A stretch of DNA of 64,000 bases from Nakamurella alba (lineage in GTDB: Bacteria; Actinomycetota; Actinomycetes; Mycobacteriales; Nakamurellaceae), in assembly GCF_009707545.1 (NCBI RefSeq), contig NZ_WLYK01000001.1:1612001-1676000 (forward strand), given 5' to 3'. Both the position numbers and the translations under genes were made by a program. This document shows positions 1 through 64,000 of the stretch, in pieces. The number at the start of each line of letters is the position of its first letter. The first letter of the stretch is position 1. The notes under the pieces are model-generated. The model was given only the letters and a program-made list of their open reading frames with translations. It had not been told where the DNA came from and made no database searches.

Positions 1-668
1 ACCACCGTGCGGACCAGACGGAAGGCCTCCAGCAGGATCTCGCCGCCCTTGCGCCGGAAGTCGTTGCCCACGAACAGGATGACCGGATCGTCCGGTGGCG
101 GTGCCGCCGGGCGGTCCAGGGAGGGCAGGGTGTCCAGGTTGACCCCGGCCCCGGTGACCGTGATGCGCCCGGGCGTCACCCCGTAGTCGTCGACCAGGGT
201 GCGGCGGGTCTCCTCGGTGAACGAGAAGATGTGCACGGCCTGCTGGTACGACTCCCGCTCCGCGGCGATCCACCGGTCGAGGGCGCGTCCGTCCAGCGGG
301 TTCCACTCCGGCCACTGGCGGACCGACTGCAGGTGGGTGCAGTCCAGGTAGAGGACGGAGGGCCGGTCCGGGACCCCGGACAGCCCGTGCACCTGGAACA
401 CCAGGTCGTGCCCGTCCGGCAGGCGGGACAACCGTCGCCGGGTGTTGCGGGTGCGCAGGGCGTACCCGAGCGGGCTCTTGATGAACTGCTGCGCCCAGCG
501 TTCCCGCTGCAGGCGGAAGGTGCGGGCCGCGACGACGCCGCGTTGCACCTGGTTCAGCTCGGGGGACAGCTGGCCGGCCACCGGGAACCGGCGACGCAGC
601 GCACGGAACAGATACGGCGTCAACGGGTCCCCGCGGGAGACCAGCGCGAGCCGTGGGTCGGGGGTCAT
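1..668 (-). CDS. GT4-type glycosyltransferase, N-terminal part (runs off left edge)
   Basis: Reading leftward from ATG at 668, the frame MTPDPRLALVSRGDP stays open to the window edge for 222 codons, so the C-terminal donor-binding half is outside. It has the layout of GT-B glycosyltransferases: an acceptor-binding N domain, then the interdomain stretch VILFVGNDFRRKGG (about residues 200-213), where family members begin the nucleotide-sugar domain. The start overlaps the stop of the upstream glycosyltransferase by four bases (ATGA), so the genes are translationally coupled. Expected role: cytosolic addition of a sugar to a lipid-linked envelope glycan. Donor and acceptor cannot be read from sequence. 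Confidence 0.85.
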   Translation of the reverse strand, partial: MTPDPRLALVSRGDPLTPYLFRALRRRFPVAGQLSPELNQVQRGVVAARTFRLQRERWAQQFIKSPLGYALRTRNTRRRLSRLPDGHDLVFQVHGLSGVPDRPSVLYLDCTHLQSVRQWPEWNPLDGRALDRWIAAERESYQQAVHIFSFTEETRRTLVDDYGVTPGRITVTGAGVNLDTLPSLDRPAAPPPDDPVILFVGNDFRRKGGEILLEAFRLVRTV

Positions 669-1813
669 CGCCGCGCAGCACCCGCGAGCAGTGTGTCGTA
701 GAGGCCGTCGATCCGTGCGGTGACGCCGGCGATCCCGTAGCGGCGCCGCAGCCCGTCCGGCACGGGCCGGCGCGCACCCGGCGCGACGTCGGTGGGGGCG
801 AGTGCGCGGGAGCCGGCGAGGATGGCCGCGGCCTCGTCCTTCTCGTCCGCGTCGGTGGGCAGGGTGATGACACCCGGGACGTCCTCACCCAACTCGTCCA
901 GGGCCGGGCACTGGGCCCGCACCACCGGCAGTCCGGCACCGACACCCTCGACCACGGCCATGCCGAAGGTCTCGTCGCGGGACGGGCTGATGAGCAGGTC
1001 GAGACCGGAGAGCACGGAGCGCACGTCGCCCCGGGCGCCCAGCACGTGCACGACATCGCCGAGTCCCAGCTCCGCGGCCGTGGACCGCAGAGACTCCTCC
1101 AGCGGGCCGGCACCGACCAGGACCAGCTGCCGGAGCGGACCGAGATCCGGCGCCAGCGCGCGGAGCAGCTGCGGGAACCGTTTGACCGGCTCCAGCCGGC
1201 CGATGCCGCCGATCAGCACCACGTCGTCGGCGATCCCGAGCTCCGCGCGGAAGTCGCGCCGCAGTCCGGGGTCGAAGGCGAGCGCGTCGAAGTCGATCCC
1301 GTTGTCCACCACGGTGATCCGGTCGGCGGGCACGTCCCAGCGCAGCAGTCGGTCGCGGGTGGCGGAGGACACCGCGACGGTGTGCGCGGTCCAGCTCTCC
1401 AACCGGCGGTAGATCCGGCGCAGTCGCGCTGTGAGCGGCCGGTTCTCGATGGTGGTGTCCATCAGCGAGTGCTCGCTGGACACGACGGTGCGGATGCCGG
1501 CGAGCCGGGCGGCCGGGATGCCCCACAGCTGAGCGGCCAGCAGGTGCACGTGCACCACCGCCGGCCGCAACCGGCGCAGCCGGGCTACCAGCCGGGGCAG
1601 CGCGGTGAGTTTCGCGGCGCCGGCCATCCCGAGCACCTCGACGGTCGTGCCGTCCGCGCGCATGGCGTCGGCGACCGGGCCGTCCCCGTACAGCGCGATC
1701 ACATGGCTGCGGTGGCCCGATCGGTGCGCCAGCCACTGCAACTGCCGCTCGGCGCCGCCGGTCCCCAGTGCGGTGATGACGTGCACGACCAGGGGGGAGT
1801 CCGGGCCCGTCAC
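665..1813 (-). CDS. GT4 family glycosyltransferase
   Basis: A 382-residue GT-B enzyme with the GT4 hallmarks: the N-terminal glycine loop ITALGTGGAERQL, the domain junction IGGIGRLEPVKRF, and the C-terminal donor site SPSRDETFGMAVVEGVGAGLPVV with the E-x7-E arrangement. The length is normal for the family. The GTG start at 1813 was chosen because it overlaps the upstream stop (GTGA) and places the glycine loop near the N terminus; the frame is open further upstream, but that part lies over the neighbouring gene. It is the fourth gene of the minus-strand operon that begins with the flippase fusion at 7179. It probably transfers a hexose in exopolysaccharide or glycolipid assembly; specificity is unknown. 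Confidence 0.88.
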   Translation of the reverse strand: MTGPDSPLVVHVITALGTGGAERQLQWLAHRSGHRSHVIALYGDGPVADAMRADGTTVEVLGMAGAAKLTALPRLVARLRRLRPAVVHVHLLAAQLWGIPAARLAGIRTVVSSEHSLMDTTIENRPLTARLRRIYRRLESWTAHTVAVSSATRDRLLRWDVPADRITVVDNGIDFDALAFDPGLRRDFRAELGIADDVVLIGGIGRLEPVKRFPQLLRALAPDLGPLRQLVLVGAGPLEESLRSTAAELGLGDVVHVLGARGDVRSVLSGLDLLISPSRDETFGMAVVEGVGAGLPVVRAQCPALDELGEDVPGVITLPTDADEKDEAAAILAGSRALAPTDVAPGARRPVPDGLRRRYGIAGVTARIDGLYDTLLAGAARR

Positions 1814-2976
1814 GGGCGCCCCGCGGGTGCCCGGGCCGCGAGCACGCCCCGGTAGACCTCGACGACGGCGTCGGTACAGCTCTCCCAGGTGGGCAGCTCG
1901 ACGTCGGGCCGGGTGCGCGGGGCGCCGGACACCGTCCGCAGCATGGTGACCAGGGCATCGGCCGTGCGCTCGGTGGACGCCTCGGGGTCGAGGCCGGTCA
2001 CCAGGCCGTCCTCGACCAGATCGCCGATGCCGGCGATGTCGCTGCCCAGCACGGGCAGCCCGCCGGCCACCGCCTCCATCACGCCCACCGGGTGCGCCTC
2101 GTAGCTGGACAGCGCCGCCATCACGGTGGCCGAGGCGAGCTCGCGGGCCATGGCGCCACGATCCGCCGGCGGCAGATGCTTGATGGTGACGACGCTCTCG
2201 ACCCCGAGTCGGGACGACAGGTCGCGGAGATCCTGCTCGTAGGGTCCGCCGCCGAGGATCACCAGGTGGGCGTCCGGGATGTCGCGGCGGATCAGCGGCA
2301 GGGCCTCGATCGCCCGGTGATGACCCTTGTACCGCTCCAACCGGCCGCTGGACACGATCCGACCGGGTACGGCCGGGACGTCCTCGACCGGTGCCGGCAG
2401 CGAACCACCGTTCCCGATGACGGTGAACCGGTGGTGCGGGATGTCGGTGAGCGCCGAGAACCGGTTGCGCTCGAACCGGCTGACCGCGATCAGGTGGTCC
2501 GCGCCGCGCAGCAGCGGCGTCATCGCCTTGAACTGCGGGCTGCGGACCGCGGACCGGGAGACCGACGAGTGCCCGCCGGAGTGGAAGGTCAGCACGTAGG
2601 GCTTGCGCGACCGGCGGGCGGCGACCATCGTGGCCACCGGTACCAGCGTGTGCACCCCCTGCATGTGCACCAGGTCGTAGTCGCCGGAGGCGATCTCGCG
2701 GTAGATCCCGGGGCTGGCGTAGTAGTCCCGCTCCTTCGGCCACGCCTTCTTCCGCAGCACCCGGACGCCGTTGACGGTGTCCAGCGGGGGCAGCTCGCCG
2801 CTGCGGTCGGTGGTCACCACGGTGACGTCGACGTCGTCGCGTTCGGCGAGCCGGCGGGTCACCTCCGCGGTGTGCGTCTCGGTGCCGCCGAGTTCGGGCA
2901 GGAACCGGTGCACGACGTGGGCGATCCGCAGCGGCGACCCGTCGGCGCGCGGGGGCAGGGGTGCGGAGCTGTTCAC
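1810..2976 (-). CDS. GT4 family glycosyltransferase
   Basis: A 388-residue protein. The N-terminal motif HVVHRFLPELGGTETHT is typical of GT4 enzymes (PimA/WcaI-like), followed by IVSSGRLERYKGHHRAIEAL at the domain hinge and a C-terminal EAHPVGVMEAVAGGLPVL donor-binding segment. The GTG start at 2976 lies inside the preceding stop (GTGA overlap); its own stop overlaps the next GTG in the same way. Three consecutive GT4 genes coupled to a flippase suggest stepwise assembly of one lipid-linked repeat unit at the inner face of the membrane. Sugar specificity cannot be assigned. Confidence 0.88.
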   Translation of the reverse strand: MNSSAPLPPRADGSPLRIAHVVHRFLPELGGTETHTAEVTRRLAERDDVDVTVVTTDRSGELPPLDTVNGVRVLRKKAWPKERDYYASPGIYREIASGDYDLVHMQGVHTLVPVATMVAARRSRKPYVLTFHSGGHSSVSRSAVRSPQFKAMTPLLRGADHLIAVSRFERNRFSALTDIPHHRFTVIGNGGSLPAPVEDVPAVPGRIVSSGRLERYKGHHRAIEALPLIRRDIPDAHLVILGGGPYEQDLRDLSSRLGVESVVTIKHLPPADRGAMARELASATVMAALSSYEAHPVGVMEAVAGGLPVLGSDIAGIGDLVEDGLVTGLDPEASTERTADALVTMLRTVSGAPRTRPDVELPTWESCTDAVVEVYRGVLAARAPAGRP

Positions 2977-3779
2977 GAGCCACTCCCGGAGGTCAGTGAG
3001 GTGGTGGGGGTACGGGTGTCGATGACGAGGGTGCGGTCCACGGTGCCGTCGGCGCGGACCAGGGTGACCACGGACCGGGCGCCGGGCGCGACGTCGACGG
3101 TGAGTTCGGTGCTCTGGTCCGGGCCGGCCGACAGCCCGGTCGCCGCGGTGACCGCCCTGCCATCGGTGGTCACCACGACGGACAGGCCGTCCTGCGGTGT
3201 CCCGGCGTTGATCAGCAGCGTCGCCCGGCCGTCGGCCACCGACGTCGCGGAGAACTCGGTCGGCGGGACGTTCACCGTCTGCACCGACCGCACCGACAGC
3301 AGCACCGCGCCGAGGACGAGCACCGCGGTCAGGCCGGCCCAGAGCCAGGTGGCGCGGGGCACGGACACGACCACCCGGCGGAGCGGGGAGGCCGGCGGCA
3401 GCGGGCGCCGGGCCACCAGCGCGAGCACGACCAGGCACACGATCCCGATGGCGATCGACCAGCTCAGGCGGGTGAGCCCGCCGGGCAGGTAGTTCAGCAC
3501 CAGTCCGATCAGGGCCAGCGCGGAGACCGCGCCCGCGGTGGCGACCAGAACGGTGTCCAGCGGGCCGCGGCGGCGCAGCCGGGCAGCCCACTCGGCGGTC
3601 ACCGCGAGCGCGGCAAGACCGAGCGGCGCCGTCACCCAGGCCGTGGCGCCGACCGCCGACAGTGCGGCGGCCAGCACGACCAGGACCGCGCGCAGGACCA
3701 GCGCGTTCCGCGACGGCCGCACCGGTCTCCCGGCCTGCGGCGGCAGCGTGGCGGTGGACGAGGAGGTCTCAGCCGGCAT
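2973..3779 (-). CDS. Five-helix membrane protein with C-terminal exported domain
   Basis: A 268-residue protein not recognised as a named family. About five hydrophobic helices lie between residues 25 and 170. An Ala/Val/Thr-rich C-terminal domain (about 185-268, around QTVNVPPTEFSATSVADGRA) has no further helix, so it probably sits outside the membrane as a small beta-sandwich. The ATG at 3779 lies 11 bases inside the 3' end of the flippase fusion, and the stop overlaps the next glycosyltransferase start. Being sandwiched between transporter and glycosyltransferases suggests an accessory role in the same glycan pathway. No catalytic motif is visible. Confidence 0.75.
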   Translation of the reverse strand: MPAETSSSTATLPPQAGRPVRPSRNALVLRAVLVVLAAALSAVGATAWVTAPLGLAALAVTAEWAARLRRRGPLDTVLVATAGAVSALALIGLVLNYLPGGLTRLSWSIAIGIVCLVVLALVARRPLPPASPLRRVVVSVPRATWLWAGLTAVLVLGAVLLSVRSVQTVNVPPTEFSATSVADGRATLLINAGTPQDGLSVVVTTDGRAVTAATGLSAGPDQSTELTVDVAPGARSVVTLVRADGTVDRTLVIDTRTPTTSLTSGSGS

Positions 3780-6700
3780 CGCGCAACCCCCTCAGGTCGT
3801 AGATCTGGAGCGATCCGTTGTCGTAGATCCGGGAGACCCCGGGCACCGTGGAGAACTTCTGCAGCGCGGCCGCCGGGACCGGCCCGGTCCTGGTGCGGCC
3901 CTCGAACTCACCGGTCTCGATGTAGACGTCGAGGTGCGGCAGGCCCTGGGCCAACCTGGTGTCGACGATCAGGTACGACAGGCCGGCCTTCTTGATGAGT
4001 TCGTAGTCGGCCGCCGTCAGGTTGGGATCGAGCAGCAACCTGGACGCATCGACCTTGGTCGACAGGTGCCGGACGGTGAACTGCCCGCCGACCGACGCGG
4101 CCAGCAGGCCGGACACCCGGTCCGCGTAGACGCGGGTCTCCGGCGGGATCTCCGCCGCGAGCCACTCCGCCGCGGCCAGGTTGTCGCTGTCGATGCTGCG
4201 GGCGTCCGCGGAGATCAGGTACGGGCCGGGCAGCTGCCGGGAGGTCGGGCCGGACCCGAGCACGACGCTGCCCAGGAACACCACGGTCAGCACGGCCGCC
4301 GCGGTCCGGCCGAACCAGGCACGCCGTCGTTGCAGGACGAACCAGACACCCATCACCATGGCCAGTCCGACGAAGACGAACCCGGAGGCCCGGTCGCCGA
4401 CCTCGGCGGTGGACACGCTGAGGTGACCGGCCGGGATGATCGGGTAGAGCAGGGCGAGCAGCGTCAGCACGAACGCCGGGGTGCGCCGCACGGTGAACTG
4501 GAGCCAGGCCTGGACCAGTGCGATCAGCATGCACACGCCGATCAGCAGCACCGAGGAGACCAGCAGCACCTGCTCCCAGGGAGCGGGGCCGCTGCCGGCA
4601 CTGTCGGCGAACAGCGGCTTGGTCTCGTCGCCCTTGGCCAGTCCGGTGAAGCCCTGCTGGAAACCGTTGAAGATGTCGTACAGGTAGCCCAGGACGGGGC
4701 TGCCCGGGTTCAGCGCCGCGGCCACCGACATGACCGCACCGGACACCCAGAGCACCAGGAGCCCGATGACGTCCTGGCGCCGCTGGATGACCCGGTGCCC
4801 GACCCGTAGGCCTCGGCGGCGCTCGTCCGAGTCCGGGTGCTCGCGCTGCTCGGCGCGTTCGATCGAGCGGCGACCCAGCACCACCTCGATGAGCCACCAG
4901 ACGGCGAACGCACCGACCAGCAGCATCGCGGTCAGGTGGTGGGTGAAGGTGACCGCGGCCGTCGCCAGCAGCGGCAGCACCAGGCTGTAGGCCGACCCGC
5001 GGCGCCGGGACAGGAAGGCGTACGCGGCGAACACGGCCAGCGGCAGCGCGAGGGTCTGGTACGAGTACTGCGAGTTGAAGAACAGCTGCTGCGGGTTGCA
5101 GATGTAGATCAGCGCGCCGATCGCGGCGGCCCGGGAGGACCGGGTGATCAGCTGGATCAGGCCGACGATCGCCAGCGCGATGATCACCCGGGAGAGGATC
5201 AGCACGATCCAGGAGGAGACGAACGGGGACAGCCCGGTGAACCGGTGGATCCCGTCGGTGATCACCTCGAGGCCGGGGTAGAAGGCCGAGGTGGGCAGCA
5301 GCGGGTTCAGCGAGAACAGCCGCGAGGTCTCGTCGATCTGCCGGAGCGTGTCGGTGTGGATCTGCTCGTCGTGGGTGGCGAAGTAGGTCGGGTAGAGCAC
5401 CAGCCGGGTCAGCTCGAGCATGACCGGGACGGCGATCGCCAGCCGGATCCGCTCGGCGGCCGAGGTGGTGGCGGCGAGCACCCGGATCGCCGCCGGGAGC
5501 ACGATCAGCACCAGCCCGACGATCCACAGCGCCTGGTAGAAGCCGTTGGGACCGCTCTCCCGCGAGCCGTTGGCGGCCAGCGACAGCACCAGGACGCCGA
5601 GACCCATCACTGCGAGCAGCGGCCCGAAGAGGTTGCGCCGGGCGGCGATCCGGGCCAGCCGGCGCTCCTCCGAGCGCGGCAGTGGGGAGTCCGGCCGGCG
5701 GGGCACCCGCGCCGGGGCCGGGGCAGGCTCCGGGCTGTGTTCCACGGACTGGTCGACCAGCGCGCCGGACGGCACCAGGGACGGGCCGGACTCGCCGGAG
5801 AGCACCAGCGCGGAGGCCATCTGCATCGGCCGGGGTTCCGGCCGGTCCTGTTCCGGTACCTCGATGCGCTCGGCGGGGGGTCCGGCCTTGCGGGCCGACC
5901 GGGCGAGACCGACGCCGAAGACGACGGCCTCGACGTAGAGCACAGCGACCCAGCCGACGCAGAGCCCGAGGGCGCCGCCGTAGATCGCGCCGACCGTTGC
6001 GGCGGCGAGCTCGAGGACCAGGAAGCCGGTCATCATCAGCACGGCCTCGGTGGTCCGGTCCTGGACCCGTCGCAGCGCGATGTAGTGGTCCTTGATGACG
6101 AACGGCAGGCCGGCCATCGTCACCAGGCGCAGGATGTCGACGCCCTCGCTGGCGTAGCTGGAGCCGAAGATGCTGAGCACGAACCCGGCGATCGGGAACA
6201 GCGCCAGGTACGCCGCGGCCGAGATCCCGAGGCTGAAGGGGATGGTGACCCGCATCCGGGCCAGCACCTCGGACTCGTTGCCGCCGGCGGAGGCGAACAG
6301 GCTGATCGCGACGGCGTAGGGGAGCGCGAAGACGAACCCGGAGACCAGGATCGCCGAGTTGAAGAACGCGTTCTCCTGGGCCGACAGCAGGACGGTGACC
6401 AGGATCGGCAGGATCTGCAGCGCCGCCTGCAGGGTGGTGTTCAGGGCGTGATGGCTGGCAGCGGCCCGGCCCAGGCCCTTGAGCACCGCCCGGTCGAACG
6501 TCTTCTCGCCCTCAGGGCGGGGGCCCTTGCGGCGGGTGCGCCAGGCGACCAGCGGCAGCGACACCAGCGTCCCGACGGTCCAGGCCAGGAAGATGACCAT
6601 GCCGGAGCTCAGGCCCATGGCGCCGAAGAGCAGCAGGGCCAGGATCTTGATGATGCTGGCGGCGACGTTGCGCTCCAGCTGGAGGGCGCCCACGCCGATG

Positions 6701-7179
6701 GTCAGTACCGCCTGGTCCAGCACCAGCACCACCGACATCGCGGCGGTGCCGAGGGCGAAGCCGAGCAGGCCCTGCGGGCTGGAGGCCAGCGGACGCAGGT
6801 TGTCGGCGCCGATCACGTAGACGGCGAACAGCGGGACGACCAGGCCGAGCAGGCCGCCGGCACCACCGGCGGCCAGCAGTGAGGTGCGGACGAGCAGGCG
6901 CTTGCGCTCGGGGGCGGTGGCGGGCAGTCGGGCGATCAGCAGCGTCCCGAGTCCGAGCGTGCCCAGCGAGCTGAGCAACAGCATCATCGACACCGCGGCG
7001 CCGGCGACACCGACGTCGTGCACGGTGAAGGAGCGGGCGGCGAGCGTCCAGAACACCAGGCCGAGCACGCTGGTGAGGGCCTGGGTACCGACCAGCGAGG
7101 CGCTGATACCGGCGATGCGCGCGAAACCCGACTGACGACGGACCGGGCGCCGGGGCGGGGCCTCGACGTCAAGCACCAT
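3769..7179 (-). CDS. Fused polysaccharide flippase and GT-C/polymerase-like membrane protein
   Basis: At 1136 residues this is more than twice the size of a normal flippase. Residues about 18-430 form an MATE/Wzx-like polysaccharide transporter (GTQALTSVLGLVFWTLAARS and about twelve helices). A Pro/Glu-rich charged linker follows (about 431-510). A second multi-helix module (about 515-1090) begins with two helices, then a long external loop carrying THDEQIHTDTLRQID near residue 603 and FYPGLEVITDGIHRFTG near 633, the acidic first-loop arrangement of GT-C transferases and polymerases; the last about 100 residues are soluble. One polypeptide may flip a lipid-linked sugar and then transfer or polymerise it outside. 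It is first in the operon; the Shine-Dalgarno is weak, so the start is less certain than the frame. Confidence 0.85.
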   Translation of the reverse strand: MVLDVEAPPRRPVRRQSGFARIAGISASLVGTQALTSVLGLVFWTLAARSFTVHDVGVAGAAVSMMLLLSSLGTLGLGTLLIARLPATAPERKRLLVRTSLLAAGGAGGLLGLVVPLFAVYVIGADNLRPLASSPQGLLGFALGTAAMSVVLVLDQAVLTIGVGALQLERNVAASIIKILALLLFGAMGLSSGMVIFLAWTVGTLVSLPLVAWRTRRKGPRPEGEKTFDRAVLKGLGRAAASHHALNTTLQAALQILPILVTVLLSAQENAFFNSAILVSGFVFALPYAVAISLFASAGGNESEVLARMRVTIPFSLGISAAAYLALFPIAGFVLSIFGSSYASEGVDILRLVTMAGLPFVIKDHYIALRRVQDRTTEAVLMMTGFLVLELAAATVGAIYGGALGLCVGWVAVLYVEAVVFGVGLARSARKAGPPAERIEVPEQDRPEPRPMQMASALVLSGESGPSLVPSGALVDQSVEHSPEPAPAPARVPRRPDSPLPRSEERRLARIAARRNLFGPLLAVMGLGVLVLSLAANGSRESGPNGFYQALWIVGLVLIVLPAAIRVLAATTSAAERIRLAIAVPVMLELTRLVLYPTYFATHDEQIHTDTLRQIDETSRLFSLNPLLPTSAFYPGLEVITDGIHRFTGLSPFVSSWIVLILSRVIIALAIVGLIQLITRSSRAAAIGALIYICNPQQLFFNSQYSYQTLALPLAVFAAYAFLSRRRGSAYSLVLPLLATAAVTFTHHLTAMLLVGAFAVWWLIEVVLGRRSIERAEQREHPDSDERRRGLRVGHRVIQRRQDVIGLLVLWVSGAVMSVAAALNPGSPVLGYLYDIFNGFQQGFTGLAKGDETKPLFADSAGSGPAPWEQVLLVSSVLLIGVCMLIALVQAWLQFTVRRTPAFVLTLLALLYPIIPAGHLSVSTAEVGDRASGFVFVGLAMVMGVWFVLQRRRAWFGRTAAAVLTVVFLGSVVLGSGPTSRQLPGPYLISADARSIDSDNLAAAEWLAAEIPPETRVYADRVSGLLAASVGGQFTVRHLSTKVDASRLLLDPNLTAADYELIKKAGLSYLIVDTRLAQGLPHLDVYIETGEFEGRTRTGPVPAAALQKFSTVPGVSRIYDNGSLQIYDLRGLRDAG

Positions 7180-7510
7180 GAATTGATCCGTCCGTTCGAC
7201 TTCTGCCCGCCTCGCGGCGGTGGCGGAGGACCTCGTCGTCCAGGTTCGGGATGTCGGTCGGGGACCCCCTGCGCGGCGCGACCGTCCACCCAGTATTCAC
7301 GCTCCGTGTCGATATGGATGGGTCAGGAGTGACATCTCCTCCGAAAGAGTGCACTTCCTCGCACTTCTACAGACGGAGAGTAATTGCGCTGATCAGCGGG
7401 CATGGCTCTGGGTTGCGGCCCGCTCACGCATCGGCGAGGTGGCCGCGCCTGGCCGTCCGGTGCCCGCTGCTGACGAAGAACGGCTGCGCCCGGCCGGTGG
7501 TGCCGCAGCG

Positions 7511-7543
7511 CGAGCGGCCCCGGTCGGGGACCGGGGCCGCTCG
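7511..7543 (-). terminator. Hairpin terminator downstream of mdh
   Basis: Perfect 15-base inverted repeat (cgagcggccccggtc and its complement) around a three-base loop, about 165 bases beyond the mdh stop. There is no T-run, as in many actinobacterial terminators. Confidence 0.6.
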
Positions 7544-7600
7544 TCGAGGACGTGGTGGACGGTGGGAGGACGGTTCGGTGCCGTGCCGGAAATAGCAGTG

Positions 7601-7651
7601 CCGGAGTGGTGGCAGCGCCGGAGTGGTGGCAGCGCCGGTGTGGTGGCAGCG
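7601..7651. repeat. 17-bp tandem repeat, three units
   Basis: Three head-to-tail copies of ccggagtggtggcagcg. The third has one substitution (t for a at position 5), and a decayed partial unit precedes the array. The period is not a multiple of three and the array lies in non-coding DNA between the mdh hairpin and the mdh stop. Function unknown; probably replication slippage. Confidence 0.85.
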
Positions 7652-7708
7652 CGGGCGCGGTGACGGCGCCACTGTGATGACCTGTGCCGGTGCGGTGGCC
7701 GTCGGGCC

Positions 7709-8803
<1,095 letters not shown>

Positions 8804-8835
8804 TCACCCGACCTCACCCCCGCCCGCGCCGCCCG

Positions 8836-8934
8836 GCGTGGATCAAGTAGCTCGGCAGGGGGCAACTCGTCGACTCCTGCCCCACTCGTCACATTTCCTG
8901 CCCGACATGCCCTGCGGGCGTTGATGATCCACGC
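8836..8934 (-). repeat. Palindromic intergenic element, GATCCACGC-arm subtype (copy f)
   Basis: Bounded by inverted ends gcgtggatca / tgatccacgc. Read on the minus strand it carries the core aaatgtgac...ggggcaggagtcgacgagtt, shared with copies at 53737 and 54320 and related to the elements at 9147, 53569, 54482, 58441 and 59353. It lies 5' of mdh in non-coding DNA and shows no open frame of interest. It looks like a non-autonomous mobile or REP-type element. Confidence 0.75.
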
Positions 8935-8975
8935 CACGGACGGCGCGAGGCGCGATCCTTGGCCGGCGCGAGGCG

Positions 8976-9135
8976 GGGCGCCGAGCTTTCCTGGGCCGGT
9001 TGCCGACGGTGGCTGTAGGCAATCGGCCCGGCAGTAGTTCCCGGGGCATCCGGGCGGGCGCCGAGCCTTCCTGGGCCGGTTGCCGACGGTGGCTGTAGGC
9101 AATCGGCCCGGCGTTGTTCCCCGGGCCGTCCAGCC
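8976..9135. repeat. 80-bp tandem duplication containing a hairpin
   Basis: Two adjacent copies with 80-base spacing; 8976-9032 and 9056-9112 differ at one position, then diverge. Each copy contains a 12-base-pair stem (gggccggttgcc with ggcaatcggccc, one G-T wobble) around a 13-base loop. The structured unit and near identity point to recent duplication of a hairpin-forming element between pgl and mdh. Confidence 0.8.
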
Positions 9136-9146
9136 GCCACCCCTCC

Positions 9147-9249
9147 GCGCGAGGATCTTCATCGCAGGCGCGCACGAAAGTGGCGACTCCTGTCCCACGC
9201 GTCCCAACGGCGACAACTTCCCACGCGCCTGCGATGAAGATCCTCGCGC
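9147..9249. repeat. Full-length palindromic intergenic element (copy a)
   Basis: A 103-base element ended by perfect 26-base inverted repeats (9147-9172 and 9224-9249, around gcgaggatcttcatcgcagg). The interior carries the family core, on the minus strand gaagttgtcgcc...tgggacaggagtcgccactttc. It ends 15 bases past the pgl stop, so its RNA would fold into a very stable hairpin just after the pentose-phosphate operon and could act as terminator. It is the only copy here with both arms intact. Confidence 0.85.
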
Positions 9250-9264
9250 TGGGGGTGGGGTGGG

Positions 9265-10017
9265 TCAGGAGGTGCGGGTGGCGCGGAGTTCGGGGGGCAG
9301 CTTGCTCGCGGCTGCGGTGTCCAGCAGGAACAGGGTGCGCTTCGTGCCGACGGCCCCGGCCACGGGCAGCGCGACCTCGCCGGCCCCGCCGAGCGCCATG
9401 GCAACCGCGGCGGCCTTCGCGTCACCGGTGGTCATGATCCACACCTCGGCGGCCCGGCGGATGGTCGGCAGGGTGAGGGAGACGCGGGTGGGCGGGGGCT
9501 TCGGGCAGTTGCGGACGGCGACCACCGAGCGGGTGTCGTACACCGCGGGCGACTCCGGGAAGACCGATGCCACGTGGCCCTCGCCGCCCATGCCCAGCAT
9601 CACCACGTCGAAGGTGTCGAACCGCGACACGATCCGGGCGTAGGCATCGGCGGCGGCGTCCACGTCGTCGCCGTACGCGCCGCCCAGCGCCGCCATCGCG
9701 TGCACCCGGGCCGGATCCACCGGCACCTTGTCCAGCAGCGCCTCGCGGGCCTGCTTCTCGTTCCGCTCCGGATCGTCGGCCGGGACGAAACGCTCGTCAC
9801 CCCAGAGCAACTCGATCCGCTTCCAGTCGACCGCGTCGCGGGCGGGGGAGGCGTAGAGCTCGGACAGCACGGCGCCGCCGGTGCCGCCGCCGGTCAGCAC
9901 GATCGAGGGGATCCGGCCGGCCGCCTGGGCGTCGACCAGTTTGGTGACGAGGCGGGCCGCGGTGGCCGAGGCGAGCAGGTCGGGGGTGCGGTGGACGACC
10001 ACCTCGGGCGCGTTCAT
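9265..10017 (-). CDS. pgl: 6-Phosphogluconolactonase
   Basis: A 250-residue protein of the DevB/Pgl type, hydrolysing 6-phosphogluconolactone, the product of Zwf, in the oxidative pentose-phosphate pathway. Family signatures are IVLTGGGTGGAVL near residue 40, WGDERFVPADDPERNE near 72 and MLGMGGEGHVASVFP near 140. Its ATG overlaps the opcA stop (ATGA), making it the last gene of the tkt-tal-zwf-opcA-pgl operon. This order is conserved in mycobacteria. Length and motifs are normal. Confidence 0.96.
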   Translation of the reverse strand: MNAPEVVVHRTPDLLASATAARLVTKLVDAQAAGRIPSIVLTGGGTGGAVLSELYASPARDAVDWKRIELLWGDERFVPADDPERNEKQAREALLDKVPVDPARVHAMAALGGAYGDDVDAAADAYARIVSRFDTFDVVMLGMGGEGHVASVFPESPAVYDTRSVVAVRNCPKPPPTRVSLTLPTIRRAAEVWIMTTGDAKAAAVAMALGGAGEVALPVAGAVGTKRTLFLLDTAAASKLPPELRATRTS

Positions 10018-11417
10018 GCGGTGGGCTCCTCGGTGGCTCGGCGGGTGCGGGGCGTGCGGGCTGGTCGCGCGGTGGGCGTCGCCGTGGTGCCGGCACGGGA
10101 TCGCTTCCGGGTGGTCCCGGCCGGCGCGGCCGGCGCGGCCGCCGCGGCCGCGGCCGCTGGAGCCCTGGTCGCAGAGGCCCTGGTCGCGGTGGACTTGGTC
10201 GAAGAAGCCTTGGTGGCACGAGCCTTGCCGGCCGGAGCCTTCGCAGTCCGCGCCGCACCGGCCGGCGCCTTCCCGGCGGGAGACGGCGTGGCAGGCGCCT
10301 TGCTCGTCGGGGCCTTGGCCGCCGCAGCCTTGGTGGGTCGGGTCGTGGCGGTCGCGGACCTCGTCGTGGAACCCTCGGCAGCTGCGGTCGTGCCGGCCGC
10401 GGACACCGCCGCCACGGACGCCGTGGCGCGGCGCGATGGGCGCTTCGTCGGGGCCTTCTTCGCGTCGGCCTTCGCCGGCTTCGCGGACCTCGACGGAGCC
10501 TTGTCCAGCAGCGGCAGGCCCTTCGCGAGCACCTCGGCGAAAACGTCGTCGGCGTCGAGCCGGCGGAGTTCCTCGGCGATGCAGTCACGCAGGATCCGGC
10601 GCGGCAGCGAGAGCTGGCGTGGCGGCTGGTTGGTGACGGTCAGGGTGGCGGTGGAGTTCTCCGGCCGGACCAGGCTGATCTCCCCGGACCGCCGGGTCAA
10701 CGCGACGGCGCGCAGCCCGGTCCCGGGCCGGTTGATCCGGACCCGCTTGATCGGGCAGCGCAATTGCAGGGCCAGCCAGCCGGCCAGCAGCTCGGCGGAG
10801 GCGGAGTCGGAGGCCGCGGTGATCTCCACCCCGGTGATCTTCTCGTGCGGGGGCTGGTCCAGGGCGGCGGCGAGCAGGCCGCGCCACATGGTCAGTCGGG
10901 TCCAGGCCAGGTCGGTGTCGCCGGGACGGTAGCTGCGCACCCGGGTCTCGATGTCGGCCAGCGGCCGGCGGGACGAGGCGGCGTCGGTGATCCGGCGCTG
11001 CGCCAGCGCACCGATCGGGTCCTCGGCGGGTACGTCCGGTGCCTGCCCGGGCCACCAGACCACCACCGGCGCGTCGGCCAGCAGCAGCGGCACCACCACC
11101 GCGGCGCCGTGGTCGGCGAGCGGTCCGTAGAGCCGCAGGATCACCACCTCGGAGGCGCCGGCGTCACCGCCCACGCGTATCTGCGCGTCCATCCGTGCGG
11201 TGCCGCGCTTGCTGCCCTTGGCCACCACGAGCACCCGGCAAGGGTGCTCGAACGATGCGCCGTTGGCGGCGGCGATCGGGTCCTCGCCGGACTCCTCGTC
11301 GGTGACGATGACCAGGGTGAGCACCCGGCCCTGGGCGTTCGCGCCGCCCTTCTCGCGCAGCTCCACCATCGCCTTGTTGATCGACGAGGAGGTGGTCGAG
11401 GGCAGGTCGATGATCAT
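10014..11417 (-). CDS. opcA: Glucose-6-phosphate dehydrogenase assembly protein OpcA with Lys/Ala-rich tail
   Basis: Residues 1 to about 305 match OpcA, the actinobacterial/cyanobacterial partner needed for active G6PDH (MIIDLPSTTSSSINKAMVEL start, APVVVWWPGQAPDVPAEDP, and C-terminal LPRRILRDCIAEELRRLDAD). Unusually, about 160 further residues follow, made of Lys, Ala, Pro, Ser and Thr in AKAPAGKA/KAPTSKAPA-like repeats, resembling histone H1 or mycobacterial HupB tails. Ordinary OpcA ends near residue 300-340. The tail is in frame up to the ATGA overlap with pgl, so it is translated, and its composition suggests nucleic-acid or polyanion binding. It sits 46 bases after zwf. Confidence 0.93.
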   Translation of the reverse strand: MIIDLPSTTSSSINKAMVELREKGGANAQGRVLTLVIVTDEESGEDPIAAANGASFEHPCRVLVVAKGSKRGTARMDAQIRVGGDAGASEVVILRLYGPLADHGAAVVVPLLLADAPVVVWWPGQAPDVPAEDPIGALAQRRITDAASSRRPLADIETRVRSYRPGDTDLAWTRLTMWRGLLAAALDQPPHEKITGVEITAASDSASAELLAGWLALQLRCPIKRVRINRPGTGLRAVALTRRSGEISLVRPENSTATLTVTNQPPRQLSLPRRILRDCIAEELRRLDADDVFAEVLAKGLPLLDKAPSRSAKPAKADAKKAPTKRPSRRATASVAAVSAAGTTAAAEGSTTRSATATTRPTKAAAAKAPTSKAPATPSPAGKAPAGAARTAKAPAGKARATKASSTKSTATRASATRAPAAAAAAAAPAAPAGTTRKRSRAGTTATPTARPARTPRTRRATEEPTA

Positions 11418-11463
11418 CGGCGGGTGACCTTCCGTGCGGAGAAGCGCTGGCAGGAGGGGACTC

Positions 11464-12996
11464 TCACGGTCGCCGCCAGACGCGGCCGTCGCGGGCCATC
11501 ATCGCGTCGGAGGAGGCCGGGCCCCAGGTGCCCGCGGTGTACGGCTCGGGCTGCGAGTTCAGCTTCGCCCAGTACCTCTCGATCGGGTCGAGGATCTTCC
11601 AGGAGAGCTCGACCTCCTCGTCCTGCGGGAAGAGCGACGGCTCGCCCAGCAGCACGTCCAGGATCAGCCGCTCGTAGGCCTCGGGCGAGGCCTCGGTGAA
11701 CGACTGGCCGTAGGAGAAGTCCATGTTGACGTCGCGGACCTCCATCGACGGCCCGGGCACCTTGGACCCGAAGCGGATGGTGACGCCCTCGTCCGGCTGG
11801 ACCCGGATCACCAGGGCGTTGGAGCCCAGCTCCTCGGTGTCGGTGCGGGCGAACGGCAGGTGCGGCGCGCGCTTGAAGATCACCGCGATCTCGGTGACCC
11901 GCTTGCCCAGCCGCTTGCCGGTGCGCAGGTAGAACGGCACCCCGGCCCACCGCCGGTTGTCCACGAGAAGCTTGACCGCGGCGTAGGTCTCGGTCTTGGA
12001 AGTAGGGGAGAAGCCCTCCTCCTCGAGGTACCCGACGACCTTCTGCCCGCCCTGCCAACCGCCCGCGTACTGCCCGCGCGCCGTCGCCTGGCCCAGATCC
12101 GCCGGCAGCCGCACCGCGGAGAGCACCTTGATCTTCTCGGTGCGCAGGTTCTTCGGGTCGAAGGAGACGGGCTCCTCCATGGCGGTCAGCGCCATCAGCT
12201 GCAGCAGGTGGTTCTGGATGACGTCGCGGGCGGCGCCGATGCCGTCGTAGTAGCCGGCGCGGCCACCGATGCCGATGTCCTCGGCCATGGTGATCTGCAC
12301 GTGGTCGACGTAGTTGGCATTCCAGATCGGTTCGTACAGCTGGTTCGCGAAGCGCAGCGCCAGCAGGTTCTGCACCGTCTCCTTGCCGAGGTAGTGGTCG
12401 ATCCGGAAGACCGACTCCTTCGGGAAGACGTCGTTGACGATGGTGTTGAGTTCCTGTGCCGAGGCCAGGTCGTGCCCGAACGGCTTCTCGATGACCACCC
12501 GGCGCCACTCGTCGCCGTGCGGGTCGGCGAGACCGGACCGGCGCAGTTGCTGCAGCACCACCGGGAAGGCGTTCGGCGGGATGGAGAAGTAGAAGGCGTG
12601 GTTGCCGCCGGTGCCGCGCACGCGGTCCAGGTCGGCCAGCGTCGAGGCGAGGGTGTCGAACGCGTCGTCGTCCCCGAAGGATCCCTGGACGAACCGGAAC
12701 CCCTCCGCGAGGTGACGCCAGACCTGTTCGGAGAACGGCGTTCTCGCATGCTCGCGGACCGCGTCGTGGACGACCTTGGAGAAGTCCTCGTTGTCCCAGT
12801 CGCGGCGCGCGAAGCCGACCAGTGCGAAGCCCGGCGGCAGCAGCCCGCGGTTGGCCAGGTCGTAGATCGCCGGCATCAGCTTCTTGCGCGAGAGGTCGCC
12901 GGTGACACCGAAGATCACGATCCCGGACGGACCGGCGATCCGGGGGAGCCGCTTGTCCCGTGGATCACGCAGTGGGTTGACGTACTCGGTGCTCAT
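11464..12996 (-). CDS. zwf: Glucose-6-phosphate 1-dehydrogenase
   Basis: A 510-residue enzyme oxidising glucose-6-phosphate to 6-phosphogluconolactone with NADP. The N-terminal nucleotide motif IVIFGVTGDLSRKKLMPAIY, the EKPFGHDLASAQ segment and the active-site RIDHYLGKETVQNLL are all intact. ATG at 12996 (MSTEYVNPLRDPRD) is preferred to an in-frame GTG twenty codons upstream that would add a basic non-conserved leader through the terminator region of tal. It is followed by opcA, its assembly factor. Hairpins separate it from tal, so zwf-opcA-pgl may have its own promoter. Confidence 0.96.
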   Translation of the reverse strand: MSTEYVNPLRDPRDKRLPRIAGPSGIVIFGVTGDLSRKKLMPAIYDLANRGLLPPGFALVGFARRDWDNEDFSKVVHDAVREHARTPFSEQVWRHLAEGFRFVQGSFGDDDAFDTLASTLADLDRVRGTGGNHAFYFSIPPNAFPVVLQQLRRSGLADPHGDEWRRVVIEKPFGHDLASAQELNTIVNDVFPKESVFRIDHYLGKETVQNLLALRFANQLYEPIWNANYVDHVQITMAEDIGIGGRAGYYDGIGAARDVIQNHLLQLMALTAMEEPVSFDPKNLRTEKIKVLSAVRLPADLGQATARGQYAGGWQGGQKVVGYLEEEGFSPTSKTETYAAVKLLVDNRRWAGVPFYLRTGKRLGKRVTEIAVIFKRAPHLPFARTDTEELGSNALVIRVQPDEGVTIRFGSKVPGPSMEVRDVNMDFSYGQSFTEASPEAYERLILDVLLGEPSLFPQDEEVELSWKILDPIERYWAKLNSQPEPYTAGTWGPASSDAMMARDGRVWRRP

Positions 12997-13026
12997 GCCC
13001 GGGAGAGGTTCCTTCCTCGATCCGAC

Positions 13027-13121
13027 CGACGACCGGCCCCGGGGTGGTCGCACCACCCGGAGCCGGTCGTCGTCTCAGTGCATCACTGCCGTACCGGTCC
13101 GGCACCCGCGTGCCGGACCGG
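13027..13121 (-). terminator. Two hairpins downstream of tal
   Basis: Just past the tal stop, 13094-13121 forms a perfect 12-base-pair stem (ccggtccggcac) with a four-base loop. Further on, 13027-13072 forms a longer imperfect stem (cgacgaccggc paired with gccggtcgtcg). They lie between tal and zwf and may partly uncouple the two halves of the pathway. Confidence 0.6.
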
Positions 13122-13128
13122 GTGCCGC

Positions 13129-14244
13129 TCAGCTACCGGCGCGGGCCTTCTCCAGGCTCGCGGACACGGTCTCCAGCAGCTCCTCCCACGACTTCTCGAA
13201 CTTCTCGACACCCTCGGTCTCGAGCACGTCGTAGACGTCGGTCAGGTCGATGCCGATGGCCTCGAGGGCGCTGAAGGTGGCGCTGGCCGCGGCGTAGGTG
13301 CCGGCGATCGTGTCGCCGCGGATCACGCCGTGGTCGGCGACCGCGTCGATGGTCTTCTCCGGCGCGGTGTTCACCGTTCCGGGCGCGACCAGTTCGACGA
13401 CGTACCGGGTGTCGTCGTACGCCGGGTCCTTGACGCCGGTCGAGGCCCACAGCGGGCGCTGCGCGTTCGCACCGGAGGAGGCCAGCGCCTCCCAGCGCTC
13501 ACCCGCGTACTTCTCCTCGAACAGCTGATAGGCCAGCCGGGCATTGGCGATCGCGGCCTGGCCGAGCAGCGACTTGGCCTCCGGCGAACCGATGGCGTTC
13601 AGCCGCTTGTCGATCTCGGTGTCCACCCGGGACACGAAGAACGAGGCCACCGAGTGGATCTTGGACAGGTCGTGGCCGTTGGCCTTCGCCTGCTCCAGAC
13701 CCGCCTGGTGCGCCTCGATGACGGCGGCGTAGCGGTCCAGCGAGAAGATCAGCGTGACGTTCACGCTGATGCCCTCGGCCAGCACCGCGGTGATCGCCGG
13801 CAGTCCCGCCAGCGTCGCCGGGATCTTGATCAGCACGTTCGGCCGGTCGACGATCTTCGCCAGTTCCTGCGCCTGGGCCACGGTGGCGGCGGTCTCGTGC
13901 GCCAGCCGCGGGTCGACCTCGATGGACACCCGGCCGTCGACGCCGTTGGTGGCGTCGAAGATCGGCCGGAACAGGTCGCAGGCGTCCCGGACGTCGTCGG
14001 TGGTGGCGGCGCGCACGACGTCGTCGACGTCGGCACCCTGCGCCGCCAGCTCGGCGACCTGCTGCTGGTAGGAGGCGCCGTCGGCCAGCGCGCCCTGGAA
14101 GATCGTCGGGTTGGTGGTGACCCCGACGATGTGCTTGGTGCGGATCAGCTCCGCGAGGTTGCCGGACAGCAGTCGCTGGCGGGACAGGTCGTCCAGCCAG
14201 AGCGAGACGCCGGCGGCCGAGAGATCGGCGAGCGGATCGGACAT
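13129..14244 (-). CDS. tal: Transaldolase
   Basis: A 371-residue transaldolase of the actinobacterial/plant type (TalB subfamily 2), moving a dihydroxyacetone unit between sugar phosphates in the non-oxidative pentose-phosphate pathway. The early [14 protein letters not shown] motif and the Schiff-base lysine segment [16 protein letters not shown] are clear, as is [14 protein letters not shown] further on. It starts at ATG 14244, 66 bases after tkt. The length is normal. Confidence 0.95.
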
Positions 14245-14310
14245 CTGACGATCACTTCTTCCGTGTCGTGGGTGACGGTGCGGTGCGGTGCTTCGTGGTG
14301 GGGCGCGCGG

Positions 14311-16473
14311 TCAGGAGAGGTCGGCGACCGGCGGCTGGTCGGTCGGCTTCGCGGGCTCCGCGGTCGGACCGGTGGCCGGGGCGGCCGCCGCCAGGGACTC
14401 CTTGGCCGCGGCGACGGTGGCATCGGTGGTGATGCCGAACTCCTCGTACAGCTTCTTGAAGTCGGCCGAGGCGCCGTAGTGCTCGAGCGAGATCGGCCGG
14501 CCGGCCGAGCCGAGCCAGCGCCACCAGGGCTGCGCGATCGCGGCCTCGATCGACACCCGGGCGGTGACCGCCTTCGGCAGCACCGACTCGATGTAGGCGG
14601 CGTCCTGCGCCTCGAACCAGTCCAGGCAGGGGACCGAGACCACGCGGGTGCCGATGCCCTCGGCCTGCAGCGCGGCGCGTGCCTCGACGGCGATCTGCAC
14701 CTCGGAGCCGCTGGCCATCAGGATCACCTGCAGGTCGCCCTCGGCCTCCTCGAGCACGTACGCGCCCTTGGCCACGCCCTCGGCGTTGGTGCCGGCGAGG
14801 ACCGGGACGGCCTGCCGGGTCAGGCAGATACCGACCGGGCCGGACTTCCAGGTGTTCTGCTTCTCCAGCACGGCCTGCCAGCCGAACGCCGTCTCGTTGG
14901 CGTCCGCCGGACGCAGCACGGACAGACCCGGGATGGCGCGCAGCGCGGCGAGATGCTCGACCGGCTGGTGGGTCGGGCCGTCCTCGCCGAGGCCGATGGA
15001 GTCGTGGGTCCAGACGTAGACCGCCGGGGCGCCCATGACGGCCGCGAGACGCACGGCGCCGCGCATGTAGTCGGAGAAGGTGAGGAAGGTGCCGCCGTAG
15101 GGCCGGGTCGGGCCGTGCAGCGCGATGCCGGTGAGGATGGCACCCATCGCGTGCTCGCGGATGCCGAAGTGCAGCGTCCGGCCGTAGGGGTTGGCATTCC
15201 ACTCGGCGGTCGCGGCGTCGGTCGGGCCGAACGAGTCGGCACCCTTCATCGTGGTGTTGTTCGACTCGGCCAGGTCGGCCGAGCCGCCCCACAGCTCCGG
15301 CAGCACCGGAGCCAGGGCGGACAGCACCGCTCCGGAGGCGGCGCGGGTGGCGACACCCTTGGGATCCACGTCCCAGCTCGGCAGTGCGTCGGTCCAGCCC
15401 TCGGGCAGGTCGCGCTTCTTCAGCCGGTCCCAGAGCGCCTTGTTCTCCGGGTTGGCGGCAGCCCAGGCGTCGAACTTCGTCTGCCAGTCGGCGTGCCAGG
15501 CGGCGCCACGGTCCTGCAGGCCGCGGGTGTGCTTGAGGACGGTGTCGTCGACCTCGAAGGACTTCTCCGGGTCGAAGCCCAGGATCTTCTTGGTGGCGGC
15601 GACCTCGTCGGCGCCGAGCGCCGAGCCGTGGATCTTGCCGGTGTTCATCTTGTTCGGCGCGGGGAAGCCGATGATGGTGTGCACCTGGATGAACGACGGC
15701 TTGTCGGTGACGGCCTTGGCCGCCTCGATCGCCTCGAGCAGGCCGGTGACGTTCTCGCCGCCCTCGACCTTCTGCACGTGCCAGCCGTACGCCTCGTAGC
15801 GGGCGGCGACGTCCTCGGAGAGGGCGATGTTGGTGTCGTCCTCGATCGAGATCTGGTTGTGGTCGTAGAAGACGATCAGGTTGCCGAGCTGCTGGCGGCC
15901 GGCGATCGAGGACGCCTCGGAGGTGATGCCCTCCTCGATGTCACCGTCGGAGGCGATGACGTAGACGAAGTGGTCGAACGGGCTCTCACCGGGGGCGGCG
16001 GACGGGTCGAACAGCCCGCGTTCGCGTCGGGAGGCCATCGACATGCCGACGGCGGAGGACAGGCCCTGGCCCAGCGGGCCGGTGGTGATCTCGACACCCT
16101 TGGTGTGCAGGTGCTCCGGGTGACCGGGGGTCAGCGAGCCCCAGGTGCGCAGCGCCTCGAGGTCGGCCAGTTCCAGGCCGAAGCCGCCGAGGTAGAGCTG
16201 GATGTACAGGGTGAGGCTGGAGTGTCCGGCGGACAGCACGAACCGGTCGCGGCCCGGCCAGGTGTCGTCGACCGGGTCGGACTTCATGACCCGCTGGAAC
16301 AGTGTGTAGGCGAGCGGGGCCAGGCTCATCGCCGTGCCCGGGTGACCGTTGCCGACCTTCTGCACGGCGTCCGCCGCCAGGACGCGGACGGTGTCGACGG
16401 CGCGGGTGTCCAGGTCGGACCAGTCGTCCGGGTGGTGCGCGGTGGTGAGCGCGGTGATGTCGGCTGCTGTCAC
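14311..16473 (-). CDS. tkt: Transketolase
   Basis: A 720-residue thiamine-diphosphate enzyme exchanging two-carbon units between ketose and aldose phosphates. Visible motifs: [20 protein letters not shown] at the N terminus, the ThDP/Mg region [20 protein letters not shown], the pyrimidine-domain [18 protein letters not shown] and the [20 protein letters not shown] loop. The GTG start at 16473 is supported by GAGGAGG about ten bases upstream (16484-16490). It is the first gene of the tkt-tal-zwf-opcA-pgl cluster, divergent from ctaB as in mycobacteria. Confidence 0.96.
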
Positions 16474-16904
16474 AGGTGGAATGCCTCCTCGGCCAGGGCG
16501 GCCGCACAGGCCGCGGTCGTTCGTCAGGTGTCGGTACCCACACCTGGCGGTCGCCAGCAACCCTAGTCCCACGCGACGAGGGCTTCATGTCCGGATCGCC
16601 CTCGATGTCCGGCCGCCGGAGTCGTTCGTCCGGGGTTCGGGAGCGGTTGGCGTCGTGTTCGCCTGTGTTGCCCCATGTTTCACTCTGTTCGGCGTTGCCC
16701 GGGCGCGTCGACGTCCTTGTACGAACGGTCCTCCGGCGTGGTGTCCTGCCTTCGGCGCGGACCGGCCGGACCGTGTCGAAGGTCGCGGTGCGCACCCGGC
16801 GGGTCCGTGTCGCCCTGTGTGGGCCGGTCAGGTGTGCGGACCCTAGGATGGGCAGGCACCGACAGCCGCCGCGGCCGGTGCGGGAGCAGCTTGGAGGAAG
16901 TGCC
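16474..16904. promoter_or_regulatory. Divergent tkt / ctaB promoter region
   Basis: 431 bases without a supported gene. A TAGGAT sequence at 16844-16849 fits a TAnnnT -10 box for ctaB and would give a leader of about 50 bases; its -35 is not recognisable. The tkt promoter must also lie here, but no clear minus-strand -10 was found. The stretch 16665-16700 is less GC-rich than its surroundings. Confidence 0.4.
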
Positions 16905-17900
16905 TTGTCAGTACCGGCCCCGGGACCGGACGCCCGCTCGGTGTCCACACCCGTCGCTGACCGGGGGACGCTCGATCCGGGGATCCTGGTCGGCGGCCGT
17001 CGGAGCAAGGTCACCAGCACCCTGCTGGCTTATGTCGCGCTGACCAAGCCGCGGATCATCGAGCTGCTGCTCATCACCACCATCCCGGCGATGTTCGCCG
17101 CCGAGCGCGGCATCCCCGGCTTCGGGCTGGTCGTCGCCACCCTGGTCGGCGGCACCCTCGCGGCCGGATCGGCCAACGCGCTCAACTGCGTGGTCGACGC
17201 CGACATCGACGCCGTCATGCGGCGCACCCGGACCCGGCCGCTGGCCCGGCACGCGGTGCCCACCCGCAACGCGCTGGTCTTCGGCATCGTGCTCGGCATC
17301 CTGTCGGCCGCGTTCCTGGCGTGGACCACCACCTGGCAGGCCGCGGTGCTGGCCGTCGTGGCGATCCTGTTCTACGTCTTCGTCTACTCGATGTGGCTCA
17401 AGCGCCGTACCAGCCAGAACATCGTCTGGGGCGGCCTGGCCGGCTGCATGCCGGTGATCATCGGGTGGTCCGCGATCACCGGCGGCATCGGTTGGCCGGC
17501 CTGGGTCTTCTTCGGCGTCATCTTCTTCTGGACGCCGCCGCACACGTGGGCGCTGGCGATGCGCTACCGCGAGGACTACGCCGCGGCCGGCGTCCCGATG
17601 CTCCCGGTCGTCGCGACCGAGCGGGTCGTGGTCCGGCAGATCGTCGTCTACTCCTGGGCGATGGTGGCCTGCTCGCTGCTGCTGGTCCCGGCGTCGTCGT
17701 GGATCTACGCCGCCGTCGCCGCGCCGGCCGGGCTGCTGTTCCTGGCCACCGCGCACATCCTGCACTTCCGGGTGCTCAAGGGTGTGCCGGCGCAGCCGAT
17801 GACCCTGTTCCATCTGTCCAACCTGTACCTGACCGTGATCTCGGTGGCGTGGGCCGTCGACGCCGCGATCGGACTGAACGTCGTGGGGTGGCCCTGGTGA
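16905..17900 (+). CDS. ctaB: Protoheme IX farnesyltransferase (heme O synthase)
   Basis: A 331-residue UbiA-family membrane enzyme that adds a farnesyl group to heme b, making heme O for aa3-type cytochrome oxidase. The first aspartate-rich motif is [20 protein letters not shown]; the second region is around [19 protein letters not shown]. The seven to nine helices expected are present. The TTG start at 16905 has GGAGGAA nine bases upstream, and other upstream starts lack such a site. Its stop overlaps the next gene (GTGA). Its partner heme A synthase (ctaA) is at 21250, on the other strand. Confidence 0.94.
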
Positions 17901-18259
17901 GCGAGTCCGGAACCGACCCGGCGGCCGACCCGGCCGATGCCGTGGTGACCGGCACCAAGAAGGACTTCTGGGAGCACTACGACCCGGCGCCGCTGGTGGC
18001 CCGATTCCGGGAGTTCGTGCAGGCCCACGGCGCTCCGGGTGTCGGCGTGGTGCAGTACCTCGGCCGGTCCGGCGCCCGCGTCGTCGTGGTCGCCGCCGAC
18101 GGCCTCTTCACCGATGCCGTGGTGCCGAACGAGGCCGCAGCCGCCGACCTCTGCGAGCAGGCCGGGGTCGAGGTCGAGGACTGGTCCCGCGAGCTCACCG
18201 CCCGGATCACCCTGTCACCCGCCGACCGCCTCAAGATGGCCGGTGGGCGGTCTCACTGA
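17897..18259 (+). CDS. Small conserved-looking protein of unknown function
   Basis: 120 residues, soluble, no signal peptide or helix. The GTG start overlaps the ctaB stop by four bases, implying coupled translation. The body ([20 protein letters not shown], then [21 protein letters not shown]) looks like a compact alpha/beta domain with an acidic C-terminal half; no catalytic motif was recognised. Coupling suggests a role connected to ctaB or expression of the downstream membrane protein. A repeat element begins at its stop codon. Confidence 0.7.
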
Positions 18260-18379
18260 ACATTGCGGCCCGGGGGCCGCGGATCGCTCGTCTGTGAAGG
18301 GATCCCGCGTTCTGCGCTTCTCACTCGTCCCTCGCTCCGATGCTCGACCGCACGATCCCGACGAGCGACCGGTCATGGC
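18255..18379. repeat. Dispersed repeat, TGCTCGACCGCACGATC type (copy i)
   Basis: Shares with 58261-58408 the core tctgcgcttctc ... tgctcgaccgcacgatcccga, flanked by an inverted pair, here gatcgctcgtc (18282-18292) and gacgagcgacc (18360-18370). It starts over the stop of the small ctaB-coupled gene and its right end contains the ATG of the next gene. Confidence 0.75.
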
Positions 18380-20405
18380 AGGCCGGTGGTCGCGGGTCGC
18401 CGTGGCGCTGCCGGAGCATCTCCTGCTGGTGCTGTTGGGGACCTCGGTCGCGGTGTGCCTGGCACTGCTGACCGGGACGTTCCGGCCGGCGGTGGTCGTC
18501 CCCCTCGCGGTCCTGCTGTCGGTGCCGCTGGTCCGGCTCCGGCATCGCTGGATCTCCCCACAGATCTCACCGAGCACCACCGGGACCGCCGCCGGTGCGG
18601 CGGTGGCGGTCGGCATCGCCGTGGTCTGGGTGGTCGTGCAGTGGCAGTTCACCGGCGAGGCCATCGGCGTGGGGCGTGATCCGAGCCAGTACCTGCTGTC
18701 CGCGCTCCACCTCGTCGATCATCCGACCCGGGTGGTCTCCGTCGACCCCGGGCTGGTCGACCTGATCCGGCGGGTGCCGGGGCTGGTCGTCGACTTCAAC
18801 TACGCCGGCCGCACGCCGGACGAGGTCAACTTCGTCCAGGGCACCGGGCTGCTGCCCGGTCTGCTGGCCGTCGGTGGCTGGGTCGGCGGCCCGGCCGCGG
18901 TGGTGTCGGGGACGACCGTGCTCGGCGGCTTCGCACTGATCGGCACCTATGCGGCCGGCCGGCTGTTCCTCGGTCCGTGGTGGGGACTCGGACCGGTGGT
19001 CGCGCTCGCGGTCACGATGCCGCTGGCAGAGTTCGCAAGGACCCCGTACACCGAACCCGTCTCGCTGGCGCTCGCCGCAGCTCTGCTCGTTGCTCTCCAC
19101 CACGGGATCCGCCTCGCGGACCCGTGGCTCGTCGGGGTTGCCGGCGCCTTCGCCGGAGCGGCGATGATCGCCCGCATCGACGGGGCACTCACCACGGTGG
19201 CGGCCATGGTCGCGTTGGGCGTCGCCGGCATGGTCCTGACACTGCGGGGCGGCACCCGCGTCGGGCGGCTCGTCGCCGCCGGGGCGGCCGGCGCGGCGTT
19301 GACCGGCGGGCTCGGCTGGGCCGAGCTCCGGCTGCACAGCCCGGCGTACCTGGACGACCTGGCTGATCAGCTGGACCCGCTGCTGGCACTGCTGCCGGTG
19401 GCGGTCGTCCTCGGGCTGGCCGGGACCCGGCCGCCCGTGGCGCGGTGGGTCGCCCGGGTCGGTCGGCGGACCGTCCGATGGCTACCGGCAGTGGCGGGCC
19501 TGGCTGTGCTCGTGCTGCTGAGCCGGCCGTGGTGGTGGGCCGGCCACGGGATGACCGACGGCTACGTCCAGGCGGTCGCGGCGCGCCAGGAGATCGCCGG
19601 GCTGGAGATCGACGGCACCCGCAGCTACGACGAGCAGACGCTGAACTGGATGGCCTGGTACTTCGGATGGCCGGTACTGCTGCTGGGGCTGGCCGGCGCG
19701 GTGCTGTTGCTGCGGCGCGGGTTGCGCCGGCCCGACGCGGCGCTGCTGGCCTGCTGGACGGTGCCCGCGGTGGTGGCGGTGGTGTACCTCAACCGGGTCT
19801 CCATCACTCCGGACCAGATCTGGGCCTACCGGCGGCTGCTCCCCGTCCTCACCCCGGCACTGCTGATCGCCGCGTGGTTCCTGGTGAGGGCGGTGACGCG
19901 CCGCGTGTCGACGCGATGGGTCCGGACCACCATCACGGCGGTCGCCGTCGCGGTCACGCTCGTCGACGCGGCCTGGTCCTGGCAGGGGCTGTTCCCCGTC
20001 CGGGAGGGCACCGGCGTCGCGGCCGCCGTCCGGAAGGTGTGCGCCGCCGCCGACGGCGGGTTGCTGGTGCAGGCCGGCCCGGCCCCGGCGGTGGGCACGC
20101 TGCTACCCGCCTACCAGCAGGCGTGCGGCCTCCGGGCGCTGGCGGTGGACACCGCGGATCCCCGCGCGCTCGCTGTCATCGCCGGTGAGTGGACCGGCGG
20201 CCCGGTCACCGTGGTCGTCTCGGATCCCTCCATCGCCGTCTGGACGCAGCCGGCGGGAGACCCCGATGTGGTGGTCGACTACGTGGAGTGGGAATCACCG
20301 CTGGACCGCAAGCCGTCCGAGGCGGTGCCGCAGCGGCTGCAGCTCTGGATCGGCACGCTCGGCGCCGACGGGGAACTGGCGGCCGGTCCTACAGGCGCTC
20401 CCTGA
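18375..20405 (+). CDS. GT-C-like polytopic membrane glycosyltransferase (probable)
   Basis: A 676-residue protein with about twelve hydrophobic helices and a soluble C-terminal part from about residue 555. An early external loop contains [20 protein letters not shown], an acidic DP motif like the first-loop catalytic aspartate of GT-C/ArnT-like lipid-sugar transferases, followed by [20 protein letters not shown]. The substrate is unknown; polyprenyl-phosphate sugars are usual donors for such proteins. ATG 18375 lies inside a repeat element and has no clear ribosome site, so the true start may be one of the GTG codons slightly downstream. Its last 17 bases overlap the convergent nfo gene. Confidence 0.75.
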
Positions 20406-21186
20406 GCCAGTCGATGTCGGCCTTCTGACCTTCCACGCCGCCCGGGGTCTCGACGACCACCGGGGCCTGCGCGGCGGCGACGGCGGCGGCCAATGCGTCG
20501 GCGTCCGCGAAGCCGTCGCCCAGGTTGGCGTGGCGGTCGGCGCCGGAGTCGAACTCGTCGCGGGAGTCGTTGGCATGCACCAGGTCGATCCGGCCGGTGA
20601 TGGCCTTGACCCGGTCGACGATGCCGGCCAGCTCCTCACCACCGGCGTGGGCGTGGCAGGTGTCCAGGCAGAAGCCGACGGTGTCGCCGCCCTTCGCGGT
20701 GCCGATCGCGTCCCACAACTCGGCGATCCGGTCCAGGTGCCGGGCCATCGCCCGGTCGCCGCCGGCGGTGTTCTCGATGAGCAGCGGGATCGGCATCTCC
20801 AGGCCGTCGATGCACTTGCGCCAGTTGTCGATCCCGAGGGACGGGTCGTCCTTGGCCAGCACGTGGCCGCCGTGCACGATGAGCCCGGCCGCGCCGATCT
20901 CCGCGGCCGCGTTCATGTGCTGCTGCAACAGCTTCCGGCTCGGGATGCGGATCCGGTTGTTCGAGGTGGCCACGTTGATCACATACGGCGCGTGCACGTA
21001 GAGCCGGATCCCGGCGTCCGCCGCCGCCTGCTTCAGTGCCTCCGGCCCGGCCTCGTAGGCCAGCTCCGGTCCCTTGTAGCCCTGGGGGTCACCGAGGAAG
21101 AACTGGGAGAGGCCGGCGCCGCGGGCGGCCGCCTCGGCCACCGGGTCCAGCTGGTCGACATGTGCTCCGAGGACGAGTGCGCTCAC
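20389..21186 (-). CDS. nfo: Endonuclease IV family protein (AP endonuclease / deoxyribonuclease IV)
   Basis: About 265 residues of TIM-barrel AP endonuclease type, which cleaves DNA at abasic sites using three zinc ions. Ligand motifs are recognisable: [12 protein letters not shown] near residue 105, [11 protein letters not shown] near 135, [13 protein letters not shown] near 175 and [20 protein letters not shown] near 205. GTG 21186 is used as start; an in-frame TTG three codons earlier is equally possible because neither has a good ribosome site. Its 3' end overlaps the convergent membrane gene by 17 bases. Confidence 0.88.
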
Positions 21187-21249
21187 GTCGACCAATCTAG
21201 GCCCGGGGTCCGACAGCCGGATCCGCGTCAGGAAGCGGGGCAGCCGGGG

Positions 21250-22212
21250 CTAGACCGGCGCGCCGACAGCGACCGCGGGCCGCTCCCGGGTGGCGAACAG
21301 CATCGCCGCCGCCGCGCCGACCAGCAACACCGCGCCGGCCACGTGCGCCACGACCAGCGCCTCCGGGACTCCGGTCGCGTACTGCACCAGGCCGATGAGG
21401 CCCTGGCCGGCGGTCACGCCGACCAGGATCCAGGACCGGCGGATCAGCTTCCGCGGGGCCTTCACCGCGAGGAAGCCGACGGTCAGCGCGACCAGCAGGC
21501 CGATGTAGGTGAACATCAGATCGGCGTGGATCTGGGCGAGCGTGCGCACCGGCAACTCGAGTCGCGGGGTCTCGGCGTCCCCGCCGTGCGGTCCGGCCGC
21601 GGTGACCAGGGTGCCCGCCACGCAGAGCGCGCCCAACACCACCACGGTCACCCGGGCCAGCACCACCAGGGGTTTCGGTACCACCGGCCGGGCCGGGGCG
21701 TCCGGCTCGCCCAGCCGCACCACCACCGCGATGGCGAAGAACAGCAACACCAGCGAGACGAGCATGTGCGGGGCGACGGTCCACCAGGTCAGCTCGGTCC
21801 GCACCACCACACCGCCCCAGACCGCCTGGAACAGCACGCCGAGCGGACCGGCGAGGGCGAGCCGGACCACGGAGCTGCGCCGCGGGCGCGCCAACCAGGC
21901 GAACAGGAAGGTGCCGAGCGAGGCGATCAGCACCACACCGGTCAGCGTCCGGTTGCCGAACTCGATCGCCTGGTGAATGCCCTCCAGCCCGGTGCGGGCC
22001 TCCGGGATCAGCGTGCCCGGCTGGCACTCCGGCCAGGTCTCGCAGCCGAGGCCGGATCCGGTGACCCGCACGGTCGCGCCGGTCACCGCGATCCCGCCGT
22101 TGGAGATCACCGCTGCCCAGGCGAACACCTTGAGCAGGGTCGGGCTGCGGAACCACGGGCTGCCGGCGGCGGCCGCGCCGGTGGCGGAGGGGGACGTTTC
22201 GGTCAGTGCCAT
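21250..22212 (-). CDS. ctaA: Heme A synthase (COX15/CtaA family)
   Basis: A 320-residue membrane protein with about eight helices, converting heme O to heme A. The first external loop carries the cysteine pair in GSGLGCETWPECQPGT, and heme-ligand histidines are seen in GIHQAIEFGNRTLTG, VAPHMLVSL, QIHADLMFTY and VVAHVAGAVLL. ATG 22212 overlaps the ABC permease by ten bases, so it is the last gene of the mptB-ABC-ABC-ctaA operon. The same order is found in mycobacteria (Rv1459c to Rv1456c, from memory), and the conserved link hints that the ABC pair supports heme or cytochrome maturation. Confidence 0.93.
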   Translation of the reverse strand: MALTETSPSATGAAAAGSPWFRSPTLLKVFAWAAVISNGGIAVTGATVRVTGSGLGCETWPECQPGTLIPEARTGLEGIHQAIEFGNRTLTGVVLIASLGTFLFAWLARPRRSSVVRLALAGPLGVLFQAVWGGVVVRTELTWWTVAPHMLVSLVLLFFAIAVVVRLGEPDAPARPVVPKPLVVLARVTVVVLGALCVAGTLVTAAGPHGGDAETPRLELPVRTLAQIHADLMFTYIGLLVALTVGFLAVKAPRKLIRRSWILVGVTAGQGLIGLVQYATGVPEALVVAHVAGAVLLVGAAAAMLFATRERPAVAVGAPV

Positions 22213-22994
22213 CGGAACCACCGTACTGTCCCGACGGTGCCGATCAGGACCCATGCGAGCAGCACCACGGGCGGCAGCAGACCCGGCCCGGTGCCGTCGG
22301 TGAGCACGGCGCGCAGCCCGGTGGTGAGGGCGCCGGTCGGGGTCAGCTCACCGATCGTGCGGAGCGCCGACGGGGCGTCCGAGAGCGGGATCACCACCCC
22401 GCCCAGCCCGATCAGCACCAGCCAGACCAGGTTCGCCAGCGCCAGCACCGCCTCGGCCCGCAGGGTGCCGCCGACCAGCAGGGCCAGCGCGACGAACGCG
22501 GCCGCACCGAGCACGACCAGCAGCACCGCCCACGCGGCGTTGCCGTGCGGCTGCCAGCCCAGCGCCAGCGCGACGCCGCCGAGCAGGATCATCTGCAGCA
22601 CCAGAACACCGAGGGTGGCCAGACACTTGGCGCCGACCAGCTGCAATCGGCCGACACCGGCCGCGGCCAGCCGCTTCAGCACGCCGTAGCGCCGGTCGAA
22701 GCCCGTTGTGATCGCCTGCGAGGTGAAGGCGGTGGACATCACCGCGAGCACCAGGACACCGGGCGTGACCACATCGATGCGGCGGCCGTCGAGGTCGACG
22801 AACGTGGTGAGGGTCAGACCGAGCAGGACCGCCAGCGGGATCACCACGGCGAGCAGCAACTGCTCCCCGTTGCGCAGCAGCAGGGTGAGCTCGAACCGGG
22901 CCGCGGCGAGGACCGCCCGGCCGGCAGGCGCGGGCTCCGGGCGCGGCAGGAAGGTGCCCGGTGCGAACGTCGCTCCGGGGACAGGTGCGGTCAT
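22203..22994 (-). CDS. ABC-2 type transporter permease
   Basis: 263 residues, six predicted helices, no nucleotide-binding motif; the DrrB-like ABC-2 export permease pattern (FELTLLLRNGEQLLLAVVIP, then TAFTSQAITTGFDRRYGVLK). The ATG overlaps the stop of the ATPase gene (ATGA) and its own 3' end overlaps ctaA, so the three should be made together. Substrate unknown; the antibiotic-export label often given to mycobacterial homologues is not supported by context here. Confidence 0.92.
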   Translation of the reverse strand: MTAPVPGATFAPGTFLPRPEPAPAGRAVLAAARFELTLLLRNGEQLLLAVVIPLAVLLGLTLTTFVDLDGRRIDVVTPGVLVLAVMSTAFTSQAITTGFDRRYGVLKRLAAAGVGRLQLVGAKCLATLGVLVLQMILLGGVALALGWQPHGNAAWAVLLVVLGAAAFVALALLVGGTLRAEAVLALANLVWLVLIGLGGVVIPLSDAPSALRTIGELTPTGALTTGLRAVLTDGTGPGLLPPVVLLAWVLIGTVGTVRWFRWH

Positions 22995-23953
22995 CCGCGC
23001 AGGGCCCTTCCGGTCAGTTCCAGGTAGACGTCCTCGAGCCGGCGCTCACCCGCGTCCAGCCCGGTCGGCATCACGCCCATCCGAGCGCAGAACGAGGTGA
23101 CGGTGGCCATGGTGGCCGGGGTGATGTCGCCCTCCACCAGATAGCGGCCCGGCCGCGGCTCGCTGACCACGAACCCGTCCGGCAGCGCGGTACGCAGCGG
23201 CGCCAGGTCCAGCGCGGTCGGAGCGCCGAAGCGGAGCGTGCGTTCCTGCCCGGCGGTCAGCTCCTCGGTGGTGCCCGAGGCGACCACCCGGCCGTGATCG
23301 ACGATGACGATCCGGTCGGCGAGCAGCTCCGCTTCGTCCAGCAGGTGCGTGGTCAACAGGATGCCCACGCCGTCGGCCCGGGCGCTGCGCAGCAGGTCCC
23401 AGACCAGATGACGCGCCTGCGGATCCATGCCGGCGGTCGGCTCGTCCAGGAACAGCAGCTCCGGCCGGCCCACCAGCGCCATCGCCAGACCCAGCCGTTG
23501 CACCTGGCCGCCGGACAGCCGGCGGACCGGCGTGCGGGTGGCGTCGGTGAGACCGAGAACATCCAGCAGCCAACGGGTGTCGAGCGGATCCCGGGAGGAT
23601 GCGGCGACCAGGTCGAGCATCTCGCCGGTGCGCGCCGAGCCGTGCGCCCCGCCGGCCTGCAACATCACCCCGATCCGCGGCCGCAGCTGTGCGGCCTGCT
23701 TCCAGGGATCGAGTCCGAGCACCCGGACGGTGCCGGCGTCGGGCCGGGCGAACCCCTCGCAGATCTCCACGGTGGTGGTCTTGCCGGCGCCGTTCGGTCC
23801 GAGCAGGGCCAGCATCTGCCCGCGGGGCAGGGTGAAGGACAGGCCGTCCACGGCGGTGAGATCGCCGTAGCGCCGGACCAGCCCGTCGACCTCGATGGCC
23901 GGGCCGGTCGCGGGGTCCTCCGCCGCCGGGTACTCGCTCCGCACCGCACTCAC
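22991..23953 (-). CDS. ABC transporter ATP-binding protein
   Basis: A 320-residue DrrA-like ATPase: Walker A LLGPNGAGKTTT, signature LSGGQVQRLGLA, Walker B LLFLDEPTAGMD and switch histidine LTTHLLDEAE, followed by an extra C-terminal domain of about 90 residues typical of this subfamily. The GTG start overlaps the mptB stop (GTGA). With the next gene it forms a two-component exporter (dimer of each). Confidence 0.94.
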   Translation of the reverse strand: MSAVRSEYPAAEDPATGPAIEVDGLVRRYGDLTAVDGLSFTLPRGQMLALLGPNGAGKTTTVEICEGFARPDAGTVRVLGLDPWKQAAQLRPRIGVMLQAGGAHGSARTGEMLDLVAASSRDPLDTRWLLDVLGLTDATRTPVRRLSGGQVQRLGLAMALVGRPELLFLDEPTAGMDPQARHLVWDLLRSARADGVGILLTTHLLDEAELLADRIVIVDHGRVVASGTTEELTAGQERTLRFGAPTALDLAPLRTALPDGFVVSEPRPGRYLVEGDITPATMATVTSFCARMGVMPTGLDAGERRLEDVYLELTGRALRG

Positions 23954-25713
23954 GAGGCATCAGAGTAAGGACTCGCGGCGGCCTCTCCGGCCACCGACCG
24001 CCGGGGCGGCCGGCGGAACCGGGCGAGCGGCGAGGCCGGGGCGCCGGCGGGCAACCCGTCGCCGCGGCGCAGCAGCAGCAGCACACCGCCGACGACCACG
24101 GCGCCGACCGCCACCGCCTGGAAGATCGTGAACACCGGGATGGTGGCCCCGTTCGGCATGATGATCACCGCGAACACGGTGGTCAGCCAGATGGTCGCCC
24201 GCCGGTACCCGGACAGCCCGGTCGAGGCCGCCAGCGGCAGCGCCGCCCACAGCAGGTACCAGGGCTGGATCACCGGCCCGAGCAGCACGAACGCGCCGAG
24301 TGCCAGGCCCAGACCCTGGATCGGCTCGAGGATCCGGCCGCTGCGGCCGGGCCGCCAGCACCGCCAGAGCACCACCAGGGCGAGCAGCGCGCCCAGCGCG
24401 GTCCCGACCGGCTGCATGACGTCGATGGCCGCGGAGCTGTGGTCGCCGAGCCCCAGCAGCAGCCCGATCTGCCCCGCCCCGGCGCCGAGCGTGGTGGACA
24501 CCGACAGGAAGCTGCGGACCGATCCCGGGGTGTTCAACGCGCTGATCCAGCCGAGTCCGACCCCGGCCCAGAGCGTCAGCACGGCGAAGACGGCCAGGGT
24601 CGTCGCGCCCACCACGAGTGCCCAACGCCACAGATCCGCCCAGCGACCACCGGCGCGCCGGGCCAGCGCGACCACCAGGAACGCCAGCGCCATCGCGGCG
24701 GTCGCCTTCACTCCGACGCCCACGGTGATCAGTGCGCTGCCGGCGACGACCCGCAGCCACGGCCGCTCGTGCAGCCAGGGCGGATCCTGCGGTCCGTCGG
24801 CCGTGCGCCCGAGCGCGACCACCAGGCCGGCCAGCATGAAGCCGAGCATCAGCGCCTCGTTGTGCGCACCGGCGACCAGATGGAAGAGCAGGACCGGGTT
24901 GAGGGCCCCGAGCCAGAGGGCGGCCACCGGGTCGATCCCGCAGCGACGGGCCAGCCGGGGGAGCGCCCAGACGATCATCGCCACCCCGAGCAGTTCGACC
25001 AGTCGCTGCACCAGCACCCCGGCCACTACCGAGTCGCCGGTGATCGCGACCACACCGCGGGCGATCAGCAGGAAGGCCGGACCGTAGGGGCTGGTCGTGT
25101 GCTGCCACCGGGCGTCGACCTGGTGGGCCAGCGGATCCCCGTCGCCGAGGGCGTCGTACGGGCCCTGGGCGTAGGGGTCGAGGCCGTTGGCCATCATCTG
25201 GCCGACGGCGAGATAGCTGTAGCTGTCCCGGGAGAAGATCGGCGGGGTGATCAGCAGCGGGACCGACCACATCGCGAGGGTGTGGGTGAGCTGGGTCCGG
25301 GACAGTCGCCGTTCCCGACCGGGTCGGGAGAGCCGGCCGATGAGGAACCAGCAGAGCACCAGCAGCCCGATGCCGGCGTAGGAGCAGGCGAGCGCGGCCG
25401 GACCGAGCCGGGACAGCAGGCCGATCACCCGCAGCCCGTCGAGCGGGTTGGGGATCGGGGTGGCCGCACCGTAGGACGAGGTCGAGCCGACCGCCATCAG
25501 CAGGGCGCCGACAGTGCCCCAGCGGCGCAGGCGCCCGAGCCGGCGCCGGTCCGCCACGTCCAGCGGCGCCGACGCCGGCACGTGGTGCCCGGGCTCCGCG
25601 GCCGGTCGGGCGGGCGGGTCGTCGGCGTGGAACGTGTCGGCTGCGGCCGGGGTGTCGGCGGGCACGATCGGGCCGGGGGCAGTGCCCTTCGCCGCGCCGG
25701 TCGAGCTCACCAC
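23950..25713 (-). CDS. mptB: Alpha-1,6-mannosyltransferase, MptB-like GT-C enzyme
   Basis: 587 residues: a Pro/Ala-rich cytosolic N-terminal tail of about 60, then about thirteen helices. The first large external loop has IFSRDSYSYLAVGQMMANG followed by GLDPYAQGP, the acidic loop and DPY signature of polyprenol-phosphomannose-dependent mannosyltransferases that build the lipomannan core outside the membrane. Position next to sufR and upstream of the ABC pair and ctaA matches mycobacterial mptB (Rv1459c). Two successive GTG codons (25713, 25710) are possible starts. Substrate is inferred from family and synteny. Confidence 0.85.
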   Translation of the reverse strand: MVSSTGAAKGTAPGPIVPADTPAAADTFHADDPPARPAAEPGHHVPASAPLDVADRRRLGRLRRWGTVGALLMAVGSTSSYGAATPIPNPLDGLRVIGLLSRLGPAALACSYAGIGLLVLCWFLIGRLSRPGRERRLSRTQLTHTLAMWSVPLLITPPIFSRDSYSYLAVGQMMANGLDPYAQGPYDALGDGDPLAHQVDARWQHTTSPYGPAFLLIARGVVAITGDSVVAGVLVQRLVELLGVAMIVWALPRLARRCGIDPVAALWLGALNPVLLFHLVAGAHNEALMLGFMLAGLVVALGRTADGPQDPPWLHERPWLRVVAGSALITVGVGVKATAAMALAFLVVALARRAGGRWADLWRWALVVGATTLAVFAVLTLWAGVGLGWISALNTPGSVRSFLSVSTTLGAGAGQIGLLLGLGDHSSAAIDVMQPVGTALGALLALVVLWRCWRPGRSGRILEPIQGLGLALGAFVLLGPVIQPWYLLWAALPLAASTGLSGYRRATIWLTTVFAVIIMPNGATIPVFTIFQAVAVGAVVVGGVLLLLRRGDGLPAGAPASPLARFRRPPRRSVAGEAAASPYSDAS

Positions 25714-25846
25714 CGGATTCTATGGTCCGGTCGGATCCGGCCCCCGCGATCGCGAGGCCAGGGCACCCTGCGGTGCCGCAGCCGCGCGTCAATGGGCGAG
25801 TCGCAGGTCACGCGCTCATGACGGTGTGATGCTCCGGAAGCTGTGA

Positions 25847-25865
25847 CGAGGTAAGGCTTGCCTGA
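25847..25865 (+). promoter_or_regulatory. DtxR/IdeR-like iron box upstream of sufR
   Basis: cgaggtaaggcttgcctga matches 13 of 19 positions of the iron-box consensus TTAGGTTAGGCTAACCTAA and keeps the inner dyad aggc-tt-gcct. It lies about 70 bases before the sufR start in the mptB/sufR divergent region. Iron control of SUF genes is biologically sensible; binding is inferred. Confidence 0.45.
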
Positions 25866-25924
25866 GTGACGTGCGCAACGTACAGTGCCCGGCCGGTGCT
25901 TTGAAGATCGCCCGGAAAAAGGTC

Positions 25925-25939
25925 ACACTGGTGTTGTGA
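25925..25939 (+). promoter_or_regulatory. SufR operator overlapping the sufR start codon
   Basis: ACACT-ggtgt-TGTGA fits exactly the ACACT-N5-TGTGA inverted repeat reported for mycobacterial SufR (from memory). Its right half contains the GTG start of sufR, so bound repressor would sit on the transcript start or first codon and autoregulate the whole suf operon. Confidence 0.75.
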
Positions 25940-26781
25940 AAACGGCGACCCGCACCCGTGAGGGTGTCCCCGCGGTGCCGTCGGTGCACCCGGACAAGGG
26001 TCGTGACCAGGCAGAACACGCCGAGCTGAAGACCCGCGAGGCAGTCGTCGAGGCGCTGCTCGCGGAAGGCCCGGCCACCGCCGGAACCCTCGCCACCCGG
26101 CTGGGCATCTCGGCGGCCGGCATCCGCCGACACCTGGACCAGCTGCTGGCCGAGGGGGCGGTGATCACCCGGGAGGCGCACGCCGCCGGACCGCGGGGTC
26201 GCGGTCGTCCGGCCAAGGCCTACCTGCTCACCGAGACCGGCCGGTCCCGGTTGCCGCACTCCTACGACGACATCGCGGTGCAGGCGCTGGAGTTCCTCGC
26301 CGAGTCCGCAGGTCCGGAAGCGGTCGAGGCCTTCGCCCGCCGCCGGGCCGAGGCTCTGGTCGAGCCGTACCTGGCGGACCTGGCCGCCACCGAGGACCTG
26401 CACGAGCGGGTCGAGATCCTGTCCCGGGCGCTCACCGCCGGCGGTTTCGCTGCCAGCGTCGAGCGGGTCGGCGTGGGGGAGCAGCTCTGCCAGCACCACT
26501 GCCCGGTGGCCACCGTCGCCGGTCGTTTCCCGCAGCTCTGCGAGGCGGAATTCGCCGTGCTGTCGGAGGCGTTGGGCAGTTACGCGCAACGGCTCGCCAC
26601 GATCGCCCGTGGTGACTCGTTCTGCACCACCTTCATCCCCGTCGGGGCCGCCGGTCTGACCGTGCGCGCCGGTTCCGGCGGTACCGACGGTGCTTCCCCT
26701 GCCGCGGGGGCACCACACGCGCGCACCGCACGGCCGACCGCCGCATCGGCCCCGACTGAACAGGGAAGGACCACGTCGTGA
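25936..26781 (+). CDS. sufR: Iron-sulfur cluster-sensing repressor SufR
   Basis: 281 residues. The N-terminal winged helix-turn-helix ([20 protein letters not shown]) and a cysteine cluster near residue 195, CQHHC followed by C 13 residues later (PQLCEAEF), match the [4Fe-4S]-binding SufR family, which represses suf genes when clusters are sufficient. The tail after residue about 245 is Ala/Thr-rich and not conserved. GTG 25936 is used because it precedes the domain closely; no Shine-Dalgarno is evident and the operator covers it, so the mRNA may be leaderless. The stop overlaps the sufB start (GTGA). Confidence 0.92.
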
Positions 26782-28241
26782 CGACTGCTCCGGAACGCCT
26801 CGATACCGCTGTGTCCGACAGCGCTGCACCGGCCATGACCCAGGCCGAGACGATCGACACGTTGGGTCGGTACGCCTTCGGGTGGGCCGACGCCGATGTC
26901 GCCGGCGCCTCCGCGCGGCGGGGTCTGAACGAGGACGTGGTGCGGGACATCTCCGCCAAGAAGAGCGAGCCGGAATGGATGCTCGAGCGGCGTCTCAAGG
27001 CGCTGAAGCTCTTCGAGCGCCAGCCGATGCCGAGCTGGGGCGGCGACCTGTCGGGCATCGACTTCGACAACATCAAGTACTTCGTCCGGTCCGGCGAGAA
27101 GCAGGCGGCCTCCTGGGAGGAGCTGCCCGACGACATCAAGAACACCTACGACCGTCTCGGCATCCCCGAGGCCGAGAAGCAGCGCCTGGTCTCGGGTGTC
27201 GCCGCGCAGTACGAGTCCGAGGTGGTGTACCACTCCATCCAGAAGGACCTCGAGGACCAGGGTGTCATCTTCCTGGACACCGACTCCGGCCTCCGTGAGC
27301 ACCCGGAGATCTTCGAGGAGTACTTCGGCTCAGTCATCCCGTCCGGCGACAACAAGTTCTCCGCGCTGAACACCGCGGTCTGGTCCGGCGGCTCGTTCGT
27401 CTACGTCCCCAAGGGCGTGCACGTCGACATCCCGCTGCAGGCCTACTTCCGGATCAACACCGAGAACATGGGCCAGTTCGAGCGGACGCTGATCATCGTC
27501 GACGAGGACGCCTACGTGCACTACGTCGAGGGCTGCACCGCGCCGATCTACAAGTCCGACTCGCTGCACTCCGCGGTCGTCGAGATCATCGTGCGCAAGG
27601 GTGGCCGCTGCCGGTACACCACCATCCAGAACTGGTCGAACAACGTCTACAACCTGGTCACCAAGCGGGCCAAGGCCGAGGCGGGCGCGACCATGGAGTG
27701 GGTTGACGGCAACATCGGCTCCAAGGTGACCATGAAGTACCCGTCGGTCTGGATGACCGGTGAGCACGCCAAGGGCGAGGTCATGTCGATCGCGTTCGCC
27801 GGCGAGGGCCAGCACCAGGACACCGGCGCGAAGATGCTGCACCTGGCGCCGCACACGTCGTCGACGATCATCAGCAAGTCGGTCTCCCGTGGCGGCGGCC
27901 GTACCTCGTACCGCGGCCTGGTCCGGGTGAACCCCGGTGCGCACCACAGCAAGTCGACGGTCAAGTGCGACGCCCTGTTGGTGGACACCGTCTCCCGGTC
28001 GGACACCTACCCCTACGTCGACGTCCGCGAGGACGACGTCGCGATGGGCCATGAGGCCACCGTCTCCAAGGTCTCCGAGGAGCAGCTCTTCTACCTGATG
28101 AGCCGTGGACTCACCGAGGACGAGGCGATGGCGATGATCGTGCGCGGCTTCGTCGAGCCGATCGCGCGCGAGCTGCCCATGGAGTACGCCCTCGAGCTGA
28201 ACCGCCTGATCGAACTGCAGATGGAAGGAGCGGTGGGCTGA
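26778..28241 (+). CDS. sufB: Fe-S cluster assembly scaffold SufB
   Basis: 487 residues, full length and without the intein found in some mycobacterial SufB. It forms the SufBC2D scaffold on which Fe-S clusters are assembled before transfer to apo-proteins. Typical segments: [37 protein letters not shown], the [15 protein letters not shown] cysteine region and C-terminal [21 protein letters not shown]. The GTG start at 26778 overlaps sufR and has GGGAAGGA just upstream. Confidence 0.97.
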
Positions 28242-28243
28242 CC

Positions 28244-29479
28244 GTGGCCACCGACACCCTGAGCGCGACCCCGGAGACCGGGATCGCCGAGCACACCCAC
28301 GTCGGCGGCCGCACGGTCGCCGCCGTCCCGGCGTTCCTGCACCCGCAGGGATCGACCGATCTCGCCGACCACCCGGTCCCCGGCGGCCGCGAGGAGCTGT
28401 GGCGCTTCACCCCGCTGCGCCGGCTGCGCGGCGTGCACGACGACGCCCCGCTGACCGGCGACACCTTCACCGTGACCGTCGATGCGCCGCAGGGCGTCTC
28501 GGCGCGGTCGGTGTCCGGCGCGGAGGCCGCGGAGCTCAAGGGCTCGTCCGGCTACCTGCCGACCGACCGCCCGTCGGCCCGTGCGTTCGACGCCGCGGAC
28601 AGCGTGTTCCTCGTCGACATCCCGGCGGACGCCGTGGTGGAGGACCCGATCTCGGTCACCTTCACCGGCACCGGGACGGACACCGCGATCCCGGCCCACC
28701 TGCTGATCCGGGCCGGCCGTTTCGCCTCCGCCTCGGTCGTCGTCGCCTACGAGGGCTCGGCGACGCTGGTGGAGAACGTGGAGATCGTGGTCGGCGACGG
28801 TGCCCGGCTGACCGTGGTCGGCATCGACGAGTGGGGCGACGCGACCGGCGGCGGCGCCGCGGGCGAGGGCGGCTCGGTGCACCTGGCCGCGCACCACCTG
28901 AGCGTCGGCCGGGACGCGGTGGTCAAGCACGCGCTGCTGGCCTTCGGCGGCGACCTGGTGCGCAGCACCGTCGCGGTCGACTACACCGCCCCCGGCGGTG
29001 ACGCCGAACTGCTCGGTCTCTACTTCGCCGACGCCGGACAGCATCTCGAGCAGCGGCTCTTCGTCGACCACGACGCGACGCACTGCAAGTCCAACGTGCT
29101 CTACAAGGGTGCGCTGCAGGGCAACGGCGCGCACACGGTCTGGGTCGGCGACGTGCTGATCCGGGCCACCGCCGAGGGCACCGACACCTACGAGATGAAC
29201 CGCAACCTGATCCTCACGGACGGCGCGCGGGCCGACTCGGTGCCGAACCTGGAGATCGAGACCGGGGAGATCGCCGGCGCCGGGCACGCCAGCGCCACCG
29301 GCCGTTTCGACGACGACCAGCTGTTCTACCTGCTGTCCCGTGGCATCCCGGAGGACGTCGCGCGGCGCCTGGTGGTGCGCGGCTTCTTCGGCGAGGTGCT
29401 GCAGCGCATCGGCGTGCCGAGCGTGGTCGAGCGGGCCGCGCAGACCATCGAGCGTGAGCTCGAGCAGTCCGGCATCTGA
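28244..29479 (+). CDS. sufD: Fe-S cluster assembly protein SufD
   Basis: 411 residues, paralogue of SufB and partner in the SufBC2D complex. Family segments are RTVAAVPAFLHPQGSTD..., the basic/aromatic motif EELWRFTPLRRLRG at the N terminus, QRLFVDHDATHCKSNVLYKG with the conserved histidine at the SufB interface, and FYLLSRGIPEDVARRLVVRG near the end. It begins two bases after sufB (GTG 28244; GAAGGAG at 28224-28230). Confidence 0.95.
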   Translation: MATDTLSATPETGIAEHTHVGGRTVAAVPAFLHPQGSTDLADHPVPGGREELWRFTPLRRLRGVHDDAPLTGDTFTVTVDAPQGVSARSVSGAEAAELKGSSGYLPTDRPSARAFDAADSVFLVDIPADAVVEDPISVTFTGTGTDTAIPAHLLIRAGRFASASVVVAYEGSATLVENVEIVVGDGARLTVVGIDEWGDATGGGAAGEGGSVHLAAHHLSVGRDAVVKHALLAFGGDLVRSTVAVDYTAPGGDAELLGLYFADAGQHLEQRLFVDHDATHCKSNVLYKGALQGNGAHTVWVGDVLIRATAEGTDTYEMNRNLILTDGARADSVPNLEIETGEIAGAGHASATGRFDDDQLFYLLSRGIPEDVARRLVVRGFFGEVLQRIGVPSVVERAAQTIERELEQSGI

Positions 29480-31711
<2,232 letters not shown>

Positions 31712-31759
31712 GTCCGGGTCCGCCCGGTGGCAATGCCGGGTCCGACGGACGTGCGGAGG

Positions 31760-31798
31760 TTCGGCAGCGATGAGTTCGGCAGCGATGAGTTCGGCAGA
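31760..31798 (+). repeat. 15-bp tandem repeat before sufU
   Basis: Two exact units of ttcggcagcgatgag and a third partial one (ttcggcaga), ending in the sufU ribosome-binding site. In the sufU frame it would read FGSDE repeats. Confidence 0.8.
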
Positions 31799-31810
31799 GG
31801 AGTCGCCACG

Positions 31811-32326
31811 ATGAAGATGGAAGCGCTGTACCAGGAGATCATCCTGGACCACTACCGCGCGCCCCATCACGCGGGGCTGCGCGAGGAGTTCGACAGCCAG
31901 GTGCACCACGTCAACCCGACCTGCGGTGACGAGGTGACCCTGCGGGTGAAGCTGTCGCAGGCCGAGGGCGCCGACACCTCGGCGGTGGTCGTCGAGGACA
32001 TCTCGTACGACGCGCTGGGCTGCTCGATCTCGCAGGCGTCGACCTCCGTGCTCACCGACCTGACGATCGGCCGGTCGCTGCCCGAGGCGCTGGCCACGCT
32101 GGACGAGTTCAACCGGATGGTCACCTCCCGTGGCACCGTGGAGGGTGACGAGGACGTGCTCGGCGACGGCATCGCCTTCGCCGGGGTGTCGAAGTACCCG
32201 GCGCGGGTCAAGTGCGCTCTGCTGGGCTGGATGGCGTTCAAAGACGCGGCGAGCCAGGCGCTCGACGGTGCCGGCGGGGCACAGACAGAGCAGGCAGCAC
32301 CGCCTGCAGGAGAGGTGACGGCATGA
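31811..32326 (+). CDS. sufU: SufU zinc-dependent sulfurtransferase
   Basis: 171 residues, IscU-fold protein that accepts sulfur from SufS through a zinc-bound cysteine in SUF systems lacking SufE. Cysteines lie in HHVNPTCGDEVTLRV, DALGCSISQAST and ARVKCALLGWMAF, with the conserved Asp after the first. ATG 31811 is preferred because AGAGGAG lies at 31794-31800. An upstream in-frame GTG at 31727 would add a 28-residue leader made mostly of the FGSDE repeat. Its stop overlaps sufT (ATGA). Confidence 0.94.
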   Translation: MKMEALYQEIILDHYRAPHHAGLREEFDSQVHHVNPTCGDEVTLRVKLSQAEGADTSAVVVEDISYDALGCSISQASTSVLTDLTIGRSLPEALATLDEFNRMVTSRGTVEGDEDVLGDGIAFAGVSKYPARVKCALLGWMAFKDAASQALDGAGGAQTEQAAPPAGEVTA

Positions 32327-32886
32327 CCGAGCTCGACCAGACCGCGCACGCGGCACACGACCATGCGGGGCATGATCACGCGGGTCACGACCATGCGGGT
32401 CACGACCATGCCGGTCACGATCACGCCGGTCACGATCACGCGGGTCACGACCATGCCGACCATGACCACGCCGGGCACGACCACGCTGCCCAGGACCGGA
32501 CCGGCCGGAGCGCGGCGGATCTGGACGCCGCTGCGACCGCCACGCCGGCCGCGCCGCAGGTGACCGCCGCGACCATCGACGAGATCGAGGAGGCGCTGCG
32601 CGACGTGGTCGATCCCGAGCTCGGCGTCAACGTCGTCGACCTCGGGTTGGTCTACGACCTGAACGTCGACGACAGCGGCGTGCTCACCATCGACATGACG
32701 CTGACCAGCGCCGCCTGCCCGCTGACCGACATGATCGAGGACCAGGTCGGTGCCGCGGTGATGGGTGCCAACGGACAGCTGGTGAACGACTACAAGATCA
32801 ACTGGGTCTGGCTGCCGCCCTGGGGTCCGGAAAAGATCACCGACGACGGGCGTGAGCAGCTGCGCGCGCTCGGGTTCAACATCTGA
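32323..32886 (+). CDS. sufT: SufT (MIP18/DUF59 family) with histidine-rich N-terminal extension
   Basis: 187 residues. The C-terminal ~105 residues are a canonical SufT/DUF59 domain (IEEALRDVVDPELGVNVVDL, then LTSAACPLTDMIEDQV with its conserved cysteine), a factor that helps cluster transfer or maturation. Residues 9-55 form nine consecutive HDHA pentads, mostly GHDHA, holding 19 histidines, which ordinary SufT lacks; this resembles metal-storage or metallochaperone tails such as those of HypB and CooJ. The ATG overlaps sufU (ATGA). The tail could bind Fe, Zn or Ni at the site of cluster assembly; the metal is not known. Confidence 0.94.
   Translation: MTELDQTAHAAHDHAGHDHAGHDHAGHDHAGHDHAGHDHAGHDHADHDHAGHDHAAQDRTGRSAADLDAAATATPAAPQVTAATIDEIEEALRDVVDPELGVNVVDLGLVYDLNVDDSGVLTIDMTLTSAACPLTDMIEDQVGAAVMGANGQLVNDYKINWVWLPPWGPEKITDDGREQLRALGFNI
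32353..32487 (+). repeat. 15-bp coding tandem repeat in sufT (nine units)
   Basis: Nine contiguous 15-base units like ggtcacgaccatgcg encoding HDHA pentads. Third positions vary between units (cac/cat, gcg/gcc), so the protein pattern is conserved beyond simple recent slippage. Unit number changes would stay in frame. Confidence 0.9.
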
Positions 32887-33527
32887 GCCGGGCCACGCGG
32901 GTCCTTCTGGCCGTCACGCTGTGGCGGCTGCTGGTCGCTGCGGTCGCCTGGCGCGGGGTCTCCGCCGGTCTGTACCGGCGGGAGGCGTGGGACTGGACCC
33001 GCTTGCACTTCTGGTCACAGACCAGCGTGCTCGCGGTCGCGATCGTCGCGACGGTGGTGCTGCTGTCGCCGCTCTGGTTGCGCGGCGCCGTCCGGGAGCC
33101 GTCCGGTGTGCTCGACGCGCTCCGCGGGGCCGCCACCACCTATGTACTCATCACCCTGGTGCTGTTCGCGACCCTGCTCGGCGGAGGCTACGGCTCCACC
33201 TCCAGCCTCTGGATGCACCTGCTGGTACCGCTCGCCGCGCTGGCCGACTGGCTGCTGCTGGGCACCGGACCGCGGCGCATGCCGGTCTGGGTGCCGGTCA
33301 CCTGGATGGTGATCCCGCTGGTCTACCTGCCGTTCTACATCTCCGCCAGCGAGCGGCGGCCGCTGTACCGGTTCCTCGATCCCGATGCCGGTGACTTCCT
33401 GACCTGGGTGGTCATGCTTTTCCTGGCCTTCCTGGTGGCCGGGTACCTGGTCTGGGGGGCCGGCCGACTGCGGCTCGGCACAGGTCGCTCCACACCTGCC
33501 ACCCCACGCCAGACGGTCCGGTCCTGA
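32883..33527 (+). CDS. Pr6Pr-like six-helix membrane protein, apparent CTG start
   Basis: 214 residues from CTG 32883. The frame is open from 32856, yet contains no ATG, GTG or TTG until a TTG at 33003; starting there would drop the first helix (VLLAVTLWRLLVAAVAW) and leave five helices. With CTG the protein has six, as in the Pr6Pr (FAR-17a/AIG1-like) family, and the start overlaps the sufT stop as CTGA, mimicking the ATGA/GTGA junctions of the operon. Function is unknown; family members are lipid- or envelope-associated. A sequencing error or the shorter TTG start are the alternatives. Confidence 0.72.
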   Translation: MSRATRVLLAVTLWRLLVAAVAWRGVSAGLYRREAWDWTRLHFWSQTSVLAVAIVATVVLLSPLWLRGAVREPSGVLDALRGAATTYVLITLVLFATLLGGGYGSTSSLWMHLLVPLAALADWLLLGTGPRRMPVWVPVTWMVIPLVYLPFYISASERRPLYRFLDPDAGDFLTWVVMLFLAFLVAGYLVWGAGRLRLGTGRSTPATPRQTVRS

Positions 33528-33546
33528 GGGTCCCGACGGCCCCCGG

Positions 33547-33552
33547 TACGTT
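33547..33552 (+). promoter_or_regulatory. -10 box for a leaderless HD-phosphohydrolase transcript
   Basis: TACGTT fits TAnnnT and lies seven bases before ATG 33560, the spacing expected if transcription starts at the A of the initiation codon. No Shine-Dalgarno precedes this ATG. Confidence 0.5.
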
Positions 33553-33559
33553 GTCCGGC

Positions 33560-35095
33560 ATGGATGCCCGGCTGCGCCGACGGAGTGACACGGGACCGGC
33601 GTCGGGCAATCCGCTGGAGGAGTTCCGCAGCGACCTCGAGCGGATCCGCTTCTCGCCCTACTTCTCCCGGCTGGCCGCGGTCACCCAGGTCATCTCCCAG
33701 GGCGCCGCCGGCCAGGTGGTGCACAACCGGCTGACCCACACGATCAAGGTCACGGCGGTGGCTCGGGCCATCGCCACCACGCTGGCGCACGGGCCGCACC
33801 GCGCTGTACTGGACCGGCTCGGCGGCATCGACCCGGTGGTCGTCCAGGCCGCCGCCAGTGCGCACGACCTCGGTCACCCGCCGTTCGGGCACCTGGGGGA
33901 GCAGGTGCTGGACCGGCTCGCCCGGTCCCGGTTCGGGCTGGCCGACGGGTTCGAGGGCAACGCCCAGACCTTCCGCATCCTCACCGAGCTGGACGTGCAC
34001 GGGCTCTCCGGTGAGGGGCTCGACCTGACCGCCGCGGTGCGGGCCGCCGTCCTGAAGTACCCGTGGGCCCGGTTCGGGGTGCCGTCCCCGCACCCGAGCG
34101 GTATGGCCGAGGCGCCCAAGGGCGGCGGGCCCGGGCTGGACGGGCACGGGTCCGGGAAGTTCTCCGCGTACCAGCTCGACGTCTCCGAGATGACCGAGGT
34201 ACTGGCCTGTTTCCCGCAGATCGGGCCGATGCGGCAGACCGTCGAGTGCTCGGTGATGGACGTCGCCGACGACATCGCCTACTCGCTGCACGATCTCGAC
34301 GACTTCCACCGCTCCGGCGTGCTGCAGCACGCGTCGGTGGCCGCGGAGTTCCGGACCTGGCTGCGGCAGCGGGCCGAGCTGGAGCGCACCGACGAACGAG
34401 ACCTGCGGGCCGACGACCGGAGCCCCGGGTACTCGCTGGAGCTGCTGCGCCGCCGGATGGCCGTCAAGGACGCCTGGATCTTCGACGACGAGGCCTTCGC
34501 AGTGGCCGTCGGCCGGGTGGCGACCGATCTGGTGGACGGGCTGCTGGCGGTGCCCTTCGACTCCTCGCTGGCCGCAGAGCGGGCCATCGGGGTCTTCACC
34601 TCGACCTGGATCGCCCATCTGCAGGAGTCGGTCACCGTCGACGAGAACCCGCCGGTCCGTGCAGGTTTCGTGCTGCTCGGCCGGCAGGCCTGGCACGAGG
34701 TCGCGGCGCTGAAGTTCGTGCACCAGCGGTTCGTGCTGGACCGGCCGGACCTGGCGATGTTCCAGCGCGGTCAGGCGCAGGTGCTGACCGCGCTGGTGGC
34801 GGACCTGGACTCCTGGCTGGGCGACCCGCGGGACGCCGGGCGGGCGCCGCGCCGGCTGATCGACCTGGTCGACCTGGCGACCCAGGGGTACCGCCGGCTG
34901 GCCCGGGAGCAGCCGGAGCTGCTGCTGGCACCGGACGCCGAGGAGCCGGTGCGGGAGAACGACCTGCGCCGTTGGGGCCGTGGGCGCGGGATCATGGACT
35001 ACGTCGCCTCGCTCACCGACGACCGGGCTGCAGTGTCCGCGACGACCCTGGCCGGGCACTCCGCGCGGTTGTGGGACGCCGGGTCGGCCCTGTGA
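33560..35095 (+). CDS. dgt: dGTPase-like HD-domain deoxynucleotide triphosphohydrolase
   Basis: 511 residues, probably removing triphosphate from deoxynucleoside triphosphates. The metal-binding HD pattern is complete: RLTHTIKVTAVAR, SAHDLGHPPFGHLGE (H..HD) and MDVADDIAYSLHDLDDF. The N-terminal DLERIRFSPYFSRLAAVTQV corresponds to the substrate/allosteric region. ATG 33560 agrees with the family start and a possible leaderless promoter. Substrate preference (dGTP or all dNTPs) cannot be told. The next gene follows after 28 bases. Confidence 0.92.
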   Translation: MDARLRRRSDTGPASGNPLEEFRSDLERIRFSPYFSRLAAVTQVISQGAAGQVVHNRLTHTIKVTAVARAIATTLAHGPHRAVLDRLGGIDPVVVQAAASAHDLGHPPFGHLGEQVLDRLARSRFGLADGFEGNAQTFRILTELDVHGLSGEGLDLTAAVRAAVLKYPWARFGVPSPHPSGMAEAPKGGGPGLDGHGSGKFSAYQLDVSEMTEVLACFPQIGPMRQTVECSVMDVADDIAYSLHDLDDFHRSGVLQHASVAAEFRTWLRQRAELERTDERDLRADDRSPGYSLELLRRRMAVKDAWIFDDEAFAVAVGRVATDLVDGLLAVPFDSSLAAERAIGVFTSTWIAHLQESVTVDENPPVRAGFVLLGRQAWHEVAALKFVHQRFVLDRPDLAMFQRGQAQVLTALVADLDSWLGDPRDAGRAPRRLIDLVDLATQGYRRLAREQPELLLAPDAEEPVRENDLRRWGRGRGIMDYVASLTDDRAAVSATTLAGHSARLWDAGSAL

Positions 35096-35123
35096 TGTCG
35101 CTGCCGCCCGTCTGGAGAGCACG

Positions 35124-35804
35124 GTGAGCACCCGCTCCCGCCCGGCCCCCGGCGGCGGGATCGTGGTCGAGATCCCGCCGGAACGGGTGGTCGGCTGGAT
35201 CAACAGGTTCGCCGGCCGCAACGACGGCATCGACGAGATCACCGGGGACGACAACGCTCTCGCGCTGGCCGGCGGGGACGGGACGACCGCATCCATCGCC
35301 GTGCCGTTCCCGCCGATGGCCCTCGGCCACCGCGAGCCGGTCGAGGCGCTGCTGGACCACATCGCCTCCCTCGGCACGGTCGGGCTGATCCTGGTCCGCG
35401 GCGGTGCGCACTCGATCGGCATCGCCCGGGAGGGTGTGGTGCTCGCCTCGTCCACCGACCGCAAGTACCTGCAGGGGCGGACGGCCGCCGGCGGCTGGTC
35501 GCAACAGCGGTACGCGCGCCGCCGCGGCAACCAACTCACCTTCTCGCTGGAGCACGCGGCCTCGCTGGCGGCCCGGGTCCTGCTGGACGGTCCGCCGATC
35601 GATGCGCTGGTGGTGGCCGGCGACTCCGGGGCGATCACCACCGTGCTCGCCGACCGCCGGCTGGCGCCGCTGCTGCCGCTGCCCCGGCGCACCTTCGGTG
35701 ACATCCCGGAGCCGCGCCGGGCGGTGCTGGACGACATCGCCGCCCGCAGCCTGCATGTGGAGATCACCGTGCGCGGCCCGGGAGCCGGTCCGGGTGTCGG
35801 GTAG
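35124..35804 (+). CDS. acVLRF1-type peptidyl-tRNA hydrolase / release factor-like protein
   Basis: 226 residues resembling the actinobacterial VLRF1 group, eRF1/Vms1-like proteins thought to release nascent chains from peptidyl-tRNA on stalled ribosomes. The N-terminal IVVEIPPERVVGWINRFAGRNDG and GTVGLILVRGGAHSIGIAREG, followed by YLQGRTAAGGWSQQRYARRR with the Gln-rich catalytic loop, are characteristic. The GTG start at 35124 is preceded by GGAGAG. It may share a transcript with the HD hydrolase. Confidence 0.85.
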   Translation: MSTRSRPAPGGGIVVEIPPERVVGWINRFAGRNDGIDEITGDDNALALAGGDGTTASIAVPFPPMALGHREPVEALLDHIASLGTVGLILVRGGAHSIGIAREGVVLASSTDRKYLQGRTAAGGWSQQRYARRRGNQLTFSLEHAASLAARVLLDGPPIDALVVAGDSGAITTVLADRRLAPLLPLPRRTFGDIPEPRRAVLDDIAARSLHVEITVRGPGAGPGVG

Positions 35805-35818
35805 GCTGCCAGAAACAC

Positions 35819-35830
35819 TTGAACTCTCAA
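35819..35830 (+). promoter_or_regulatory. Possible operator before the esterase gene
   Basis: TTGA-actc-TCAA is a perfect dyad in an unusually AT-rich stretch (35811-35850); a second dyad half, agttc, follows at 35836-35840. The form resembles MarR-family sites. No regulator gene is adjacent. Confidence 0.35.
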
Positions 35831-35860
35831 CTAGTAGTTCTTGAGCACAAGGAGCGGTGG

Positions 35861-36505
35861 ATGGGATCGGACCTCGTCGCGCAGTGGGCACCCGACCGGG
35901 ATCCGTCGCGGCCGCTGGTCGTGGCCATCCACGGGTACGGCGCCCAGGAGGGTGATCTCGTCCGGCTGCAGCCGTTCCTCGGCGCGGTGGACCTGGTCGC
36001 GCTGCGCGCACCGCTGCCGGTGGGCAGCGGCTTCTGCTGGTTCCCGCTGGCCGAGCCCGGCGTCCCGGACCCGGCCACCGTGACCACCGCGGCCGGTTGG
36101 GTCCAGGACTGGATCGACACCCACGCCGCTGACCGGGATGTCGTGCTGCTCGGGTTCTCCCAGGGTGGGACCACAGCGTTGCAGACCGTGCGCCACCGGC
36201 CGGACCGCTACCGCGGGGTGGTGCTGCTGTCCGGCTTCGTCGCCCCGGGCGACGTGGATGGCGATGCGCAGCTGGAAACCTCGCCGGTGCCGGTGTTCTG
36301 GGGCCGGGACGTGCAGGACCCGATCATCGCGCCGGTCGCGATCGAGCGCACCGCCGCCTGGCTGCCCGGACATACGACCGCGACGGTCCGCACCTACCCG
36401 GGCATCCTGCACGGCATCGGCCGGGCCGAGCTCGACGACGTGCGGGCGTTCCTGGGGGAACTCACCGCCGTTGTTCCGGATGGGCCGGCGGCCGCGGACT
36501 CCTGA
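35861..36505 (+). CDS. Phospholipase/carboxylesterase family alpha/beta hydrolase
   Basis: 214 residues of the small serine esterase type (EstB/acyl-protein thioesterase-like). Catalytic triad candidates: Ser in LLGFSQGGTTALQ, Asp in GRDVQDPIIAPVA and His in GILHGIG; the oxyanion segment is VVAIHGYGAQEGDLV. It begins at ATG 35861 with AAGGAG six bases before. It is preceded by its own AT-rich putative control region, so it is probably a separate unit. Natural substrate unknown. Confidence 0.9.
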   Translation: MGSDLVAQWAPDRDPSRPLVVAIHGYGAQEGDLVRLQPFLGAVDLVALRAPLPVGSGFCWFPLAEPGVPDPATVTTAAGWVQDWIDTHAADRDVVLLGFSQGGTTALQTVRHRPDRYRGVVLLSGFVAPGDVDGDAQLETSPVPVFWGRDVQDPIIAPVAIERTAAWLPGHTTATVRTYPGILHGIGRAELDDVRAFLGELTAVVPDGPAAADS

Positions 36506-36612
36506 ACCGGGGCCGCAGGTCCCAGGTCCCGCCGGTTGTTCGGACGAGCCGGCCGCGGTGCTCCGCCGAAGCGGGAGCAACTGCGGGCGGTCGTCGAACG
36601 GACTTGACCGCG

Positions 36613-37611
36613 CTACAGCGACCGCAGCACCCGGAGCCGGTCGGCGATCGCCCGCTGTGCGACATCCGCGCCCGGGGCGAAGGCCTCGAAGCCGTGCGGT
36701 GCGCCGGGGTGCAGGTGGAACTCGGTGGGCACTCCCGCATCGGTGAGCCGCCGGGCGTACTCGAGGTCCTCGTCGCGGAAGATGTCCAGCTCGCCGACGT
36801 CCAGGTAGGCAGGTGGCAGGCCGGTCAGATCGGTGGCCCGGGTCGGCGCCGCGTACGGCGAGACCTGCTGTGGCGCCTCGCCCAGCAGTGCTCCCCAGCC
36901 GGTGACGTTGTCGTCGTAGGACCAGGTCAGGAACGGCACCAACTGCGGGTCCGGGGTGACGTTGGTGTCGTCGAGCATCGGGTAGACCAGGATCTGCCGG
37001 GACAGGGCCGGCCCGTTCTCGTCCCGGGCCAGCAGGGCGACCCCGGCGGCCAGGCCGCCGCCGGCGCTGTCGCCCATCACCGCGATGCGCGACCGGTCCA
37101 CGCCGAGCTCGTCGGCGTGCTCGGCCAGATGTCGCAGTGCGGCGAAGCAGTCGCGCACCGGCACGGGGTCGGGGAACTCGGGCGCCAGCCGGTACTCGAC
37201 GGCCAGCATCGGCACCCCGGACGCGGCCACGTACCGCGCGATGATCGGGTCGTAGCCCTTGAGGTCGCCGGCGATCATGCCGCCGCCGTGCAGGTAGAGC
37301 ACCGCCGGCCCGCTGGCGCCGCCCGCTTCCCGCGCGTACCAGCGGGCGTCCAGCTGGGCGCCGTCGTCCGCGGTGACCGTCAGGTGGGTGACCGCGACGC
37401 CCGAGGGCGCGGGCTGCAGATCGGCGAAGACGGCGAAGGTCACCGCGGCGTTCTGCCGGCGGGTGAACACGTCACCGGCGGGCGGCGGGACGGGCGGCGG
37501 ACCGTCCCCGAGCAGTGCGAGCAGACCGGTGGCCACCTGGGGATCGAGCGCGAACGGCACGGCACCTCCACATCGAGGGGCCCGATCGAACAGCAGTTCC
37601 GGCCGGGCCAT
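36613..37611 (-). CDS. Hormone-sensitive-lipase-family esterase
   Basis: About 332 residues. The HSL-family signatures are all present: oxyanion motif LYLHGGGMIAGD, nucleophile elbow VMGDSAGGGLAAG, acid in IFRDEDLEYARRL and His in GAPHGFEAF. Such enzymes hydrolyse short acyl esters. An in-frame GTG at 37647 would add 12 residues with rarer codons; neither start has a ribosome site, so ATG 37611 is only preferred. It converges with the upstream esterase gene across about 110 bases. Confidence 0.88.
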   Translation of the reverse strand: MARPELLFDRAPRCGGAVPFALDPQVATGLLALLGDGPPPVPPPAGDVFTRRQNAAVTFAVFADLQPAPSGVAVTHLTVTADDGAQLDARWYAREAGGASGPAVLYLHGGGMIAGDLKGYDPIIARYVAASGVPMLAVEYRLAPEFPDPVPVRDCFAALRHLAEHADELGVDRSRIAVMGDSAGGGLAAGVALLARDENGPALSRQILVYPMLDDTNVTPDPQLVPFLTWSYDDNVTGWGALLGEAPQQVSPYAAPTRATDLTGLPPAYLDVGELDIFRDEDLEYARRLTDAGVPTEFHLHPGAPHGFEAFAPGADVAQRAIADRLRVLRSL

Positions 37612-37666
37612 GGCTGTTGCCCGGAGGCTATCCGCGTCCACCGACACCCGCCGGACGAATGAGCAC

Positions 37667-37924
37667 TCAGCGACGCGTGGCGCTGCGCTCCCGGGTGTCG
37701 GCGACCACGCCGCGGATCCCGAGGACCGCGATGACCGTGCCGATGGCCATGGCGGCGACGATCAGCACCGCGTGCACCCAGAGGAACCCGGTCGGGCCGG
37801 AGCCGATGCCACCGGTCCAGGCGCGGTCGTCGTTCCAGATGGCGACGGCGAAACGCGGCCAGATCGCCCAGTTGAACAGGCCGGCCAGGATCAGGAACAC
37901 GGACCAGCCGCGGGACAGTCGCAC
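37667..37924 (-). CDS. Small two-helix membrane protein (SCO4848-like)
   Basis: 85 residues with two hydrophobic segments (SVFLILAGLFNWAIWPRFAVAI and WVHAVLIVAAMAIGTVIAVLG), resembling the SCO4848 family of actinobacterial membrane proteins. GTG 37924 has TGGAG five bases upstream. The frame is open further upstream, but that part lies over the tex promoter and start. Function unknown. It is divergent from tex, with about 105 bases between. Confidence 0.78.
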   Translation of the reverse strand: MRLSRGWSVFLILAGLFNWAIWPRFAVAIWNDDRAWTGGIGSGPTGFLWVHAVLIVAAMAIGTVIAVLGIRGVVADTRERSATRR

Positions 37925-38030
37925 CGCTCCAGTATCCCTGTTCGGCGCGCCGCGCCGGCGGCCCGTGTGCCTGGACCGTCGGTGGGCCGGGGCAGAATGT
38001 CCGGGCCGGCACACCGACGAGAGGCAGCAG

Positions 38031-38075
38031 TTGAGCACCGAGAAGTTGAGTACCGAGCAGTTGAACGCGCAGCAG
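38031..38075 (+). repeat. 15-bp repeat at the start of tex
   Basis: Three diverged 15-base units (ttgagcaccgagaag, ttgagtaccgagcag, ttgaacgcgcagcag), each beginning with a potential TTG start codon. Confidence 0.7.
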
Positions 38076-40526
38076 TCCACCACCGACGACGGGGGAGCTT
38101 CCCGGCCGGTGACGCTGCCGCCGGTGGCCCCGGTGAGCCGGCGGATCGCCGAGGAGCTGCAGGTCACCGAGCGCCAGGTGCTGGCCGCGGTCGAGCTGCT
38201 GGACGGCGGCGCGACGGTGCCGTTCATCGCCCGGTACCGCAAGGAGGTGACCGGTGCGCTGGACGACGCGCAGCTGCGGACCCTGGAGGAGCGGCTGGGC
38301 TACCTGCGCGAGCTGGACCAGCGCCGGATCGCGATCGCCGAGGCCATCGCCGGTCAGGGCAAGCTGACCGCCGCGCTGGCCGCCGACCTCGCCGCGGCCG
38401 ACACCAAGGCCCGGCTGGAGGACATCTACCTGCCGTACAAGGTGAAGCGGCGGACCAAGGCGCAGATCGCCCGCGAGGCCGGCCTGCAGCCGCTCGCGGA
38501 CACCTTGCTGGCCGACCCGATGCAGGACCCGCAGACCGTCGCGGCGTCCTTCGTCGACCCGGCGAAGGAGGTGGCGGACACGGCTGCCGCGCTCACCGGC
38601 GCCCGCGCCATCCTGGTCGAGACCTTCGCCGAGGATCCGGATCTCGTCGGTGAGCTGCGCGAGCGCATGTGGTCGCAGGGCCGGCTCGTGGCCCGGATCC
38701 GCGACGGCGTGGACCCGAAGGCGCCGGAGTCGGCCAAGTACGCGGACTGGTTCGACGTCGCCGACCCGCTGGCCACCATGCCCTCGCACCGGGTGCTGGC
38801 GATGTTCCGCGGCGAGAAGGACGGCGTCCTCGGACTGACCGTCGATCCGGACGCCGAGGACCGCGACCCGTCCGACACCGGGCCGTCCGTCCAGGAGGGC
38901 ATCATCGCCCGCCGTTTCGGCATCGCCGACCAGGGCCGCCCGGCCGACCGCTGGCTGCGGGACACGGTGCGCTGGGCCTGGCGGACGAAGCTGACCGTCT
39001 CCCTCGGCATCGACGTCCGGATGCGGTTGCGGCAGGGCGCCGAGGAGGCCGCGGCGGCGGTGTTCGCGACCAACCTGCGGGACGTGCTGCTCGCCGCGCC
39101 GGCCGGCACCCGGGCCACCCTTGGCCTGGATCCCGGGTTTCGGACCGGGGTCAAGGTGGCCGTCGTCGACGCCACCGGCAAGGTCGTCGACACCGACACG
39201 ATCTACCCGCACCAGCCGCAGAACCGTTGGGACGCAGCACTCGCCGCACTCCAGAAGTTAGCGGTGAAGCATTCCGTGGAGCTGGTCGCCATCGGCAACG
39301 GCACCGCGTCACGGGAGACCGACAAGCTGGCCGCCGACCTGGTCCGGCTGGTCCCCGGCCTGACCAAGGTGATGGTGTCCGAGGCCGGGGCGTCGGTCTA
39401 CTCGGCGTCGGCCTACGCCTCCGCCGAGCTCCCGGACCTGGACGTGTCCATCCGCGGTGCGGTCTCCATCGCCCGCCGGCTGCAGGACCCGCTCGCCGAG
39501 CTGGTCAAGATCGACCCGAAGTCGATCGGTGTCGGGCAGTACCAGCACGACCTGGCCGAGGCGCTGCTCTCCCGTGCGCTGGACAACGTGGTCGAGGACT
39601 GCGTGAACGCCGTCGGTGTCGACGCGAACACCGCGAGTGTGCCGCTGTTGTCGAAGGTGTCGGGCATCACCGCCGGACTTGCGGAGAACATCGTCGCCTA
39701 CCGAGATGCGCACGGCGCCTTCACCTCTCGCACCCAGCTGAACAAGGTGCCCCGCCTCGGTCCGAAGGCCTACGAGCAGTGCGCCGGGTTCCTGCGGATC
39801 CGGGGCGGCAGCGACCCGCTGGACACCTCGAGCGTGCACCCCGAGTCCTACCCGGTGGTGCGCCGCATCCTGGAGGTCACCGGCGGCGACATCCGGAACC
39901 TGATCGGTGATGTCGGCACCCTGCGCGCGCTGCGGCCGGAGCGGTTCGCCGACGGTGCTGTCGGTGAGCTGACCGTCCGGGACATCCTGTCCGAACTGGA
40001 GAAGCCCGGCCGCGACCCACGCCCCGAGTTCAGCACCGCCAGCTTCGCCGACGGTGTGGAGAAGATCGGTGACCTGCGGCCCGGGATGGTGCTCGAGGGT
40101 GTCGTCACCAACGTCGCCGCGTTCGGTGCGTTCGTCGACATCGGCGTCCACCAGGACGGTCTCGTGCACGTATCCGCGATGAGCGACAGGTTCGTCTCCG
40201 ACCCGCGGGAGGTCGTCCGGTCCGGGCAGGTCGTCCGGGTGAAGGTGATGGAGGTCGACGCCGACCGCAAGCGCATCGGGCTCTCGCTCCGGCTGACCGA
40301 CGAGCCGGGAGCCGGCCGCGAGCGCCGCGGAGGTGCCCCGCAATCCGGTCGAGGGAGTGGTCCGGGTCAGGGCGGTGACCGGCAGCGCGGTGGGCAGCAG
40401 CGCGATGGTCGGCAGGGCGGCAGCCGCGGCGGGTCCGGAGCACCGCGGTCCGGGTCGGGCCGGCCGGAGGCGCCGGCCGCCGGGTCGATGGCGGATGCGT
40501 TGCGGCGGGCCGGTTTCGGTCGCTGA
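38031..40526 (+). CDS. tex: Tex-like RNA-binding transcription accessory protein
   Basis: 831 residues. Domains in order: helical Tex N domain (about 25-220, with RRIAEELQVTERQVLAAVELL), YqgF/RNase H-like domain (about 340-480, GLDPGFRTGVKVAVVD), helix-hairpin-helix region (about 510-600) and S1 RNA-binding domain (about 675-750, GVVTNVAAFGAFVDIGVHQD). A final ~75-residue tail is rich in Gly, Gln and Arg, adding an RGG-like RNA-binding region. The start is TTG 38031 with GAGAGGC upstream; the first codons form a 15-base repeat (LSTEK LSTEQ LNAQQ), leaving three equivalent TTG codons as possible starts. Confidence 0.93.
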   Translation: MSTEKLSTEQLNAQQSTTDDGGASRPVTLPPVAPVSRRIAEELQVTERQVLAAVELLDGGATVPFIARYRKEVTGALDDAQLRTLEERLGYLRELDQRRIAIAEAIAGQGKLTAALAADLAAADTKARLEDIYLPYKVKRRTKAQIAREAGLQPLADTLLADPMQDPQTVAASFVDPAKEVADTAAALTGARAILVETFAEDPDLVGELRERMWSQGRLVARIRDGVDPKAPESAKYADWFDVADPLATMPSHRVLAMFRGEKDGVLGLTVDPDAEDRDPSDTGPSVQEGIIARRFGIADQGRPADRWLRDTVRWAWRTKLTVSLGIDVRMRLRQGAEEAAAAVFATNLRDVLLAAPAGTRATLGLDPGFRTGVKVAVVDATGKVVDTDTIYPHQPQNRWDAALAALQKLAVKHSVELVAIGNGTASRETDKLAADLVRLVPGLTKVMVSEAGASVYSASAYASAELPDLDVSIRGAVSIARRLQDPLAELVKIDPKSIGVGQYQHDLAEALLSRALDNVVEDCVNAVGVDANTASVPLLSKVSGITAGLAENIVAYRDAHGAFTSRTQLNKVPRLGPKAYEQCAGFLRIRGGSDPLDTSSVHPESYPVVRRILEVTGGDIRNLIGDVGTLRALRPERFADGAVGELTVRDILSELEKPGRDPRPEFSTASFADGVEKIGDLRPGMVLEGVVTNVAAFGAFVDIGVHQDGLVHVSAMSDRFVSDPREVVRSGQVVRVKVMEVDADRKRIGLSLRLTDEPGAGRERRGGAPQSGRGSGPGQGGDRQRGGQQRDGRQGGSRGGSGAPRSGSGRPEAPAAGSMADALRRAGFGR

Positions 40527-40558
40527 CGGGGCGGTTCGGCCGGGCCAGGTCCGGATCG

Positions 40559-40590
40559 ACCGTCCCGGGTCGGCAGACCCGGGACGGTCG
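40559..40590. terminator. Bidirectional terminator between tex and the GDPD-like gene
   Basis: Perfect 14-base inverted repeat gaccgtcccgggtc with a four-base loop, central in the 97-base gap of the two convergent genes. A shorter palindrome (ggtcggccgacc) follows. Confidence 0.7.
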
Positions 40591-40623
40591 GCGGGGTCGG
40601 CCGACCGGATGTGCCGACCCGGG

Positions 40624-42276
40624 TCAGCTGATCGCGAGCTTGCGGAAGGACACCACGCCGGTCGCGGTGGCCCGGCCGATGTGCAGGTAGCCACCGCGGA
40701 ACCGGCCGTCGGTGGCCCGGGCCGTGACGGGTGAGGGGACACCGGTGTCGGTGCGGCTCAGGGTGATGGTGGTCGGGGTGACGGTCAGCCGGAGGTGCAT
40801 CCACCGGCCGGAGGTGTGTGCCGGTCCGGTGGCGGTGGCCAGCAGCTCGCCGTTGGTCTGACCCGCCAGGTGTGCGTAGATCTGCAGCCGGCCATCCGCC
40901 CGGAACACCGCGTGGTAGCCGTTCGACTCGCCGTTCTGCAGCTCGTAGTAGCGGTCGTCGGCCTCGCCGAAGGCGATGTCGATGTGCCCGGCCCGGTCCG
41001 ACGGCAGTGTGGTCCAACGGGTGTCGATGTCCACGGTGTAGGTACCGCGCGCGGCCGGCACGGGTGAGCAGTTGCCGAGCATCAGGAACTGCTGCCGGCC
41101 CTGGGCGCCGCCGAGGGTCAGCTCGTCCGGGCCGGTCCAGGTCGGGCCGGCGGTGCTGCTCTCCGGCGCGATGGTCAGCTCGCCCGGGTTGAGTTTCTTG
41201 CGCGACCAGAAGTCCCGGGTGGCCGGGACCAGGGTGCCGGCCACGTACCCGAAATTGGACGTGACGATGCCGGAGACGCCCAGTGCCCGGAAGTGGTCGG
41301 CCTCGTGGCGACGCTGCACCGGTGCGACCCAGATCTGGTGCCCGGTGCGGACGGCGGTGGTGACCAGCGAGTCGGCCAGCATCCCGTGGCCGGTGTCGCT
41401 GGAGTAGCCCCACAGGATCATGTAGTCCCGGCCGTGCCGGAGTCGCCCGGCCAGGGTGGCGATCGTGGTGCTGCTGATCTCGCTCGCCGTGCCGAAGTAG
41501 CCGAAGACCGCGAATCCGTCGCGCTGGGCCGCACTGATCCGGGCCGCGTTCGAGTGGTGCACCTTGATCATCACCGAGCCGGCCAGCCCGTACCGGCGGA
41601 CCATCGCCAGGATCGCCGCGTAGGCGGAGTCGTCCTTCGCCTCCACCGCCAGCACCGTCCGCCCGCCGCACACCTGCAGCACCTGCTCGAACGTCGGGAC
41701 GCGGACGGCGGGGGAGGACCAGCCCGGTCCGAGCTGCGGCGCCTTCAACGCGAGCCCGCCCACGTAGGCGGCGGTGCGGCCGGCGACCGCGCCGCTGCCG
41801 GTGGTGGTGCGGTCCAGGGTGGAGTCGTGCAGCACCACGAGCAGGCCGTCCGAGGTGCTCCGGACGCTCACCTCCATGCAGGTGGCACCCCAGGCCAGCG
41901 CTGCGGAGAAGGCCTCGATGCTGTTCTCCGGCATCGCGTCGCCGGACCCGCGGTGGGCGATGCAGGTGCGGCGGCCGACCCAGGCGTCGAACGGCACCGG
42001 GAGCCCGACGGTCGTCCACGACGCCGGTGTCTGGGCGCCACCCGGATCCGGCACCGGCCGCGGCGGATCGTCGGCCGCGGCCGGCAGCGGTGCGACATCC
42101 GGGACAAGGACGGACCCGCCCACCGCATCGGGCACGGAAGCGGGCGCCGCACCGGGCACCGATGCGGGAGCGGCGGCGGCGCTGCCCGCGCCGGTGCCGA
42201 GCAGTACCCCGGCGCCCAGCAGTCCCTGCACGGCGCGGCGACGGCCGATGGGGCGGTCGTGCTGGTCGGCGGTCAT
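40624..42276 (-). CDS. Tat-exported glycerophosphodiester phosphodiesterase-like protein with C-terminal sandwich domain
   Basis: 550 residues. The N terminus has a twin-arginine signal (GRRRAVQGLLGAGVLLG then an Ala-rich cleavage region). Residues about 100-345 form a GDPD TIM barrel: CIAHRGSGDAMPENSIEAF with the catalytic His-Arg, and LLVVLHDSTLDRTTTG with the second His. The usual metal pair E-x-D is here E-V-S (MEVSVRSTSDG), so one metal ligand is replaced by serine. The last ~200 residues look like a beta-sandwich/LamG or DUF1080-like domain (ADDRYYELQNGESNGYHAVF), perhaps sugar-binding. ATG 42276 has GAGGGGA upstream. It is extracellular; activity on glycerophosphodiesters is uncertain. 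Confidence 0.85.
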   Translation of the reverse strand: MTADQHDRPIGRRRAVQGLLGAGVLLGTGAGSAAAAPASVPGAAPASVPDAVGGSVLVPDVAPLPAAADDPPRPVPDPGGAQTPASWTTVGLPVPFDAWVGRRTCIAHRGSGDAMPENSIEAFSAALAWGATCMEVSVRSTSDGLLVVLHDSTLDRTTTGSGAVAGRTAAYVGGLALKAPQLGPGWSSPAVRVPTFEQVLQVCGGRTVLAVEAKDDSAYAAILAMVRRYGLAGSVMIKVHHSNAARISAAQRDGFAVFGYFGTASEISSTTIATLAGRLRHGRDYMILWGYSSDTGHGMLADSLVTTAVRTGHQIWVAPVQRRHEADHFRALGVSGIVTSNFGYVAGTLVPATRDFWSRKKLNPGELTIAPESSTAGPTWTGPDELTLGGAQGRQQFLMLGNCSPVPAARGTYTVDIDTRWTTLPSDRAGHIDIAFGEADDRYYELQNGESNGYHAVFRADGRLQIYAHLAGQTNGELLATATGPAHTSGRWMHLRLTVTPTTITLSRTDTGVPSPVTARATDGRFRGGYLHIGRATATGVVSFRKLAIS

Positions 42277-42413
42277 CCGGTCCCCTCGTCGTGCGGCCCG
42301 TCCCCTGTGGCCGCGGGACCCCAGGGTATGTGACGCCTGACACGCTCCCGGTGAAGTCGGCGCCAAGCGCCCGAGGTCTCACCCGGATGCGCGGAAACCG
42401 GCTGCGCGCGCCG

Positions 42414-42419
42414 GTAACA
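42414..42419 (+). promoter_or_regulatory. Possible -10 box of the ABC-F gene
   Basis: TAACAT fits TAnnnT and predicts a transcript start three bases before GTG 42429, giving a nearly leaderless mRNA. Confidence 0.4.
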
Positions 42420-42428
42420 TCGATGCAC

Positions 42429-44048
42429 GTGATCACCGCAACCGGCCTCGAGCTGCGGGCCGGAACGCGCATCCTGCTCGCCGACCTCTCCCTCCGCCTC
42501 CAGCACGGCGACCGCATCGGCCTGGTCGGCCGTAACGGCGCCGGCAAGACCACCACCATGCGGGTGCTGGCCAAGGAGGGCCTGCCGTACGCGGGCGAGA
42601 TCGTCCAGTCCGGTCCGGTCGGCTACCTGCCGCAGGATCCGCGCGAAGGTGATCTGGAGATCACCGCCAAGGACCGGGTGCTGTCCGCCCGGGGCCTGGA
42701 CGTGATGGTCGCGGAGATGGAGAAGGTCCAGATCCAGATGGCCGAGCTGACCGGGCCGGCGGCGGAGAAGGCGGTCGAGAAGTACGGCCGGATCGAGGAG
42801 CGGTTCGCCTCGCTCGGTGGGTACGCCGCGGAGTCCGAGGCCGCCCGGATCTGCTCCAACCTCGGTCTGCCGGACCGCATCCTGGCGCAGCAGATGAAGA
42901 CGCTGTCCGGCGGTCAGCGCCGCCGGGTGGAGCTGGCCCGCATCCTGTTCGCCGCCCAGCAGGACGGCGCGGACAGCGGCACCATGCTGCTGCTGGACGA
43001 GCCGACCAACCACCTCGACGCCGACTCGATCACCTGGCTGCGCGACTTCCTGAAGAACTTCGCCGGCGGGCTGATCATCATCAGCCACGACGTCGACCTG
43101 CTGGCCGCCGTGGTGAACAAGGTCTGGTTCCTGGATGCGGTCCGCGGCGAGCTCGACGCCTACAACATGGGGTGGCAGCGCTACCTCGACGCCCGGGCGA
43201 CCGACGAGCAGCGCCGCCGCCGCGAGCGGGCCAATGCCGAGAAGAAGGCCTCCGCGCTGATGGCCCAGGCCGCCAAGCTCGGCGCCAAGGCGACGAAGGC
43301 CGCGGCCGCGCACCAGATGGTGCGACGGGCGGAGACCCTGCTGTCGAACCTGGACGAGGTCCGCGTCGCCGACAAGGTCGCGAAGATCCGCTTCCCGCAG
43401 CCGGCCGCCTGCGGCCGGACCCCGCTCACCGCGTCGAACCTGTCGAAGCACTACGGCTCGCTGGAGATCTTCTCCGGGGTGGACCTGGCGATCGACCGGG
43501 GCACCCGGGTGGTGGTGCTCGGCTTCAACGGCGCCGGCAAGACGACCCTGCTCAAGCTGCTGGCCGGCATCGAGACGGCGGACACCGGTGCCGTCGAGCC
43601 CGGGCACGGCCTGAAGATGGGCTACTTCGCCCAGGAGCACGACACCATCGACCCGGACCGCACCGTCTGGGAGAACACCCGCAGTGCCGCCCCGGACACC
43701 GGTGCGCAGGAACTGCGGAACCTGTTGGGCACCTTCATGTTCACCGGTGAGCAGCTGGACCAGAAGGCCGGCACGCTGTCCGGCGGCGAGAAGACCCGGC
43801 TGGCGCTGGCCGGCCTGGTCAGCTCGGCGGCGAACGTGCTGCTGCTCGACGAGCCGACCAACAACCTGGATCCGGCCAGCCGCGAGCAGGTGCTGGACGC
43901 GCTCCGTCGGTACACCGGTGCCGTCGTGCTGGTCACCCACGACCCGGGGGCGGTGGCCGCGCTCAACCCGGACCGGGTGATCCTGCTGCCCGACGGCACC
44001 GAGGACCACTGGTCGGCCGACTACCTGGAGCTCGTCGAGCTGGCCTGA
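42429..44048 (+). CDS. ABC-F family ATPase
   Basis: 539 residues, two ABC domains on one chain without membrane helices: Walker A GLVGRNGAGKTTT and VLGFNGAGKTTLL, signatures LSGGQRRRVEL and LSGGEKTRLAL, Walker B MLLLDEPTNHLD and VLLLDEPTNNLD. ABC-F proteins act on ribosomes as translation factors or antibiotic protection proteins; the mycobacterial orthologue at this locus (Rv1473) has been linked to macrolide tolerance. GTG 42429 (VITATGLELRAGTRIL) is used because family members start MITAT; an ATG two codons upstream is in frame. A resistance role here is inference. Confidence 0.9.
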   Translation: MITATGLELRAGTRILLADLSLRLQHGDRIGLVGRNGAGKTTTMRVLAKEGLPYAGEIVQSGPVGYLPQDPREGDLEITAKDRVLSARGLDVMVAEMEKVQIQMAELTGPAAEKAVEKYGRIEERFASLGGYAAESEAARICSNLGLPDRILAQQMKTLSGGQRRRVELARILFAAQQDGADSGTMLLLDEPTNHLDADSITWLRDFLKNFAGGLIIISHDVDLLAAVVNKVWFLDAVRGELDAYNMGWQRYLDARATDEQRRRRERANAEKKASALMAQAAKLGAKATKAAAAHQMVRRAETLLSNLDEVRVADKVAKIRFPQPAACGRTPLTASNLSKHYGSLEIFSGVDLAIDRGTRVVVLGFNGAGKTTLLKLLAGIETADTGAVEPGHGLKMGYFAQEHDTIDPDRTVWENTRSAAPDTGAQELRNLLGTFMFTGEQLDQKAGTLSGGEKTRLALAGLVSSAANVLLLDEPTNNLDPASREQVLDALRRYTGAVVLVTHDPGAVAALNPDRVILLPDGTEDHWSADYLELVELA

Positions 44049-44134
44049 GCCGCACCCGTCCGATCCGATCGGCTCCACCTCTGCTGTTCTGTGTGGCGGG
44101 TCCGTCCGGTGTGCCCGATCATGGACCGGTGATC

Positions 44135-44160
44135 GCACCGGTGCGCTCGCGCGCCGGTGC
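44135..44160 (+). terminator. Hairpin after the ABC-F gene
   Basis: gcaccggtgcgc pairs with gcgcgccggtgc across a two-base gap (12 pairs, one T-G). It may terminate the ABC-F transcript before the small HTH gene. Confidence 0.4.
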
Positions 44161-44187
44161 CCCCCGATCGTGGGAGGAAGGTGCGAC

Positions 44188-44412
44188 GTGCCTGCAGACA
44201 AGGCCGCTGTGATCCGGAAGGGTGCCCGGATCACCGGTCCGGCGCGGGACAAGCTCACCGCGGATCTCCGGAAGAAGTACGAGAAGGGCCAGTCCATCCG
44301 CGCTCTCGCCGAGGGCATGGGCCGCTCGTACGGGTTCGTGCACCGGTTGCTGGTCGACGCCGAGGTGCCGCTGCGCGGTCGCGGCGGCGCGACCCGCACC
44401 AAGAAGAAGTGA
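44188..44412 (+). CDS. Small helix-turn-helix protein
   Basis: 74 basic residues. The central KKYEKGQSIRALAEGMGRSY-GFVHRLLVDAEV is a helix-turn-helix, and the ends GARITGPARDKL and RGRGGATRTKKK are positively charged, suggesting DNA binding. It corresponds in place and length to mycobacterial Rv1473A next to the ABC-F gene. GTG 44188 has GGAGG ten bases upstream. The stop overlaps the crotonase start (GTGA). Target unknown. Confidence 0.85.
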   Translation: MPADKAAVIRKGARITGPARDKLTADLRKKYEKGQSIRALAEGMGRSYGFVHRLLVDAEVPLRGRGGATRTKKK

Positions 44413-45314
44413 CGGGCGGGTCCGGCGCAGGATCGCCGGCACCGGACCCGGTCCTCCGCATCGACCCGGACCTGCTGGAGCAGGGCCGGGTGCGGTGCGC
44501 CCTGGGTGGCCCACCGGACCACCCGGGTTCCGTGCTCACCGTCTCCCTGTGCCGCCCCGACATCCGCAACGCGCAGCTCCCCGCCACCTGGGAGGCGCTG
44601 GCCCGGATCGGCGATGCCGTGCCGGACTCCGTGCGCGTGGTGGTGATCTCCGGCGACGGACCCTCGTTCTCGGCCGGGCTGGACCGGTCGGCGTTCTCCG
44701 GCGACGGGCTGCTCGGTCAGGTGGCCACCGCCCCCGGAGCTGTCGGCGACGCGCTGATCGCCGGCTACCAGCGGGGCTTCACCTGGCAGGCGGACCCCCG
44801 GTTCGTCTCGATCGCGGCCGTCCGCGGGCATGCCGTGGGCGCCGGGTTCCAGCTGGCGCTGGCCTGTGACCTGATGCTCATCGCCGACGACGCCCGGTTC
44901 CGGATGGCGGAGGTGCGGTACGGCCTGGTCCCGGACCTGGGCGGCACCCACCAGCTGGTCCGCAGGATCGGTGCCGCCCGGGCGCTCGAGGTGTGCGGCA
45001 CCGGCCGGGAGGTCACCGCGGCCGAGGCGCTGTCCTGGGGGCTGGCGGTCCGGTCCGTCCCGGCCGACGATCTCGGGGACGCGACCGATCAGCTGGTCGC
45101 CGGGTTCCTGGCGGCTCCGCCGGAGGCCCTGCGGTCGATCTCGTCGCTGGTGGCCGGGGCCGGGTCGGCGACAGTGGAGCAGCAGCTCCGGGCGGAGCGC
45201 GTCGCACAGCTCAGCCGACTGCGAGATCTGTTGCGGGGCGGGATCTCCGGTCCTCCGGGCGGACCTGCTGGTGATTCGCCGCCCGGTCCTCCGGGTGGGC
45301 CAGCCACCGGGTGA
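44409..45314 (+). CDS. Enoyl-CoA hydratase/isomerase family protein (EchA12-like)
   Basis: 301 residues of the crotonase fold, which acts on acyl-CoA thioesters. Oxyanion-hole segments are VVISGDGPSFSAGLD and AAVRGHAVGAGFQLALACDL; the catalytic loop region is MAEVRYGLVPDLGGTHQLV. The exact reaction is not determinable. The last ~25 residues are a low-complexity Gly/Pro tail (ISGPPGGPAGDSPPGPPGG) that overlaps the convergent monooxygenase gene by 104 bases. The GTG start overlaps the HTH stop; this neighbourhood equals mycobacterial echA12/Rv1473/Rv1473A. Confidence 0.9.
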   Translation: MTGGSGAGSPAPDPVLRIDPDLLEQGRVRCALGGPPDHPGSVLTVSLCRPDIRNAQLPATWEALARIGDAVPDSVRVVVISGDGPSFSAGLDRSAFSGDGLLGQVATAPGAVGDALIAGYQRGFTWQADPRFVSIAAVRGHAVGAGFQLALACDLMLIADDARFRMAEVRYGLVPDLGGTHQLVRRIGAARALEVCGTGREVTAAEALSWGLAVRSVPADDLGDATDQLVAGFLAAPPEALRSISSLVAGAGSATVEQQLRAERVAQLSRLRDLLRGGISGPPGGPAGDSPPGPPGGPATG

Positions 45315-46341
45315 GGTCGCGGACCGCGGCCCGGCCGGCCCGGTTCGCGCCGATGGTGGACGCGGACGGCCCGTAGCCGACCAGGTGGATGCGCGGGTCC
45401 GCGGCGACGGCGGTGCCGTCCATCACGATCCCGCCGCCGGGCCCGCGCAGCCGCAGCGGTGCCAGGTGATCGAGTGCGGGCCGGAAACCGGTGCACCACA
45501 ACAGGATGTCGGCTGCGACGAACGAACCGTCCGGCAGCATCACGCCGTCCGGCACGATCCTGGTGAACATCGGCCGGGCCACCAGGATCCCGGCGTCGAT
45601 GCCGGCCCGGGTGATGTCGGTGACCGGCAGCCCGGTGACCGAGACCACCGACCGCGGCGGCAGTCCCAGCCGCACCCGCTCCTCGACCATCGCGACGGCG
45701 GCGCGTCCGGCCGCCTCGTCGAACGGTCCCTCCCGCCACTCCGGTGGCCGCCGGGTGACCCAGGTGTGCGCCGCCGCGACCGGAGCGATCTCCAGCAGCA
45801 GCTGGACCGCGGAGATGCCGCCGCCGATCACCACCACCCGCTTGCCGACGAACTCCCCGGGGCCGCGGTAGTCGTGGGTGTGCAGCTGCCTGCCGGCGAA
45901 CTCCGCGGCGCCCGGCACGAACGGGACATACGGGCGGGTCCAGGTGCCGGTGGCGTTGATCAACGCCCGGGCCCGCACCGTCCCGCCGTCGGTGGTGGCG
46001 GCCAGGCCGTCGCCGTCGTGCTCCACCCGGAGCACCCGGACCGGCCGCTCCACCCGCAGATCGAACTGCCGCTCGTAGTCGGCGAACCAGCGGGGCACGG
46101 CGATCCGGGCCTGCTCGGCCGGGTCCGCATGCGGGGGTGTGGTGCCCGGCAGCTCGCGGATCCCGTTGACCGTGCCCATCACGAGCGAGGGCCAGCGGTG
46201 CTGCCACGCCCCGCCCGGTGCGGGTTCGGCATCCAGGACCAGATGCCTCAGCGGGCTGCGGGAGAGGTGGTACGCCGACGACAGTCCGGCCTGGCCCGCG
46301 CCGATCACCAGGACGTCGGTGCTGGTGCCCTCGGCGGTCAT
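45211..46341 (-). CDS. Flavin-dependent monooxygenase / NAD(P)-binding flavoprotein
   Basis: 376 residues. The N-terminal FAD fingerprint is DVLVIGAGQAGLSSAYHL, the second dinucleotide fold is RVVVIGGGISAVQLLLEI, and ILLWCTGFRPALDHLAPL is the late FAD motif of the FMO/CzcO-like group. It probably oxidises a small molecule using NADPH and oxygen; substrate unknown. ATG 46341 follows AGAGG. The final ~35 residues (HPEDRAANHQQVRPED...) are low complexity and antisense to the crotonase C-terminal tail. It is divergent from the Hsp70-like gene, with palindromic sites between. Confidence 0.88.
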   Translation of the reverse strand: MTAEGTSTDVLVIGAGQAGLSSAYHLSRSPLRHLVLDAEPAPGGAWQHRWPSLVMGTVNGIRELPGTTPPHADPAEQARIAVPRWFADYERQFDLRVERPVRVLRVEHDGDGLAATTDGGTVRARALINATGTWTRPYVPFVPGAAEFAGRQLHTHDYRGPGEFVGKRVVVIGGGISAVQLLLEIAPVAAAHTWVTRRPPEWREGPFDEAAGRAAVAMVEERVRLGLPPRSVVSVTGLPVTDITRAGIDAGILVARPMFTRIVPDGVMLPDGSFVAADILLWCTGFRPALDHLAPLRLRGPGGGIVMDGTAVAADPRIHLVGYGPSASTIGANRAGRAAVRDLTRWLAHPEDRAANHQQVRPEDRRSRPATDLAVG

Positions 46342-46461
46342 ACCTCTGCGCAACAGGTCGGTGGCCTGCCCGATTCCGTGCGCAGCGGCGACCTCGGTCA
46401 CCCGGCGGGCGGACGGCGCGCCGTCGGGTTCACCGAACTGCCCGTGGCCCCCGAGGTGCCA

Positions 46462-46486
46462 TGACAGACTGTCACCGCACTGACAG
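46462..46486. promoter_or_regulatory. TGACAG palindrome and repeat in the monooxygenase/Hsp70 divergent promoter
   Basis: TGACAG-a-CTGTCA (46462-46474) is a perfect 13-base dyad, and another TGACAG follows at 46481-46486, 19 bases from the first. Two helical turns between half-sites suggest a regulator binding twice. It lies 20-45 bases before ATG 46505. The cognate protein is unknown. Confidence 0.5.
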
Positions 46487-46504
46487 GAACTGCGTGGGAG
46501 GCGA

Positions 46505-48808
46505 ATGAACACCGGCACCGTGCTCGGGATCGACCTCGGCACGTCCAACACGGTGGCCGTGCTCTCGGCGCCCGGGCGCGAACCGCGCATCCTGTCCATC
46601 GATGGCGCCGCCTGGATGCCCTCCTCGATCTTCGTGGAGGAGGACGGCCGGATCCTGGTCGGCCGCGACGCCGACCGGTCCGCGCGCACCGCCCCCGAGC
46701 GGTACGAGGCGAACCCCAAGCGGCGCATCGACGAGGGTGAGCTGCTGCTCGGCGTGCGGGTGGTGCCGGTGGTCGAGGCGTTCGCCGCGGTGCTGCGGCG
46801 GATCGCCGAGGAGGCCCGCCGGCAGCTCAACGGCCGCTCGCCGGACGAGGTCCGGCTGACGCATCCCGCCGAGTGGGGACGCCGTCGGCAGAACACGTTG
46901 CTGGCCGCCGGCCGGTCGGCCGGCCTGGGTCAGCAGATCACGCTGGTGCCGGAGCCGGTGGCCGCCGCCGCCCACTTCGCCTCGCTGCCCTCGCACACGC
47001 TCGCCGCCGGGTCCGCCCTGGCGGTCTACGACCTCGGCGGCGGCACTTTCGACTCGGCCGTCGTCGGCCGTGGCGCGCAGGGCTACCTGGTGCTGGCCAA
47101 CGAGGGACTGGCCGATGTCGGCGGTGTCGACTTCGACCAGGCGATCGTCGATCATCTCGGCCGCGCGGTGGCCCCGGCAGACCCGGCCAAGTGGCAGTCG
47201 ATCTTCCGGCCGCGCAACGCGGCCGACCGCCGGGCCGCCCGCACGCTCCGCGAGGACGTCCGCGCCGCCAAGGAGATCCTGTCCCGGTACGCGCAGACCG
47301 ACCTCCCGCTGCCGGAGCCGTTCGACGACACGCTGCTCACCCGGCGCGAGTTCGAGGGCCTGATCCGCCCCGTCGTCGCCCGCACCATCGACGTGCTCGA
47401 GGAGACGATCCGCAAGGCCGGGTCCAGCCCGGAGCGGCTGGCCGGCATCTTCCTGGTCGGTGGGTCCAGCCGGATCCCGCTGATCGCCTCGATGATCACC
47501 GAACGGCTCGGCGTGGTCGCGGTGACCCTGGAGCAGCCGGAGACCGCGGTCGCCATCGGCTCGGTGAAGGCGCCGGTCGACGCGGTGGTCGGCGGAGCGA
47601 CCGAGGCGGTGCTGCCCGAGGGCGGTTTCGGTACGGCCGGTGGGTTCGCCGCCGGGGCCGCAGCCGGTGGGGCGATCGCGGGGATGGCCGGTGGATCCGG
47701 TGGCGGTGGTCAGGGACCGGGTGGTCAGGGACAGGGTGGTCACGGGACCGGTGGCCAGCCGCCGGTGGGTCCCGGTCAGCCGGGCCTGGTCGGGCAGCAA
47801 GGCCCGCTCGGACCGCAGAACGGCGTCGGTCCGCAGGGCCAGGCCCCGCAGCAGACCGGCGGCTACGCCGTGCCGGGCATGGTCGGGCAGGGCGGGTACC
47901 AGGGCCCCGGCGGACCTGCCGGCCCCGGCGGTCCCGGTGGTCCGCCGATGGGTCCTGGCGGACCGATGTCCGGTGGAGCCGGGCCGGGTGGTGACCCGGC
48001 CCGCCGCAAGCGCAACCGGATGATCGCCATCGCCGCCGCGGTGGCCGTGGTGATCATCGCCGGCGTCACCACCACGCTGGTGCTGACCAGCGGCAACTCG
48101 GCGACGCCGACGACCTCGACGCCGGTCTCGACGACCAACTCGACCCCGCGGCCGAGCAGTTCCACGGGCGGCTCCACGACGGACACCACGGAGACGACTC
48201 CGACTTCCGAGACCACTGAGACCACCGACACGACCGAGACCACCGAGACCACAGAGACGACGCCGACGACCGAGACCAGCACGGAGACGACCCGGGACAT
48301 CCCGACGTCCTGCGGGACGACGACGAACAGCGAGGGGCTGACCGACTGCCTCGAGGCGTTCGCCGGTGGGTTCTCGGCGAACGGCACCTGCACCGACGAC
48401 CTGACCTCGATCGGTGGCGACGAGACGACCGTCGAGCAGTTCTCGCTCGGCGCGGAGCGCTATGCAGTGTGCTTCCTGAACGGCGATCCGAACCTGCTGG
48501 CGATCCTGCTGCAGACGAAGAACACCGCGACGCGAACGCAGCTCTACAGCACATTCAAAACGACGATCACCGAGCCGGTGTCTTGCGGTGACTACACGAT
48601 CGATCTCGGACAGGGTGAATACGCAGCCGGCCCCAGCGGAGGGCTGGCCGAGGACGCTACTTACAACATGGTTGCCTGGCAGGACACGTCATTGCCACTC
48701 ATGGGGATCGTTCTTGCTGATCCGGCTGGTCATCCGATGGATGAGACGCTAGATGTCTTCACGGAGCAGATCGGCATCGGTAGCCCGGGCACAGCCTCGG
48801 ACTGCTGA
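46505..48808 (+). CDS. Membrane-spanning Hsp70-family protein with extracellular domain
   Basis: 767 residues. Residues 1 to about 362 are an Hsp70/actin-type ATPase (GIDLGTSNTVAVL, VYDLGGGTFDSAVV, FLVGGSSRIPLIA) without the usual substrate-binding domain. Then follow a collagen-like Gly/Pro/Gln linker (about 372-499), an RRKR stop, one helix (506-527, MIAIAAAVAVVIIAGV), a Thr/Glu-rich stalk of TTETT repeats (about 530-598) and an extracytoplasmic domain with several cysteines (603-767). This joins cytosolic nucleotide binding to an outside sensor-like domain. DNA after about 48480 has clearly lower GC than the rest. GGGAGG precedes ATG 46505. Role unknown. Confidence 0.9.
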   Translation: MNTGTVLGIDLGTSNTVAVLSAPGREPRILSIDGAAWMPSSIFVEEDGRILVGRDADRSARTAPERYEANPKRRIDEGELLLGVRVVPVVEAFAAVLRRIAEEARRQLNGRSPDEVRLTHPAEWGRRRQNTLLAAGRSAGLGQQITLVPEPVAAAAHFASLPSHTLAAGSALAVYDLGGGTFDSAVVGRGAQGYLVLANEGLADVGGVDFDQAIVDHLGRAVAPADPAKWQSIFRPRNAADRRAARTLREDVRAAKEILSRYAQTDLPLPEPFDDTLLTRREFEGLIRPVVARTIDVLEETIRKAGSSPERLAGIFLVGGSSRIPLIASMITERLGVVAVTLEQPETAVAIGSVKAPVDAVVGGATEAVLPEGGFGTAGGFAAGAAAGGAIAGMAGGSGGGGQGPGGQGQGGHGTGGQPPVGPGQPGLVGQQGPLGPQNGVGPQGQAPQQTGGYAVPGMVGQGGYQGPGGPAGPGGPGGPPMGPGGPMSGGAGPGGDPARRKRNRMIAIAAAVAVVIIAGVTTTLVLTSGNSATPTTSTPVSTTNSTPRPSSSTGGSTTDTTETTPTSETTETTDTTETTETTETTPTTETSTETTRDIPTSCGTTTNSEGLTDCLEAFAGGFSANGTCTDDLTSIGGDETTVEQFSLGAERYAVCFLNGDPNLLAILLQTKNTATRTQLYSTFKTTITEPVSCGDYTIDLGQGEYAAGPSGGLAEDATYNMVAWQDTSLPLMGIVLADPAGHPMDETLDVFTEQIGIGSPGTASDC

Positions 48809-48855
48809 CCTCCCGGACACCTGCTGGGTCGCGGTGTCGGGCAGGATCTCCAGCC

Positions 48856-49485
48856 ATGGTGTCCACGGTGTTGCTCGACGTGGTGAACTTCGTCGGCCTC
48901 GCGGCGTTCGCACTGTCCGGGGCGCTGATGGCGGTGCGCCGCCAGTTCGACGTGATCGGCATGGCGGTGCTCGCCACCATCACCACTTTCGGCGGCGGGG
49001 TCATCCGCGACGTGCTGATCGGCGACACCCCGCCGGAGGCGCTGCGCAACGTCTGGTGGCTGGTGGTGCCGTTGGCCGCCACCGCCGTTGCCTTCTTCTT
49101 CCACCCGCAGATCACCCGGCTGCGCCGGGCGGTGGTGGTCTTCGACGCCATCGGCCTAGGGGTGTTCGCGGTGAACGGGTCGGCCAAGGCCATGCAGTGG
49201 GGGCTGTCGCCGCTGGCCGCGGTGATGCTCGGGGTGGTCACCGGGATCGGCGGCGGCATCCTGCGGGACGTGCTCGGCGGCGAGACCCCGGCGGTGCTGC
49301 GTCGCGACAGCCAGCTCTACGCGATCCCGGCCATCCTCGGCTGCACCATCACCGTGACGCTGCTGGCCCTCGATGTGCACCTGCTGGCCGCCACGCTGCC
49401 CGCCGCCGCCTTCATCACCGGGGTGCGGCTGCTCGCGGTGTGGCGGCGGTGGACCGGTCCGGTACCGCGGGCGTTGCACGGCTGA
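48856..49485 (+). CDS. TRIC-type cation channel family protein (UPF0126)
   Basis: 209 residues, seven helices built as two repeats, each with the conserved glycine motif: TTFGGGVIRDVLIGDTPPEAL and GIGGGILRDVLGGETPAVL. Prokaryotic TRIC homologues form homotrimeric monovalent cation channels. ATG 48856, 47 bases after the Hsp70-like gene, so cotranscription is possible. Confidence 0.92.
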   Translation: MVSTVLLDVVNFVGLAAFALSGALMAVRRQFDVIGMAVLATITTFGGGVIRDVLIGDTPPEALRNVWWLVVPLAATAVAFFFHPQITRLRRAVVVFDAIGLGVFAVNGSAKAMQWGLSPLAAVMLGVVTGIGGGILRDVLGGETPAVLRRDSQLYAIPAILGCTITVTLLALDVHLLAATLPAAAFITGVRLLAVWRRWTGPVPRALHG

Positions 49486-49875
49486 TACCGGCCTGATCGC
49501 CCGGTGTCGTCCGCACCGTCTGTCTCGGCGCTCCGTTGCCTGCGTGTCGGGTGGCGATGGTCGACGGCGGCGTCCGGTGGTCCGGTGAGGTGCCGCCGAT
49601 GGGTACGGGTGGACGGCTTTTCGGGCTCGGCGGTGGTGATGGACAGCCCCGGCTCATTCCGGGTCCTTCTGTCCACACGGGCTGTCGATCTTCGGCCCGG
49701 GAAGGTCGTCGGTGTCCGGCCGAGCCCTCGTTGCCCTTCCGCCGGTTTCGCCTGGGTGGCGGGCCGACGAATTTCCCACGCGAGCAGCTCCCGCACCGTC
49801 GGTTCGTCGGCGTCCGGCCGAGCCCTCGTTGCCCTGCCGCCGGTTGTCACCCGGGTGGTGGCCCGACGAAGTTCC
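49486..49875. other. Intergenic region between the TRIC and GH4 genes
   Basis: 390 bases between two convergent genes. Its right half is a tandem duplication involving the 3' end of the GH4 gene, listed separately. The left half (49486-49700) holds no recognisable gene, RNA or strong hairpin. Confidence 0.6.
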
Positions 49876-49909
49876 CTACGCGAGCAGCTCCCGCACGGTC
49901 GGCTCGTCG
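49711..49909. repeat. 98-bp tandem duplication including the 3' end of the GH4 gene
   Basis: The segment around gtccggccgagccctcg occurs at 49714 and again at 49812; each copy runs into the coding sequence for the last residues of the glycosidase (DEPTVRELLA on the minus strand). The copy nearest the gene ends in the TAG stop (cta at 49876); the distal copy has TGG at the matching place and reads on (WEIRRPAT). Confidence 0.85.
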
Positions 49910-51333
49910 GCGATCACCGAGTCGACCAAGCGGGCGGCGAGATCCCAGGACCCGACCAGCGGGTGCAGGGCGAACCCGGCGAGTGCGGCGTCCCGGCTGC
50001 GGTGCACGACGGCGTCGATGATCTTCCGCTCGGCCGCCCGGACCGAGGTCATCATGCCAAGCTGGTACAGCTCCAGCGGGGCGACCGGCAGCGGCGATGC
50101 GCCGGAACCGTTCACCCGGCAGCGGGTCTCGATCACCATGTCGGCGGGCAGCTCGGCGATCGCTCTGTCACCGATGCGGCTGTGGGCGCCGGCGGCGGAG
50201 ATGGCGGTGGCAACGCTCACGGTGTTCTGGGAATCGGCCTGCTCGAAGGCGCGGCCTCCATGGCGGTTCTGGGCGCACGCCGCCCCGGTGACTCCGGCGG
50301 CGCGCCCGTTGGGGGCGTTCACGATCATCTCCACGGCAGGACCGCCGGTGAGCGCCGCCATCAGGTCCAGGGCGACGTGCTCGTACCCGCCGCCCTCCAG
50401 GTCCTCCTCGGCCCGCTCCTCCTGCCGGGCCTCTGCCAGGTACGTCTCCTCGCGGCTGCGCCGGGCCGCCTCCCAGAGCTGCGCCGCCCGGTCGGGAGCG
50501 CCCACGGCGTCGGCGTAGAACCGTTGCTGCTGCGCGGCGAGCACCTCGCCGCGGGTGTCGGTCCCGGCGAGTTGTGCCGCCAGCGCGCGGGACTCGGCGA
50601 AGAAGTACAGGTACTCGTTCGGGATCGCGCCCAGGGCCTGCAGCACCGGCGCCCCGAACAGTGCGCCCTCCTCGAACCCTTCGACCGCGGCCCGGTCGGC
50701 CAGCAGGTCGGGCAGCAGGTCCCGGCCGTCGTGATGCAACGCGCGCAGCCATCCCAGGTGGTTGATCCCGACGTAGTCGGCGTCGATGAGCGCCGGATCC
50801 AGGCCGAGTGCCCGCACCGACCGGCGGATCAGCCCGATCGGGGAGTCGCAGATGCCGATCACCCGCCGGCCGAGCACACCGGTGAGCGCCTCGGTGATCA
50901 GCCCGGCCGGGTTGGTGAAGTTGATCAGCCAGGCGTCCGGGGCGATCCGGGCCTGCAGCCGCGCCGCGTCCAGCACCACCGGCAGTGTGCGCAGCGCGTA
51001 GGACAGGCCGCCGGCGCCGACCGTCTCCTGACCGAGCAGACCGAGATCGAGTGCCCGCCGTTCGTCGCGCACCCGACCCGCGGCTCCGCCGACCCGGATC
51101 GCGGAGAAGACGACGTCGGCCCCGGTCATCGCGTCGGGCAGGTCGGTGGTGGTGCGGACCCGCAGGCCGGGCGTCTCCGGCAGCACCGACCCGATCACGC
51201 CGAGTCGTTCGCTGTCGATGTCGTACAGCACCAGTTCGTCGACATCCAGTGCGCCGCTGCGGATCCGGCCGGCCAGAGCCCGGTGCACCAGCGGGACCCG
51301 GAACCCGCCGCCGCCGAGGATCACCAACCGCAT
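49876..51333 (-). CDS. GH4 family 6-phospho-beta-glucosidase-like enzyme
   Basis: 485 residues of glycoside hydrolase family 4, which uses NAD and a divalent metal in an oxidation-elimination mechanism. Features: Rossmann start MRLVILGGGGFRVPLV, VVFSAIRVGGAAGRVRDE, LINFTNPAGLITEAL, metal ligand Cys in GICDSPIG and His in VGINHLGW, and IPNEYLYFF. It likely cleaves a phosphorylated glucoside, though no PTS gene is nearby. ATG 51333 is chosen; ATG 51351 with AAGGA immediately before is an alternative. The 3' end is duplicated downstream. It is divergent from a sugar kinase that might provide the 6-phosphate. Confidence 0.9.
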   Translation of the reverse strand: MRLVILGGGGFRVPLVHRALAGRIRSGALDVDELVLYDIDSERLGVIGSVLPETPGLRVRTTTDLPDAMTGADVVFSAIRVGGAAGRVRDERRALDLGLLGQETVGAGGLSYALRTLPVVLDAARLQARIAPDAWLINFTNPAGLITEALTGVLGRRVIGICDSPIGLIRRSVRALGLDPALIDADYVGINHLGWLRALHHDGRDLLPDLLADRAAVEGFEEGALFGAPVLQALGAIPNEYLYFFAESRALAAQLAGTDTRGEVLAAQQQRFYADAVGAPDRAAQLWEAARRSREETYLAEARQEERAEEDLEGGGYEHVALDLMAALTGGPAVEMIVNAPNGRAAGVTGAACAQNRHGGRAFEQADSQNTVSVATAISAAGAHSRIGDRAIAELPADMVIETRCRVNGSGASPLPVAPLELYQLGMMTSVRAAERKIIDAVVHRSRDAALAGFALHPLVGSWDLAARLVDSVIADEPTVRELLA

Positions 51334-51455
51334 GGCTTCACGGTAGGTCATTTCCTTGGTGCCCGATCCGCTCGGCGCCCGATCAGCTCGGCACCGGTCG
51401 GTCCGCCCGTCGCCGGCCGGGTCAGCTGGCCGGGCTCGGCGGCTGGCCGGGCGTC

Positions 51456-51500
51456 GGTGAGCGATGAGAAGGTGAGCGATGAGAAGGTGGGCGGTGAGAG
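51456..51500. repeat. 15-bp tandem repeat upstream of the PfkB gene
   Basis: Units ggtgagcgatgagaa (twice exact) and ggtgggcggtgagag. Each contains GTGAGCGAT, the same nine bases that form the start of the kinase gene (GTG AGC GAT at 51527), but in another frame. Confidence 0.8.
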
Positions 51501-51526
51501 GGTGGGGCGATGGGAGCGACCGACGG

Positions 51527-52567
51527 GTGAGCGATCTCGACGTGTTCATGCAGGGCACCGTGTTTTTCGACATGGTGCTCACCGGCCTGCCGACCCTGCC
51601 GCAGCCGGGCACCGAGATGCACGCCGAGGGGATGGGGTCCTGCCCGGGCGGCATCGCGAACCTGGCGGTCGCCGCGTCCCGGCTCGGCCTGCGGGCCGGT
51701 CTGGCGTCGACGTTCGGCGACGACGTCTACGGCGACTTCCTCTGGGGCACCCTCGCGGAGGAAGGGGTGGACCTGAGTCGCTCCCGCCGGATCAGCGACT
51801 GGCACTCCCCGGTGACCGTCTCGCTGGCGGTCCATCGCGACCGGGCGATGGTGACCCACGGGCATCCCTCGCCGGTCCCGGTCGACGAGCTGGTACCGAG
51901 CGCTCCTGAGGCGGCGGCCGGGGTGGTGACCCTCGGCGAGATGGACCAGGTATGGGTGCGGGAGGCGCACCGCAAGGGCGTCAAGCTGTTCGGCGACGTC
52001 GGCTGGGACCCCAGCGAGCAATGGTCGACGGATGTGCTCGACCAGTTGACGTCGCTGCACGCCTTCATGCCCAACAGCGTGGAGGCGATGGCCTACAGCC
52101 GCACCGAGGACCCGCGGGCGGCGCTGCTGCACCTGGCCGATCTGGTGCCGGTGGTGGTGGTGACCTGCGGTGGTCAGGGGGCGATCGGCATCGACTCGAA
52201 CACCGGCGAGGAGGAGTGGGTGCCGTCGCTGCCGGTGAACGCCGTCGACGCCACCGGTGCCGGCGACGTCTTCGCAGCAGCCTTCCTGCTCGGTTCGCTG
52301 CGGGAATGGCCGCTGCGCAATCGGATGGCCTTCGCCAACCTGTGCGCGGCGCTGTCGGTGCAGCAGGTCGGCGGATCGCTGGCTGCGCCCGGCTGGGGCG
52401 ACATCATCGACTGGATCTCGGGTGTCCGCGCCGCGGCTGCCCAGGGGTCGCGGGCGGCCGCCGTCCTCGGGCACTCCTACGAGTTCCTGGACGAGGAGCT
52501 GACCCGGCACCAGCACACCTCGGTGCGCCGCGCGGTGGCGACGGTGGCGAGGTTCTCCGATGCCTGA
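51527..52567 (+). CDS. PfkB family carbohydrate kinase
   Basis: 346 residues, ribokinase-like. Signature 1 is GSCPGGIANLAVAASRLGLRAG near residue 40 and signature 2 NAVDATGAGDVFAAAFLLG near 245 with the catalytic Asp. It probably phosphorylates a sugar or sugar-like compound. GTG 51527 has GGGAG ten bases before and the expected beta-strand start (DLDVFMQGTVFFDMVL). The frame ends two codons before the next small leader of the LigD-like gene. Divergent GH4 suggests a shared carbohydrate pathway; substrate unknown. Confidence 0.92.
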   Translation: MSDLDVFMQGTVFFDMVLTGLPTLPQPGTEMHAEGMGSCPGGIANLAVAASRLGLRAGLASTFGDDVYGDFLWGTLAEEGVDLSRSRRISDWHSPVTVSLAVHRDRAMVTHGHPSPVPVDELVPSAPEAAAGVVTLGEMDQVWVREAHRKGVKLFGDVGWDPSEQWSTDVLDQLTSLHAFMPNSVEAMAYSRTEDPRAALLHLADLVPVVVVTCGGQGAIGIDSNTGEEEWVPSLPVNAVDATGAGDVFAAAFLLGSLREWPLRNRMAFANLCAALSVQQVGGSLAAPGWGDIIDWISGVRAAAAQGSRAAAVLGHSYEFLDEELTRHQHTSVRRAVATVARFSDA

Positions 52568-52594
52568 GTGCTGTCCAGCCCGGGAGGTGCGCTG

Positions 52595-53566
52595 ATGGCG
52601 TCGAAGAAGTCGGTCGAGATCCGGGACGACGTCGAGCTCACCAATCTCGACGAGCCGCTCGCCGACCGCGGCGGACCGTCGAAGCGGGTGCTGGTCGACT
52701 ACCTGGATGCGGCCTCCGACCGGCTGATCCCGGCGTTGGCGGAGCGGCCGGTGTCGGTGATCCGGGTGCGTCCCGGCCAGCCGTCGTTCATGCAGAAGAA
52801 CCTGCCGACGTACACGCCGGCCTGGGTGCGCTCCACCACGGTGTGGGCCGAGGCGTCGAAACGTGAGATCCGGTACGCACTCTGCGAGGACCGTCGCACC
52901 CTGCTGTGGCTGGGCAACCAGCGGGCGGTGGAATTCCACGTCCCGCTGGTCCGGGTGGGGGAGCAGCACCAGACGCACCTCGTGCTCGACCTGGACCCGC
53001 CGGAGGGCGCCGGCTTCGACGCCGTGGTGGCGGTGGCGAAGCTGGTGCGGCAGGCGCTCGCCGACGCCGGGTTGGACGGGGCGGTGAAGACCAGTGGCGC
53101 CAAGGGCCTGCACATCTTCGTCCCGCTGCAGCCGCTACCGATCGAGGATGCCGCCGCGGCGACCCGGGCACTTGCCGCCCGCACCGCGGCGCTCGATCCG
53201 TCGATCGCGACGACGGCCTACCTGCTGGAGGAGCGGGAGGGCAAGGTCTTCGTCGACGCCACCCGGGCCGGCGGCGCCACCGTGGTGGCGGCGTGGAGCC
53301 CGAGACTCCGCCCCGGCCTTCCGGTCTCGTATCCACTGTCGTGGGACGAGCTGGACGGCGTCCACCCCTCCGACTTCACCTGTACGACGGTGGCGTCATC
53401 GGCGGGTCCGGGTGGTGATCCCTGGGTGGACCTGATGCCGGAACCGCAGCGCATCCCGGACGACGTGCTCGAGCAGGGCCGGCAGATCCCCATCGCCCGG
53501 GTCGTCGCGATGCACGAGGGCAAGCGCCGCAAGCGCGCCCGCGAGGCCGCCCCCGACACCCCCTGA
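52595..53566 (+). CDS. Stand-alone LigD-type polymerase (primase) domain protein
   Basis: 323 residues matching the archaeo-eukaryotic primase domain of LigD used in bacterial end joining: RLIPALAERPVSVIRVRPG with FMQKNLPTYTPAWV, the metal-binding HLVLDLDPPEG and the nucleotide-binding KTSGAKGLHIFVPLQPL. No ligase, nuclease or Ku gene is in the window. Separate Pol domains are common in actinobacteria and can add ribo- or deoxynucleotides at gaps. ATG 52595 has GGGAGG seven bases upstream. It starts 27 bases after the kinase stop. A palindromic element begins three bases after its stop. Confidence 0.9.
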   Translation: MASKKSVEIRDDVELTNLDEPLADRGGPSKRVLVDYLDAASDRLIPALAERPVSVIRVRPGQPSFMQKNLPTYTPAWVRSTTVWAEASKREIRYALCEDRRTLLWLGNQRAVEFHVPLVRVGEQHQTHLVLDLDPPEGAGFDAVVAVAKLVRQALADAGLDGAVKTSGAKGLHIFVPLQPLPIEDAAAATRALAARTAALDPSIATTAYLLEEREGKVFVDATRAGGATVVAAWSPRLRPGLPVSYPLSWDELDGVHPSDFTCTTVASSAGPGGDPWVDLMPEPQRIPDDVLEQGRQIPIARVVAMHEGKRRKRAREAAPDTP

Positions 53567-53568
53567 CC

Positions 53569-53650
53569 GCGCGAGGATCTTCTTCGCAGGCGCGTGCGAA
53601 GTTGTCGGCGTTGGGACGGATGGTGCAGGTGTCGCCACTTTCCTACGCGC
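53569..53650 (+). repeat. Palindromic intergenic element (copy b)
   Basis: Left arm gcgaggatcttcttcgcagg, then the core gaagttgtcgg...tgggac...caggtgtcgccactttc; the right arm is missing. It starts three bases beyond the LigD-like stop and could serve as its terminator. 53651-53736 shows nothing further recognisable. Confidence 0.8.
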
Positions 53651-53736
53651 ACCCCGGGTCGTGGGCGGGTGACTGTCGCCCGGCGCTACGGAGACCTCCG
53701 CGTCCGCGTGGCTTGGATCGACTGTGCGCCCGGCCC

Positions 53737-53819
53737 GCATGGATCAACTCCGCCCGCAGGGCGTTCCGGGGCGGAAATGTGACCGGTGGTGCAGGAGTCG
53801 CCGAGTTCGTCCCTGCAAG
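53737..53819 (+). repeat. Palindromic intergenic element, GATCCACGC-arm subtype (copy g)
   Basis: Starts gcatggatcaactccgcccg and carries aaatgtgaccggtggtgcagg followed by agtcgccgagttcgtccctgc, matching copies f and h. It lies just past the 3' end of the VOC gene. Confidence 0.75.
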
Positions 53820-53873
53820 TCGCCACCGTCGGAGGACAGCACCGCCCGGCGCGGCACCTGGCGGCGCTGCGAC

Positions 53874-54269
53874 TCACGGCGGGCCGGCGGCCGCCTCGGC
53901 ATCGGAGCGCAGCACGCAGAACTCGTTGCCCTCAGGGTCGGCGAAGGTCACCCAGCCCGACCCGTCCGGTCGCCGACGGTCGGCAAGTTCGGTGGCGCCC
54001 GCGGACCGGAGACGCTCCACTTCCTGCTCGCGCCCGCCGTCGATCGGTCGGAGGTCCAGGTGCAGACGGTTCTTGCCGGACTTGGTGTCCGGCGTCTCGA
54101 TGAACAGCATCCGATGCCCGGTCACCGGATCGACGATCATGCACTCCTCGTCGCCGGGTTCGTTGGGATCACCAGGCACGTCCGTGTAGCCGAGCAGGGC
54201 CTTCCACCACTCGGAGAGCGCGTAGGCGTTGTGGCTGTCGATCGTCAGGTGCGAGACGCGGCAGGTCAT
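53874..54269 (-). CDS. VOC/glyoxalase-fold protein
   Basis: 131 residues, one full vicinal-oxygen-chelate domain of two beta-alpha-beta-beta-beta units (VSHLTIDSHNAYALSEWWKA, and the C-terminal WVTFADPEGNEFCVL with the conserved acidic metal ligand). Actinobacterial proteins of this type are often putative metal-dependent lyases or resistance proteins; the reaction is unknown. ATG 54269 with AGGA upstream is favoured over an in-frame GTG 19 codons earlier. Repeat elements flank it on both sides. Confidence 0.88.
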   Translation of the reverse strand: MTCRVSHLTIDSHNAYALSEWWKALLGYTDVPGDPNEPGDEECMIVDPVTGHRMLFIETPDTKSGKNRLHLDLRPIDGGREQEVERLRSAGATELADRRRPDGSGWVTFADPEGNEFCVLRSDAEAAAGPP

Positions 54270-54319
54270 GTGCACATCCTGACCGGTCACCGGCCGGCGC
54301 GCACCCGCCTTTCGTGCGG

Positions 54320-54405
54320 CTCGCAATGATCAACTCTGCGGGAATGGGACCGGTGAGGCAGGAGTCGACGAGTTCGCCCCTGCTGGCCGAGATGATCCAT
54401 GCGAG
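54320..54405 (+). repeat. Palindromic intergenic element, GATCCACGC-arm subtype (copy h)
   Basis: Inverted ends ctcgcaatgatca / tgatccatgcgag with the core aatgggaccggtgaggcagg and agtcgacgagtt. It lies between the VOC gene and acnR. Confidence 0.78.
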
Positions 54406-54481
54406 TCACAGTTCCACGGCAGCACGCCGAGCGCGGCCGGAGGCGTTCGGGTCCGCCGCGACCGAGGCCCGGCATCGTCAC

Positions 54482-54564
54482 CGCGCGTGCGAAAGTGGCG
54501 ACACGCGACCCACCAGTCCCAACGGCGACAACTTCCTACGCGTCGACGAAGAAGATCCTCGCGC
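54482..54564 (-). repeat. Palindromic intergenic element (copy c)
   Basis: Reads, on the minus strand, gcgaggatcttcttcgtcga then gaagttgtcgcc...tgggac...tgtcgccactttc. One arm only. It lies 10 bases past the acnR stop. Confidence 0.8.
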
Positions 54565-54574
54565 CGGCGTTCGG

Positions 54575-55150
54575 TCAGGGGGTGACGGCGGAGCGGTCGC
54601 GGACGGCGCCCTCGACCACGTCGAGCACGGCGTCGAGCCGGGAGGCGTCGCCGCCCTCGCCGAGGTGGGCCACCAGGCCCTCCATCACCAGCTCCAGATA
54701 CGAGGCCAGCACGTCGATGTCGACGTCCTCGCGGAGCACCCCCGCGGCACGCTGACGCCGCAGTCGGTCCCGGGTGGCCTCGCGCAGCTGCGCGGTGGTG
54801 GCCGCGAGCGCCTCGCGGAACACCGGGTCGGTCCGCGACCGCCGGGACACCTCGAGCTGGGTGCCGAGCCGGCCGGTGTCGGGGGAGTGCACGAGCTCGC
54901 GCATCACCCGCACCAGGCCCTCGCGCTCGACGGTGCGGGCCATCTCCGCCGCGTCCTGCCCGGCGAGAGCCAGGAACAGGGCGTCCTTGTCGGCGAAGTG
55001 GTGGAAGATCGCGCCACGGGAGAGGCCGATCTCCTCCTCCAACAGGCGCACCGTGGCGCCCTCGTAACCGTGGCGCGCGAAGGCCGCCCGGGCACCGTCC
55101 AGGATCTGCCGGCGCCGGGCCTGCAGGTGGTCCGGGCTCACCCGTGGCAC
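54575..55150 (-). CDS. acnR: TetR-family regulator AcnR (aconitase repressor)
   Basis: 191 residues. The N-terminal TetR helix-turn-helix is ARAAFARHGYEGATVRLLEE-EIGLSRGAIFHHFADKDALF; the rest is a helical ligand/dimer domain. Placement directly after acn matches AcnR of corynebacteria and Rv1474c of mycobacteria, which repress aconitase. A matching operator is found at the acn promoter. GTG 55150 has AAGGAGGG about eight bases upstream. Transcribed in the same direction as acn, 91 bases apart, with a hairpin between. Confidence 0.9.
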   Translation of the reverse strand: MPRVSPDHLQARRRQILDGARAAFARHGYEGATVRLLEEEIGLSRGAIFHHFADKDALFLALAGQDAAEMARTVEREGLVRVMRELVHSPDTGRLGTQLEVSRRSRTDPVFREALAATTAQLREATRDRLRRQRAAGVLREDVDIDVLASYLELVMEGLVAHLGEGGDASRLDAVLDVVEGAVRDRSAVTP

Positions 55151-55193
55151 GCCCTCGCCCTCCTTCCGGATCCGTTCCCCTGCAACGGGACCA

Positions 55194-55228
55194 CCCTGCG
55201 CGGCGACGGGATCGCCGTCCGCGCAGGG
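55194..55228 (-). terminator. Hairpin between acn and acnR
   Basis: ccctgcgcgg pairs with ccgcgcaggg over a loop that can pair further (acgg/ccgt). It may attenuate read-through from acn into acnR. Confidence 0.55.
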
Positions 55229-55241
55229 CGTTCCGCGGATG

Positions 55242-58106
<2,865 letters not shown>

Positions 58107-58227
58107 GGCGTCTCTCCTTGTGCGACAGGGCGTTTCCGGATCCCTGCGGCGGCGCGGACCCGGCGGTACCGGCGGTCGCGCTGCCGCGGGGGAGCACCCC
58201 GGGCACCTGCGACCGCAACGCCCTAAA

Positions 58228-58248
58228 CAGTACGCGCGTCCTGCTATA
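58228..58248 (-). promoter_or_regulatory. acn promoter -10 and AcnR operator
   Basis: On the minus strand CAGGACGCGCGTACTG (58228-58243) fits the corynebacterial AcnR consensus CAGNACnnncGTACTG (from memory) at every fixed base. TATAGC (58243-58248) directly upstream is a good -10, so repressor would cover the transcription start about 120-130 bases before the acn GTG. The -35 region falls inside the neighbouring repeat and is weak. Confidence 0.78.
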
Positions 58249-58260
58249 GCGGCAACACCG

Positions 58261-58408
58261 GGCTGAACATGGCGAGCTGGCGCTCGCGGGTCGCTCGATC
58301 TCGGAGGGATCGCGCGTTCTGCGCTTCTCGCCTCCGTTCGTGCCTCTCTCCGGCTGCGATGCTCGACCGCACGATCCCGATCGAGCGACCGAACATGGCG
58401 AGCCGGCG
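58261..58408. repeat. Dispersed repeat, TGCTCGACCGCACGATC type (copy j)
   Basis: Bounded by an 18-base direct repeat gaacatggcgagcyggcg (58265-58282, 58391-58408). Inside lies a perfect 12-base inverted repeat (ggtcgctcgatc 58289-58300, gatcgagcgacc 58379-58390) and the core shared with 18255-18379. It abuts the acn promoter. Confidence 0.8.
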
Positions 58409-58440
58409 CCCCGGGTCCGTCGACCTGCGCCCTGCGTAGC

Positions 58441-58521
58441 CGCGAGGATCTTCATCGTCGACGCGCACGAAGTTGTCGCGAATGGGACCGGTGGGACAGA
58501 AGTCGCCATCTTCGTACGCGC
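58441..58521 (+). repeat. Palindromic intergenic element (copy d)
   Basis: Left arm cgcgaggatcttcatcgtcg, core gaagttgtcgcgaatgggac then gggacagaagtcgccatcttcg; no full right arm. It lies between the acn promoter and the 3' end of the SDR gene. Confidence 0.82.
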
Positions 58522-58561
58522 AGCGGGGCGTCAGCAGCTGCCGAAACGACGAGCCCTTCGC

Positions 58562-59338
58562 TCAGAGCGCCTCGGGGTCCAACCCGAGCGCCGCCCGCCC
58601 GCCGTCCACCGGGATCACCGCGCCGCTGACGAATCCGGCGGCGGGGGAGAGCAGGAAGGCGACGAGGTCGGCGACCTCTGTGGTGGTGCCGATCCGGCCC
58701 AGCGGGTGCAGCCGGGCGATGTCCGCGTCCACCCGGGACGCGCCGGCCGGTCCGAGCCGCTCGAGAAGCTCGTCGTGCCGCGTCGTGCGGATCGAGCCCG
58801 GGGCGACGGCGTTGACCCGGATGCCGTTCGGGCCGTGATCGACGGCGGCGGCCCGGGTCAGCCCTTCGATCGCGGCCTTCGCCGTGGCGTAGGCGGCAGC
58901 CCCGCGGACCGCGCGCTGCGCCTGATGGGAGGACAGGTTGACGATGGATCCGGCGGTGCCGGCGGAGGTGAAGGCGCGGACCGCGGCGCGGGTGCCGGCG
59001 ATCACCGGGAGCAGGTTGGTCAGCACGGCATCGCCGAATGCTGCGGACCCGTCGAGCAGGTCGACGTCGCGGAACACCGCGGCATTGTTCACCCACCCGG
59101 TCAGCGGTCCGACTGCGACGGCCTCGCCGACGGCCCGCTCGAGCACCTCGTCGTCCGCGGCCGAGCCCCCGACCACCCGGATTCGCGGGTCCCCGATCGC
59201 CCACGATGCGGCGGCGCCGTCGAACTCGACGATCACCACGGCAGCGTGGTCGACGGCGAGCCGCTCGGCGATCGCCCGTCCGATCCCGCGACCCCCGCCG
59301 GTGACCACGGCCGTCCCGTCGGAGTGCTGCTCCGTCAT
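58562..59338 (-). CDS. SDR-family oxidoreductase
   Basis: 258 residues of classical short-chain dehydrogenase type: cofactor motif VVTGGGRGIGRAIAERL, NNAA motif (WVNNAAVF), catalytic Ser in IVNLSSHQAQ, YATAK catalytic Tyr/Lys and C-terminal SGAVIPVDGGRAALG. Gly-rich motif and an acidic residue after beta-2 (VIVEFDGA) suggest NAD rather than NADP. Substrate unknown. ATG 59338. Palindromic elements lie on both sides of the gene. Confidence 0.92.
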   Translation of the reverse strand: MTEQHSDGTAVVTGGGRGIGRAIAERLAVDHAAVVIVEFDGAAASWAIGDPRIRVVGGSAADDEVLERAVGEAVAVGPLTGWVNNAAVFRDVDLLDGSAAFGDAVLTNLLPVIAGTRAAVRAFTSAGTAGSIVNLSSHQAQRAVRGAAAYATAKAAIEGLTRAAAVDHGPNGIRVNAVAPGSIRTTRHDELLERLGPAGASRVDADIARLHPLGRIGTTTEVADLVAFLLSPAAGFVSGAVIPVDGGRAALGLDPEAL

Positions 59339-59352
59339 GCGACCAGCATGCC

Positions 59353-59435
59353 CGCGCGTAGGAAGTTGTCGCGAATGGGACCAGAGGGGCGGGAGTCGCC
59401 ATTTTCATGCGCGTCGACGATGAAGATCCTCGCGC
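59353..59435 (-). repeat. Palindromic intergenic element (copy e)
   Basis: ggaagttgtcgcgaatggga, then gggcgggagtcgccattttc and the arm cgacgatgaagatcctcgcg. It lies 15 bases upstream of the SDR start and so inside its presumed promoter region. Confidence 0.82.
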
Positions 59436-59455
59436 CTACAGGGGGGAAGAGCGGA

Positions 59456-59488
59456 GGGCCCCGGACCTGACGAGCAGGTCCGGGGCCC
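59456..59488 (-). terminator. Terminator of the GYQ-rich membrane protein gene
   Basis: Perfect 14-base stem gggccccggacctg with a five-base loop, 16 bases past the stop at 59504. Confidence 0.75.
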
Positions 59489-59503
59489 GGGAACAACGAG
59501 GGG

Positions 59504-61093
59504 TCAGCGACCGCCGAGGGAGATCAGGTAGTCGACGTCGGCCGGCTGCAGGCCCTTGAGCAGCGAGGTGAAGATGTTGAGGTAGCTGCGCACGGGGCTG
59601 ACGTACCACTTGCCGCCGTTCTCGGTCATCACCACACCGAGTCCGATGACCTGCTGGAACTCGCGCTTGATGATGTCCACCAGCTGCGGGTCGGCGGCCA
59701 TCTGCGAGCCGCCCATCATGTTGCGGATCAGCGCCTCGACCGAGTTCTGGTCGATGGTCTGCGTCTGCCCGTTGGCCGTGATGGTCAGCGTGGCCGCGGC
59801 CGGATCACGGGTGATCTGCACGGTCTCGCCCTCGTAGGTCACGGTCAGCGCCTTCAGCGAGACGATCTTGCCGCCGGTGGTGTCGTCCACCTGCCACTGC
59901 GCGTCGGAGAACGAGACACCGGTGTCCTGCGGGCCCGGGTAGTCGGCGCTCTGCAGCAGCAGCTTGCCGTAGTCGTGCATGACGCTCATCTCGGTCGGGT
60001 CCAGCAGACCGATGACCTGCTCCATGTCCGCCTTTGCACCCGCGGCGAGCAGGGCGTTCATCGCGGACTCCGGGCTGTCCGAGCCGATCGCCGCGATCGC
60101 GTCCTGGCTGGTCGGGTTCGGCAGGCCCTCGGACTGCGCCCAGTTGTCGGCCAGCGAGTAGAACAGGCTCGGGTACCACTTGCCGTCACGCTGGACCGCG
60201 GCGATCCGGAACGGCTCGCGCCCGGCCGCGATCTCCTCGGCGATGTTCACCGAGTCGGACTCCGGCTGCGCGTCGGACCACGTGGTCCCCATGGCGGCCT
60301 TGATCTTGTCGGTCAGCGGGATCTTGGTCGGGTCCGAGGTGTAGCTGATGGTGCCGCCGGTGACCTCGACGACCGACAGGTGGTCGTTGATCTGCTGCGG
60401 GGTGCCGTAGGTCAGGCCCTCGACGGTGATCGTGGTGCCGGTGGCGTTCTCCGGCGTCGCCTCGTTCGTGAAGATCTCGAGGCGCTTGAGCTCGGTGAGC
60501 ACGTCACCGGTCATGTCGGCGAACAGCGCCGACTCGACCGGGTCGAGCTGGTCGGCGATGCCGATCGGGTCCTTCGAGTTGACCGACACGAGCATCGCGT
60601 TGACCGCGTCCTGCGGGGATTCCTGCCCACCGGCGGCCTGGGTGTCGCGGATCGCGAAGAACCACACGCCGAACCCGGCGAGCAGCGCAACGACCACGGC
60701 GACCGCGGTGACGATGATCGGGGTGCGCGACTTCTTCGGCGGTTCCGGCGCCGGCCCGCCGAACCCGGCGCCCGGGGCGCCCTGTCCGTAGCCCTGCTGC
60801 GGCTGTCCGTAGCCCTGGCCGGGCTGCTGGCCGTAACCGCCCGCGCCCTGCTGGCCGTATCCGCTCGGGCCCTGCTGGCCGTATCCGCCCGCGCCCTGCT
60901 GCGGCTGGCCGTACTGGCCGGGGCCCTGCTGGCCGTAGCCGGGCTGCTGCCCGTACTGCCCGCCGCCCTGCTGTCCGTATCCGCCGGAGCCCTGTTGGCC
61001 GTACTGCCCCGGCCCCTGCTGCCCGTACCCGCCGGGGCCCTGGGGCTGCCCGGGCGTGCCGCCGTACGGCGGCTGTCCGTAGTGGTCGCTCAT
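59504..61093 (-). CDS. Membrane protein with Gly/Gln/Tyr-rich cytosolic tail and exported domain
   Basis: 529 residues. Residues 1-118 are repeats such as [13 protein letters not shown], a disordered prion-like sequence. A single helix follows (about 125-147, [20 protein letters not shown]), then a ~380-residue external region containing two related segments ([21 protein letters not shown] and [21 protein letters not shown]), each like a DUF4878/NTF2-type lumazine-binding-like unit. Not assigned to a named protein. ATG 61093 has GAAGGGATC upstream. Such tails can drive clustering at the membrane; function unknown. Confidence 0.82.
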
Positions 61094-61295
61094 CTGGTCA
61101 GGATCCCTTCGTCGGCTGCGGCACCGGGAACGAACAACGGCACCGGAGGTTCGACGCACAGCGAACTCCTACGGTTCCGACGGTCCGCACCGAATTTCCG
61201 GGCGGTCCGTCGGACAGGATTCGCGGTGGGCGTCGCGCCCTCCGGAGGCCGGCCCCGTGGAGCCGACACCCTCTAGTCCCCGGACGGACAGAACA

Positions 61296-61841
61296 TCACG
61301 CGCCGGGCGGTACCGCGGGCATTCCGGGGATCGTGGGCGGATCGAGTGCATCCCGGGACCTGCCCGTGACCCGCCGCACGGTCAGCAGCACCACGCCGCC
61401 GAGCACCAGCAGCAGGCCGCCGACCGCCAACACCACCGGTCCGGTGCGGACCAGTCCGATACCGGCCACCGCCCGGTCGCCGCCCATCACCTGGACGGTG
61501 ACCGACAACGCGATGGTGATCGCGCCCAGCACCACCGACATCGCGCCGGCCGACCGCCAGAGCCGCAGCAGTGCCAGCACCACTGGCACGGCGCAGAGCG
61601 GCCCGATCAGTGGCCAGACCGACAGCAGCCAGGACACCAATCCGTCGGGGAACAGCAGCCGGGACGCGACGCCGGACAGCTCGAAGCTGTTGCGGTCCAC
61701 CGAGCCGGACCGGACCCAGGGCAGGAAGGCCCCCAGGACGGTGCCGACGACACCTGATCCGGCGAGGGCCGTACCGGTGACGACCCGGGCCCGCCGGCGC
61801 CGGAGACCGTCACTCGTTTCCCGAAAGGGGGAGGGTTGCAT
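61296..61841 (-). CDS. Four-helix membrane protein of unknown function
   Basis: 181 residues with four to five hydrophobic stretches (VTGTALAGSGVVGTVLGAFL, LVSWLLSVWPLIGPLCAVPV, MSVVLGAITIALSVTVQVMG, VVLAVGGLLLVLGGVVLLTV) and a short Pro-rich tail. No recognised domain. ATG 61841 has GGAGG just upstream; an in-frame TTG eight codons earlier is possible. Lies divergent to ripA. 61094-61295, between this stop and the GYQ-rich protein start, shows no gene or clear motif. Confidence 0.75.
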   Translation of the reverse strand: MQPSPFRETSDGLRRRRARVVTGTALAGSGVVGTVLGAFLPWVRSGSVDRNSFELSGVASRLLFPDGLVSWLLSVWPLIGPLCAVPVVLALLRLWRSAGAMSVVLGAITIALSVTVQVMGGDRAVAGIGLVRTGPVVLAVGGLLLVLGGVVLLTVRRVTGRSRDALDPPTIPGMPAVPPGA

Positions 61842-62072
61842 GCCCTCCAGTGTGACGAACGACAAAATGGCCTCGCTTTCGCCCGAAATGTCCGAATTGG
61901 GACTGAAGTGTTTGCCGTGACTACTGGCATGTCGGGGGACAAAAGTGGCATGGTGCTACCCAGCGTGTCGCGTTGACAACGATGTGACACCTGTGAAGCA
62001 GCCCGAACCAGCAGGAACACCTCCCGGTGGCCCTGCCTCGACCGTGGTCCCGGCCACGGGGAGGAGCCTCCT
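61842..62072. promoter_or_regulatory. Divergent promoter region before the ripA-like gene
   Basis: 231 bases, less GC-rich than average. TTGACA at 61974-61979 is a perfect -35 hexamer, but no convincing -10 follows at 16-18 bases. The leader contains ccgtgg...ccacgg, a small hairpin that ends just before the GGAGGAG ribosome site, which can itself pair with the following cctcct. That could restrain translation. No c-di-AMP riboswitch could be recognised. Confidence 0.4.
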
Positions 62073-64000
62073 GTGTCGACCACCGGTCGCCGACGCATCG
62101 CCACCACCCTGGGGGTGATGGGCAGTGTGCTGGCATTGATGTTCTCCTCCGCCGTCGCCTACGCGGATCCGGTCAATCCCTCCGACGACGACATCGCCGG
62201 CGCCGAGGCAGGCGCCGACTCGGCTGCGGCCGAGGTCGGTCGTCTCGCCGGCCAGGTCACCAAGACCGAGGGCGACATCGAGCGGCTGCAGATCGACATG
62301 CAGCTCAAGAGCGAGCTGGTCAAGAAGGCCATCATCGACGTCGAGGTCGCCGACATGGAGGCCGACCAGGCGAAGGACGCCGCCACCGCCGCTGCGGCCG
62401 ACGCCGAGAACGCCGACGACGCCATCACGGCCGCCGAGTCCGCCGCGGCCGATTTCGCCGCCGCGTCCTACCGCCAGGGCAGCGTGCTCGGCTCGGTCAC
62501 CGCCTTCCTGGACGCCGGCAGCCTCACCGACGTGCTGTCCCGCGAGCAGCTGATCAGCGACATCTCCGATGCCCAGCTCGATGTCATCGGCAAGCTGAAG
62601 CAGGCCCGCACCACCAAGGTCAACCTCGACTCCGATGCCCGGCTCGCCCAGCAGCAGGCCGAGGCCGCCGCGGCTCGCGCCGTGCAGGCGAAGACCGATT
62701 CGCAGGTCGCGCAGAAGGAGGCCTCGGACGCCCTGACCGCCGGCCAGGCACAGCTCGACACCCTGCAGGTGCAGCTCAACGAGCAGCAGGCCGCGTGGGA
62801 GCAGGCGCTCAGCCAGGTCAGCGAACTCAAGGAGCAGCGCGCCACCTACGAGGCGTGGCTGGCCGCGAAGAAGGCCGAGGAGGAGCGTCAGCGCAAGGCC
62901 GCCGAGGCCGCTGCGAAGAAGGCTGCGGCCGAGAAGGCGGCCGCCGAGAAGGCCGCCGCCGAGGAGGCTGCGCGGGTCAAGGCCGCGGCCGAGAAGGCGG
63001 CGAAGGACAAGGCCGAGGCCGAGCGCAAGGCCGCCGCGGAACTCGCCGCCAAGAAGGCCGCCGAGAAGCGTGCCCTGGAGGCGAAGACCACCGCCGAGAA
63101 GAACGCGGCGATCAAGGCCGCCCAGGAGGCCCAGGCCCGGCTCGCCACGGAGCAGGCGAAGGCGAAGGCAGCCGCGGAGGCCGCCGCGCAGGTCTACTAC
63201 GTCAACTGTGCCGAGGTGGAGGCGGCCGGCAAGTCGCCGCTGCGCCAGGGCCAGCCCGGCTACCGGGTCGCCCTGGACCGCAACGCCAACGGCGTCGCGT
63301 GCGAGGTGCTCGCCGACTCCACCGACTTCTGGGGCGGCTCGACCGGCTCCGGCACCGGCGGCTCCGGCGGCGTGAGCACCGGTGGCGGGACCACGCCGAC
63401 GACCCCCGCAGCGCCGACGACCCCCAGCACCCCGACCGTCTACTACGCCAGCTGCGCCGAGGCGGAGATCCAGGGCAGCATCCCGATCAAGAAGGGCGAG
63501 CCGGGCTACCGGAAGGGCTTGGACCGCAACAACAACGGGATCGCCTGCGAGACGCTGTCCGACTCCTCGTCGCAGTACGGCGGCGGATCCGGCGGGTCCG
63601 GATCTGGCTCCGGCGGATCGACCGGCGGCAGCACCGCGCCGATCGGTGGCCAGGGATCCAACACCGGCTCCACCGTCGACTACGGCTCGCCGTCCTGCCG
63701 CGGCTGCACCGGCAGCACCGCGCCGGGCGCCTGGACAGCGGCCAAGGGTCAGGCCGCCGTGGCCGCGGCGCTGAGCTGGGTGGGCACCCCGTACTCGTGG
63801 GGCGGCGGCAACACCAAGGGCCCGACCACCGGCATCTGCGGTGGCGGCAACGCCTGGAACGACTGCAACATCGTCGGCTTCGACTGCTCGGGCCTGACCA
63901 GCTACGCCTGGGCCCAGGTCGGTATCTCGATCCCGGCGTACTCGGTCTACCAGTACCCGCTCGGCCAGCACCCGTCGCAGAGCAACCTGATGCCCGGCGA
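62073..64000 (+). CDS. ripA: RipA-like NlpC/P60 peptidoglycan hydrolase with two Excalibur motifs (runs off right edge)
   Basis: The frame from GTG 62073 (GGAGGAG upstream) is open to the window end, 642 codons. Signal peptide with cleavage near AYA-DP (residue 31), long Ala/Lys/Glu coiled coil (about 40-370), then two Excalibur calcium-binding-type motifs: YYVNCAEVEAAGKSPLRQGQ near 375 ending LDRNANGVACE, and YYASCAEAEIQGSIPIKKGE near 457 ending LDRNNNGIACE. A Gly/Ser linker leads to an NlpC/P60 domain with WGGGNTKGP and the catalytic Cys at about 605 (GFDCSGLTSYAW); the His is beyond the edge. It cleaves peptide stems during cell separation. It sits at the same place as mycobacterial ripA. 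Confidence 0.92.
   Translation, partial: MSTTGRRRIATTLGVMGSVLALMFSSAVAYADPVNPSDDDIAGAEAGADSAAAEVGRLAGQVTKTEGDIERLQIDMQLKSELVKKAIIDVEVADMEADQAKDAATAAAADAENADDAITAAESAAADFAAASYRQGSVLGSVTAFLDAGSLTDVLSREQLISDISDAQLDVIGKLKQARTTKVNLDSDARLAQQQAEAAAARAVQAKTDSQVAQKEASDALTAGQAQLDTLQVQLNEQQAAWEQALSQVSELKEQRATYEAWLAAKKAEEERQRKAAEAAAKKAAAEKAAAEKAAAEEAARVKAAAEKAAKDKAEAERKAAAELAAKKAAEKRALEAKTTAEKNAAIKAAQEAQARLATEQAKAKAAAEAAAQVYYVNCAEVEAAGKSPLRQGQPGYRVALDRNANGVACEVLADSTDFWGGSTGSGTGGSGGVSTGGGTTPTTPAAPTTPSTPTVYYASCAEAEIQGSIPIKKGEPGYRKGLDRNNNGIACETLSDSSSQYGGGSGGSGSGSGGSTGGSTAPIGGQGSNTGSTVDYGSPSCRGCTGSTAPGAWTAAKGQAAVAAALSWVGTPYSWGGGNTKGPTTGICGGGNAWNDCNIVGFDCSGLTSYAWAQVGISIPAYSVYQYPLGQHPSQSNLMPG

Follow-up and report, generated by a model that had tools for sequence, protein, structure and literature searches.

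A family of short palindromic repeats is dispersed through the 6.05-Mb genome of Nakamurella alba, and we regard it as probably a genus-specific family of non-autonomous, REPIN/MITE-like mobile elements. The initial annotation had postulated an undescribed REP/MITE-like element from five sites in the window, by which we mean the whole analysed stretch of 64,000 nucleotides. All five sites were found where it had placed them, and the genome-wide check, which returned tens of intergenic copies, identified them as members of a dispersed family. The REP/MITE-like reading held with respect to copies, lineage-specific sites and the hairpins of two-armed copies, but not with respect to a Y1 transposase.

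Family size and anatomy of the element

In the window and 52 fetched regions, which were picked from own-genome BLAST (best 40 of 83 candidates scored) and model-search (best 150 of 7,379 candidates scored) matches, the family occupies 67 places, of which 36 are two-armed and 31 one-armed. With an end overlap of up to 25 nt tolerated, 66 of these copies lie outside called ORFs and one lies inside an ORF. Three weakly matching regions contained no copy as judged by the matrix (L079, L081 and L082), although members of a related subfamily can be seen in the latter two. Within the window, the arm motif GAGGATCTTCATCG (up to 3 mismatches) occurs 20 times compared with 4.5 ± 1.9 in shuffled sequence, and the core word GAAGTTGTCGC, with at most 2 mismatches, 45 times compared with 16.4 ± 3.8, counts reached by none of 100 shuffles in either case; CAGGAGTCGCCA by itself does not exceed chance (14 versus 11.9, with 36 shuffles reaching 14). 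A genome-wide count gave 69 for the degenerate arm CGAGGATCWWSWTC and 0 for its reversed control.

The element is about 100 bases long. Its centre (near TTGGGACNGGTGGGACAGGAGTC) is asymmetric and conserved and has inverted iterons of 19-21 bp on either side, one, two or, in a single case, four of them per side; their number varies, with a 19-bp step in genome G006. The copies and units in the window are listed below.

9137..9146, plus strand: C-rich flank, as is typical for copies in this genome (sequence; position profile over the copies)
9147..9249, minus strand: two-armed copy with iterons arranged 2+2, lying 16 nt behind pgl (9265-10017) (BLAST, model, matrix)
9250..9259, plus strand: G-rich flank on the opposite side, matching 9137-9146 (sequence; position profile)
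53569..53650, plus strand: one-armed copy, extra iteron beside the stop codon of a LigD-like gene (fold z -0.07)
54482..54564, minus strand: one-armed copy, extra iteron beside the stop codon of a TetR gene (model, matrix)
58441..58521, plus strand: one-armed copy, extra iteron pointing away from the SDR 3' end (model, matrix)
59353..59435, plus strand: one-armed copy, with the SDR gene start on one side and the 3' end of gene 59504-61093 on the other (BLAST, matrix)
8833..8936, minus strand: older diverged copy of the GTGGATC subfamily in the pgl-mdh gap (model, 42.8 bits, E 1.2e-4)
53737..53816, plus strand: older diverged copy in the glyoxalase unit (sequence by eye, unscored)
54321..54405, plus strand: older diverged copy in the glyoxalase unit (weak model match, E 0.27; sequence)
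53569..54564, no strand: unit in which two outward-armed copies enclose a glyoxalase-like gene (53874-54326, minus strand) (sequence)
58441..59435, no strand: unit in which two outward-armed copies enclose an SDR gene (58562-59338, minus strand) (sequence)

The three diverged copies (the first at about 8833-8936) are additional to the five in the initial annotation, among which only 9147-9249 has both arms, as had been described. The annotation took the other four to have kept one of two arms. Because the "arms" proved to be additional iterons, one-armed copies probably represent variants in iteron number, and simple arm loss is probably wrong as a general account, even though some partner arms do look degenerate; decay products are likewise unlikely in general. 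In 25 of 28 one-armed copies, the extra iteron points towards the closest gene 3' end, and the distal iteron may have been lost selectively. No bias was seen in the strand of the centre with respect to the adjacent gene (14:14 in one-armed and 18:15 in two-armed copies).

Subfamilies differ between species, and pairing is kept between them: both sides change in 23 of 33 pairs, with 148 double changes compared with 63.5 ± 6.6 after shuffling. This covariation may simply arise because a single iteron gave rise to both arms, and with related rows every shuffle can be exceeded; in this genome, WWS triplets, inspected by eye, often differ between the two arms of the same copy. No constant tetranucleotide of the GTAG/CGTC kind was seen at the ends in two alignments inspected by eye. 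The C-rich flank at 9137-9146 may belong to the element as its outer part or mark a preferred site. Pairing of C-rich with G-rich flanks is no better within than between copies in this genome (97 of 200 shuffles as low), and somewhat better within copies in relatives (6 of 200 shuffles reach as low a value). The idea that elements entered the loops of older C/G terminator hairpins was rejected, given the lack of better pairing in this genome and because no empty hairpins were seen by eye in element-free convergent gaps shorter than 160 nt and in the C-rich ones among 226 element-free 3' ends.

Genomic position and lineage-specific presence

The location right behind stop codons, which had been read from the first sites, was confirmed for the family, with a median distance of 23.5 nt in the 62 copies that have such a neighbour. 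Genes were called by a purpose-written script, trained on this genome and applied also to relatives, so that these distances are approximate. On these gene calls, the distance to a gene 3' end is 16, 3, 11 and 40 nt for four of the first five copies; the copy at 59353 is situated 15 nt upstream of the SDR start, as noted before, and also 69 nt from the 3' end of the next gene. Gaps of at least 60 nt that contain an element are convergent in 23, codirectional in 32 and divergent in 5 cases, compared with 31, 120 and 63, respectively, for those without an element in the same regions. Among codirectional copies, the 3' end of the upstream gene is the nearer one in 29 of 35 (p 6e-5).

A genus-wide model gave matches in 8 of 17 Nakamurella genomes, six of which are heavy carriers with 51-148 rows each (at most 150 candidates scored per genome); rows are not exact copy numbers, as a palindromic copy can give one row per strand. 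A set of 245 other genomes sampled from the class gave no match under strict filters with 16 candidates scored per listed genome. The heavy carriers occupy four places on a four-gene tree with weak deep nodes, several of them of low support; the outgroups, represented by pgl only, fall next to this genome, and the root is unusable. Genome G008 adjoins this genome on the gene tree yet is without a match.

Relatives lacking the element at orthologous loci, which the initial annotation had named as evidence for mobility, were indeed found. No element was seen by eye in the pgl-mdh gap of the 11 relatives in which this gap is readable (records close to this genome are left out of the named-genome scan for pgl relatives). 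None of the 12 relatives with the same neighbours has the SDR unit, and the region upstream of acn aligns with G008 up to 58262, short of this unit; insertion is thus lineage-specific at both pgl-mdh and acn. The glyoxalase-like gene was not found at the loci of 14 relatives that carry the TetR gene behind acn. Seven direct pairs among 15 neighbouring pairs are mutual best matches.

Hairpins, possible mobilisation and competing readings

The idea that the element may double as a terminator or RNA hairpin fits the two-armed copies and not the one-armed ones. A fold z-score below -4 on at least one strand was obtained for 33 of 36 two-armed copies (-95.4 kcal/mol and z -10 for 9147-9249), whereas only 2 of 31 one-armed copies reached it and most fold no better than shuffles. 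Two-armed copies may therefore terminate transcription, but termination is not the common function of the family, because one-armed copies mostly form no strong hairpin.

This bears on the reading in which the family consists primarily of bidirectional terminators or mRNA 3' stabilisers that are under selection and spread only by duplication and recombination. A stop codon within 30 nt of 24 of 36 two-armed copies and their strong folding speak for it, as do some of 12 listed convergent gaps that hold little beyond the element and its C/G flanks, and the excess of G.T cells (48) over A.C cells (20) on the centre-defined strand. Nevertheless, 31 of 67 copies are one-armed and mostly without a fold, five copies are found between divergently oriented genes, the copy at 59353 is placed, by eye, beyond another strong hairpin of the neighbouring gene (59456-59490), and 9 of 17 genomes of the genus, G008 included, have no match. 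We consider this reading rather unlikely.

The outward-armed pairs raise the question of whether the elements are attC-like recombination sites that gain single genes as cassettes, in the arrangement [iterons-centre]-gene-[centre-iterons]. Four such pairs were found, bracketing one gene in 53569/54564 and in 58441/59435, two genes in L043 and about 100 bp in L047; the lineage-specific SDR unit and the direct pairs that surround a single gene in L038 and in L041, which are mutual best matches, would suit this as well. The members of the outward pairs, however, are not each other's best match (ranks 1-45 of 66), most one-armed copies in the fetched regions have no such partner, and no integron integrase exceeds the cut-off. 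The cases are few, and we judge the proposal very improbable. A composite transposon built from the outward arms was weakened once the arms proved to be iterons. Improbable too, in our estimate, is an iteron-ended miniature element with a non-Y1 motor that targets the space behind stop codons and whose pairs carry or receive single genes, i.e. a dispersed cassette system without an integron integrase. Least probable is that duplication produced degenerate sites bound by a regulator or nucleoid protein of the host, with no mobile history: iteron steps of 19-21 bp approximate two helical turns and the same variable bases recur within many copies, but the fixed length, the conserved asymmetric centre, the tens of dispersed copies and the patchy species distribution suit an element better.

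As for a motor, the TnpA-REP-type transposase that the initial annotation envisaged was not borne out, with no Y1_Tnp (PF01797) match in this genome and a single one, carrying one in-frame stop, among 17 genus genomes (G022); a RAYT was rejected on the same absence in this genome. Nor was a transposase gene with matching ends found, short of scanning whole genomes by script. Reverse transcriptase, rejected as a motor as well, matched in 13 of 17 genomes, this one not among them, and its presence does not follow the element. No integron integrase passed the curated cut-off in the 17 genomes, and matches below it were seen in each of the 17, as well as in all 14 control genomes. Target-site duplications of k 2-10 showed no excess over mismatched copies in 36 own and 26 relative copies, and no base-exact empty site was seen. 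The iteron pattern occurs in 8 genomes; the four candidate parent stretches (L208, L209, L210 and L216) contain separate 80-bp copies and no single large element. Phages gave no match to the element, and neither did viral contigs to the centre pattern; a single 27-bp plasmid match and 87 viral stretches with the iteron pattern (one match each among the 80 listed) were taken as chance.

We favour the REPIN/MITE-like mobile family. Its copy number, its build, its bias in position, its lineage-specific presence and its capacity to form hairpins are observed directly, whereas movement in trans, an iteron-reading protein and termination are inferred. The iterons would probably be read by a protein supplied in trans, with a specificity that differs between subfamilies; copies would spread within the genome, leaving no target-site duplication, to sites behind stop codons, and would multiply locally by tandem duplication with varying iteron number. 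Once transcribed, two-armed copies are predicted to form very strong hairpins and probably act as two-way terminators or protectors of mRNA 3' ends.

Relation to known repeats and significance

ERIC sequences resemble the family in their size of about 100-130 bp, imperfect palindromy, intergenic location in transcribed regions and a transposase that is unknown or external. Iteron arrays and a 3'-end bias are not known as features of ERIC and similar enterobacterial repeats with large palindromes. Integron attC sites are likewise imperfect palindromes of similar size right behind stop codons, whereas the present copies are dispersed rather than arrayed, with no integron integrase above the cut-off. 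REP/REPIN families have mostly been described outside actinobacteria, and RAYT is their accepted motor.

The inverted pair around a spacer, hairpin formation as far as two-armed copies are concerned, the extragenic location, tandem clusters of near-identical copies and compensatory changes are shared with REPINs as portrayed in PMC3116915. In contrast to REPIN/REP, no RAYT matched in this genome and no constant GTAG/CGTC tag, named as a REP feature in PMC3733652, was seen; the centre is conserved and asymmetric rather than a free spacer, and the arms are a variable number of 19-21-bp iterons. The same paper defines MITEs by a length of 70-300 bp, terminal inverted repeats and no coding capacity (PMC3733652), and the present elements have terminal inverted repeats, are shorter than 300 bp and lack coding capacity, but differ in showing no target-site duplication, and no parent element was found in the candidate stretches. 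The family is apparently undescribed, a view that rests on paper searches and on 95,304 bases, taken from five sources, that gave no Rfam match at the gathering score. Several of the literature searches, judged by titles and abstract starts, returned no paper on such repeats; the words Nakamurella and Actinobacteria are absent from PMC3733652 and PMC6006769, and the Nakamurella genome paper PMC9789016 contains none of repeat, palindrom, transpos, insertion sequence and mobile.

Repeats of this kind can confuse assembly and annotation, and two-armed ones are candidates for use as two-way terminators in high-GC hosts. Since some related species carry the element and others lack it, the system is a tractable one. 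If our reading is true, an actinobacterial, iteron-built, REPIN-like family apparently without RAYT would suggest that such families have more than one motor.

Copies of the element and their gene context

The initial annotation placed five copies of a palindromic intergenic element at 9147-9249, 53569-53650, 54482-54564, 58441-58521 and 59353-59435, and all of these positions were confirmed in the window sequence, where the arm, the outer inverted part of the element, and the core word are far more frequent than chance; the word CAGGAGTCGCCA alone is not above chance. The genome-wide search proposed as a check did return tens of places. BLASTN with a single copy as query gave at least 67 rows in the Nakamurella alba genome, where a palindromic copy may count in either orientation (40 of 83 candidates scored), and a covariance model built from 20 two-armed copies gave at least 120 (both strands, E up to 1; 150 of 7,379 candidates scored). 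A position matrix run on 52 fetched regions of this genome and the window resolved 67 distinct places, 36 with both arm scores positive and 31 with one, while the arm pattern occurs 69 times genome-wide and its reversed control not at all.

The 67 copies lie in 26 convergent, 35 codirectional and 5 divergent gene settings, with 1 inside a called ORF. A gene 3' end is the neighbour of 62 copies, at a median distance of 23.5 nt and within 60 nt in 47 cases, and 29 of the 35 codirectional copies are closer to the 3' end of the upstream gene. Among 29 copies from relatives, 11 are convergent, 15 codirectional, 2 divergent and 1 undefined.

Anatomy and pairing

Aligning copies from five genomes showed a unit of about 104 bases, in which two iterons (19-21 bp) are followed by an asymmetric centre near TTTGGGACTGGTGGGACAGGAGTC and then by two inverted iterons. 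A pattern scan together with the reading of further loci revealed that the iteron number varies, from 80-base copies with one per side to others with two on a side and one copy with four in succession at a 19-base step; the arm of the initial annotation is therefore an extra iteron. Among the 28 one-armed copies that neighbour a gene 3' end, 25 have it pointing toward the nearest such end. The copy with four iterons lies in region L203, and three tandem copies of a 112-bp unit containing the element were seen in the genus genome G006 (L204:1230-1560). Besides, the second arm half of N. alba copies, e.g. in L058, varies by whole WWS triplets (AAC, TTC, ATC, AAG, ATG), and a single copy often has different triplets in its two arms. 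These copies are also bordered at a fixed distance by C-rich sequence to the left and G-rich sequence to the right, and this framing is much weaker at element-free 3' ends (best 10-mer: median C-minus-G 3 vs 7); it may be either part of the element or a preferred site.

Both-side changes affect 23 of 33 pairs in a 42-row alignment, and its double changes number 148 vs 63.5 +- 6.6 in shuffles, an excess that the shuffles overstate because the rows are related; sliding the partners lowers the count to 20-40. The double changes may reflect selection for a hairpin, or both arms may be copies of one iteron type, and the surplus of G.T over A.C cells (48 vs 20) is weak evidence, again because of related rows. 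The predicted fold of the two-armed copy at 9147 has -95.4 kcal/mol (z -10), and the one-armed copy at 53569 gives a z of -0.07. Across all copies, with 30 shuffles for each, z fell below -4 on one or both strands in 33 of 36 two-armed vs 2 of 31 one-armed copies.

Lineage-specific presence, proposed local spread and range

The pgl-mdh gap of N. alba spans 572 bases and contains two elements and another repeat, and inspection by eye found no element in any of the 11 relatives with a readable gap. Two direct copies of this different repeat (8985-9115, minus strand GCCGGGCCGATTGCCTACAGCCACCGTCGGCAACCGGCCCAGGAA) separate the 9147 element from an older copy. Between acn and the next gene lies an SDR gene with an element on each side, and all 12 relatives having the same neighbours lack this gene; likewise, the glyoxalase gene was not found in the loci, reaching at most 1.5 kb past acn, of the 14 relatives with TetR behind acn. 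The acn upstream region can be aligned with that of the genus genome G008 as far as position 58262, and the remainder of the gap gave just one short, low-scoring match. Between this alignable part and the SDR unit lies a palindrome-like unit with GAACATGGCGAGC ends (58263-58440). In seven regions (L032, L038, L039, L041, L046, L049 and L080) the members of a near direct pair are each other's best match, and almost so in L044, as expected of local duplication; mutual best matching is absent in the four outward-armed pairs and the remaining near pairs. No target-site duplication was detected.

A second model, built on 42 copies taken from five genomes, had matches in 8 of the 17 genus genomes, with 148 (G006), 107 (N. 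alba), 104, 94, 73, 51, 3 and 1 rows (at most 150 candidates scored each; one copy may count on both strands). Under strict filters it gave no match in 245 other genomes sampled from the class, and eight genomes from other families of the order had none to the first model. In a tree built from Acn, TetR, Pgl and Mdh, whose root and some deep nodes are unreliable, the six heavy carriers fall in four places; G008, which adjoins N. alba there, is without any second-model match.

Candidate motor and nature of the element

The TnpA-REP-type transposase considered in the initial annotation was not borne out, as PF01797 (Y1_Tnp) has no match in the N. alba genome; within the 17 genus genomes only G022 matched. 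This single match (L122) has an in-frame stop. Nor did the N. alba genome match PF00078 (reverse transcriptase). No integron integrase exceeded the cut-off, no Rfam family matched sequence from five sources, and phage records gave no match. The element works like a REPIN but differs from one in two defining features, the RAYT and the tag, and hence is not classed as such. Most of the observations are explained by a REPIN/MITE-like element that is non-autonomous and depends on a putative motor, and termination is likely a by-product in the two-armed copies.
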